Positions 1 to 35,480 of a stretch of 35,480 bases of DNA are shown piece after piece. The stretch covers positions 1-35,480 of the IMG/VR virus record IMGVR_UViG_3300021962_011440, one strand, 5' to 3'. The stretch comes from a virus. The notes beneath the pieces were generated by a model that saw nothing but the letters and a program-made list of their open reading frames with translations, was not told where the DNA came from and did no database searches. Positions within the stretch are counted from its first letter, which is position 1; every line of letters begins with the position of its first letter. The position numbers and the translations under genes are program-made.

Positions 1-1986
1 ACCACATCAGCCGGGTCAGATACCACGTCGTTCGTATCGGACATAACAGTCGACTCCTATGGGCGTGTTACCAATAAGGAAACATCGACAGTAGACCTAA
101 CAAGCACTATCCAGAAATCCATCATAACTGCCACTGGTGATTTAGTGGTGGGCGCGTCGTCTGGTACTCCAGCGATCCTCTCCGTGGGGACTGACGGGTA
201 TATCCTAAAAGCCAACGCTTCTGCAACAAACGGTGTTGAGTGGGTAGACCCTGGGGCCACCGTTACCATTAGCGATACCGCCCCATCGTCGCCGTCTACA
301 GGGGACTTGTGGTGGGAGTCAGACACCGGTCGACTAAAGGTTTATTACACGGATACAGACTCATCTCAGTGGGTAGACGCCTACACGTCAGTTGTTGGTT
401 CTGGTGGTAGCGATGTGACGTTGACGGGGTCGCAAACTTTTACTAACAAGACGATTGATCTGGCCGATAACACGGTGACCGGCACGTTGGCCGAGTTTAA
501 TACCGCGGTGTCGGACGCTGATCTTTTGAGCACAAATATTGCTGATGCCAAGGGCGATCTCTTGGTGGGTACAGCGGATGATACGATCGACAACCTTCCT
601 GTTGGGCCAAACGGTTATGTACTTGAAGCAGACAGTGGTGAACCATCAGGATTAAAATGGTCTGACAGAAAGTCAGTTGGGCTGAATGCCCAAACCGGTA
701 CTACTTACACCCTTGAACTTGATGATGCTGGCAAGGTAATTACGGCTACAAATGCTAGCCCTGTCACGGTTACTGTTCCGACAAACTCAGGCCTTGGAGC
801 AGACAGTTTTAATCCAAATCTTAATCTTGATGTCTCTTTCATAGTCCCTAGGTCTGACGGCAAGATTCTTATCGGCGGTTCGTTCACTACCGTAAACGGT
901 ACTACACGCAACAAGGTCGCACTGTTAAATTCCGATGGAACTTTAGATACAGGATTTGACCCCAATGTTAACAATGATGCCTTTGCCGTAGCCATTCAGC
1001 CAGACGGAAAGATTCTTATCGGCGGTGCGTTCACTACCGTGGGTGGCGTCGCACGCGGTCGTATCGCACGCCTTAATTCTGATGGAACTCTGGATACAAG
1101 TTTTGGCGACCTTAATGCTGATGACCAGGTTGATTCCATAGTCGTTCAGCCCGACGGAAAGATTCTTGTCGGTGGCTACTACACCTCACTTGGCGGTGTC
1201 ACACGTAACTATATGGCGCGCTTAAATTCTGATGGAACTCTGGATACAAGTTTTGGCGACCTTAATGGTGATGACGAAGTCACTTCCATAGTCCTTAGGT
1301 CTGACGGCAAGATTCTTATCGGTGGTTGGTTCACCACCATGGGTGGCACTACACGCAACCGGGTCGCACTGTTGAATTCCGATGGAACTTTAGATACAGG
1401 TTTTGGTGACCCCAATGTTAATGGTACTGTCATGTCCGTAGCCCTTCAATCTGATGGCAAGATTCTTATCGGCGGTGATTTCACCTCAGTAGGCGGTACT
1501 GCACGTAACTATATTGCACGCTTGAACTCTGATGGAACTTTAGACACAGGTTTTACTTATAGTGCTAGCAATGGTGTCCGTGCCATAGCCATTCAGCCAG
1601 ACGGCAAGATTCTTATCGTCGGTCTTATGGGCGCAGCACGCTTGAACTCTGATGGGACTTTAGATACAGACTTAGAGATGGATTGGGTCTTTGCCGTAGC
1701 CCTTCAATCTGACGGCAAGATTCTTATCGGAGGTTCGTTCTCTAGCGTAGGCGGTACTGCACGCAGCAAAATCGCACGCGTACAGGACGTAGGGAGGAAC
1801 TTCCCTATTGGCACTCAGATTGTTGTGATTGCTGGTGGTGCTGGGGCAGTCACTTTCTCGCCTGCGTCTGGTGTAACGATTAACAGCAAGGCCAACGACA
1901 GAATGATCGACGGGCAATATGCTTCGGCGTGCTGTCTAAAAACGGCCACGGATACCTGGATTCTTTTTGGAGCATTGACAACGTGA
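1..1986 (+). CDS. Tail fibre protein, 5' truncated by window edge, with inserted delta-60 repeats
   Basis: The frame is open from base 1 and no start is needed inside the window, so the gene begins upstream; 661 codons are present. The N-terminal part has two copies of a unit common in phage tail fibres: a GDLVVG/GDLLVG motif, then VGTDGYIL or VGPNGYVL, then a Gly-x-x-Trp ending. The middle (about 832-1782) has seven delta-60-type (DUF5122) repeats built on DGKILIGG and LNSDGTLDTGF. The last 60 residues (FPIGTQI...SGVTIN...TWILFGAL) match the end of the fibre at 3936-4847. That comparison suggests the repeat block was inserted into the shared tip domain between the motifs TVTVPTNS and FPIGTQI. 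It is probably a distal fibre that contacts the host. The stop overlaps the next start (GTGA). Confidence 0.85.
   Translation, partial: TTSAGSDTTSFVSDITVDSYGRVTNKETSTVDLTSTIQKSIITATGDLVVGASSGTPAILSVGTDGYILKANASATNGVEWVDPGATVTISDTAPSSPSTGDLWWESDTGRLKVYYTDTDSSQWVDAYTSVVGSGGSDVTLTGSQTFTNKTIDLADNTVTGTLAEFNTAVSDADLLSTNIADAKGDLLVGTADDTIDNLPVGPNGYVLEADSGEPSGLKWSDRKSVGLNAQTGTTYTLELDDAGKVITATNASPVTVTVPTNSGLGADSFNPNLNLDVSFIVPRSDGKILIGGSFTTVNGTTRNKVALLNSDGTLDTGFDPNVNNDAFAVAIQPDGKILIGGAFTTVGGVARGRIARLNSDGTLDTSFGDLNADDQVDSIVVQPDGKILVGGYYTSLGGVTRNYMARLNSDGTLDTSFGDLNGDDEVTSIVLRSDGKILIGGWFTTMGGTTRNRVALLNSDGTLDTGFGDPNVNGTVMSVALQSDGKILIGGDFTSVGGTARNYIARLNSDGTLDTGFTYSASNGVRAIAIQPDGKILIVGLMGAARLNSDGTLDTDLEMDWVFAVALQSDGKILIGGSFSSVGGTARSKIARVQDVGRNFPIGTQIVVIAGGAGAVTFSPASGVTINSKANDRMIDGQYASACCLKTATDTWILFGALTT
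832..1782 (+). repeat. Seven tandem delta-60 (DUF5122-like) coding repeats
   Basis: Seven units of about 45-50 codons each contain the core (S/P)DGKIL(I/V). Six also carry (L)NSDGTLDT. The sixth unit is shortened and reads DGKILIVG instead of DGKILIGG. The DNA is also repetitive; forms of gacggcaagattcttatcgg recur. Seven units would fit one seven-bladed beta-propeller, but that fold is inferred from the count and from the family, not shown. Direct repeats this similar could allow copy-number change by recombination. Confidence 0.8.
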
Positions 1987-2600
1987 CTTTAGGTATCACT
2001 AATTCGTTTCTCGGAACAGTCGCTGGCGGAGGTGTTACTGCCGAGGAGTTGGGTGGCATGGTGTTGCTCACTCCTACGTCGATTGCGTACACAGGTACGT
2101 CTGCGAGTATCGGGGCGAACGGGTCGGTCGAGTTCACGGCCTGTTCGTCGCTCAGTCTGAACGGCGTGTTTAGTGCGGATTACGACAACTACATGGTTGT
2201 AATCGGCTCAAATAACACACAATACAATATTCTAAATGGACGTTTTATGAGTTCTGGTACCCCAGCGTCGGGAACTGCTTACACAAACCAACGAATTGGC
2301 GCTGGAGGCACAACGATTGATGCGCAGAGGTCATTGGCGCAGACGTCGTTTGTTCTAGCAAGTACTAGCGATGTTCAATGGAGTGGTTACACCGCCAACA
2401 TTTACGGCCCATTTTTGGCACAACCAACTGCGACAAGAAACACGGGCGTAACCGTAAGTTCTGGCACAGATGTTCGCATCGCCGAACGTGCCTCAACCCA
2501 CAGTTTGAGCAATAGTTACGATGGTTTATATATTTTCCCACCAACAACAGGTAATGAAATGACTGGTCTTGTTTCGGTGTATGGGTTGGTGGGCGCATGA
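1983..2600 (+). CDS. Tail-associated protein, first of three tandem paralogues
   Basis: A GTG start at 1983 overlaps the preceding stop by four bases (GTGA) and gives 205 residues; the same frame runs further upstream inside the fibre gene, but the overlap start fits the dense operon. After a short unique N-terminus the protein reads LLTPTSIAYTGTSASI, then NGSVEFTACSSLSLNGVF and DYDNYMVV, and it closes with an AST-H-LSNSYDGL segment and a short GLVSVYGL end. These blocks recur in the next two genes. Position and composition (Ser/Thr/Asn-rich, no enzyme motif) suggest a small beta-rich virion protein of the tail tip. A start at 2058 (MVLLTP) is a possible alternative. Confidence 0.75.
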   Translation: MTLGITNSFLGTVAGGGVTAEELGGMVLLTPTSIAYTGTSASIGANGSVEFTACSSLSLNGVFSADYDNYMVVIGSNNTQYNILNGRFMSSGTPASGTAYTNQRIGAGGTTIDAQRSLAQTSFVLASTSDVQWSGYTANIYGPFLAQPTATRNTGVTVSSGTDVRIAERASTHSLSNSYDGLYIFPPTTGNEMTGLVSVYGLVGA

Positions 2601-3139
2601 GTAAGAACGGTTTGATTCTCCTAAAACCCACGTCGATTGCGTACACGGGAACGTCAGCGTCGATTAGTGCGAACGGCTCGGTTACGTTTTCGGCGTGTAC
2701 GGTGCTGAGTCTGAACGGGGTGTTCTCTGCGAATTACGACAACTACAGAATTGTAATTAGGCATGGCGCAATTAGCGTTGGTGGTGGGGACATTACAATG
2801 CGTTTGCGCGCATCAGGAACAGATTCTACAGCAACCACCGATTACAACCATCAGAAACTAGAGGCCGCCGCATCAACAGTTTCTGGTGAACGCGTCACAA
2901 CGCAGGGTTCATGGACTATTTCTGGTATCAATACTTCTAGCGTTGGAGGAATGATTATTGATATATATGCTCCTTATCTCAGCACGCCAACGGCTTTCAG
3001 GTCTGTGACCGTATGCCGTAACCCAGATATTCAGGACAACGCAGGTACTCACGAACTGTCTACAGCATACGATGGTTTCAGTATCAACCTATATTTAGGT
3101 ACGTCGGGTCGTGTTGCGGTGTATGGAATGAGGAAGTAA
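2597..3139 (+). CDS. Tail-associated protein, second of three tandem paralogues
   Basis: This gene starts with ATG overlapping the previous stop (ATGA) and encodes 180 residues. It shares with its neighbours the N-terminal KPTSIAYTGTSASI block, the SLNGVFSANYDNY segment and the C-terminal AGTHELSTAYDGF block, while the middle differs. That pattern, conserved ends with a variable centre, fits duplicated virion proteins diversifying an exposed region. No catalytic motif, signal peptide or membrane segment is visible. It is probably a tail-tip or fibre-associated structural protein; the exact role is unknown. Confidence 0.75.
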   Translation: MSKNGLILLKPTSIAYTGTSASISANGSVTFSACTVLSLNGVFSANYDNYRIVIRHGAISVGGGDITMRLRASGTDSTATTDYNHQKLEAAASTVSGERVTTQGSWTISGINTSSVGGMIIDIYAPYLSTPTAFRSVTVCRNPDIQDNAGTHELSTAYDGFSINLYLGTSGRVAVYGMRK

Positions 3140-3681
3140 TGACGAACGGTCTTGTGGTAATGACACCCTCCTCGATTGCCTATAGCGGTACGTCTGCGTC
3201 TATCAACGCTGACGGGTCGGTGGTGTTTAGTGCGTGTACGTCGTTGTCGTTGAATGGTGTGTTCACGAGCGACTACGACAACTACATGGTGACGGTACGT
3301 CTATCCTCAACAGCAAATATAAATATGATAGCACGGTTGCGAAATGCTGGCACCGATGCAACAGCCTCAAATTATGTCTACCAAACTTTGGATGCGGATG
3401 GCACAAGTGTAACTGGTGCGAGAAGTAATTTGACAAATTTTTTCTTTGTTGCTGATGTTTACAACACCCAACGTGCAGGCTCAACAATCTATTTATTCGG
3501 CCCAAATTTAACGCAACCAACAGCAATGCGTTATGTGGGCGCGCAAGATTATGTTAGTGCTGAAATTATTGATAGGGCAGGAACTCATAATTTGTCTACG
3601 TCCTATGATGGGCTGACTTTTTTTTGGACTTTAGCGGGCAATTTTACGGGCCTGCTAACTGTCTTTGGCTTCAACCAATAA
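3139..3681 (+). CDS. Tail-associated protein, third of three tandem paralogues
   Basis: The ATG shares one base with the previous stop (TAATG); 180 residues. It carries the same framework as the two genes before it: MTPSSIAYSGTSASI, then ACTSLSLNGVFTSDYDNY, then RAGTHNLSTSYDGL and a GLLTVFGF ending. The length equals that of the second copy, which supports recent tandem duplication. The stop at 3679-3681 runs into the ribosome binding site of the next gene (AAGGAG). Role as for the other two copies: probably a minor virion or tail-tip protein, function unproven. Confidence 0.75.
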   Translation: MTNGLVVMTPSSIAYSGTSASINADGSVVFSACTSLSLNGVFTSDYDNYMVTVRLSSTANINMIARLRNAGTDATASNYVYQTLDADGTSVTGARSNLTNFFFVADVYNTQRAGSTIYLFGPNLTQPTAMRYVGAQDYVSAEIIDRAGTHNLSTSYDGLTFFWTLAGNFTGLLTVFGFNQ

Positions 3682-3694
3682 AGGAGAAATAACA

Positions 3695-3931
3695 ATGGAA
3701 ACTTTCACCGTTACAACGGTATATCCCGACGGACGCACCGAAACACGCGACGCAACTCCTGAGGAAGTCGCCCAACGTGACGCCGACCTGGTGGCGTTCG
3801 AGGATGAACGCATCGCCCGTGAAGCCGCCGAAGCGCAGGCCGCCGCAGCCAAGGCCTCGGCTATTGCCAAGTTGGAAGCACTTGGGCTGACTGCCGATGA
3901 GGTATCAGCCGCCTTCGGACTGGTACCATAG
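3695..3931 (+). CDS. Small acidic helical protein of the tail-fibre module
   Basis: The start is the ATG at 3695 because AAGGAG lies at 3681-3686; the frame is open upstream but has no comparable start signal. The product is 78 residues. Residues 1-20 look like a beta-hairpin (TVTTVYPDGRTETRDA). The rest is an Ala/Glu/Lys-rich helix likely to form a coiled coil, ending with EALGLTADEVSAAFGL. Short proteins ending in an 'ALGLTxDE' helix occur commonly beside phage tail fibres, but I cannot assign a function. The next gene starts five bases after the stop. Confidence 0.7.
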   Translation: METFTVTTVYPDGRTETRDATPEEVAQRDADLVAFEDERIAREAAEAQAAAAKASAIAKLEALGLTADEVSAAFGLVP

Positions 3932-3935
3932 TATT

Positions 3936-4847
3936 ATGGCTATTGATTTCCCCTCCAGCCCATCCGTCAACGACACCCACACATCAGGTGGGCTAACATG
4001 GCGTTTTGATGGCGATTCATGGGTGTCATTACCGTATTTACCGATAACATTAGGCACGGATACGACTGGCGACTATGTGCAGTCCCTCGTTGCGGGCACT
4101 GGTGTCACGCTCACAAATAACTCTGGCGAGGGGGCAACCCCCACTATTGCTATCGGTCAGGCCATTGGGTCTTCCGATAGCCCAACGTTTACTAACTTAA
4201 CTGTTGACGGTGATCTAACTGTTAGTGGCACAACAACCACGGTGAACTCCACAACTATTACCGTTGACGACCCCGTTATCACCGTAGGCGGGGATACTGC
4301 CCCCGAATCCGACGATAACAAGGATCGTGGTGTTGAGTTCCGCTGGCATGACGGCACTAGCGCTAAGACGGGGTTCTTCGGGTACGACGATAGTACTGGA
4401 CGATTTACCTTTATCCCCGATGCTACTAACACGGCAGAGGTATTCTCGGGGACAGTCGGTGACCTTCAGGTGGGTGGTGTCTACGCAACTAGCGGTACCT
4501 TTACCAGTTCCCTGTCGCTCCCAGCGGATACGTCCTTGCCTGAGCGCTACACATCGTTAACGGCTAACACCACACTAGACGCCACCACACATAAGAACTA
4601 CGTCATCGAGGTCAATTCCACCAGCGCCCTCACGATGACTATCCCTCCCGCATCGACATCGGACTTCCCTGTCGGTGCGGTGATTACCTTCGTACGCGTT
4701 AACACAGGCGAGGTCACCATCGCCGCTGGGTCTGGGGTTACCATCAACACCCCCATTGGCTACCGCTTGCGCTCCCAGTGGTCGACTGCTACGCTTCGTA
4801 AGCGTTCGACAGATACGTGGTTGTTGTCCGGCGATATTAAGGTGTAA
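3936..4847 (+). CDS. Tail fibre protein
   Basis: The ATG at 3936 gives 303 residues starting MAIDFPSSPSVNDTHTSG, a frequent N-terminus of phage fibre proteins (FPxxPSVNDT followed by WRFDGDSW). The centre holds the shaft-like segment FTNLTVDGDLTVSGTTTTV with TITVDDPVITVGG. The C-terminal 100 residues (NYVIEVNSTSALTMTIPP, DFPVGAVI, GSGVTINTP, TDTWLLSGDI) are a shorter version of the C-terminus of the fibre at 1-1986, without the delta-60 insert. It is probably a second distal fibre or an alternative tip. The next gene starts three bases downstream. Confidence 0.8.
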   Translation: MAIDFPSSPSVNDTHTSGGLTWRFDGDSWVSLPYLPITLGTDTTGDYVQSLVAGTGVTLTNNSGEGATPTIAIGQAIGSSDSPTFTNLTVDGDLTVSGTTTTVNSTTITVDDPVITVGGDTAPESDDNKDRGVEFRWHDGTSAKTGFFGYDDSTGRFTFIPDATNTAEVFSGTVGDLQVGGVYATSGTFTSSLSLPADTSLPERYTSLTANTTLDATTHKNYVIEVNSTSALTMTIPPASTSDFPVGAVITFVRVNTGEVTIAAGSGVTINTPIGYRLRSQWSTATLRKRSTDTWLLSGDIKV

Positions 4848-4850
4848 ACA

Positions 4851-5234
4851 ATGTCCGCAAGAGAAGATCTACCAAAGGGAACAGTCCCCAACCTAGTTGG
4901 GCAGACAGAGTCAAACGCCGCTACGCAGGTAACAAACGCCGGATTTATTGTTGGGTCGGTAACTTACAGTTCTATTGACGACGCTGATGGGGCACAGGGC
5001 ACTGGTAATTTAGATAAAGTCATTTCTCAAGTCGAAACGGCTAACAGTGCGGTACCGCTTGGTGTAGTTATCGACTACACCGTTGCCACCCCGTACTTCC
5101 CACCATTTTTCCCACCGCACTTTCCTCCGTTCTTCCCTCCGTTCTTCCCGCCCCATTTCCCTCCGTTCTTTCCTCCCCACTTCCCACCCCATTTCCCTCC
5201 GTTCTTTCCTCCATTTTTCCCACCAGCATTCTGA
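4851..5234 (+). CDS. PASTA-domain protein with Phe-Pro-Pro-X repeat tail
   Basis: This 127-residue protein has two parts. Residues about 8-79 look like one PASTA domain (GTVPNLVGQTESNAATQV, then AGFIVGSV, then VISQVETANSAVPLG and VVIDYTV). PASTA domains are known to bind peptidoglycan stem peptides or beta-lactams in bacterial kinases and penicillin-binding proteins. From residue 81 the protein is Pro-Tyr followed by eleven FPPX tetrapeptides and a terminal Phe, where X is Phe, His or, once, Ala. There is no signal peptide. Its place at the end of the fibre operon suggests a virion protein that touches the cell wall; this is inference. The next gene, a prolyl-hydroxylase-like oxygenase, starts one base after the stop. 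Confidence 0.8.
   Translation: MSAREDLPKGTVPNLVGQTESNAATQVTNAGFIVGSVTYSSIDDADGAQGTGNLDKVISQVETANSAVPLGVVIDYTVATPYFPPFFPPHFPPFFPPFFPPHFPPFFPPHFPPHFPPFFPPFFPPAF
5097..5228 (+). repeat. Eleven FPPX tetrapeptide coding repeats
   Basis: The block is eleven units of twelve bases. The fourth residues in order are F, H, F, F, H, F, H, H, F, F and A. Synonymous codons vary (TTC/TTT, CCA/CCT/CCG/CCC), so the protein pattern is preserved while the DNA has drifted, which argues for selection on the peptide rather than a fresh slippage tract. The spacing of Phe and His would give a stiff, aromatic, polyproline-like rod. Confidence 0.9.
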
Positions 5235-5235
5235 C

Positions 5236-5874
5236 ATGAACTCAATGACAACTGAAGAGTCCCTGGTAGAGCCTGGGCACTTTGGGGACTCCGCTAGTAA
5301 CATCGTGGTACTGCGCAACTTTATAGACGCAGAAGATGTGGGGGCCGTCCAGCGGTTGTCTGCCCGAATTACCAAGTGGGATGATGCTGGAAAAGACATG
5401 TTCAATGACCACGGAGAGTGCATATACAACTCTTCGTATTGGCACCAGCGCGTCTGCAGTGATCTACTAGCCCAAGATGAGATTGGTGATCAACTGTACG
5501 AAATCATTGATCGCTATGTCCTCAAAATGAAGACATACCTAGAGGGGCGGTTCAAGGTTGAACTATCCCGTAGGAGCCCCACGTTGGTACGGTGGTTGCC
5601 GGGGACAGAGCAGGCGCCCCACGCTGATAAGCAACTCAATGACGGGTCGCCCAATCCGTTTCTAAATTACGACATCAACTCCATCTTCTACTGGAACGCT
5701 GACTTCGATGGAGGCCAGTTGTACTACCCACAGCACGGGATCGAATTACAGATCGAGCCGGGCATGGCTATCGCCCACCCAGGTGACATCCACTATCTCC
5801 ACGGAGTGCGCCGTATTACAAGAGGTGAGCGTTGGACCACTCCGGCGTTCTACACAATTACAAAGACCCTATGA
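5236..5874 (+). CDS. 2OG-Fe(II) oxygenase, prolyl-4-hydroxylase type (copy 1)
   Basis: The ATG at 5236 sits one base after the FPPX gene; the frame is open upstream, but only over the antisense-like repeat region. The product is 212 residues. The iron site of the family is complete: H129-x-D131 (PHADKQ) and distal H189 (HYLHGVRR), with R199 ten residues on as the expected 2-oxoglutarate anchor. Between them lie the family's typical FYWNADFDGGQLYY and PGMAIAHPGD segments. Members of this family hydroxylate protein side chains, classically proline, using 2-oxoglutarate and O2. Direct adjacency makes the FPPX protein an obvious candidate substrate, unproven. It overlaps the next gene by ATGA. 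Confidence 0.88.
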   Translation: MNSMTTEESLVEPGHFGDSASNIVVLRNFIDAEDVGAVQRLSARITKWDDAGKDMFNDHGECIYNSSYWHQRVCSDLLAQDEIGDQLYEIIDRYVLKMKTYLEGRFKVELSRRSPTLVRWLPGTEQAPHADKQLNDGSPNPFLNYDINSIFYWNADFDGGQLYYPQHGIELQIEPGMAIAHPGDIHYLHGVRRITRGERWTTPAFYTITKTL

Positions 5875-6782
5875 CCGAGTCTCCGTTATCCCGCATCCCT
5901 GCGCCATCCGACATAGAGAGCGTGCTGAATGTTCGCCCTAATGAATACACGCTAGACAAATCGGTGTATGAGGTAGACCTGGCTGAAGCCGGAACAGGAG
6001 AGCCGCTCCTCACTGATCGGCTAGGGAAGGTGACGTTGCTTTTTAATGTCGCCGCAGGTTGCGGGAATATACCCCAACACCAGCACCTTCAGTACATACA
6101 TCATAAGTATCTAGACAACCCACTATTCGATGTCATAGCAGTGGTTGTTGACGACTTCACCTGCCATGGTTACCCTGAGTTCAGTAACGGCCTACAGGAG
6201 TACATAGACGTGCATGAATTGGACTGTACGCCTGGAGAACTGTCCAGGGATTATGGGTCCCACCATTACGGTACTACGTTTAGGTACTCCGAATTGACCG
6301 CAGGGCGTATTGACAAGCACGTGTATGACCCCAAATGGGTCCCCAACGGGGAAGTACTCCAGGACCTCCACCCGCTCTGGAAGTTGCTGACCGGGTATGA
6401 CATTGCAGATATCCGTCCTGATGGGGTGCCATACCACGACGAATATGTTCCTTGGGTAAACAGTCCATTGGGACCGCCGGAGAATAGCAGCACGGCAGTA
6501 AAGAGGCGCGTACAGCCCATAACAGGAAATTTCACAAAGTTCCTAATCGATAAGACCGGAACTAAAGTTAAGAGGTTTGGCAATGGGTTCTTGACGGGTG
6601 AGCGCGATGCTCTAGGAAAACCCTTCCCGTGGTGGCCCCAGCACTACACCGAGGGGGGCGCCCCAAGCCACAAGCCACGTAAAATGACGAATCTCACCGT
6701 AGACAAGTTAAATAAACAATTTGGGATTAAATTGTCTTGCCGTATACTATCGTCGCACGTAGACGAGTTTATATCCGAATAA
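5871..6782 (+). CDS. Glutathione-peroxidase-like thioredoxin-fold protein, enlarged
   Basis: The ATG overlaps the previous stop (ATGA); 303 residues. The stretch GKVTLLFNVAAGCGN resembles the active-site segment of glutathione peroxidases (NVAS-x-C-G), placing the peroxidatic Cys at C64. NFTKFLIDKTG (N220-F-T-K-F) matches the conserved NFTKFLVD motif of the same family. The family's Gln and Trp active-site positions are not obvious: the expected CNQF region reads DDFTCHGYPEF. The protein is nearly twice the usual length of about 160-180 residues, with an extra N-terminus and a large central insert. It may reduce peroxides or act as a thiol redox protein that protects or recycles the neighbouring iron oxygenases; whether it is active is uncertain. 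Confidence 0.65.
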   Translation: MTESPLSRIPAPSDIESVLNVRPNEYTLDKSVYEVDLAEAGTGEPLLTDRLGKVTLLFNVAAGCGNIPQHQHLQYIHHKYLDNPLFDVIAVVVDDFTCHGYPEFSNGLQEYIDVHELDCTPGELSRDYGSHHYGTTFRYSELTAGRIDKHVYDPKWVPNGEVLQDLHPLWKLLTGYDIADIRPDGVPYHDEYVPWVNSPLGPPENSSTAVKRRVQPITGNFTKFLIDKTGTKVKRFGNGFLTGERDALGKPFPWWPQHYTEGGAPSHKPRKMTNLTVDKLNKQFGIKLSCRILSSHVDEFISE

Positions 6783-6795
6783 AGCGAGGAACAAA

Positions 6796-7440
6796 ATGGA
6801 TGTAGCAGGCGTAATTGGCCACCAGTACTCAGGAATCGTCCTATACAAGAATGTGTGGCCTAAAGACTCAAACTTCACCGAGAGGCTTGAGAACGTATTG
6901 TCTGAGAGCAACCACGATAGGTATTCATGGCATGTAGCAACCGTTGGTGACACCGAGTTGATGCTTGATTACCGCAACTGCTCTGACTACAAGATCCGCG
7001 AGGCGGAGTTGCCCATCATTGAACCTGGGTATGAAGAACTGGGCAAGATCTACACCGAGGTAATCACGGGTGTCCGTGAATGCCTGGCCCACTACTCAGG
7101 GCTATACAACAATCTCAAGTTGGACTACGAGGAGGCCACGAACTTTGTTCGGTACGAGGAGGGACAGCACTTCTCCATCCATCCTGACTCGGGGTACTCA
7201 TACTCATGCGTCGTTTCCACCATTGGGTACCTCAATGAGGGGTACACAGGCGGCGAGTACATCCTCCCATATTTCGATGTTAAGTTTAAGCCGGAGATGG
7301 GCGATGTAATTATCCACCCGTCCACGTTCGTCTACGCTCATGCGTCGCTCCCGGTCATTACGGGCACCAAGTACTCAGCAGTAACAATGTACGATTACAA
7401 CGACCGAAATCATCAGCATAAAGTAGCCAATGAAGGCTAG
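6796..7440 (+). CDS. 2OG-Fe(II) oxygenase, prolyl-4-hydroxylase type (copy 2)
   Basis: The ATG at 6796 follows a GAGG-containing ribosome binding site about ten bases upstream; 214 residues. The catalytic set is visible: H129-x-D131 (SIHPDSGY), distal H182 (YAHASLPV) and K192 as the probable 2-oxoglutarate anchor. The intervening GYLNEGYTGGEYILPYF and PEMGDVIIHPS follow the usual double-stranded beta-helix pattern of P4H-like enzymes. It is a small soluble protein without signal peptide. It lies between the peroxidase-like gene and a DUF6065-like gene, with the following ORF overlapping its 3' end. Substrate unknown. Confidence 0.87.
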   Translation: MDVAGVIGHQYSGIVLYKNVWPKDSNFTERLENVLSESNHDRYSWHVATVGDTELMLDYRNCSDYKIREAELPIIEPGYEELGKIYTEVITGVRECLAHYSGLYNNLKLDYEEATNFVRYEEGQHFSIHPDSGYSYSCVVSTIGYLNEGYTGGEYILPYFDVKFKPEMGDVIIHPSTFVYAHASLPVITGTKYSAVTMYDYNDRNHQHKVANEG

Positions 7441-8170
7441 GGTCACGATGATGCACCCTAATCCCCCGGTGATTAGGCGCGCTCATCCCAAACGTGACTG
7501 GATGGATGACACCTACCATCGTCACGCCTACACCTGCCTACCCGTCGCAACCGCCAACATCGCCGGATGGGAGTTGTTACTTCAGCAAGACATCGTCGTA
7601 CAGTACGACGGGAGTATGCACCCACCAAAAATACTGAGTGGTCAAACCTGTACTTTCGTCAGCCCACAAGGCGACGAGTACCAGCGAGACATAACGATTG
7701 CGACGATCACCGGCATGTTGTCTATCCCCACGGCGTGGGCGTTTACTCTACCGGAGCACTATGCGCTCTGGATAACGGGGTCTCCTAACTACTTTGTGGA
7801 TGGGGCAGTGCCACTGTCTGGTTCTATCCCCTATTGGTGGCCTGAAGAATTCAATATGAACTGGAAGATTACAAAAATCAACGAGCCAGTGACGTTCAAG
7901 GCGGGGGAACCCTTTATGTTCTTCCAGATATACGATACGCGCTTGATGCCATCTGTTGAGTTTGTGGTTGACAACATATGGGACAACGAAACGCTCATAG
8001 CAGAACGCCAGGAATACCGCAAGGTCAAAGAACAGCAACGAGTTGACGAGCCGTGGAAATGGATGGGTACAATAAGAACTGGCCTAGACCATAATGGTCG
8101 ACGGATCGGCCCAAAACACGAACGATTAGAGCCCCTGAAGGAGCCAACGTGGCAATTAAAGGCGGAATAG
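7430..8170 (+). CDS. DUF6065-like protein of unknown function
   Basis: Up to 246 residues; I give the first ATG at 7430, which overlaps the previous gene by 11 bases, but ATGs at 7448 and 7451 are equally possible. The N-terminal part reads YTCLPVATANIAGWELLL followed by VQYDG, which I recognise from memory as resembling DUF6065, a family seen in bacteria and phages; not verified. Further on come IPYWWPEEF, FKAGEPFMFFQIYD and a charged C-terminal helix (AERQEYRKVKEQQRVDEPW). No known catalytic motif is apparent. Such proteins lie near oxygenase and halogenase genes here, so a role in the same pathway is possible. Confidence 0.7.
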   Translation: MKARVTMMHPNPPVIRRAHPKRDWMDDTYHRHAYTCLPVATANIAGWELLLQQDIVVQYDGSMHPPKILSGQTCTFVSPQGDEYQRDITIATITGMLSIPTAWAFTLPEHYALWITGSPNYFVDGAVPLSGSIPYWWPEEFNMNWKITKINEPVTFKAGEPFMFFQIYDTRLMPSVEFVVDNIWDNETLIAERQEYRKVKEQQRVDEPWKWMGTIRTGLDHNGRRIGPKHERLEPLKEPTWQLKAE

Positions 8171-9681
8171 CCCTAGGGCTAAAGTTGGGCAACCTGGGGT
8201 TTAAGATCAGGGGCATAACCGAGGTAGACAACAGCAAGGGCTACTTCTCCGAGATATTCGCTAAGCACAAAGCCATTGGGTTTATTGGCTTAAGCCCCAC
8301 TGTAGAGCAGCACGCCGAACTATTAAAAACTCTATATGCCGGGGATACCTCGCAGGAGTTGAATCCCCTAGTAACAGAAGGGCAAAACCACTCGACGATA
8401 GCCAACGTGGAGAACTGGACTAATAGAGATTACTTCATTCACCAAAACTGGCATCTTGATCACTCGTTCTTTGACTACACAACTTCCCTGTTGTCAATGC
8501 ATATGACTACGTTTACATGCCCCAAGGAACGTGGACAAACACATTTGGCTAGCCTGATCGACCTATATGGGTCACTACCGGGGAGCATCCAGGAACAACT
8601 GCAAACTGCGGAGTTTGAGTGTTGGACGGGGTCTGAGGGGCTTTCAGGCACACGTCACCCTGCCCTCCGAACGCACCCCGTAACAGGGGAAACGTCACTG
8701 TACTGGAGTGGCGGTGATACTCGCCTAGTAGGGGAGGATACGGGCTGGTTTCAGAAACTTAAAGAGCATATCGATACATACCTTCTCGATAGGTCAAACT
8801 GGTGGTCATGGGAGTGGTCTGAGGGTGACGTGCTGGTCTGGGATAACAGGTGCTTAATCCACTCGTTTAGCCCTGGATGGAATCGTGGTCAGCGGGTTTT
8901 TAATCGCGGGCATATCGGTGCAGAACGGCCCTTCTATGATTCGTCATTTTGTCCCGAGTTAAACCCCGATTTTGGAGACACCAACATCTTTAAAGGGGTT
9001 GAGCGAGACACCTCCAGCGGCCCCAACCCAGACCATATCCCGCTCGTGTTCACACACGGTATATATGGACTACCCGGACTAGAACACCTATACCAGAAGG
9101 TGACGGTGGTGGTAACCACACATATGGTTACTGATTCGTTCAACCGATTTACTCAGGTGTTTCAAGATGATGAGGAGTTTGCGGTAGAAGTAATCACCGA
9201 AGATCGCCCTGAACTGTACAGGCACCTACACCGGTACGCCGACAGGTTCTTTAACGAGCCACTAAACAGTGATCACATTCTAGTAGTGTCCAAGAACGGC
9301 GATGTCCTAGGGGGTCTCAGGCTTTCTGACGATCTTCTTACTAATGAGAGGGTTGACCCTGAGACATCCACTCCGATGGAATTTATTAAAGGGCTACTGA
9401 GTATCCACCCCGACATGCGCCACGCAGGGCATTCCTGGCACTACCCCGACTGGTTCAAGCATCAACCACTACAGGAGCGACCCTGGAGTTATCGCAATCT
9501 GTCATTTTTTAAATACAACCAAGAACCAACGGAAGACTTCCTGGTCCAATTTGCCATAGACACAGTGTACGGGTGCTTCAATCACCTAGAGAACGACGAG
9601 GATCGTAAGCGTGTTATCGAGCGGATACACGACTACATCTCATACATGCTCGATCTGGGAGAGTACAAACATGACCGGTGA
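8149..9681 (+). CDS. TauD/TfdA-type 2OG-Fe(II) dioxygenase fused to an unknown C-terminal domain
   Basis: The GTG at 8149 is chosen because AAGGAG precedes it at about 8 bases; it overlaps the previous gene by 22 bases. The product is 510 residues. The first 265 or so look like a TauD/TfdA dioxygenase: H102-x-D104 (WHLDHSF), a G-x-T-x-LAS segment (GQTHLASLIDLYGSLP), SLYW, then WSEGDVLVWDNR with distal H238, and arginines at R249 and R253 for 2-oxoglutarate. Family members oxidise small substrates such as taurine, alpha-keto acids or carnitine precursors. Residues about 280-510 (FTHGIYGLPGLEHLYQK, then DHILVVSKNGDVLGGLRLSD) belong to no domain I recognise. The enzyme class differs from the P4H-like neighbours and may supply another oxidation step. 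Confidence 0.82.
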   Translation: MAIKGGIALGLKLGNLGFKIRGITEVDNSKGYFSEIFAKHKAIGFIGLSPTVEQHAELLKTLYAGDTSQELNPLVTEGQNHSTIANVENWTNRDYFIHQNWHLDHSFFDYTTSLLSMHMTTFTCPKERGQTHLASLIDLYGSLPGSIQEQLQTAEFECWTGSEGLSGTRHPALRTHPVTGETSLYWSGGDTRLVGEDTGWFQKLKEHIDTYLLDRSNWWSWEWSEGDVLVWDNRCLIHSFSPGWNRGQRVFNRGHIGAERPFYDSSFCPELNPDFGDTNIFKGVERDTSSGPNPDHIPLVFTHGIYGLPGLEHLYQKVTVVVTTHMVTDSFNRFTQVFQDDEEFAVEVITEDRPELYRHLHRYADRFFNEPLNSDHILVVSKNGDVLGGLRLSDDLLTNERVDPETSTPMEFIKGLLSIHPDMRHAGHSWHYPDWFKHQPLQERPWSYRNLSFFKYNQEPTEDFLVQFAIDTVYGCFNHLENDEDRKRVIERIHDYISYMLDLGEYKHDR

Positions 9682-10468
9682 AGACTTGGGCGGTGGGGTT
9701 GTCCTATACGACAACGTCTTCGATATTGACTGGGCATGGATGCGGGATTATTGCACCACCGTGCTGAAGCGAGAGCGGGATGCCATGTACACCCCCGGAC
9801 AGAACCCAATAACAGGGGAAATGGGGTACATCAATAAGAGCGGGTATTTCTTCTCGACCTCCTCTATCGATGTTATGCCATGGCGCGGGTCAGCAATTCA
9901 CCAGGACACAGACCCTGAGGTCATTAAAGTCCTAAACCATATTGAGGATAGGCGAGACGCCTGCCTACAGGACTACCTCAACAAGTACCCCATCGCTGGC
10001 ACATGTATCTGGTGGAAGATAAAGAGCCATATCGTGGCATACCCGACTGGGTCATATCTCGGCATGCACGCCGACGTTGCCACAGAGTACGAGTACGGAA
10101 AGCCCCACCCAACTGACCAGATCGCCACACGTAATACCGTGTCTGTAGTTGCATACCTCAATGACTGCGTCGATACCGAGGAAGAACTAGACGGCACCAA
10201 CTTCACGGGTGGTCACCACCACTTTGGCTACCTCAACTTAACCCACAAGCCCAAAAAGGGCCAGATCTTGTTTTTCCCGTCGAATTACGTAGCGGCCCAT
10301 GAAGTTCAGCCGATTACTGCCGGTTGGAGATACTCATATTTAGGCTGGTACTGCCAGGGTACTCCCAACCCTAAAGTTAGTGAACATGTCGAAGACCCCC
10401 TGCTTAATCCCCAAGCGGCTCAGATATCGACAAACGTATACATGCTAGACGGATACAAAGCGAGGTAA
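9671..10468 (+). CDS. 2OG-Fe(II) oxygenase, prolyl-4-hydroxylase type (copy 3)
   Basis: The ATG at 9671 overlaps the previous gene by 11 bases; 265 residues. The iron ligands are H133-x-D135 (GMHADVATEY) and distal H210 (AAHEVQPI), with R220 ten residues downstream. The segment VSVVAYLND before a GGHHHFGYLNL stretch and KKGQILFFPSNYV follow the family layout. The insertion between the HxD strand and the next strand (GKPHPTDQIATRN) is longer than in copies 1 and 2 and resembles the minus-strand enzyme at 11715-12689. It is followed three bases later by the NAD-binding gene. Confidence 0.87.
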   Translation: MTGEDLGGGVVLYDNVFDIDWAWMRDYCTTVLKRERDAMYTPGQNPITGEMGYINKSGYFFSTSSIDVMPWRGSAIHQDTDPEVIKVLNHIEDRRDACLQDYLNKYPIAGTCIWWKIKSHIVAYPTGSYLGMHADVATEYEYGKPHPTDQIATRNTVSVVAYLNDCVDTEEELDGTNFTGGHHHFGYLNLTHKPKKGQILFFPSNYVAAHEVQPITAGWRYSYLGWYCQGTPNPKVSEHVEDPLLNPQAAQISTNVYMLDGYKAR

Positions 10469-10471
10469 CGG

Positions 10472-10999
10472 GTGGTTATCGGCATTTTGCATATGGGAAA
10501 GATGGGGTCATCCCTTGCCGCGGAACTCAAGAAAAAGGGCCATACGGTCATTACCTCTACCGTAAACAGATCAGAGGAAACAAAGCGTAGGGCCAGGGAA
10601 CTGCTGATCGCAGACTTGCCATCGGAAGAGGACGTGTTCCACATGGCGGACATGGTCATCAGTATTTGTTCTGGGGGTGGTTATATGGCCATTGCCCAGA
10701 AAGCCAAGGACGTGTGGTTCCAGGGGTTCTTTGTCGAGGCAAATTCGATGCCCCAGCACGATGCTGATACCATTAGGCAACTTCTAATCAACGTGTGCTC
10801 GTACGTTGATGCTGGGATCTACGGATATCCGATCCCAGAACCTGAGGGTTTCACGACAGAGCGGACTATCTATGCCCAGGGATTCGGATCCCGGGTGTTG
10901 CGCTCCCTACTAGAGGGGACGGCCTTCAACGTGGAAGTGACTATGGAGCCTGGAAAGGTTGTCAAAGAAGAACGACATCAGAGGGAGTCTGCAGGATGA
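10472..10999 (+). CDS. NAD(P)-binding Rossmann protein, dehydrogenase-like, lacking the C-terminal domain
   Basis: The GTG start follows a GAGG motif and gives 175 residues. VIGILHMGKMGSSLAAELKK is the nucleotide-binding GxxxxG start of the 6-phosphogluconate/3-hydroxyisobutyrate dehydrogenase family, followed by the usual second strand HTVITSTVNRSEET, the strand ADMVISICSGGG, and FFVEANSMP, which fits the family's substrate-side loop. The protein stops where the helical C-terminal dimerisation and catalytic domain (normally about 120 more residues) would begin. It could be a stand-alone NAD(P)-binding subunit, a domain working with a neighbour, or a decaying gene; the intact ATGA coupling to the next gene argues against simple decay. 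Confidence 0.7.
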   Translation: MVIGILHMGKMGSSLAAELKKKGHTVITSTVNRSEETKRRARELLIADLPSEEDVFHMADMVISICSGGGYMAIAQKAKDVWFQGFFVEANSMPQHDADTIRQLLINVCSYVDAGIYGYPIPEPEGFTTERTIYAQGFGSRVLRSLLEGTAFNVEVTMEPGKVVKEERHQRESAG

Positions 11000-11718
11000 A
11001 AAAGTCGTCTGACATCATAACTCCTAATCTTCGGATTATCCCTGACTTCTTATCTAGGGACGAGATTGACTTCTGGCTTACGTTATTCCATGACGAACAA
11101 TCATGGGATGGTGGCCTCGAAGCGGGTCGTGGAAGATTCATGACATCAGAATCAATAGTTTATTCGGATCACTATCTCGACGCTTACCACGCACTTCTAG
11201 AAAAGGTATGTAGTTACCTGGAGACTATCTATGAAGAACCTCTTGTGGTGTTACACACCCCATCGTTTAGGAAATACCAAACAGGGGACTCCATCGGATG
11301 GCATTTTGACTTTTCGAGAGACGGTGACGGTGAAGTGCTTCAATTACGGGAAGAAACACGACGACCGGGAGAAAACTCTCCATACCCAGCGGGTCTCCAC
11401 GATATGCAGACCGTCCTGTACTTCAATGATGATTATGAAGGCGGGCTAGTACGGTTCGGGGAAGGGGACTGGATTCAGCCTAAGGCCGGGATGTTAATTA
11501 CATGGCCATCAACTCACAAATATGGACACGGCGTAAGTGAGATCACGTCGGGAGAACGCTACATTTCGGCGATGTTCTGGATGCGGGCTAAAACCTTCGT
11601 GTTGGCGTCTCTTGGCGATTTGATCGACTCAGAGTGGCGCGACTGGTTGATGTGGCCGGAGAAGATTGATGTTATGTTCGGCAACCCCATTGAAGTAGAC
11701 GATGCCTCAGTCAGTTAG
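10996..11718 (+). CDS. 2OG-Fe(II) oxygenase, prolyl-4-hydroxylase type (copy 4)
   Basis: The ATG overlaps the previous stop (ATGA); 240 residues. H103-x-D105 (GWHFDFSRDG), distal H178 (YGHGVSEITS) and R188 (GERY) make a complete metal and 2-oxoglutarate site. TVLYFNDDYEGGLVRFGEG and PKAGMLITWPSTH are typical of P4H-like enzymes such as those of cyanophages. The C-terminal 40 residues (LGDLIDSEWRDWLMWPEKIDVMFG) are an extra helical tail. The gene ends tail to tail with the minus-strand oxygenase at 11715-12689, the two sharing four bases, so no terminator separates them. Confidence 0.87.
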   Translation: MKKSSDIITPNLRIIPDFLSRDEIDFWLTLFHDEQSWDGGLEAGRGRFMTSESIVYSDHYLDAYHALLEKVCSYLETIYEEPLVVLHTPSFRKYQTGDSIGWHFDFSRDGDGEVLQLREETRRPGENSPYPAGLHDMQTVLYFNDDYEGGLVRFGEGDWIQPKAGMLITWPSTHKYGHGVSEITSGERYISAMFWMRAKTFVLASLGDLIDSEWRDWLMWPEKIDVMFGNPIEVDDASVS

Positions 11719-12689
11719 TCGTAGGGTATAAGCGTACCCTCTGCAGGCCCTTCGGGCATACGGTTCTGCTTTAGTGGCGTTGAGGCAAACAGCCCTAGTT
11801 TTACCTCATCAGAATCGTCATAGTGGGATAAGCCACTGTTAACCAGAGCCTCGTAGTCCTGTCGAACAAACGGCATATACGCCGGAGGTCCCCACTCCCC
11901 ACCGCTTGCTGGTTCCGCAATTTCAAAGACCTGGTGTCCCCCATTGCCGTATTCAACTAGATACACGTAACGTGATCCGCTCGTGACCGGGGATACCCCA
12001 TGGGTACCAACGTAGTTTGCGGGGAAAAACACTATGTCGCCCCTGTCGGCCTTTAGGGTTACGCCGGCTACGGGGAACCGGAACACACCACCTTCGTAGT
12101 CGTCATTGAGGTAAAGTATTGCGTTAACCGTTTGGTGCAGGGCGATATCTCGCTGGGCAAAGTACCTCTGCCCATCAATGATCATCGTGTTGGAGTCATT
12201 GTCATTATGAAGGCCAAGGGAAGCCCCCTCCAGATACTTCAACACATGGCCTCGCGCCCGCCACTGAAGAGTACCGAGGACAAAGGGGTGAAGATCAGTG
12301 TACCGAAGGAGGCACTTATACGCGGCGTCCTCGGCTTCACAGAAGAAATCAACAATAGAAGAGGGCGTATCAGCAGTAACCGGTCCTCCGCCCTCGCCGT
12401 GGGGGTTATAGAACCGCATAGGCATGCGAATAAGGTTTTCGTATGCCACCTCTGTACCATCGTAGAGATACGCCTTTTTGGAACCATCATCCTGGGTCTC
12501 AATACGCATACCACACGAAGGGACTTCGACGTTGTTATCGATATAAGGAAGGACTTCGTCATTGGGAATGCTGATCACATTCTTGAACTGGACGATCCCG
12601 CACCCGTGGTTAATGTATTCAATGTTTGCGAGTTCATGGATACGATCTCGACCTAACTTTGCGTATGGGTATGCTGTTGCTACCGTCAC
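11715..12689 (-). CDS. 2OG-Fe(II) oxygenase, prolyl-4-hydroxylase type (copy 5, minus strand)
   Basis: 324 residues, the longest of the P4H-like set. The site is H161-x-D163 (LGLHNDNDS), distal H230 (GTHGVSPVTS) and R240. AILYLNDDYEGGVFRFPVAG and ADRGDIVFFPANYVG are the diagnostic strands. An N-terminal extension of about 130 residues (RFYNPHGEGGGP and a helical SSIVDFFCEAEDAAYKC segment) precedes the catalytic core, and the loop after HxD is long, as in copy 3. It is the last gene of a leftward operon; its start overlaps the stop of the methyltransferase-like gene (ATGA). A short inverted repeat at 11723-11740 lies within its 3' end. Confidence 0.87.
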   Translation of the reverse strand: MTVATAYPYAKLGRDRIHELANIEYINHGCGIVQFKNVISIPNDEVLPYIDNNVEVPSCGMRIETQDDGSKKAYLYDGTEVAYENLIRMPMRFYNPHGEGGGPVTADTPSSIVDFFCEAEDAAYKCLLRYTDLHPFVLGTLQWRARGHVLKYLEGASLGLHNDNDSNTMIIDGQRYFAQRDIALHQTVNAILYLNDDYEGGVFRFPVAGVTLKADRGDIVFFPANYVGTHGVSPVTSGSRYVYLVEYGNGGHQVFEIAEPASGGEWGPPAYMPFVRQDYEALVNSGLSHYDDSDEVKLGLFASTPLKQNRMPEGPAEGTLIPYD

Positions 12690-13465
12690 GAAGTGCGCCT
12701 CCCTATGGCGAATCCGAATTCTACTGGTACGTGCATGATTTCAAAGTCCGACCTATTTACAAGGTACTTGTTGAGGATGCTGTAGTCATTCTCATGTGTG
12801 CGCAAACTATCACGATACAGACTGCTGTAGTCGGATATGGTCGAAATGGATAAGCGACCTCCAACCTTTATGGAGTTTAATACTCCCTCGGTCAAAGACA
12901 GGGTCGAGAACATAAGGTCACGGCTGTAGGTACGCACCAGATCAAAGTACTGATCGAGAGAGCCGTCCACTAATTCCTGAGCGTCTACCACGGTATACCG
13001 AAGTTGGGAGAAGTCAGCAACGTGGGAGGTTTGCTGTAGGAACTTCTCCACCATACAGAAGTCCGGTGTATTGATGAAGTACAAATCCACATCTGGGCGG
13101 TTCGGTGAGTCGATGATCTCGTGCATCTGCGATACTGGCTCGGCCAGAACCTTTTGGGGATTTTCTGGGGTGCCCGTGTCGCCAAGAAGGGCAATAAGGC
13201 GAGATAATGACAGGGTCATCCAAATGCCGTCTGCCCACCCCTCATTATCTGCGTTACTGGAGATGAGGTCGTACTTGAACAATTCACCGTCTGACGAGGT
13301 GGCAATGTTCCTCTTATCAACATTGCATTCGTTTAGGAAATTGCGAGCGAACACACCGAAGTCGGACATCAACTCAGAGCGAGCGTGCAAGTCTGACGCT
13401 GAGGATACGCTGGAGTACATGCGAGCGACACGAGAGCGCTCAAACCATTGGTTGCTGTACATCAT
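12686..13465 (-). CDS. Methyltransferase-like protein
   Basis: The ATG at 13465 overlaps the upstream stop (ATGA) and gives 259 residues; an ATG at 13501 is possible but would overlap the upstream gene by 40 bases. The second half resembles the later strands of a class I SAM-dependent methyltransferase: LRYTVVDAQELVDGSLDQYF, then LMFSTLSLTEGVLNSI and VGGRLSISTI. The glycine-rich SAM-binding loop of motif I is not clear, so the assignment is weak. The C-terminus, FEIMHVPVEFGFAIGRR, fits a final beta-strand pair. Its place between an oxygenase and small unknown genes suggests a tailoring role. Confidence 0.5.
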   Translation of the reverse strand: MMYSNQWFERSRVARMYSSVSSASDLHARSELMSDFGVFARNFLNECNVDKRNIATSSDGELFKYDLISSNADNEGWADGIWMTLSLSRLIALLGDTGTPENPQKVLAEPVSQMHEIIDSPNRPDVDLYFINTPDFCMVEKFLQQTSHVADFSQLRYTVVDAQELVDGSLDQYFDLVRTYSRDLMFSTLSLTEGVLNSIKVGGRLSISTISDYSSLYRDSLRTHENDYSILNKYLVNRSDFEIMHVPVEFGFAIGRRTS

Positions 13466-13776
13466 GCTACCTGGGCTTTCGCAATCGTGTAGCCTCGCCA
13501 TACACGGCGAGCGGAACGCAGAAGTGACACTCGGTATTTCTGTGTAAAAAGATAAGCAGGCTCGTATTGCTCAACGTCCAGGTTTTCCTGGGACCCCTCA
13601 ACCTGTCGCTTCGGGTGCAGTTCGATAATCGCACCGACTAGGTCATCAATGGTGCAATCGGCGGTGGGGTCTAACCCACAGCAGTAGCGGAGCACCGTCA
13701 GCATGTATTCATGGTATTCAATGTCAGATTGAGGGCTATAAGCAGTAGTTGCCGACCCCGATGCTTTTGACCTCAT
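13462..13776 (-). CDS. Hypothetical protein
   Basis: 104 residues from the ATG at 13776, with AAGGAA about seven bases upstream. I do not recognise the family. The N-terminus SGSATTAYSPQSDIEYH precedes a helical segment with two adjacent cysteines (LRYCCGLDPTADC), and the C-terminus is strongly basic (RVSLLRSARRVWRGYTIAKAQ). It is coupled to the methyltransferase-like gene downstream by ATGA overlap. It could be a small accessory or nucleic-acid-binding protein, but nothing specific supports either. Confidence 0.6.
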   Translation of the reverse strand: MRSKASGSATTAYSPQSDIEYHEYMLTVLRYCCGLDPTADCTIDDLVGAIIELHPKRQVEGSQENLDVEQYEPAYLFTQKYRVSLLRSARRVWRGYTIAKAQVA

Positions 13777-13793
13777 GGGCAGTTCCTTAGTTG

Positions 13794-14027
13794 CTAGACA
13801 AACCCAATAAAGTTGGGAACGTCGGTTTGAGCAGTGTATTCTTCAAATATGGGCTGTTCGCAGTAGAGGAGTGTTTCACGGCCATCCTCGTGGCGGACTA
13901 CAAAGCATCCTCTGCTGGAGTCCCACACGGTAACGCCTTGCTCCTGCGGAGAGGTGGCATTCGTGGACGGGCTTGACACCCCACGCTTTTCGGCAAAGTC
14001 AAGAGGGATAGACCGGAGTTCAGCCAT
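13794..14027 (-). CDS. Hypothetical small protein
   Basis: The ATG at 14027 is preferred, since the open frame further upstream only overlaps the previous gene and is Ser/Pro/Thr-rich there. The product is 77 residues: MAELRSIPLDFAEKRG, then GVTVWDSSRGCFVVRHEDGR, ending QTDVPNFIGFV. The centre looks like a small beta-rich fold. The family is not recognised. It overlaps the upstream gene's end by eight bases and belongs to the leftward operon. Confidence 0.6.
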   Translation of the reverse strand: MAELRSIPLDFAEKRGVSSPSTNATSPQEQGVTVWDSSRGCFVVRHEDGRETLLYCEQPIFEEYTAQTDVPNFIGFV

Positions 14028-14232
14028 TGAGGGACTCCAGTACAGCGGCTTGCCGCTTGAGACCGACATAAGAGTTGTACATGAGATCGTCCGCAGGGAC
14101 GGGGATGTCCATTGTCGAGGACACATCTTCGATGGCGACATTTAACAAGGTTGCCGTCGCAAAGATAGAGTACTCTACAAACTCTCGTGCCTCGGCCTTA
14201 GCCTGGTCGATTCGTGCTTGTGTCAATGCCAT
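14020..14232 (-). CDS. Hypothetical small helical protein
   Basis: 70 residues with a strong ribosome binding site (AAGGAGG) six bases before the ATG at 14232. The sequence is mostly alpha-helical: TQARIDQAKAEAREFVEYS, then a hydrophobic patch ATATLLNVAIEDV, and the end YNSYVGLKRQAAVLESL. Not recognised. It lies ten bases downstream of another small helical protein gene of similar size, and both could be packing or scaffold-like accessory proteins; this is a guess from shape only. Confidence 0.65.
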   Translation of the reverse strand: MALTQARIDQAKAEAREFVEYSIFATATLLNVAIEDVSSTMDIPVPADDLMYNSYVGLKRQAAVLESLNG

Positions 14233-14241
14233 GACGCCTCC

Positions 14242-14469
14242 TTAGAGTTCTGCCAGAAAGGTTTTAAGCATACTAAGGCGATCAAGTTCCTTGGATAGTT
14301 GAATCTCGATTTCCGTGGATGACTCATCCACCGTGTAAGAATCCCCTATAGACAAGGGGTCCCGTCCTAGGAATACACACGAACGGTACACGGCCTCCTC
14401 GGCCATGACAATAGCGCCTTCCAGGATGATCCGCTTCTTTTCAGCGGTGACTTTGCTTAGAGCAGGCAT
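14242..14469 (-). CDS. Hypothetical small protein, first gene of the leftward operon
   Basis: I chose the ATG at 14469 (75 residues, MPALSKVTAEKKRIILEG) because GGAGGG lies just upstream; the frame stays open to 14514 but without a ribosome binding site. The protein is helical with a cysteine-containing AVYRSCVFLGRDP segment and an acidic middle, ending QLSKELDRLSMLKTFLAEL, a probable coiled coil. No family recognised. A TATAAT box at 14506-14511 on the minus strand would give a short leader and make this the promoter-proximal gene of the block down to 11715. Confidence 0.65.
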   Translation of the reverse strand: MPALSKVTAEKKRIILEGAIVMAEEAVYRSCVFLGRDPLSIGDSYTVDESSTEIEIQLSKELDRLSMLKTFLAEL

Positions 14470-14505
14470 GAAACCCTCCATGCGGTAGAATGTAGGCTGA
14501 CCCCC

Positions 14506-14511
14506 ATTATA
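14506..14511 (-). promoter_or_regulatory. Candidate -10 box (TATAAT) of the leftward operon
   Basis: A perfect TATAAT on the minus strand lies 37 bases upstream of the ATG at 14469. A weak -35 match (TTGTAG) lies 19 bases further upstream, a slightly long spacing. It would drive the six leftward genes ending at 11715. Confidence 0.45.
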
Positions 14512-14526
14512 CATACCGCTATCACC

Positions 14527-14628
14527 CTATCTACAACAGCGCGTATTATATGGCAATTCGTATTCAGTTCTGTACGACAAGAACAGCAGCGCACCAGGGG
14601 TAATTCCAATAATGATTGACTTTTTCAT
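14527..14628 (-). pseudogene. Truncated copy of the lipoprotein gene (signal peptide only)
   Basis: A 33-codon frame beginning MKKSIIIGITPGALLF repeats the signal peptide of the lipoprotein at 14745-15212. The lipobox cysteine is replaced by tyrosine (LSYR instead of LSSC), and after about 20 codons the sequence diverges and stops. The DNA copy spans roughly 14572-14638 and matches 15156-15222, with a run of over 30 identical bases and about six mismatches in 64. The upstream GAGG ribosome binding site of the intact gene is altered to GGGGT. It is a non-functional remnant or the left end of a duplication. Confidence 0.75.
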
Positions 14629-14638
14629 AACTACCCCG
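14572..14638. repeat. Direct repeat, left copy (lipoprotein gene 5' end)
   Basis: This segment matches 15156-15222 in the same orientation at a distance of 584 bases. The two copies flank the tRNA-like gene and all of the lipoprotein gene beyond its signal peptide. Recombination between them would remove both. Confidence 0.85.
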
Positions 14639-14660
14639 TAACGTAGTCCTGAAAAATTAC

Positions 14661-14739
14661 GCCCGGTCGTGGGGCTGGTTGCCCCAGCCTGTCTTATATA
14701 CAGGTCCGCTCAGCGAAGGTTCGATTCCTTGGCCGGGTA
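14661..14739 (+). tRNA. tRNA-like gene, anticodon UAU (Ile, codon AUA) by fold
   Basis: The segment folds as a cloverleaf. The acceptor stem GCCCGGT pairs with GCCGGGT (one wobble at each end), the D-arm is TGGG/CCCA with a GG-containing loop, the anticodon stem is CCTGT/ACAGG around loop CTTATAT, and the T-loop is TTCGATT with a stem of four good pairs. The loop reads anticodon UAU. Departures from a standard tRNA are C instead of U at position 8, a mismatch at the base of the T-stem, and a ten-base variable region that can itself form a three-pair stem (CGC/GCG). No CCA is encoded. It could be a divergent functional phage tRNA or a decaying one. It ends six bases before the 3' end of the convergent lipoprotein gene. 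Confidence 0.6.
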
Positions 14740-14744
14740 CAAAA

Positions 14745-15212
14745 TCAAATCGTATCTAGCCACCATCCGTGCTCTGGGCACAGGAAGGTGACGGCCCCAG
14801 CCACGACGCCCGCTAAGCCCTCCATGAGGAAAAGGGTATCGGTGTCGCTCATAATGTCAAGCAAACTGTAGGTCACGTCATCTAGGGTCGACCCACGATC
14901 AAACTCTTCGCAGACCAAAAGGCCCATTTGGAGAAGTTGATCTGTCGTGAAAAGCCACCAAAAATCGTTGACGGCCTCCCACAGAAAAGAGTCGTACAGT
15001 TCTGGGCTGTAGCCACCGTTGTAGGATGGGACATTCGACGGAGGTCGGGTTGCCAATGGCGGCGTGGTTTGCAAAACCTTGACGGTAGTCGTGGTTTTGG
15101 CAGCGCTGGTTTCTGGGGCCAAGGTCTCCGTCACGTAGACGACCTCGGTCCCTCCGCACGACGAGAGCAGCAGCGCTCCAGCGGTAATTCCAATAATGAT
15201 TGACTTTTTCAT
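14745..15212 (-). CDS. Lipoprotein, DUF732-like
   Basis: The ATG at 15212 follows GAGGTGG; the frame could start two codons earlier at a GTG, which is less likely. The product is 155 residues. MKKSIIIGITAGALLLSSC is a lipoprotein signal peptide with lipobox LSSC, so the protein should be lipid-anchored outside the membrane. A Thr/Pro-rich linker (KTTTTVKVLQTTPP) leads to a C-terminal domain that resembles DUF732, a small family of secreted actinobacterial proteins: VCEEFDRGSTLDDV, then a hydrophobic stretch and FLCPEHGW, with two cysteines in the expected places for a disulfide. A phage-encoded surface lipoprotein could block a second infection; that role is inferred. It is transcribed away from the second enzyme cluster. 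Confidence 0.8.
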   Translation of the reverse strand: MKKSIIIGITAGALLLSSCGGTEVVYVTETLAPETSAAKTTTTVKVLQTTPPLATRPPSNVPSYNGGYSPELYDSFLWEAVNDFWWLFTTDQLLQMGLLVCEEFDRGSTLDDVTYSLLDIMSDTDTLFLMEGLAGVVAGAVTFLCPEHGWWLDTI

Positions 15213-15222
15213 AACCACCTCT
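15156..15222. repeat. Direct repeat, right copy (5' end of intact lipoprotein gene)
   Basis: The right-hand partner of 14572-14638. It covers the ribosome binding site, start codon and signal peptide of the intact lipoprotein gene. Confidence 0.85.
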
Positions 15223-15268
15223 GTTCGGCATCCTAGCCCATGCGATTGCCTTATGCTAGTTTGTCTCT

Positions 15269-15694
15269 ATGGACAGAGTCGTTTTTTGCCCGACAGATGG
15301 CGACCTAGAGGAAGCGGAAAAAATTGCACGGGAGTACATGCTCCCTATAGTGCGCAAGGGGTCACCCGCTCTGGAGAGTTTAGAATTTGATGAAACTAAA
15401 GTCCAATTTCTGCTAATTCCTAAAGAGCAGTTTTTGAGGTTTCAAAGCACCAAAGTCAGCGCTGGGGACCCCATAGTCTGCAAGTATGTGGATGAATTTT
15501 CTGATACTGACGGCATTTTTATGGACATTAAGCAAAACGATTCTCTCATCAGGACTGTTTCTCAATTTTTGCCGTACAGTCAGCCTCACGTAGCGAGTTT
15601 TAGATTCGTGATTACGGTTCCCGGATCATATAAATGCGAAATTTTTGACAAAGATGGACTAATTGCGTTTGAGCAAATCGAGGTTCTTTTGTGA
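15269..15694 (+). CDS. Hypothetical protein, first gene of the halogenase cluster
   Basis: 141 residues from the ATG at 15269. A divergent intergenic gap of only 56 bases separates it from the lipoprotein gene. I do not recognise the family. The N-terminal third is charged and helical (DGDLEEAEKIAREYMLP), and the remainder alternates short strands (VQFLLIPKEQFL, FRFVITVPGSYKCEIFD, FEQIEVLL), giving an immunoglobulin- or C2-like impression. There is no signal peptide or catalytic motif. Its stop overlaps the next start (GTGA), so it is co-translated with the oxygenase. Confidence 0.65.
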   Translation: MDRVVFCPTDGDLEEAEKIAREYMLPIVRKGSPALESLEFDETKVQFLLIPKEQFLRFQSTKVSAGDPIVCKYVDEFSDTDGIFMDIKQNDSLIRTVSQFLPYSQPHVASFRFVITVPGSYKCEIFDKDGLIAFEQIEVLL

Positions 15695-16275
15695 TAACCC
15701 TTGAGGATTGCCCAATCCCAGCAGTTTCGATTTACCAAACTGACTACGTGTTCCAGCCGTTAATCCAGCGAGCAGAGGAGATCTGCAGCCAGGACTCGGG
15801 AAGTGGGATTTCGTGGTCCCCGGGGAAGGTCGGTCATGACGGTGGTGTTGTCAGTCGCCATCGGACTTCTCTCGTTTGTTCTCTCGAAGAATTAATGAGG
15901 GCCGATTCCAAGATGAACGACCTGTTTAGAGATTTGCACGTCGAACTAGAGGAAGCCATCTGGGACTATAGAAAGTCTTACTCTTTGACGTTGACGGCAA
16001 ACCAAGGTTACCTAATTAACAAGTATGGCGCTGGGGCTGAGTACAAGCCCCACTCTGACTCTGGCGCCGACAAAGAGAGAATTCTCAGTCTTGTACTTTT
16101 CATGAATACCCCCGAAGACGGAGGGGGTCTTCGTTTCCCACTATTTGACAAAGTAATCCCCTGCACAGAAGGGAAAATCATTTTGTTTCCCTCAAACTTC
16201 GTCTACAAGCATGCTGCGCTGCCGGTCATGTCATCGTCATTGCCCAAGTATTCCCTCGTGACCTGGTTTCACTGA
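15691..16275 (+). CDS. 2OG-Fe(II) oxygenase, prolyl-4-hydroxylase type (copy 6)
   Basis: The GTG start at 15691 overlaps the preceding stop (GTGA); 194 residues. The active site is H121-x-D123 (KPHSDSGAD) with distal H174 (YKHAALPV); K186 is the likely 2-oxoglutarate anchor. LVLFMNTPEDGGGLRFPLF and TEGKIILFPSNFV match the other copies, and the overall shape is closest to copy 2. The domain is minimal, with short N- and C-termini. It is followed one base later by a related protein that lacks the HxD motif. Confidence 0.86.
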   Translation: MITLEDCPIPAVSIYQTDYVFQPLIQRAEEICSQDSGSGISWSPGKVGHDGGVVSRHRTSLVCSLEELMRADSKMNDLFRDLHVELEEAIWDYRKSYSLTLTANQGYLINKYGAGAEYKPHSDSGADKERILSLVLFMNTPEDGGGLRFPLFDKVIPCTEGKIILFPSNFVYKHAALPVMSSSLPKYSLVTWFH

Positions 16276-16276
16276 A

Positions 16277-16843
16277 ATGACCATAAGCCCAAGACTTTTA
16301 GACTTGCCCTTCGAAACAGGCGCACGCGTTTTTATTACAGACTTTGCCGATGACACATTGGCGGGACGAATTCACGACTCGTCGCGAGATGAGTGGTCCT
16401 TGCTTTCATATAGCCAAGGGGACTACGGGTCATTGCTTAATACGGAAGTCGTCGACCTTGCCCCACTAACACACGGACCTGTACATTTTGAAAAAGATTT
16501 ACTGGACCGGGTGCATCATGTCAACGAATACCTAGAGGAAGCAATTCACGCCTACATGCCAGAATTTGGCATACAAATGCAGCGCGATTTGGCGATTCAG
16601 GTTTATTCGGCAAGAGGCACGGGGGTTACGTCCGCTTTCCCCGCAAGAAGCCCGAAATCTGGGATAAATGCGAACATGTGCATTTCTCGCAACATGAAAC
16701 TTATTTTCCCAGTTCTTAACCTGCGCCTAGAATTGATGTTTGGGGATATTCTCATGATGCCCGCTCAATTCCCACACTTCTTTGCAATTGAATGCAGCAG
16801 TGTCGACCCCGTATCATTTGTCCGCAAGGAGTTGGTCGGCTAA
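16277..16843 (+). CDS. Oxygenase-like protein without the HxD iron motif
   Basis: 188 residues from the ATG at 16277. The order of secondary-structure segments follows the P4H-like enzymes: a YLEEAIHAYMPEF helix, then IQVYSARGTG where active copies have a Y-x-x-G stretch before HxD, then LELMFGDILMMPAQFPHFF, which parallels PEMGDVIIHPSTFVYAH in copy 2. The HxD pair is missing (the corresponding region reads SAFPARSPKS). A histidine remains near the distal position. It may be a non-catalytic partner of copy 6 or of the halogenase, or may bind something other than iron. The relationship is my inference from layout, not from strong identity. Its stop overlaps the halogenase start (TAATG). Confidence 0.5.
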   Translation: MTISPRLLDLPFETGARVFITDFADDTLAGRIHDSSRDEWSLLSYSQGDYGSLLNTEVVDLAPLTHGPVHFEKDLLDRVHHVNEYLEEAIHAYMPEFGIQMQRDLAIQVYSARGTGVTSAFPARSPKSGINANMCISRNMKLIFPVLNLRLELMFGDILMMPAQFPHFFAIECSSVDPVSFVRKELVG

Positions 16844-18300
16844 TGAAGGTCGTCATAGTTGGGGCGGGTACGGCGGGCCTAATCGCTGCCCTACAAATCA
16901 AGACGGTGTTGCCAAACTGTCAGGTCGAGATCGTGAGATCTGGCGAAGTTAAAATTATTGGCGTCGGAGAGGGGAGCACTGAGCACTGGACTGAATTTGA
17001 AAAGACTGTTGGTTTCTCGCGATCAGAAATGATCGAGAAAACTAAAGCAACTTACAAATTTGGTATTCGTTTTAAAGGATGGAGGGATAGCCCTTTCACG
17101 GATTATTTCCATAGCGTAAGTTCACCGGGAATTGATAGGCACGGTTTCAACGCTGGATACGCACTTCCGGCTGTAATGGGTAAGCAGTTGACGCCATTTT
17201 TCACCAATCCTGCCATGAGGGAAGGTTTCGTCAAGGACCAAGAAAACATTCATAGCCAGACAAATCAATTTCACTTTGACACCTTTTCTCTCAACGAATA
17301 CTTTCTCGACCTTTGTGCCAAAAAACAAATAACGGTAATAGATGGCCATGTTCGCTCTGCGGAACTAGACGCCGACAATGGCAATATTCTGGAGTTAAAT
17401 GCTGACGTCGGAAGCATAAAAGGCGATTTTTTCATAGACGCAACTGGGTTTTCTAGGAGCATTTTTAAGTTCGTAGCCGAGCCTAAGTGGAAATCTTTTT
17501 CGCCCTATTTGCCGTGTGATAGGGCTATCGCAACACAAACGCCAGAACGCGAAGATGGAGTAATCCTCCCATACACGGTGGCGCATGCTCTTTCCTCGGG
17601 TTGGAGATGGGAAATCCCAACACAGGAGCGAAGGGGCAATGGATACGTGTATTCATCTACGCATTGCACTGAAGAGCAAGCGGTAGAGGAACTACAGAAA
17701 GTTATCGGCTACAAGATTCAGGACTACCGTTCTTTCTCGTTTGAGCCAGGCTACGTGGCAAATCCCTGGGAGAAGAACTGCTGTTTGATTGGGTTGTCGT
17801 CTGGCTTCGTTGAACCACTTGAGGCAACTTCCATTGCTGCGTCAATTCAGCAGTCTCTTGCACTCACCAAGTATTTGCCAGTTGCTCGATACGACGCATC
17901 GGGCATCGGGAGGCGCAAGTACAACCAGAAAATGTCATCGATGATGGAAAACATTCTGGCGATGATTGCTATGCACTACATGACAGACCGTAGAGATACG
18001 GAAATGTGGAGATCAATGGCAGATCGCGAAGTGCCCGAACAACTCCAAGAGTATGTTGAATTGATTAAACTGCACGGGCCAGGGCAGTTTGACATGCCGA
18101 CGATGGGGTGGGAACTTTTTCATCCTCCCCACTTCTGGCACGTTGCCCAAGGTCAAGGGCTTCTTTCCCGAGATGCGTTAATGACTTCGTTAGAGTCCAG
18201 AGTTTCGCTAGACGAATTCAGTGCCCACATGACAAACTTGACCAGAGAACGCCTGCAACAAAAATTGATTCCGCATAGAGAGGCATTGCAGAGAAAATGA
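16843..18300 (+). CDS. Flavin-dependent tryptophan-halogenase homologue
   Basis: The ATG at 16843 overlaps the previous stop; 485 residues, close to the family's 500-540. The FAD-binding GAGTAG is at 7-12, followed by GVGEGSTEHW at 40-49. The lysine that activates hypohalous acid in PrnA (K79) corresponds to K72 in ATYKFGIRF. The family signature WxWxIP is present as WRWEIP at 254-259. The catalytic-base glutamate lies in FVEPLEATSI as E327; the following Ser of plant-associated halogenases is Ala here. These enzymes use FADH2 and O2 to halogenate an aromatic carbon. No flavin reductase gene is seen, so the host would have to supply reduced flavin. A phage relative, VirX1 from a cyanophage, is known to halogenate (mainly iodinate) varied aromatics. 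The substrate here is unknown. Confidence 0.93.
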   Translation: MKVVIVGAGTAGLIAALQIKTVLPNCQVEIVRSGEVKIIGVGEGSTEHWTEFEKTVGFSRSEMIEKTKATYKFGIRFKGWRDSPFTDYFHSVSSPGIDRHGFNAGYALPAVMGKQLTPFFTNPAMREGFVKDQENIHSQTNQFHFDTFSLNEYFLDLCAKKQITVIDGHVRSAELDADNGNILELNADVGSIKGDFFIDATGFSRSIFKFVAEPKWKSFSPYLPCDRAIATQTPEREDGVILPYTVAHALSSGWRWEIPTQERRGNGYVYSSTHCTEEQAVEELQKVIGYKIQDYRSFSFEPGYVANPWEKNCCLIGLSSGFVEPLEATSIAASIQQSLALTKYLPVARYDASGIGRRKYNQKMSSMMENILAMIAMHYMTDRRDTEMWRSMADREVPEQLQEYVELIKLHGPGQFDMPTMGWELFHPPHFWHVAQGQGLLSRDALMTSLESRVSLDEFSAHMTNLTRERLQQKLIPHREALQRK

Positions 18301-19058
18301 CAATGGAGTTTCATTTTCCTCTAGGGAAGACGGCGCACATCATGTATGCCGACGATTGCTTTGATGCCAACCTTTCGTCCATGCTGGTCGAAGAATGCAT
18401 CAAGAACTTCAATGCCCTGTTTACGCCTGGGCCAACCATGGGTGGCATAGACACGAATATTAAATCTTCGATGGACATGAATTTTTCGACATTTTCTCTT
18501 GCAAATATCGGTTTGGACACAAATGTTTTTGCCAGAGCGGAGACGGAAATATTGCGCGGCATGTGGTCGACAGTTGCCCACTACAGGGACCACTATCCCC
18601 ATCTCCATAGATGGCCCAACATGGAAGACACCGGTTTTAGGCTTCAGTACTATGCTCGTAATACTGGTTTTTATCGAGAGCATGTGGACTCTCAGCCCTG
18701 GCTCAACACTTTTAAGCAGGAAACCAAAAAAAGACGAGTTCTTGCCGCTGTCATATACCTCAATGACGTCGAAGTTGGGGGAGAGACATTCTTCTCTTCC
18801 CACGACTTCCTGTTGCCTCCTCGCGCCGGGAGAATAGTCCTATTTCCCGCAGAATGGACCCACCCCCATGGTTCTCGAACGCCAATTTCGCATGCGAAGT
18901 GGATGATCTCGACTTTCCTTACTTGCGAGCCAAATCAACAGCCGGAGTGGCGCCAGGATCCTCAAGAAGAGCCTAAAATTGAAGAAAGCCAATTGACGGA
19001 AACGCCCGAAGACTCAGGCGAAGAGGTGAGCGATGGACCCGGAAGTATCTCCGAATGA
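18297..19058 (+). CDS. 2OG-Fe(II) oxygenase, prolyl-4-hydroxylase type (copy 7)
   Basis: The ATG overlaps the halogenase stop (ATGA), so the two are translationally coupled; 253 residues. The catalytic set is H129-x-D131 (REHVDSQPW), distal H189 or H191 (THPHGSRTP) and K201. AAVIYLNDVEVGGETFFSS and PRAGRIVLFPAEWTHPHG are textbook P4H-family segments, and this copy is the nearest of the seven to classical prolyl 4-hydroxylases. The last 50 residues are an acidic disordered tail rich in Glu, Pro and Gln, which could tether a partner. Confidence 0.88.
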   Translation: MTMEFHFPLGKTAHIMYADDCFDANLSSMLVEECIKNFNALFTPGPTMGGIDTNIKSSMDMNFSTFSLANIGLDTNVFARAETEILRGMWSTVAHYRDHYPHLHRWPNMEDTGFRLQYYARNTGFYREHVDSQPWLNTFKQETKKRRVLAAVIYLNDVEVGGETFFSSHDFLLPPRAGRIVLFPAEWTHPHGSRTPISHAKWMISTFLTCEPNQQPEWRQDPQEEPKIEESQLTETPEDSGEEVSDGPGSISE

Positions 19059-19167
19059 CTGGAGCGAGGATCACGGTCGTTTTGTCGACGACCAGGAAGC
19101 AAACCCGATTTTTTGCGTAATGTTTGATACGCCTCAAATTTTCACTTTGCCAGAAGAAGAGTCGTGA
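19034..19167 (+). pseudogene. Possible small acidic ORF broken by a frameshift
   Basis: An ATG at 19034 opens an acidic frame (MDPEVSPNDWSEDHG). Around 19080-19083 a one-base shift would join it to a second acidic frame (VDDQEANPIFCVMFDTP, then LPEEES) that stops at 19165-19167. Read together they give a plausible peptide of about 43 residues; as sequenced, the first frame stops at about 19118. Either a single-base error or a real lesion could explain this. Otherwise the 110 bases between the oxygenase and the next gene hold nothing else. Confidence 0.25.
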
Positions 19168-19168
19168 G

Positions 19169-19438
19169 ATGTATAGCCTCGTAGAAGACTACAACTACGT
19201 AATCGATCAATTGAGTGCGCTAATTGTCGAATTGGGTGGGGAAATCGAAGATGTCGGCACCATTACCCTTGAAGATGCCCTAATTCTGCTGGTGACGACA
19301 TACCCGCCAGCAGGCGCTCATCCAGACCCCTCAACCAACCCAGAATGGATTGGGCTATCCAAAAATTATGTTCTGAAATCTTCCCTGATAAGAAAATGGT
19401 TATACTATCGAGACCTGCTAAGCGCAAGGATGTTGTGA
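19169..19438 (+). CDS. Hypothetical small protein
   Basis: The ATG at 19169 gives 89 residues (MYSLVEDYNYVIDQLS). The frame also extends upstream to a TTG, but without start signals. The N-terminal half is helical (LIVELGGEIEDVGTITLEDA), followed by a Pro-rich loop (TTYPPAGAHPDPSTNPEW) and a basic C-terminal helix (IRKWLYYRDLLSARML). Not recognised. It stops one base before the methyltransferase-like gene and is presumably co-transcribed with it. Confidence 0.6.
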   Translation: MYSLVEDYNYVIDQLSALIVELGGEIEDVGTITLEDALILLVTTYPPAGAHPDPSTNPEWIGLSKNYVLKSSLIRKWLYYRDLLSARML

Positions 19439-19439
19439 A

Positions 19440-20147
19440 ATGGCAAACGTGTCAATAGACGATATTTTCTCTGTCGCCGAGGAATTGAGTTTTACTGCCT
19501 CGGAATCGGACTGTACGCCCGAAAATGAACTGGCCTTAGTACGTGCTGCTGCAGTTCTTGAAGGGCAAGAAGGGGCCGACAGGTCGCGATCCAGTATCGG
19601 GTTCAACGATGAACTAAACTACTACGAGTTCGTGGGAGCAGGTTCGAGTACGTTCATGCCCATCTGGCTTTCTCAAAAGACGCAGATGGAGTGCATTTTG
19701 CGAGCAAAGCGCCCAAACGCCGTTTTGGTGGGCGGTTTTGTTGCCGGTCCACTTTCGGTTGCTTCGGCAGTAGGGGCAACGGAAATCGACGTCATTAACT
19801 CAGTGCATCTCGACTACTACGAGCGCTTCTATCCCGGCAGCAAGCCAGACTACAACACGGTCACCTTCCAGGATATTGAGCAAAACATCTTCCCAAGGAC
19901 ATACGATGCCGTCGTAGTCCTTGCTTCCCACGTTGCCCACAATCCAGAAATTCTTGAGAATATTTACGGATCCCTCAATAGCCAGGGCGTTATCTTCCTG
20001 GTGGCGTCTCATGACCAGGGAAATCTTTACAAATTCAAAGAAACCCATCCCTATTATTCAATGTACGTGTCTGCGTCAAACTGGGAAGGCGCCCACGTAT
20101 ACCAAATTCCTGCTGGCCTTGGGTCAACCGTGATTACCAAGGAGTAA
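19440..20147 (+). CDS. Class I methyltransferase-like protein
   Basis: 235 residues from the ATG at 19440. NAVLVGGFVAGPLSVAS stands where motif I of Rossmann-fold SAM methyltransferases would be, followed by IDVINSVHLDYYERFYPG (motif II position), a conserved-acidic DAVVVLASHVAHNPEIL (motif IV region) and LNSQGVIFLVASHD (motif V/VI). The glycine loop is altered (GGFVAGPLS rather than GxGxG), so SAM binding is uncertain. It could alternatively be a nicotianamine-synthase-like or inactive Rossmann protein. It occupies the same position relative to oxygenases as the methyltransferase-like gene of the first cluster. Confidence 0.55.
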   Translation: MANVSIDDIFSVAEELSFTASESDCTPENELALVRAAAVLEGQEGADRSRSSIGFNDELNYYEFVGAGSSTFMPIWLSQKTQMECILRAKRPNAVLVGGFVAGPLSVASAVGATEIDVINSVHLDYYERFYPGSKPDYNTVTFQDIEQNIFPRTYDAVVVLASHVAHNPEILENIYGSLNSQGVIFLVASHDQGNLYKFKETHPYYSMYVSASNWEGAHVYQIPAGLGSTVITKE

Positions 20148-20148
20148 G

Positions 20149-20991
20149 GTGACTGCCCAAAAAGTCAAAGTTGTTTCTGCTGAGCATTTTTTCCAAATCC
20201 CAGAGCCTCTACCTGGTCAAATTTTAATTGCTCCAGTTAGCAATAAATTACTGGAACCAGACACCATGCCAATAGACAATTCGGCGTCCTTGCCAGAATG
20301 GTTTCGAGCGCTCGACAAAGATAAGCCCATGAGGCGTTGCCAGGGGACTTATGATTGGGTCAGGAATGGGGTGACCCTCAGAACCCCGGCAGACATCGAG
20401 TTCCGTGTTGGCCCAGACGGGGTGAACTGGCAGGCGCGATACGCCGCCAACCTGAACGAATTATCTTCCTCCCTCGACATTCAGGCATTCCAATTTGCCA
20501 GTACTGGAGCGACCCCAACCTCTAGTGCCCGGGCTTACCCGGAAAGTCTTTACGTAAAAGTAATTAACCCCTGGAAAATAAAGACCGCCCCAGGATGGTC
20601 GACGCTAAGCATGCCCGTCTACTGGGATCGCCCGTCACGAGATTGGGAAGTAATTCCGGGATGCGTCAACACCGACTACTACCACTCTGCCCACTGGGTA
20701 ATTAATATTTTTACGGATACTCCATTTGTGATCCCTTCGGGGACCCCAATCGTCCACCTGGTCACGGTCCCTCGGGCTGATGATATTGGAATTTTAATAG
20801 GTGACCATAAAGTTGCCAATATACTAGAGAACCGAGGATTTGGGGGTTTTGTTGTCCCCAAGGATCGCCGAGTTCGCTACAGGAGAGAGCAGAGAAGGGC
20901 TGGATTCGCAGACTGCCCTCACGTGGCCGAATATAGGTCGAATCGCCCTTGGTGGAGGTCTTTCTTCAGCAGCGGCCTCGGGAAAAACTGA
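20149..20991 (+). CDS. Unknown phage protein, possibly distantly DUF6065-related
   Basis: The GTG at 20149 is supported by AAGGAG ending seven bases upstream; 280 residues. The middle has the pattern VINPWKIKTAPGWSTLSMP, then W..IPGCVNTDYYHSAHWV, then FVIPSGTPIVHLVTVPR. I have seen this pattern in phage and bacterial proteins of unknown function; the order of motifs loosely recalls the protein at 7430-8170, so both may belong to related families. The arrangement suggests a small beta-barrel or cupin-like fold. The C-terminal 60 residues are very basic (VPKDRRVRYRREQRRAG). It is the last gene of the halogenase cluster. Confidence 0.6.
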   Translation: MTAQKVKVVSAEHFFQIPEPLPGQILIAPVSNKLLEPDTMPIDNSASLPEWFRALDKDKPMRRCQGTYDWVRNGVTLRTPADIEFRVGPDGVNWQARYAANLNELSSSLDIQAFQFASTGATPTSSARAYPESLYVKVINPWKIKTAPGWSTLSMPVYWDRPSRDWEVIPGCVNTDYYHSAHWVINIFTDTPFVIPSGTPIVHLVTVPRADDIGILIGDHKVANILENRGFGGFVVPKDRRVRYRREQRRAGFADCPHVAEYRSNRPWWRSFFSSGLGKN

Positions 20992-20997
20992 TAACAT
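20992..20997 (+). promoter_or_regulatory. TAACAT variant of the recurring TAAAATAGA motif
   Basis: TAACATAGAAC lies 30 bases upstream of the ATG at 21022 and closely matches the motif before three other genes in this window (23793, 27790, 29437). It may be a -10-like element for the receptor-binding genes. No clear -35 box accompanies it. Confidence 0.35.
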
Positions 20998-21021
20998 AGA
21001 ACAGCAAGGAAGGATTCTCCA

Positions 21022-21375
21022 ATGGCTTTTCTCCAAAAACGTCTCGCTGGTCCGGTGGCCATTACAACCACGGCATCGTCTACTACGGCGCCCGGTTCCG
21101 CCACTTACACCGTTCCCGTTTCCACGACGACAATAGTTAAGCAAATCATGGTATCCAATACCACTGCCAGTGCTCAAGTGGTGACAATTTGGGTCAAGCC
21201 AAGTTCTGCAACGATTGCGTCCAGCCACATTATCTTCCATAGCCTCACGCTGGCCGCCAATGAAACAACATTGGTCAACCTGTCCCTCGTTATGGCAGCA
21301 AGTGATGCCATCTACATTCGAGCAGGTGCGTCGGGCCTCAACGCAACCATTAGCGGGATTGAGGAGACCCCGTAA
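21022..21375 (+). CDS. Small structural protein of the receptor-binding module
   Basis: 117 residues from the ATG at 21022, with AAGGAAGGA upstream. The sequence is rich in Thr, Ser, Ala and Val and looks entirely beta-stranded: ATYTVPVSTTTIVKQIMVSN, then VVTIWVKPSS, and ETTLVNLSLVMAASDAIYIR. The pattern of a small all-beta virion protein (possibly a fibre adaptor or a decoration protein) is common beside phage adhesins. No enzyme motif or signal peptide. The stop overlaps the start of the next gene by one base (TAATG). Confidence 0.7.
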   Translation: MAFLQKRLAGPVAITTTASSTTAPGSATYTVPVSTTTIVKQIMVSNTTASAQVVTIWVKPSSATIASSHIIFHSLTLAANETTLVNLSLVMAASDAIYIRAGASGLNATISGIEETP

Positions 21376-22061
21376 TGGCTGGGGTCGTGCGTGTCAATGC
21401 GCCCGATCCGCTAGCAGACTTTCTCGACTCAGCGGATGAGGTTTATGGAACTGGAGTTGATGGAGACGTCAACATCACCAGCCCGACCACCCTGTCCTCC
21501 GACATGTTTTACAATAATTTGACAATCGACCCAAGCATTACTCTTAATACAAATGGGTACCGAGTTTTCGTCAAGGGAACCCTCCAGATGAATTCGGGAT
21601 CGATTATTGGCCTCCCAGGGGGGTTCAGTCTGTCGGGTTCAGTCTTGGGCGGAGGTGCTGCTGGCGATAGCGTCACCAATAGCCTCGGCGGGAATGGCAA
21701 TGGCACCACGGCCACATCTCCTACCGCAAGTAGTGGTGGCTCGATCTACTATCGAATGGCTTCTCAGGCCATCAAGGGCTACCAGTTGACTGCCGGCCTA
21801 ACTTCTCCGGCTTACTTGCGCGGTGGGGCTGGCGGATCTCTGGCCGATGGGTCAAGTGGCGGAGGTGTAGTTATTGTCGCCGCTCGGTACATCGCCACCA
21901 ATGGGTCGTGCCAGATTGTCGCAACCGGGGGTACGAATGCGGGAGGCGGTGTTGTGATCTTGGTTTCAAGCCATTCCATCGCCCCAGCCGATATCACTCT
22001 GAACGTATCGGGAGATGGAGTAGGGACTAGCGGAACTGCTATATACCTTGAGGTTGACTGA
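21375..22061 (+). CDS. Glycine-rich receptor-binding-type protein (short paralogue)
   Basis: 228 residues. The N-terminal 85 (YGTGVDGDVNI, SDMFYNNLTI, TNGYRVFVKGTLQMNSGSI) recur in the next gene, so the two proteins share a module. The remainder is Gly-rich with short valine-rich strands (GGGVVIVAARYIA, GGGVVILVSSHSI), which resembles the polyglycine sandwich of phage distal adhesins. It is probably a tail-tip adhesin. Two bases separate it from the longer paralogue, so the pair form one operon. Confidence 0.75.
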   Translation: MAGVVRVNAPDPLADFLDSADEVYGTGVDGDVNITSPTTLSSDMFYNNLTIDPSITLNTNGYRVFVKGTLQMNSGSIIGLPGGFSLSGSVLGGGAAGDSVTNSLGGNGNGTTATSPTASSGGSIYYRMASQAIKGYQLTAGLTSPAYLRGGAGGSLADGSSGGGVVIVAARYIATNGSCQIVATGGTNAGGGVVILVSSHSIAPADITLNVSGDGVGTSGTAIYLEVD

Positions 22062-22063
22062 TC

Positions 22064-23500
22064 ATGGCGACCATAGTTAGACAGAACTACTCAATTGAGC
22101 AGCGCCTTGGCAATGACTCGCTTTACGGAAGCGGCTACGACGGAGATGTCACTATTGCCTCGTCGTCCACCCACATTCTCACGTCAGATAAGCACTATCG
22201 AAACCTCACCCTTGGCACCAACTCCGTGTTGGTGACAAATGGTTTTAGAGTTTACGTGTCCGGTATTCTTACCATCGGCGCTGGAGCACTCCTCGGTACG
22301 CCCAGTTCCTCTAATTCCGGTACTGGGACTGTGCGTGGTCGAGTTGCCGACGAGACGGAAACAAAAACTTACATCATTGGCCCTGACCCTTCGCTCCCTG
22401 GTGTAGAGGTTGTCCCTGCCAACATCCTAAAAGACATCGACAACATTATGAATGGGTGGCATTACGACCCCATCGAGGGTTTTCTAGTTATCCAGGGGGC
22501 ATACGATGGGACTGACGGCACGGACGTAAGTGGATCCCCTGCCGAGACGACAATAGGAGCGCCGGGTGGTCCTGGAGCCGGTGGAGCAGGTGGTTTGGGA
22601 ACCTACAATCCCGCTAACGAGCCGAGCGATCCGGCACTGGAGCCTGGAGGAAAGGGGAATCCCGGCAATCCCGGTAATGCCGGTGGTACCGGAAGCACCG
22701 GCTTGGGTGGCATTGGTGGAACTGGCGCAGGGCTTGTAGTTGTCATTGCCAAGGAAATCGCAGGGACTGGGACAATCGTCAGCGAAGGTCGAGCAGCGAC
22801 GCCGCCGACCACTGGGGCTACGGGAACTGCCGGGAATCCTGGCACGGCAGGTCAGTCTGCCCCAAATATTCCTTCAACATTTGCGGGCAACTACGTAGCG
22901 GCATATGAAAACCCGGGCGGCTCCGGTCATAACCCGGGGTACCACAATGAACCTACGGGCGGGAACCCCGTACCCGGCAATACCGAACCCGGCAACGCAT
23001 ATACGACTCCTGGAAACACCGAACATAAAGAGACGACAAATCCGGGCACTACAAATCCCGGAACTCATGGGGCCAACCATCACAACCATACTGGTGGGAG
23101 TTATCACAACGTCACATATGACTCGCCCTACCACAACCCAGGGAACCATGTCCCGGGTAACCCGACACACGTTTCCCACACCAACCCCCCCACGGAGGGG
23201 ACCAACCCGCCCACGAGCAACCCGCCCACGAGCAACCCCGTAGTTCCAGGGAACTACGTATCAGGCAATGTTTATTACCACGAAGGCACCCACAACGAGG
23301 CTTACCACAATAACGAACATAACCCCTCGTATTCTGGTGGATCCGGCGGAGTCGCAGGTAATGCTGGGGCTGGCGGCGCCGGAGGCACCGGCAACCCAGG
23401 AACTGATGGCGGGGATGGTGCAATCTTCATTGTGACGGACTCGCTGGGGGTGGGTGTCACTAGAAGCGCCAACACTGAAGTTATTATTGTGAATGTCTGA
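22064..23500 (+). CDS. Large glycine-rich adhesin with an Asn/Pro/Gly/His-rich insert
   Basis: 478 residues. Residues 1-90 are the module shared with the preceding gene (YGSGYDGDVTI, SDKHYRNLTL, TNGFRVYVSGIL). Residues about 165-265 are Gly-rich with GNPGNPGNAGGTGSTG and a hydrophobic strand GLVVVIAKEIAG. Residues about 285-430 are low-complexity, built from NPG, PGN, NPPT, HN and HT units, with more than twenty histidines. A final Gly-rich piece returns to a strand (GAIFIVTDSL). It is probably the main receptor-binding adhesin, with the insert as the exposed host-range part. The His-rich stretch could bind metal. Asn, Pro and His in this insert are also possible substrates of the encoded hydroxylases; no direct evidence. 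Confidence 0.75.
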   Translation: MATIVRQNYSIEQRLGNDSLYGSGYDGDVTIASSSTHILTSDKHYRNLTLGTNSVLVTNGFRVYVSGILTIGAGALLGTPSSSNSGTGTVRGRVADETETKTYIIGPDPSLPGVEVVPANILKDIDNIMNGWHYDPIEGFLVIQGAYDGTDGTDVSGSPAETTIGAPGGPGAGGAGGLGTYNPANEPSDPALEPGGKGNPGNPGNAGGTGSTGLGGIGGTGAGLVVVIAKEIAGTGTIVSEGRAATPPTTGATGTAGNPGTAGQSAPNIPSTFAGNYVAAYENPGGSGHNPGYHNEPTGGNPVPGNTEPGNAYTTPGNTEHKETTNPGTTNPGTHGANHHNHTGGSYHNVTYDSPYHNPGNHVPGNPTHVSHTNPPTEGTNPPTSNPPTSNPVVPGNYVSGNVYYHEGTHNEAYHNNEHNPSYSGGSGGVAGNAGAGGAGGTGNPGTDGGDGAIFIVTDSLGVGVTRSANTEVIIVNV

Positions 23501-23511
23501 TTGGGGTAAAA

Positions 23512-23790
23512 ATGGCTTCTCTTTCTCTATCTAGTTCGCAAAAGCGCACAGCGCTCTTGAAGGCGCGATCAGAACTCGAAAAAACGATTTTTGCTATGGG
23601 ATTGGGGTTGGGGTTCGACCTTTCTTCCCAGGACCTTAAATTCGTATCAACGAATTGGTGCGACATCGACGGGAATCCAACGATCGACTTGGAATCCGAT
23701 TATGGGAGAACTTGCATGCATCTTGCTCGACTTTGCGAGAGGCATACGCAAATTGCGGGAAAACTTGAAGGGCCCAATCGCATCGTCTGA
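23512..23790 (+). CDS. Hypothetical small protein
   Basis: 92 residues from the ATG at 23512, eleven bases after the adhesin stop. The sequence is helical in its first half (QKRTALLKARSELEKTIFAMG) and contains two short Asp/Asn-rich loops (WCDIDGNPTID) and a C-terminal helix CMHLARLCERHTQIAGKL. Not recognised. It has no signal peptide or membrane segment. It could be a small chaperone for the adhesin because phage adhesins are often followed by one; this is position-based only. Confidence 0.6.
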   Translation: MASLSLSSSQKRTALLKARSELEKTIFAMGLGLGFDLSSQDLKFVSTNWCDIDGNPTIDLESDYGRTCMHLARLCERHTQIAGKLEGPNRIV

Positions 23791-23792
23791 TG

Positions 23793-23798
23793 TAAAAT
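23793..23798 (+). promoter_or_regulatory. TAAAAT element before the secreted lectin gene
   Basis: TGTAAAATTGAC lies 36 bases upstream of the ATG at 23829. The same distance and a similar leader occur at 27790 before the endolysin start. A weak TTGAAG lies 22 bases upstream, too far for an ordinary -35. Confidence 0.4.
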
Positions 23799-23828
23799 TG
23801 ACCTAACTGCTCCGGCGGTGGGGGTCAA

Positions 23829-25985
23829 ATGGGGAATAGAAAGACGTTTCGTCTATTACGGATTTTTTGGGTAGTGACAATTGTTGTCCTTATTCTCCCC
23901 AAATTCTCTTACCCGGCTCTTGCCTCGACAACTAACGCAATAGTCTTTTCTTACGGCTACGACTACGTAGGGCAGGCCGTAGACATTTCCGGTTTCGCTG
24001 GGTCAATGACGACCGTTAGCGCAACCGTTTCGGCAAAACAAGTTGAAAATGGACCCGACAGAGTTGCTGTAAAACTGCTTTTCCGTAATGGAGAAGGACA
24101 GCAGGTTCATTCCCTCAACGACCCCGTCCAATACGAAACCGCTCCAGTTGAGTGGGGCGACATCACCTTCGTGGCAGACCTTTCTGCTTTTGACACGAGT
24201 TCCTGGACGGAAATGGTCGTAGAAGTCTGGGGGAAAGATGGAGAGAACTGGGGTGGCAACTACGGAACTGCCGTTGAAAGCATCTCCCTGTCCATCAACG
24301 AAACAGACCAAACCTCACTTCTTGTCAACCCGGACTTCTCGTCTGTCACCAACAATGCGCCTGACGGTTGGTCAAGCAGCCAAGGCTGGGACACATGCCA
24401 AGGTTTGAGTACGGCGACACTTTGTGTCGGCAACTTGGCGGCACCGAATCCAGTTCCCGAAACCACAACCACCACTTCAACCACAACAACGACAACTACA
24501 GCGCCTACCGAAATTGAGATATCAGGACAAGGGACTGAAGGCGCGAGGCAGTTTGTCAATTTATCTGCCCCAGAAGGCTACGTTTTTACTCGGGTCGTAT
24601 TCGCCTCCTACGGTTTACCCGAGAACTTCACCATTAACGAATCTTGTCATGCCACAACCTCGGAGTCTGTTGTCGCTGAACTGGCACTAGGAAATTCGTC
24701 GGTTTCAATCAATGTGACCAACGAGCAGTTTGGCGAAGACCCGTGCGGTGGGATACAAAAGCGATTGCAGGTCATTCTTGCCTATTCCGCTGACACAACT
24801 CCAACGACAACGACAACAACAACTGCGCCTGTTCCCAACTTTCTTGGTTCACCTACCAATGTTTCGGTAGTCCCCGAAGAAAGTGGACTTCTGATTTCTT
24901 GGGATGCCGCTACTGACGATACTGGGGTATTCCCTGAGCGTTATGCGATTTCCTGGTCGACTGGCCAATCAGGCTGGGGTGTGGCAACCGGGAATGTTGG
25001 CGATGAGAACGCTCTGAATACCCAGATACTTCTCGGCTATTCCCTGTTTGAGTCGACGGGTGGGCTGGATGCAGAGTACTCATTTACTGTTCGGGCGGAT
25101 AACGACACGAATGCGGTTTATTCGCAACCTTCTGCCCCTGTCGTTCTTGCTGTGTCAACACCCACGACAACTACAACTAGCACAACTAGCACAACATCAA
25201 CGACGACGGTCCCCCCAACGACGACGACTCAAGCCCCTCCGGCACCACCTCCGGTGACTTCGGCTGCACCTACGACTGTTGCAACAACTACCCCAACAAC
25301 TGTAGCAACAACTATAGCGACGACTGTAGCCACGACTGCCCCAACAACTGTAGCGACGACTGTGGCTACAACTGTGGCAACGACCGTCGCTAAAACGACA
25401 CCTACAACCGTAGCAACAACAACAGTAACAACAATCAAGGAGAAAGATATTGAGACCATCGCTCCAGCCAGAACAACCGAACCGGAAAAAGCCCCAGAGG
25501 TACCTGAACCAGAGACAAACACCGAAAATGAAAAAACGGAGGAACAAGTCGCGGTAGAGGCAGTTATTGAATTGATGTCCACTGATCCTGTGGACCTAAC
25601 TTCCGAGGCAATTCAAGAGGCCATTACAGTTGCTGGGGTTGACAATATCCCCGATAGTGCCCTGGTTTCAATAGTTTCAGCCTCGATCCAAACCGGCGAA
25701 GTAGAGGAATTGCCCGAGGAAGTTGTCAAAGAAATCTTTGAATCAATCGATTATGAGGAACTTGAGCAAAGTGAAATAAAAGAACTTGTGACTTCTTTAA
25801 GTGAGAGCAGCGATGATGTAAAATCGGTATTCGAAGAAACTGTCAACGTCTATGGGGGATTGTTTGACGAATATGTTCCTTCGGGTTCGGTGGTCAATGT
25901 GGGGGTACGACGAGTGGTTGTAGCGGCAGCGGCCGTAACTATAGCCCTATCCGCTCCTGCACCAAGTGTGTCCAGGAGACGTTAA
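23829..25985 (+). CDS. Secreted multidomain protein: lectin-like and FN3-like domains on Thr-rich linkers
   Basis: 718 residues. A basic N-terminus and hydrophobic core (IFWVVTIVVLILPKF) ending near ALAS form a signal peptide or anchor. Residues about 34-155 are a beta-rich domain (AVKLLFRNGEG, MVVEVWGKDG). Residues about 235-320 resemble the SUEL/rhamnose-binding lectin domain: YVFTRVVFASYGLPE and FGEDPCGGIQKRLQVIL, with paired cysteines. Residues about 341-444 look like fibronectin type III. Thr-rich linkers separate them, the longest (about 445-538) made of TTVATT units. An acidic helical region follows, and the C-terminus ends in a hydrophobic stretch (VVVAAAAVTIALSA) and SRRR, possibly a membrane anchor. 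It is probably displayed on the infected cell or carried in the virion to bind glycans. Confidence 0.75.
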   Translation: MGNRKTFRLLRIFWVVTIVVLILPKFSYPALASTTNAIVFSYGYDYVGQAVDISGFAGSMTTVSATVSAKQVENGPDRVAVKLLFRNGEGQQVHSLNDPVQYETAPVEWGDITFVADLSAFDTSSWTEMVVEVWGKDGENWGGNYGTAVESISLSINETDQTSLLVNPDFSSVTNNAPDGWSSSQGWDTCQGLSTATLCVGNLAAPNPVPETTTTTSTTTTTTTAPTEIEISGQGTEGARQFVNLSAPEGYVFTRVVFASYGLPENFTINESCHATTSESVVAELALGNSSVSINVTNEQFGEDPCGGIQKRLQVILAYSADTTPTTTTTTTAPVPNFLGSPTNVSVVPEESGLLISWDAATDDTGVFPERYAISWSTGQSGWGVATGNVGDENALNTQILLGYSLFESTGGLDAEYSFTVRADNDTNAVYSQPSAPVVLAVSTPTTTTTSTTSTTSTTTVPPTTTTQAPPAPPPVTSAAPTTVATTTPTTVATTIATTVATTAPTTVATTVATTVATTVAKTTPTTVATTTVTTIKEKDIETIAPARTTEPEKAPEVPEPETNTENEKTEEQVAVEAVIELMSTDPVDLTSEAIQEAITVAGVDNIPDSALVSIVSASIQTGEVEELPEEVVKEIFESIDYEELEQSEIKELVTSLSESSDDVKSVFEETVNVYGGLFDEYVPSGSVVNVGVRRVVVAAAAVTIALSAPAPSVSRRR

Positions 25986-27548
25986 ATGAAGACTAGATGG
26001 CTAGTTGCTTTTGTTGCCCTTTTTGCAAGCATCACCCTCGGAGGGGGACAGCCTGCCTCGGCATCCGGGAGCGGTGGCCCCATGGTGCTGGACGGCATGG
26101 ACCCCGCCTGTCACGCCGTCTACAACGAGGGAACCGAGAACTACATCGCCAAGGTTCTTGAAAGTGTTTATTCGCAGTCAACAATGCCCGGCAACAATGG
26201 CAAGATTGCCATTCTTGGTGTTGGCGCATCCGTTGGTGGATGTGGAAGCGATTGGGATACGCAACTTCCCATCTTCCTGTCGACTTTTGGCACTGCGCCT
26301 GAAGTTGAGTTCTTCAACACGGAAGCAGAAATTGACACATTCTTCAGCACCAACATTGCTTCTGACCCGCCTCGGGTTATCTGGATTCCTGACGACTGGG
26401 GTCGAAGCGCGGCAATCAACGCCAAATTCACCACTAATGCCGAGTTAATTGCCGACTTCGTGAACTCTGGTGGTGGCCTCTTCGCCAACTACAACACCTA
26501 TGGTTGGTTGACGGCCCTTCTCCCTGGGGCAACATTCAATGACGGTGGGTGCAACGGTGGCCCAGACGCTACAGCAGATGGTCTTGCCGACTTCGGATTG
26601 ACCAACGCCGACGTCACAGCGTGCTGGCACGGTTCGTTCAGTGGTGACCTCGGTGGTTTGAAAACTCTCGCCGAATGGGAATACCCGACCGGGTCAGAAA
26701 GCATTGTGGCCGTATCCATTGGTGGTGGCGATGTCTCGCTCCCCAGTTCGTTCACTCTTGGCATCTCGCCAGAAGTACCGAACGCTGGTGATGACCTGAC
26801 AATTACGGCCACGGCGCAAACGCTTGACGGCACGCCCCAGGAAGGCGTTGAAGTCACCGTTACTGTCAGTAGCGGACCCGATGCCGGTCAAACCTTTACT
26901 GCCACAACTGACGCGAGTGGTATCGCCACCATTGTTGTTCGCACAGAAAGCGAAGGCACGGCGGTTTACACGGCGACCGCAACAGTCAATGGTGTTGCAA
27001 AAACCGTTTCGGTGACAGTCAATTGGGATCCGCCCGCAGATCCGCCTGCACCAGATCCCGACCCCGCTCCGGCACCGGAGCCAGCACCAGCGCCAGCACC
27101 GGCAGTTCTTTTCTATGCCGACATTGACCCGGCTGGCGGAGTATGCACACATCAGGGAACCCGGCACAGTGATGCATGGAAGGTCCCATTCCTGGGATAC
27201 CTCTATATCCCTGGAGCAGATGAATGCGAACAAGAAGGTTTCACTTTCAAGCATTGGGCGCACGCAAGCGACCCGACAGTGTCAGCATCATTGCCGTATC
27301 TGTTGGACTGGAACGGAATGGTCTGGCGCTATTTCGTCGCCAGCGACGTAAACCTGGTTGCTGTTTGGGAAGCAAATGCACCCGAAACCACCGTCCCCGA
27401 AACCACCGTTCCCGAAACGATTCCTCCGGTCGATGTTCCGGTTCAACTGCCTGTCACGGGATCGGACACGGGCCTGAATGTGGCTGTCGCCCTGATGCTT
27501 GCGGGAGCGGTAGTCCTCTACGTCTTCCCCAGGAGAAAAAGGCAATAG
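25986..27548 (+). CDS. LPXTG-anchored secreted protein with Ig-like domain
   Basis: 520 residues starting immediately after the previous stop. A signal peptide (MKTRWLVAFVALFASITLGG, cleavage near ASA) is followed by a domain with VIWIPDDWGRSA and FVNSGGGLFANYNTYGW that looks like a glutamine-amidotransferase-like or ThuA-type fold, uncertain. Next is an Ig-like domain of the invasin (Big_1) type (EGVEVTVTVSSGPDAGQTF), then a Pro/Ala/Asp linker. At the C-terminus LPVTG (488-492) is followed by a hydrophobic segment (VAVALMLAGAVVLYVF) and PRRKRQ, the full sortase-sorting signal of Gram-positive surface proteins. The protein should be covalently attached to the host wall by a host sortase. Confidence 0.82.
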   Translation: MKTRWLVAFVALFASITLGGGQPASASGSGGPMVLDGMDPACHAVYNEGTENYIAKVLESVYSQSTMPGNNGKIAILGVGASVGGCGSDWDTQLPIFLSTFGTAPEVEFFNTEAEIDTFFSTNIASDPPRVIWIPDDWGRSAAINAKFTTNAELIADFVNSGGGLFANYNTYGWLTALLPGATFNDGGCNGGPDATADGLADFGLTNADVTACWHGSFSGDLGGLKTLAEWEYPTGSESIVAVSIGGGDVSLPSSFTLGISPEVPNAGDDLTITATAQTLDGTPQEGVEVTVTVSSGPDAGQTFTATTDASGIATIVVRTESEGTAVYTATATVNGVAKTVSVTVNWDPPADPPAPDPDPAPAPEPAPAPAPAVLFYADIDPAGGVCTHQGTRHSDAWKVPFLGYLYIPGADECEQEGFTFKHWAHASDPTVSASLPYLLDWNGMVWRYFVASDVNLVAVWEANAPETTVPETTVPETIPPVDVPVQLPVTGSDTGLNVAVALMLAGAVVLYVFPRRKRQ

Positions 27549-27550
27549 TT

Positions 27551-27736
27551 ATGATAAAAAAGGCACTGAATGAAATTTCTGCCCTCGCTTGGACCCTGGG
27601 GGGAACTGGCTTGGTTCTGATAACTCTTTCGGGAGATACGGCAAAAATGGGTTGGTGGATTTCTGGCGCCTCCTTGGCACTCCATATGATCGGAGCCCTT
27701 TTCCCGTTCAAGGTCAAGGACGAAGAGGCCGAATAA
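27551..27736 (+). CDS. Small membrane protein, holin-like
   Basis: 61 residues from the ATG at 27551, which lies two bases after the LPXTG gene; the frame is open upstream but overlaps that gene. Two hydrophobic segments (LAWTLGGTGLVLITLSG and WWISGASLALHMIGALF) surround a short loop, and the C-terminus is charged (KVKDEEAE). Size, topology and position next to the endolysin suggest a holin. Three other small membrane proteins lie downstream, so which one forms the lysis hole is open. Confidence 0.65.
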   Translation: MIKKALNEISALAWTLGGTGLVLITLSGDTAKMGWWISGASLALHMIGALFPFKVKDEEAE

Positions 27737-27789
27737 AAGTTTCACGCCTATACCCCTTGTAGTTAATAAAAGCATGTTCTGTGGTGCGC

Positions 27790-27795
27790 TAAAAT
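27790..27795 (+). promoter_or_regulatory. TAAAAT element before the endolysin
   Basis: TAAAATAGAC lies 36 bases upstream of the endolysin ATG. Together with 23793 and 29437 it forms a recurring motif on the plus strand of the late region. The gap from 27737 to 27825 otherwise holds no gene. Confidence 0.4.
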
Positions 27796-27825
27796 AGACA
27801 GAAGCACTTTTGCGAGGTGGTCTTT

Positions 27826-28578
27826 ATGGGTCGGAAATATACAGGTTGGGACGGAAACGCCTCCGGCAAGCGAGCCGGGATGGAGGAGTTCATCCGTCAA
27901 ACATCTGCCCACTTTGGCAATGGGGTTTGGAACAATGGCTCCTGGTCTGTTCGCAACATGAACAACAAGAACGCCAAGGCTCGTCCCAGCGTTCACGGAA
28001 CTGGACGCGCAGCCGACATGTCATGGCGGAAAATGAAGGGCAAGGGGTTCGGGGACTACAACACCGCTCTTCAGGTCGTGGACTTCTGGGTCGCCAATGC
28101 AGAATTGTTCATGATCGAGGAAATCCATGATTATTTCCCGAGCCCTTTCGGTCGGGGTTGGCGTTGTGATCGTGCTTCGTGGCGCATTTACAACAAGCCC
28201 ACCATTGGCTCAGCGCCCGGTGGAGACTGGTTCCATGTGGAAATTGCGCCCGCCTATGCGGATAACGCCGAGTACTACAAGCAGGCTTTTGCAACGGCCA
28301 CAAAAGGCGCTCCCGCCCCCAAGATTGATCCTGCGCCGGCTGCGGCCCCTGGAGTCGACATGCTTGGCGGTGGAGAACTTGTTTTCAAGTATCCCGGGCT
28401 TCCAGTCAAAAAGGGCTCCAAGGGGGCGGATGTTGCTCTGGTTCAGGCTGTCGTTGGGGCAAAGCCCGATGGCGACTTCGGGTCCAGAACAGAGGCTCTT
28501 GTCAAAGCGTGGCAGACCAAGAACGGATTGAAGCCGGATGGCGTGGTTGGCACCATTACCTGGGACAAGATGTTCTAA
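27826..28578 (+). CDS. Endolysin: M15/VanY-type peptidase plus peptidoglycan-binding domain
   Basis: The ATG at 27826 is chosen because GAGGTGG sits six bases upstream; a GTG three codons earlier overlaps that site. The product is 250 residues. The zinc ligands of LAS/M15 peptidases are visible as H57 and D64 (VHGTGRAADM) and H137 in DWFHVEI. These enzymes cut peptide bonds in the cell-wall stem peptide or cross-bridge. A Pro/Ala linker (about 160-175) leads to a C-terminal PG_binding_1 domain (KGSKGADVALVQAVVGAKPD, GDFGSRTEALVKAWQ, GVVGTITWDKMF). There is no signal peptide, so release needs a holin. Confidence 0.9.
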   Translation: MGRKYTGWDGNASGKRAGMEEFIRQTSAHFGNGVWNNGSWSVRNMNNKNAKARPSVHGTGRAADMSWRKMKGKGFGDYNTALQVVDFWVANAELFMIEEIHDYFPSPFGRGWRCDRASWRIYNKPTIGSAPGGDWFHVEIAPAYADNAEYYKQAFATATKGAPAPKIDPAPAAAPGVDMLGGGELVFKYPGLPVKKGSKGADVALVQAVVGAKPDGDFGSRTEALVKAWQTKNGLKPDGVVGTITWDKMF

Positions 28579-28590
28579 GGAGCAGAGGAG

Positions 28591-28824
28591 ATGAAGGATA
28601 TGAAAGAAAAGACAATGTATGTCCTCGCCCTCGGCGTCATGATTGCAATCATTATCGCCATCGTGGGCGATTATCTCGTCGCAGGAATTGAAACTCAAAC
28701 AACCGGCGAAGCCGTCGAGGTTTCTTCTGATGTCATGACTCTGGTTCAGACCGCCCTCGGTGGTGTTATTGGCATCATCGGTGGCTACTTTGGCGCCAAA
28801 GCCATGAAGAAGGACGAAGAGTAA
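28591..28824 (+). CDS. Small membrane protein, holin-like, two membrane segments
   Basis: 77 residues from the ATG at 28591, preceded by AAGGAG and GAGGAG. Segment one is MYVLALGVMIAIIIAIVGDY, segment two VQTALGGVIGIIGGYFGA, with a charged tail KAMKKDEE. The layout, two helices with basic or charged ends directly after the endolysin, is that of small actinophage holins. It is the best holin candidate by position; not tested. Confidence 0.7.
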   Translation: MKDMKEKTMYVLALGVMIAIIIAIVGDYLVAGIETQTTGEAVEVSSDVMTLVQTALGGVIGIIGGYFGAKAMKKDEE

Positions 28825-28891
28825 TACCAGAATGAGCGGCTCGTCCATGCCGTTCGTTTTTTCACAATATTTGATGGCAACAGGAGAAAAC

Positions 28892-29122
28892 ATGATCGAG
28901 ATACTTGTTGCCGTGATAACTGGCCTCAGTATTGTTAGCGCGGCCCTCGTCGAGAGAAGCCGCCGGGAAAACAAGAGAGACCACGCCTACGTGGCCGACA
29001 AACTCGACTACATGGGCAAAACCCTTGGCATATCGATTGACCGGGTTGAAAAAAGTTCTCTGAGGACTGAGGAAAAACTAGATCAGCACATAAATGATCA
29101 TGCGAAAGGCAATTTCGACTGA
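28892..29122 (+). CDS. Membrane-anchored coiled-coil protein of the lysis cassette (DUF2746-like)
   Basis: The ATG at 28892 follows AGGAGAAAAC; the open frame upstream of it lacks a start signal. The product is 76 residues: a single N-terminal membrane helix (MIEILVAVITGLSIVSAALV), then a basic linker ERSRRENKRDHAY and a helical region with RVEKSSLRTEEKLDQHINDH. This is the layout of DUF2746 proteins found after endolysins in mycobacteriophages. It could regulate or assist the holin. Confidence 0.65.
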   Translation: MIEILVAVITGLSIVSAALVERSRRENKRDHAYVADKLDYMGKTLGISIDRVEKSSLRTEEKLDQHINDHAKGNFD

Positions 29123-29143
29123 AAATCTCCGGGGGGAGAAACG

Positions 29144-29389
29144 ATGGAAATCATGAAAGATGTTGTTGCAAGAATCTTTGCAGTGTTCGTTGCCTCGGCG
29201 CTCGGCGTTATTGGAGCCGGAGCAATTGCTGGAGTCCCCCTGTGGAAAGCCTGTTTCATGGCTGGGATTGCTGGAGTCGCAACAGTAACAGAGGGTGTTG
29301 CACGAGCGTTCCTTGACGACGGAAAGATCACCAAGGACGAAGTTAATAAGGTTTTCAACGCCGCTCCGACCAAAAAGCCAGGCAAGTAA
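29144..29389 (+). CDS. Small membrane protein at end of lysis cassette
   Basis: 81 residues from the ATG at 29144, after a GGGGGGAG ribosome binding site. It has a hydrophobic N-terminal half (IFAVFVASALGVIGAGAIAG, then ACFMAGIAGVATVT) compatible with two membrane segments, and a soluble C-terminal tail (DDGKITKDEVNKVFN) resembling an EF-hand-like or helical motif. Similar short proteins accompany holins in actinophages. It may be a second holin or pinholin or a spanin-like helper; undetermined. Confidence 0.65.
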   Translation: MEIMKDVVARIFAVFVASALGVIGAGAIAGVPLWKACFMAGIAGVATVTEGVARAFLDDGKITKDEVNKVFNAAPTKKPGK

Positions 29390-29436
29390 GAAGTATACAC
29401 CAAGGACAAATCCCCTGGGTATAGCCTGGTTCTTAG

Positions 29437-29442
29437 TAAAAT
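29437..29442 (+). promoter_or_regulatory. TAAAAT element upstream of 29522 gene
   Basis: TAAAATAGAAC occurs 85 bases before the GTG at 29522. A perfect seven-pair inverted repeat (CTGGCGA, nine-base loop, TCGCCAG) begins five bases later at 29447-29469, about where transcription would begin. There is no T-run after the hairpin, so a terminator is unlikely; a 5'-end stabilising or protein-binding hairpin is possible. The 133-base gap 29390-29521 holds nothing else. Confidence 0.4.
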
Positions 29443-29521
29443 AGAACTGGCGACGGATGTTCTCGCCAGCCCGGAGAACAGGTACTTTCTTCTAATCTAA
29501 CCAAATGGTAACCTGCTGCTC

Positions 29522-29866
29522 GTGGCTACTGCGCTTAACTCTCAAGAGATGGTCTGGCACAACGACGGCCATTCCATTTCACTTCGCTTGAACAAAGCAG
29601 AATTGGAAATAGTTGTTATTGCGTGCCCTGGGGGAGAGTCGCGTGCTTGTCGATACGGCGATGATGAATGCATCGTCGATTACTTCATTGGAAGATTTGG
29701 TCTCGACTGCAACATTGGAGTTTGCGCTCCATCGGAACACCTAGAGATTTGCTGGTCGGTCAGCGGCGACCAGAATAACCCCGAGTTGGCTCAAGTCTGG
29801 TTCGTCCCAGTGGACGACGAAGTTTTTTACGCCTGGATGACCACCCAAACCCCGAGTGGTCAATAG
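29522..29866 (+). CDS. Hypothetical protein
   Basis: 114 residues from the GTG at 29522 (the frame's first available start). The family is not recognised. It has five cysteines spread along a beta-rich sequence (IVVIACPGGESRACRYGDDEC, then LDCNIGVCAP, LEICWSVSG) and acidic loops. Without a signal peptide, disulfides seem unlikely, so metal binding is conceivable. It is convergent with a minus-strand winged-helix gene, separated by eight bases. Confidence 0.6.
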   Translation: MATALNSQEMVWHNDGHSISLRLNKAELEIVVIACPGGESRACRYGDDECIVDYFIGRFGLDCNIGVCAPSEHLEICWSVSGDQNNPELAQVWFVPVDDEVFYAWMTTQTPSGQ

Positions 29867-29874
29867 TCCAGTTT

Positions 29875-30228
29875 TTATAGGTCCGGGTCTTCTCGAATTC
29901 CGCGTCTTTTCCGTTCGTTCTTTCGTCGCGATGCTCCCTCATGGAGGGCTTCGGTTCCCTCTTTGGTGATTCGCCACTCATCTTTGGACACCTCGACCAT
30001 CAGCCCGTGCTTCATGAGTTGACGAGCAGATTCTCGAACCTTGTAAGGGAGTTCGAAAGTACCCAGAACGTAGAGAACCGTGTCCATATCAAACGAATCC
30101 TTGTAGGACTGGCTTTGCGCTAGCGTTAATAAGTCGTAGGTGCACCCGCCCCATTTGAATGGGAGCCTGTCTTTCGGCTCGTTGGGTCGTGGTTTGTAAA
30201 CGCGCTTTCTTCGGTTCTTAGTAGGCAT
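29875..30228 (-). CDS. Winged-helix-like DNA-binding protein
   Basis: 117 residues. The N-terminus is very basic (PTKNRRKRVYKPRPNEPKD). The core, FDMDTVLYVLGTFELPYKVR, then ESARQLMKHGLMVEVS and EWRITKEGTEALHEG, follows the helix-turn-helix-wing order of winged-helix regulators, and the C-terminus is again Arg-rich (ASRRKNERKRRGI). It follows the second winged-helix gene at 30241-30708 on the same strand, 12 bases apart. They are likely co-transcribed regulators controlling the divergent region at 30709-30854. Confidence 0.6.
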   Translation of the reverse strand: MPTKNRRKRVYKPRPNEPKDRLPFKWGGCTYDLLTLAQSQSYKDSFDMDTVLYVLGTFELPYKVRESARQLMKHGLMVEVSKDEWRITKEGTEALHEGASRRKNERKRRGIREDPDL

Positions 30229-30240
30229 TTCGCGATTCTA

Positions 30241-30708
30241 CTAGAAGGGCGCCTCGTCTCCAACGTCCCAGGAAACTTGCTCTGCCTTGCCCCCATTTTT
30301 GCTCTTCGCCCTGTCCCTCAAGGCGTCAATCACTGCAGAAAAATGCTGTATATCACTGTGAGTTTCGACCGCCTCGATGTTCACTTTGTAAATATTTCTG
30401 CGATTGACTTTTGTCTTTGTAATGACTCCAGCATCGACCAGAGACTTCACGGTCTTGTCGACGAGTGTCTCACTACAGCCTAAATAAACCGAGATTGCTC
30501 TCTGCGTCATCTCGGGGTCTTCGATGATGGCTATGAGAACTCTTCCGGTCGTGGAGAGAAGGCTGATCGGCTCGTCCCTGTGATAACGAAACAACTTCTT
30601 GGTGTCAAGGGCCTTCATTAATCTTTCGACGATAGGGCTGTCCAATTCGACTTTGGCTGCGGTCGCCAAGGCTTCGCGCATCTCTCGACTGGACAAGTCA
30701 TGCGTCAT
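30241..30708 (-). CDS. Winged-helix transcriptional regulator (MarR/ArsR-like)
   Basis: 155 residues. TGRVLIAIIEDPEMTQRAI, then YLGCSETLVDKTVKSLVDAG and VITKTKVNRRNIYKVN match a helix-turn-helix with a beta-wing as in MarR/ArsR-type or replication-control proteins. The N-terminal 45 residues and the C-terminal SDIQHFSAVIDALRDRAKSK are helical and may serve dimerisation. It is transcribed leftward, head to head with the HTH gene at 30855, so it is the natural candidate to regulate that 146-base divergent gap. Confidence 0.68.
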   Translation of the reverse strand: MTHDLSSREMREALATAAKVELDSPIVERLMKALDTKKLFRYHRDEPISLLSTTGRVLIAIIEDPEMTQRAISVYLGCSETLVDKTVKSLVDAGVITKTKVNRRNIYKVNIEAVETHSDIQHFSAVIDALRDRAKSKNGGKAEQVSWDVGDEAPF

Positions 30709-30854
30709 AACGGACTCACCTTATCACTGGACGGGGACAGTGCAAGCGCTCGACAAATGACACGAATGTAGTTTTGCTTGAGTTCACCACTGGCTGTGCA
30801 GTATAGTTGAAGAGGGCAACCATTGCCCGACAATTGATCGGCAAGGAGGGTGCA
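30709..30854. promoter_or_regulatory. Divergent control region between two DNA-binding genes
   Basis: A 146-base gap separates oppositely oriented regulator genes. A TATAGT box at 30803-30808 could serve the rightward gene. I found no long inverted repeat that would mark an operator. An open antisense frame here (30705-30971) has no start support and is discounted. Confidence 0.4.
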
Positions 30855-31100
30855 TTGGGACTGGCTGACAAACTTGAAAATATCGCCGCTCGTTCGGCGA
30901 GTAGTCACGGGTTGTGCGCGTTTGGGTACATCCTCTCGACCCTGAGTCCAGAGGACCAGCAGGCCGCCCAAAGCGCCTTGGATTCCCCGGCCTCAACCCG
31001 TTCGATCCATATGGCCTTCTTAGAAGAGGGTCATCGGGTCGACAGGACTGTCGTCAGCCAACACCGAAAAGGCTTTTGCCGATGCAAGGAGGATTCATGA
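30855..31100 (+). CDS. Helix-turn-helix DNA-binding protein
   Basis: The TTG at 30855 is preferred because AAGGAGGG lies six bases upstream; a further upstream TTG at 30807 lacks a ribosome binding site. The product is 81 residues. The C-terminal part, STRSIHMAFLEEGHRVDRTVV, then SQHRKGFCRC, closely follows a helix-turn-helix pattern common in small actinophage proteins ending in R-HR-x-G-x-CxC. It overlaps the metallophosphoesterase start (ATGA). Possible roles include regulation or a terminase-small-subunit-like function; regulation seems likelier here. Confidence 0.62.
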   Translation: MGLADKLENIAARSASSHGLCAFGYILSTLSPEDQQAAQSALDSPASTRSIHMAFLEEGHRVDRTVVSQHRKGFCRCKEDS

Positions 31101-32320
31101 GCGATCTCTCTAAGAGGCTTGCTGCAGTCGAGGGTCAGGCCGAACTCGAAGATGCCGTCAAGAAGAAGGCCACGCCCTCCGGGTGGGAGCCTGGGGTCGT
31201 CTGGGACGGCAAAAAGGGGACTATCACTACCGATGCGGTTTTCGAGCCGGTCACAGACTGGTCGTCGCTCCTGGTCGCTAGAGGGCTCGATCCCAATGTC
31301 TACGAAATCGTTGGGGACACGATCCGCTGGACCTCGTTCGACGGGTGGAAGCGAGATGCGCCTGGTGAATCCGCGTATAGCACGATCTGTTATTCCTACA
31401 AAGCAGAGATACGCCTCAAGGGTCAAAGTATCGGCGATCTTGAGTCGATATATCATGAGATTGCTAAGGCTAAAAAGCCCTCAAAACCGGCCCCTACAGG
31501 GGGTGTAACTTTTGTCGTTGCGCTCTCAGACTGGCAAACTGGCAACCGAGACGGCGGTGGAGTGACAAAACAGGTGCAGGAGATCGCTGCCCTGCCCGAA
31601 AAGATCACCTCCAGGATCAAGGGCCTGAGGAAGTCTGGGGTCGATATTGGCCACGTTGTCATTGCCGGCCTTGGGGACCTGGTCGAGGGAACGTGCGGAC
31701 ATTACCCTGCTCAGCAGTTCCGTATCGAGGTTGACCGCCGAGACCAAATGAAGATCGTCCGGCGTGGTATCAGGGATATCGTCATGGCGATAGCACCACT
31801 GGCCGAGAAGGTCACAGTCACTGCGGTCGGTGGAAACCACGGCGAAAACAGAGGATTGAACGGCAAAGCCTTCACAACTACAGGGGACAACGACGATGTT
31901 GCTGTCTTCGAGCAGTTGGCGGAGGCTTTTTCCATGAATGATGAGGCTTTCCCGAACATTTCCTGGCGAATCCCCGGGGAACGTCTCACAACTTCGATGG
32001 AAATAAACGGAAAGATTATTGCCTTTACCCACGGACACCTGAGTAAAGCAGGCAACAATGCTGCCCAGGCTGTATGGAACTGGTGGAAAGACCAGGCCCA
32101 CGGAAGGGCTCATCCTGGCGTGGCAGATGCCGACATCCTCGTAACTGGCCATTACCACCACTTCAATGCCAAGGAGCAGGAAGGACGAGCACTCTTCGTA
32201 TGCCCGTCAATCGTGCCAGTAGGGGAATACTTCCAAGATGCCTATGGGGTGAGCACACGAGCCGGAACCCTGACTTTCTGCGTTTCTGAGGATGGCTGGT
32301 CAGAACTCGCCATCATCTGA
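31097..32320 (+). CDS. Calcineurin-like metallophosphoesterase (Mre11/SbcD-like)
   Basis: The ATG at 31097 follows AAGGAGG; the frame extends 61 codons upstream through another gene and is not used. The product is 407 residues. The metal motifs appear in order: D145 in SDWQTG (DxH replaced by D-W-Q), D194 in GDLVEG, N247-H248 in GNHGENR, H312-G-H314, and H352 in GHYHH. The family includes Mre11/SbcD nucleases and many phage DNA exonucleases or phosphatases. The first 135 residues are a separate domain with a Trp-rich strand (VFEPVTDWSSLLVARGL). A role in DNA degradation or recombination is most likely. Two genes with proteolytic and regulatory products follow. Confidence 0.85.
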   Translation: MSDLSKRLAAVEGQAELEDAVKKKATPSGWEPGVVWDGKKGTITTDAVFEPVTDWSSLLVARGLDPNVYEIVGDTIRWTSFDGWKRDAPGESAYSTICYSYKAEIRLKGQSIGDLESIYHEIAKAKKPSKPAPTGGVTFVVALSDWQTGNRDGGGVTKQVQEIAALPEKITSRIKGLRKSGVDIGHVVIAGLGDLVEGTCGHYPAQQFRIEVDRRDQMKIVRRGIRDIVMAIAPLAEKVTVTAVGGNHGENRGLNGKAFTTTGDNDDVAVFEQLAEAFSMNDEAFPNISWRIPGERLTTSMEINGKIIAFTHGHLSKAGNNAAQAVWNWWKDQAHGRAHPGVADADILVTGHYHHFNAKEQEGRALFVCPSIVPVGEYFQDAYGVSTRAGTLTFCVSEDGWSELAII

Positions 32321-32362
32321 GCCCCTCATCCCCCTTTTCGCTTAAACAAACCAGGAATTACC

Positions 32363-32974
32363 ATGACGACAGTAGTTGGAATCCAAGGAAAGAACTTCGC
32401 TGTCCTGTGTGCCGACTCCCGCATTTCGTCGATATCTGACGACGGCTACGTCTACCAGGTGCATACTGCCAAGAAGGGCTACTCCAAGGTGGCCGAGAAT
32501 GGCCCGTACCTGATTGGCACTGCTGGGGATGTCCGAGCCATCAATATCCTGCAACACCTGTTCGAGCCGCCCAAACCCACCACAAGAACCGTGGATTTGG
32601 ACAAGTTCATGACGACCAGGTTCATCCCAGAACTCCGAGATTGCTTCGAGAAACAGGGCTACGCAACAAAAGAACGCGACGCAGAACACATCGCGCAACA
32701 TTCCTCAACGATTCTCGTGGCCATCCAAGGCTCCATATACCTAATAGACGGAGACTACTCATGGATTAGTGAAGGAACGGGAATCTACGCAATCGGCTCA
32801 GGAAGCGACTACGCCATGGGGGCATTAACGGCTTTGACGGGGGAACTGAAGAAACCTCACCTCACGGAGGCAACTGCAAAACAACTCGCCCACCGTGCGG
32901 TGGAAATCGCTGGGATATTCGACCCGCACACAGGGCCCCCGATCACCGTCCACACGCAGAAGGCGCACGGTTAG
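32363..32974 (+). CDS. Proteasome/HslV-like Ntn-hydrolase
   Basis: 203 residues beginning MTTVVGIQGKNFAVLCADSR. Removal of Met exposes T2, and D18 then lies at the family's position 17; the lysine expected near 33 is probably K37 or K38 (HTAKKGY). IYAIGSGSDYAMGALTAL matches the GSGxxYA segment of HslV and proteasome beta subunits. These are Thr proteases that form rings and need an ATPase partner such as HslU, or Mpa/ARC in actinobacteria. No ATPase is seen here, so it may use a host one, act alone or compete with a host proteasome. The start has an AGGAA site 8 bases upstream. Confidence 0.8.
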   Translation: MTTVVGIQGKNFAVLCADSRISSISDDGYVYQVHTAKKGYSKVAENGPYLIGTAGDVRAINILQHLFEPPKPTTRTVDLDKFMTTRFIPELRDCFEKQGYATKERDAEHIAQHSSTILVAIQGSIYLIDGDYSWISEGTGIYAIGSGSDYAMGALTALTGELKKPHLTEATAKQLAHRAVEIAGIFDPHTGPPITVHTQKAHG

Positions 32975-32989
32975 GGATGGCCCACTAAA

Positions 32990-33307
32990 ATGCCCGAAAA
33001 AAATATCCCACTAGGTATTCTCGGAGATATACACGCTTACGAGTGGATGGGTAATGCCAACTGCAAAGGGAAAACCCACCTGATGTTCCCCAAAGAACAC
33101 AAGGACATCACATACATCCAGGAAGCACGGGCTATTTGCGCTGAGTGCAAGGTGGCCAAGGATTGCCTGGAGTACGCCCTAGAGTTCCCACCTGCGGATA
33201 TGCATGGGGTATGGGCTGGAATGACCAGCAGGCAGTTGGCCTCTGAGCAGAAGAAGCGGGGGGTTAGGCCGCTTCGTCCGACTCTGAGTCAAATGTGGTC
33301 AGACTGA
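32990..33307 (+). CDS. whiB: WhiB-family iron-sulfur transcription factor
   Basis: 105 residues. The four cluster cysteines are C25, C50, C53 and C59 (C, then CAEC-x5-C), followed by GVWAG at 73-77 and a basic tail (RQLASEQKKRGVRP), the standard WhiB order. WhiB proteins bind a [4Fe-4S] cluster and RNA polymerase sigma factor and are confined to actinobacteria and their phages, which identifies the host class. Phage WhiB proteins are known to alter host transcription, for example in mycobacteriophage TM4. The 3' end overlaps the opposing macro-domain gene by 44 bases. Confidence 0.9.
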   Translation: MPEKNIPLGILGDIHAYEWMGNANCKGKTHLMFPKEHKDITYIQEARAICAECKVAKDCLEYALEFPPADMHGVWAGMTSRQLASEQKKRGVRPLRPTLSQMWSD

Positions 33308-33746
33308 TCACATTCAGGGTGATGTCGGGATCGTCGCCGAAGATCATCTCCAGGATCTCCTTCACCTCGGACCAGACCAGGCCACCGATACCGCACCCGA
33401 TCTGGGGGCAGTTGATCGTCGAGACGCCGTTTTCCTTGGCATGAGTCTTCATTTTCTCCATCGAGTCCTGGATCAGGGCTAGTTGGGCATTCGCCCCAGG
33501 CTCGACCTGAGTGGCCAGGTTGTAGATCCACACCTTGTTTTCGGACTCCTCGTAGCGGACGGCCATCATGTCGCCGCCCTGCAGGGTGCCCTGGGTGCAC
33601 ATCGACTTGTAGAGTTCGCCCATCTCGGGGAAGAAGGACATCACGGTCTGGGCTAGGCCACCGAGGACGCCCTTGGTGTTGACGCCGTGGCACATCGCAT
33701 CGGCCTTCATGGAGAACATGTCGGTTTCGGGGTGGTAGGTAATCAT
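33264..33746 (-). CDS. Macro-domain protein (ADP-ribose binding or hydrolysing)
   Basis: 160 residues. DAMCHGVNTKGVLGGLAQTV corresponds to the macro domain's N-terminal ADP-ribose loop (usually 'xVNxxxxxGxGxA'), followed by GELYKSMC, a GGDMMAVRY strand, VWIYNLATQ, and the second binding loop CPQIGCGIGGLVW, a strong match to the family (P-x-IG-x-G-x-GGL-x-W). Family members remove ADP-ribose from proteins or nucleic acids or bind its derivatives. In a phage this would fit countering host ADP-ribosylation or NAD-based defence, which is inference. The start overlaps the upstream stop (ATGA). Confidence 0.85.
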   Translation of the reverse strand: MITYHPETDMFSMKADAMCHGVNTKGVLGGLAQTVMSFFPEMGELYKSMCTQGTLQGGDMMAVRYEESENKVWIYNLATQVEPGANAQLALIQDSMEKMKTHAKENGVSTINCPQIGCGIGGLVWSEVKEILEMIFGDDPDITLNVISLTTFDSESDEAA

Positions 33747-34081
33747 TGGATCCTCACATTACAGGTGTTGCAGAACGATAGTCCGGACACTTCCACCACC
33801 GTCATGTCGCACGAAGTCTTCCCACAGGGGGTGAGAAGGGTCTCGCCGGCGAGGTAGGCCGCAATTTGTTCTTGTGGCGTCGTCAAAGCGTATTGACTCG
33901 GCCCTGGTACTGGTATTCCGCGCTCGGAGCGCATGTGTTCCCAGACGCAGTACAGGATGTACTCGCTGAGAGACATGTTGTGTTTCTTGCTGTGTGCAAG
34001 TATTTCGTTCTTCATCGAGCCTTTGACCCTGAGCACGATGTTGTACATCCGGCTCGGGTACTTGGCGACCGAGGCTTTCAC
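33743..34081 (-). CDS. Ribbon-helix-helix protein with a C-terminal cysteine cluster
   Basis: 112 residues, coupled by ATGA overlap to genes on both sides. MYNIVLRVKGSMKNEILAHS, then KKHNMSLSEYILYCVWEHM is a strand-helix-helix like Arc/CopG-type DNA-binding proteins. The C-terminus has CGKTSCDM and CNTC, four cysteines that could form a zinc ribbon. Together these suggest a DNA-binding regulator with a metal-stabilised tail. It is paired with the smaller RHH gene just upstream. Confidence 0.65.
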   Translation of the reverse strand: MKASVAKYPSRMYNIVLRVKGSMKNEILAHSKKHNMSLSEYILYCVWEHMRSERGIPVPGPSQYALTTPQEQIAAYLAGETLLTPCGKTSCDMTVVEVSGLSFCNTCNVRIQ

Positions 34082-34248
34082 GAGCCTGCGTCCCTCTCGA
34101 CCAGGGTGAGCACGTATTCCGTGATTGTCATGCCATAGGCGTTGGCCTGGGCGATGATCAGCCGCTTGTCATCAGCGCTGATCTTCATGGTCACGGTACT
34201 GCGATCCCCTGTGGGATCTTTAATCGGCCGACCTGGGTTCTTACGCAT
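34078..34248 (-). CDS. Small ribbon-helix-helix protein
   Basis: A 56-codon gene starting at the ATG at 34248, with GGTGGAAAG just upstream. It overlaps the helicase-loader-like gene by eight bases and the next RHH gene by ATGA. The sequence runs from a basic tail (RKNPGRPIKD) to STVTMKISADDKRLIIAQAN, then AYGMTITEYVLTLVER, a complete beta-strand plus two helices of the RHH/Arc fold. It probably binds DNA as a dimer, perhaps with its larger neighbour. Confidence 0.7.
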   Translation of the reverse strand: MRKNPGRPIKDPTGDRSTVTMKISADDKRLIIAQANAYGMTITEYVLTLVERDAGS

Positions 34249-34711
34249 TGCTTTCCACCACCGTTAACTCCTTGACAAGCCACTCCTTGAGGTGCCTGTC
34301 GTACACGTCCAGAGCGTACTCTCGATCTCCGTTCGTCGAGAGCGTGAAGGCCACAGCCCCGAGTTCGGCGAGGGCCGAGACTTCGACAGGATGGCGATTC
34401 CCCACAATTTGATGGGTACCAGAATTCTGGTTTTTTATGAGGGTTTGAATGTGGGCCCAGAATTGTTGGGGTGTCGGAGGGGGGTTTTCCATTCGGGCTT
34501 TTTTGTACGCCCTTCGGATTGCCCCCGGATTAGGCAGAAATTTTTCTACCAAAGAAAGTTGGGTAATTTCTCGGCGGACGTCTTCGGCGGGTAAATCTTT
34601 CAGGACCTCATACCACGCCCGGCAGATGTCCCGCCTATCGGCTTCGAAGAGTTCCTTGTTCCACAGAGCGAAGGAGAACCGTACGAGGTCTTCGAGTTCT
34701 TCCTTGGTCAC
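34241..34711 (-). CDS. Helicase-loader-like replication protein
   Basis: 156 residues from a GTG that overlaps the previous stop (GTGA). The N-terminal half, RDICRAWYEVLKDLPAEDVR, then VEKFLPNPGAIRRAYKKAR, resembles the replicative helicase loader/inhibitor family (G39P-type), whose members deliver the helicase to the origin. The second half (QFWAHIQTLIKNQNSG) is helical and may contact the helicase. Together with the DnaD-like gene upstream it forms a replication-initiation pair. Confidence 0.65.
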   Translation of the reverse strand: MTKEELEDLVRFSFALWNKELFEADRRDICRAWYEVLKDLPAEDVRREITQLSLVEKFLPNPGAIRRAYKKARMENPPPTPQQFWAHIQTLIKNQNSGTHQIVGNRHPVEVSALAELGAVAFTLSTNGDREYALDVYDRHLKEWLVKELTVVESNA

Positions 34712-35082
34712 CAGTCAACCTCTCCAGCACTAGGGACCATTGAGAGGAATCGCTCGACATGGTCTTGATCCCGGAAGATCAGTTCGAGATCGTCATACTT
34801 CTTCTTCTGGCGGTTGCGGCCCATGTGGAAGTCTGAACTCCGGCAGCCGTCGATTGCCTTCTTGCAGTCCTCGACCCCGTAGTCGGCAATGGCTGATGCA
34901 ACTTTCAGCCGGCGCTTATCATCGAGTGCCGGCAGCCTGGTACGCCCGGGCCTCATGATCTCCGCCCAATATCGGTAAATCTCCTGAATCTCCTCCTCAG
35001 GGACAGCCTCGGCTTTGGCGCGTTGCTGTTTCTTGAGGCGCGATTCTCCTCGGCCCTTCTTTGGTTGAGAAGGATCGGTCAT
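34708..35082 (-). CDS. Replication-initiation-like protein, phage replisome organiser type
   Basis: The ATG at 35082 is preferred for its ribosome binding site (GGAAAGGAC); an ATG at 35106 overlaps an upstream frame but has none. The product is 124 residues. After a basic N-terminus (KKGRGESRLKKQQRAKAEA), the segment EEIQEIYRYWAEIM, then KRRLKVASAIADYGVEDCKK, and SSDFHMGRNRQKKKYDDLEL with DHVERFL follow the C-terminal domain of phage replication proteins (I-DGC-xx-S-xx-HMG-x-N). Such proteins help recruit the helicase to DNA. Confidence 0.7.
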   Translation of the reverse strand: MTDPSQPKKGRGESRLKKQQRAKAEAVPEEEIQEIYRYWAEIMRPGRTRLPALDDKRRLKVASAIADYGVEDCKKAIDGCRSSDFHMGRNRQKKKYDDLELIFRDQDHVERFLSMVPSAGEVDW

Positions 35083-35102
35083 TAAAGTCCTTTCCACCAC
35101 CG

Positions 35103-35474
35103 TCATGGGATCAGGATATCTGGTTTCTGTAAATTATGCAACCTCTCCCCAACTTTTTCCTCAACGGAATCTCTTGAGGGAGAAAGGACTTCACCAGAAC
35201 CCCACACTTTGGAGGGGGTCCGGGGGAACCTTTCGATTTGCTCAAAAGCGTTCGGGGACGACCTGAAGCAGAACTTCGATTTTTGTCGAGTTCCGATCAG
35301 AGGCTGTTTGGCCGGCCTTGATTTGAGGAGGAACTGTAGTCGAAACTTCGGCGGTTTGCAACCACGTGAACAAAAAATTCGTGTACTATCGTAAACAACA
35401 GCATGGCTGTGGACAGCGGTAGAGCCTGGGGCCGGGTCTGGGCAGGCGAAGGGCCCCGGGTTCCCGTTGTGCAA
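35103..35474 (-). other. Unassigned right-edge segment with a dubious open frame
   Basis: A 123-codon frame crosses this region and ends with an ATGA overlap with a possible start at 35106. Its product is Pro/Ser/Arg/Lys-rich with no recognisable domain, and the first third is a G+C-rich sequence with several short hairpins (35407-35480). A plus-strand frame (35209-35394) is equally unconvincing. I see TACTAT at 35384-35389 as a possible -10 box but no -35. It is probably upstream control sequence of the leftward replication genes, or the 3' part of a gene outside the window. Confidence 0.25.
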
Positions 35475-35480
35475 CCGCTG

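What the first reader, a model, noticed from the sequence alone, without database searches (positions are those of the whole stretch)
5236..20991. A phage-borne chemical-tailoring locus: seven prolyl-hydroxylase-type oxygenases, a TauD-type enzyme and a halogenase
Seven separate genes keep the complete HxD...H iron site plus a basic residue for 2-oxoglutarate, one TauD/TfdA-like fusion keeps its own, and a full-length flavin halogenase lies among them, with methyltransferase-like and redox-like proteins coupled by ATGA or GTGA overlaps. Single 2OG-Fe(II) oxygenases are common in T4-like cyanophages, and a phage halogenase (VirX1) is known, but so many together in an actinobacterial phage suggests a dedicated modification pathway. 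The substrate could be the phage adhesins, a host surface component or a small molecule.
Basis: partly seen in the sequence, partly recalled or inferred. Interest (0 to 1): 0.88.

Follow-up and report, generated by a model that had tools for sequence, protein, structure and literature searches.

The report
Phage adhesin-tailoring oxygenase and halogenase locus
An uncultured phage, probably of an actinobacterium, carries two neighbouring sets of oxygen-using enzymes, one with a halogenase, each set beside a strange repetitive phage protein that it most likely decorates; this suggests that many aquatic phages chemically modify their own attachment proteins, and it gives phage halogenases their first testable natural substrate.

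Summary
Seven P4H-type 2OG-Fe(II) oxygenases keep HxD..H..R/K; a TauD fusion, a DUF6065 protein and a complete flavin halogenase lie among them. An eighth P4H-fold gene (16277-16843) has lost its iron site.

It is not one pathway but two modules.

Module A follows a PASTA protein ending in (PP[F/H]F)n (4851-5234) and holds OG1-OG5 and TauD. In IMG/VR, 33 of 38 distinct (PP[FYH]F)n genes have an oxygenase within 3 kb downstream; 0 of 38 have one upstream.

Module B is h15269-OG6-pseudo-OG-halogenase-OG7-h19124-MT-h20149, next to paired Gly-rich proteins, the second with a His/Asn/Pro-rich hypervariable insert. All 34 distinct loci of that protein with 7 kb flanks carry the halogenase and h20149; 33 carry an oxygenase.

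An oxygenase tree separates the two groups with 3 label changes (shuffles at least 73). OG1-OG5 sit in the first group, OG6 and OG7 in the second.

Cyanophage Syn10, source of the halogenase VirX1 (native substrate unknown), has the same layout: Gly-rich adhesins, halogenases, h20149 homologue, oxygenases.

Best explanation: these enzymes hydroxylate and halogenate repeat regions of the phage's own adhesins. The chemistry is inferred; linkage and intact active sites are shown.

The parts
4851..5234 (+). PASTA-domain protein with C-terminal (PP[F/H]F)n tail; candidate substrate of module A
   Evidence: PF03793 PASTA 2e-6; 12/36-bp tandem repeat 5091-5224; repeat-oxygenase linkage
5236..5874 (+). 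OG1, P4H-type 2OG-Fe(II) oxygenase (module A clade)
   Evidence: phrog_61 2e-9; HxD..H..R; tree
5871..6782 (+). glutathione-peroxidase/thioredoxin-fold-like protein; ATGA overlap with OG1
   Evidence: PF00255 1e-4, below its cut-off; PDB Hyr1 4e-6
6796..7440 (+). OG2, P4H-type oxygenase (module A clade)
   Evidence: PF13640 2e-8; HPD..H..K
7430..8170 (+). DUF6065 protein
   Evidence: PF19541 3e-38
8149..9681 (+). TauD/TfdA-type 2OG oxygenase fused to an unassigned C-terminal domain
   Evidence: PF02668 9e-23; HxD and H invariant in 4 homologues
9671..10468 (+). OG3, P4H-type oxygenase (module A clade)
   Evidence: PF13640 4e-11; tree
10472..10999 (+). short NAD(P)-binding Rossmann protein
   Evidence: PF03446 7e-6
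10996..11718 (+). OG4, P4H-type oxygenase (module A clade)
   Evidence: PF13640 6e-10; tree
11715..12689 (-). OG5, P4H-type oxygenase (module A clade)
   Evidence: PF13640 4e-9; tree
12686..13501 (-). MT-like protein, same family as 19440-20147
   Evidence: aligned family A13; weak O-methyltransferase match 0.047
15269..15694 (+). h15269, small conserved protein at the head of module B
   Evidence: present in 40 of 55 distinct adhesin loci
15691..16275 (+). OG6, P4H-type oxygenase (module B core)
   Evidence: PF13640 8e-15; active site invariant in 46 homologues; best PDB Bacillus P4H 3e-13
16277..16843 (+). degenerate P4H-fold protein without iron site
   Evidence: hhalign 1.5e-18 to the OG6 family; no HxD
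16843..18300 (+). flavin-dependent halogenase
   Evidence: PF04820 5e-94; 25% identical to VirX1 with catalytic Lys, WxWxIP and EPLE kept
18297..19058 (+). OG7, P4H-type oxygenase (module B clade)
   Evidence: PF13640 2e-11; tree
19124..19438 (+). h19124, small conserved protein
   Evidence: synteny
19440..20147 (+). MT-like Rossmann protein
20149..20991 (+). h20149, dUTPase-fold protein conserved beside the halogenase (phrog_7084; Syn9 gp43)
   Evidence: AF2 pLDDT 88, VIA Z 10 to dUTPases; Syn9 gp43
21022..21375 (+). small conserved protein of the adhesin block
   Evidence: synteny
21375..22061 (+). ADH1, Gly-rich adhesin-like protein
   Evidence: 34/34 loci linked to halogenase
22064..23500 (+). 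ADH2, adhesin-like protein with Gly/His/Asn/Pro-rich hypervariable insert; candidate substrate of module B
   Evidence: composition; AF2 insert 276-419 disordered; BFVD best hits collagen-like viral proteins

Best explanation
The locus modifies the phage's own surface proteins after translation. Module A oxygenases (OG1-OG5, with TauD) act on prolines of the (PP[F/H]F)n tail of the PASTA protein at 4851-5234. Module B (OG6, OG7, the halogenase, with h15269, the degenerate P4H-fold protein and h20149 as likely helpers) acts on the Gly/His/Asn/Pro-rich hypervariable insert of the adhesin at 22064-23500: OG6 and OG7 hydroxylate (Pro of NP/PG motifs, or Asn/His) and the halogenase halogenates His or Tyr side chains, Trp being almost absent there. 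The likely gain is a tougher or chemically altered receptor-binding surface. Shown: the genes, intact active sites, strict linkage to these two protein types across many phages, and separate oxygenase clades for each. Inferred: the substrates, the residues, the halide, and that these proteins are virion adhesins.
For: Linkage: 34/34 distinct ADH loci with 7 kb flanks have halogenase and h20149, 33/34 an oxygenase. In 20 long contigs 54 of 63 PF13640 genes lie within 15 kb of the halogenase against 14 expected. 33/38 distinct (PP[FYH]F)n genes have an oxygenase within 3 kb downstream, 0/38 upstream, under two different N-terminal domains. Tree: PP-linked and halogenase-linked oxygenases separate with 3 changes, shuffles at least 73; window OG1-5 in the first, OG6/OG7 in the second. 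Active sites conserved. Closest solved relatives of OG6 are prolyl 4-hydroxylases. Insert composition 21% G, 12% H, 8% N, 7% P, under 1% W. Same layout in cultured Syn10, S-SZBM1, S-CREM1, P-TIM40 and S-WAM1, whose Gly-rich proteins lie within 4 kb of the halogenase. Precedent cited in PMC9301287: the chlorovirus PBCV-1 P4H and 4-hydroxyproline in viral proteins.
Against: No modified residue has been observed. The loci are related by descent, so counts are not independent trials. Asn-Pro content of the insert rises with oxygenase number (rho 0.77) but little remains after phylogenetic contrasts (r 0.21, t 1.97). Five of 12 cultured-phage halogenases examined have no Gly-rich protein within the stretch fetched. 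Four distinct (PP[FYH]F)n proteins of minor N-terminal families, and one other, lack an adjacent oxygenase. The ADH2 model is poor in the insert, and no PDB match identifies it as an adhesin.
Confidence: 0.62

Rival explanations
1. The enzymes make or tailor a small molecule or a host-surface component during infection, and sit beside fibre genes only because late-expressed cargo genes gather there.
For: TauD, NAD-binding, MT-like and peroxidase-like genes are typical tailoring enzymes. VirX1 halogenates many small aromatic substrates in vitro (PMC8407142). Some phage halogenases lie among host-like genes: S-MbCM25, S-PM2, S-SSM7.
Against: No scaffold-making gene was recognised in the window. 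The partner is the same protein type in every locus, and the oxygenases of each partner form their own clade.
Confidence: 0.17
2. The cluster modifies phage nucleotides or DNA bases: the dUTPase-fold h20149 and weakly related DUF6065 bind nucleotides, and oxygenases and halogenase hypermodify pyrimidines.
For: h20149 has a dUTPase fold; its relative in halovirus HSTV-2 lies next to thymidylate synthetase and DNA polymerase; OG5 has a sub-threshold Tet_JBP match.
Against: Oxygenases are P4H-like by Pfam and PDB. The dUTPase motif-3 Asp reads as N or H in h20149. No base-hypermodification gene was seen in the window, and the neighbours are tail genes.
Confidence: 0.07
3. The oxygenases draw down 2-oxoglutarate to steer host nitrogen metabolism, as proposed for cyanophages.
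For: Proposed by Sullivan et al. 2010 (PMC3037559).
Against: That proposal needs the cyanobacterial regulator NtcA; WhiB and proteasome-like genes point to an actinobacterial host. It explains neither the halogenase, the many diverged copies nor the fixed partners.
Confidence: 0.04
4. Linkage without function: an old late-gene operon inherited as a block, with the enzymes acting on assorted unrelated targets.
For: All loci could descend from a few ancestral operons; two N-terminal families hold most PP-repeat cases.
Against: Adhesin and enzyme order is rearranged in L012-L014 yet stays linked. Cyanophages with no detectable ADH homologue keep the same pairing with other Gly-rich proteins.
Confidence: 0.1

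Closest known systems
VirX1 halogenase of cyanophage Syn10 (6QGM)
   Same: Flavin-dependent halogenase, catalytic motifs kept, 25% identity; same neighbours: Gly-rich proteins, h20149 homologue, oxygenases
   Different: Different phage group and adhesin family; Syn10 has two halogenases; halide preference and substrate of the window enzyme untested
Prolyl 4-hydroxylase of chlorovirus PBCV-1 and 4-hydroxyproline in viral proteins (Eriksson 1999, cited in PMC9301287)
   Same: Virus-encoded P4H-type enzymes beside virus-encoded proline-rich proteins
   Different: Phage, many diverged copies in a cluster, partner gene adjacent, plus a halogenase module
Bacillus anthracis prolyl 4-hydroxylase (3itq, 5hv0)
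   Same: Closest solved structures to the OG6 family, E 3e-13
   Different: Single cellular gene; not compared for substrate here
T-even gp38-type glycine-rich adhesins
   Same: Gly-rich repeats interrupted by hypervariable stretches; resemblance recalled, not tested
   Different: No sequence or PDB fold match found; insert extremely His-rich
2OG-Fe(II) oxygenase clusters of T4-like cyanophages (phrog_61)
   Same: Same superfamily and neighbourhood in Syn9, S-CREM1
   Different: Published reading is nitrogen control or DNA repair (PMC3037559), not adhesin modification

Membership tests
P4H-type 2OG-Fe(II) oxygenases (PF13640) | Family profile over cut-off | tested here: met
   six of seven over PF13640 cut-off, OG1 only phrog_61 2e-9
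P4H-type 2OG-Fe(II) oxygenases (PF13640) | HxD...H iron site and basic 2OG anchor | tested here: met
   all seven; not the eighth gene 16277-16843
P4H-type 2OG-Fe(II) oxygenases (PF13640) | Hydroxylates peptidyl proline | not testable with these tools
   needs assay or mass spectrometry
TauD/TfdA oxygenases | PF02668 and HxD...H | tested here: met
   9e-23; residues invariant in four homologues
Flavin-dependent (Trp-type) halogenases | PF04820 profile, GxGxxG, WxWxIP, catalytic Lys and Glu | tested here: met
Flavin-dependent (Trp-type) halogenases | Halogenation of free tryptophan | not testable with these tools
   substrate unknown
dUTPase | dUTPase fold (h20149) | tested here: met
   Z 10.0, 132 residues, 2.9 A
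dUTPase | Catalytic motif-3 aspartate | tested here: inconclusive
   sequence reads V[N/H]TDYYH where dUTPases have VID; structural superposition of the site not inspected
gp38-type polyglycine adhesin | Polyglycine-II sandwich fold | tested here: inconclusive
   AF2 pLDDT 67.6, no PDB match with E below 1
Virus-encoded P4H system of PBCV-1 type | Enzyme and Pro-rich virus protein encoded together | tested here: met
   33/38 PP-repeat genes followed by oxygenase
Virus-encoded P4H system of PBCV-1 type | Hydroxyproline in virus protein | not testable with these tools
   mass spectrometry required

The most novel reading that the evidence does not exclude
Aquatic phages run a dedicated adhesin-maturation system in which a halogenase and P4H-type oxygenases, with a dUTPase-fold helper, install halogen and hydroxyl groups on His/Asn/Pro-rich hypervariable loops of the receptor-binding protein, widening the chemistry of host recognition beyond the twenty amino acids. 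VirX1 and its relatives would be protein halogenases.
Probability: 0.4. Interest if true: 0.94.

Novelty: new variant of a known kind. Interest (0 to 1): 0.82.

Why it matters
Phage 2OG oxygenases and halogenases are usually filed as auxiliary metabolic genes with no known substrate. The fixed pairing with (PP[FYH]F)n proteins and with Gly/His-rich adhesin-like proteins names concrete protein substrates for both, testable in cultured cyanophages. If true, phages expand receptor-binding chemistry by enzymatic hydroxylation and halogenation.

Tried and rejected
DUF6065 as a guide to function: five loci found in bacterial and archaeal genomes; four alphaproteobacterial ones had uninformative neighbours, the fifth (L255) is itself a phage contig with module A. 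No cultured-phage homologue of ADH1, DUF6065 or the PP-repeat proteins was found by tblastn. Histidine content of the insert does not track oxygenase number. A single shared pathway for all seven oxygenases was rejected on the tree. ADH2 gave no PDB fold match. P-SSM2 was looked at as a model and dropped: its halogenase is not beside Gly-rich proteins. Searches of held papers for a published link between phage halogenase or P4H and adhesins found none beyond the remark in PMC9301287.

Full report
The window is a whole IMG/VR record of 35,480 bases classed as linear. WhiB and a proteasome-like gene point to an actinobacterial host; this is inference. Tail-type genes lie upstream of the locus and a lysin-type gene downstream.

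Observation. The seven P4H-type oxygenases, the TauD fusion and the halogenase are present and have complete active sites. Among 46 OG6 relatives at about 30-40% identity the iron ligands are invariant, which means strong selection for catalysis. An eighth P4H-fold gene between OG6 and the halogenase has lost the HxD.

Homologous loci. Searches with the halogenase, the Gly-rich protein at 21375 (ADH1) and h20149 fetched more than 200 virus loci. The order ADH1-ADH2-h15269-OG6-halogenase-h20149, or the same block with the adhesin genes at the other end as in the window, recurs. Of 34 distinct ADH loci with 7 kb on both sides, 34 have the halogenase, 34 h20149, 33 an oxygenase. Loci that lack the halogenase end at a contig edge near the adhesin. 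In 20 long contigs 54 of 63 PF13640 genes lie within 15 kb of the halogenase (14.2 expected); in the 15 contigs without an expanded set it is 22 of 25 within 5 kb (1.9 expected).

The adhesin-like partner. ADH2 is an ADH1-like protein with a large insert. Over the long homologues (111 in all) the insert is 20.7% Gly, 11.6% His, 7.9% Asn, 7.4% Pro, with few charged residues and 0.6% Trp; NPG and GNP are five-fold enriched. AF2 leaves the window insert (276-419) disordered; the best BFVD matches are collagen-like viral proteins, no PDB match. 'Adhesin' is therefore inference from composition, variability and position.

The proline-repeat partner. The gene directly upstream of OG1 encodes a PASTA domain plus (PP[F/H]F)n. 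A DNA pattern scan found at least 120 virus stretches with this repeat. Of 38 distinct testable cases, 33 have an oxygenase within 3 kb downstream and none of 38 within 3 kb upstream; Fn3-like (26/26) and PASTA (12/12) families both show it, minor families do not (0/4) (family counts before removal of near-duplicates). 13 of 15 whole contigs carry PF13640 genes, 5 to 15 each. No halogenase was seen in the fetched stretches of 64 PP-repeat loci.

Two modules. A tree of 261 oxygenases labelled by partner needs 3 label changes, against at least 73 in shuffles; window OG1-OG5 have PP-linked nearest neighbours, OG6, OG7 and the degenerate gene halogenase-linked ones. The labels follow phage lineages to some degree, so this shows stable enzyme-partner association, not independent repeats.

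Cultured phages. Syn10, source of VirX1 (native substrate not known; PMC8407142), has Gly-rich proteins, two halogenases, an h20149 homologue and a run of oxygenase-like genes. S-SZBM1, S-CREM1, P-TIM40 and S-WAM1 agree; S-H38 and HTVC008M partly (Gly-rich protein 5-9 kb away); P-SSM2, S-MbCM25, S-PM2, S-SSM7 and AG-345-O18 do not. So the halogenase family has more than one setting.

h20149. The AF2 model (pLDDT 88) matches dUTPases at Z 10. The motif-3 Asp reads as Asn or His. A binding or scaffolding role is likely; catalysis is doubtful.

Mechanism and limits. OG6 is closest to prolyl 4-hydroxylases, so proline is the first residue to test; Asn and His are alternatives because other 2OG oxygenases hydroxylate them (general knowledge). 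Asn-Pro content rises with oxygenase number but most of that is shared ancestry. Halogenated His and Tyr occur in sponge skeletal material (PMC8659048), so the proposed chemistry has precedent; the residue here is a guess. No modification has been measured.

Noticed in passing
window 25986-27548: Protein with a signal-peptide-like start and a C-terminal LPVTG-type sortase signal: a phage-encoded, possibly host-wall-anchored protein with an Ig-like domain.
   Followed up: partly
window 23829-25985: Signal-peptide-like start, SUEL galactose/rhamnose lectin domain, long Thr-rich repeats.
   Followed up: partly
window 1-1986: DUF5122 beta-propeller repeats (150-bp tandem array, 4.9 copies) in a tail-region protein; three tandem paralogue-like proteins follow at 1929-3681.
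   Followed up: no
window 32363-33746: Proteasome-subunit-like, WhiB and macro-domain genes in a row.
   Followed up: partly
window 14661-14740: Lone tRNA-Ile(TAT) between the two modules.
   Followed up: no
L255 (DUCD01000215.1): A contig filed under a Verrucomicrobiales MAG is phage-like: PASTA-(PPFF)n, many oxygenases and three to four tandem TauD genes; probably mis-binned.
   Followed up: partly
L275/L347 contigs (G022, G025): 11 and 15 PF13640 genes in single virus contigs (34.7 and 154 kb).
   Followed up: partly
L254 7824-8693 (HSTV-2 gp40): h20149-like gene in many haloarchaeal tailed viruses, in HSTV-2 next to thymidylate synthetase and DNA polymerase, away from fibres.
   Followed up: partly
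L078 17530-18546, L165 3350-4411: Proteins resembling phage tail-collar proteins in the same loci also carry His-rich stretches.
   Followed up: no
PMC10611076, DSL-LC01: Published lake phage genome with WhiB and a tryptophan 7-halogenase, probably of this group; not examined.
   Followed up: no
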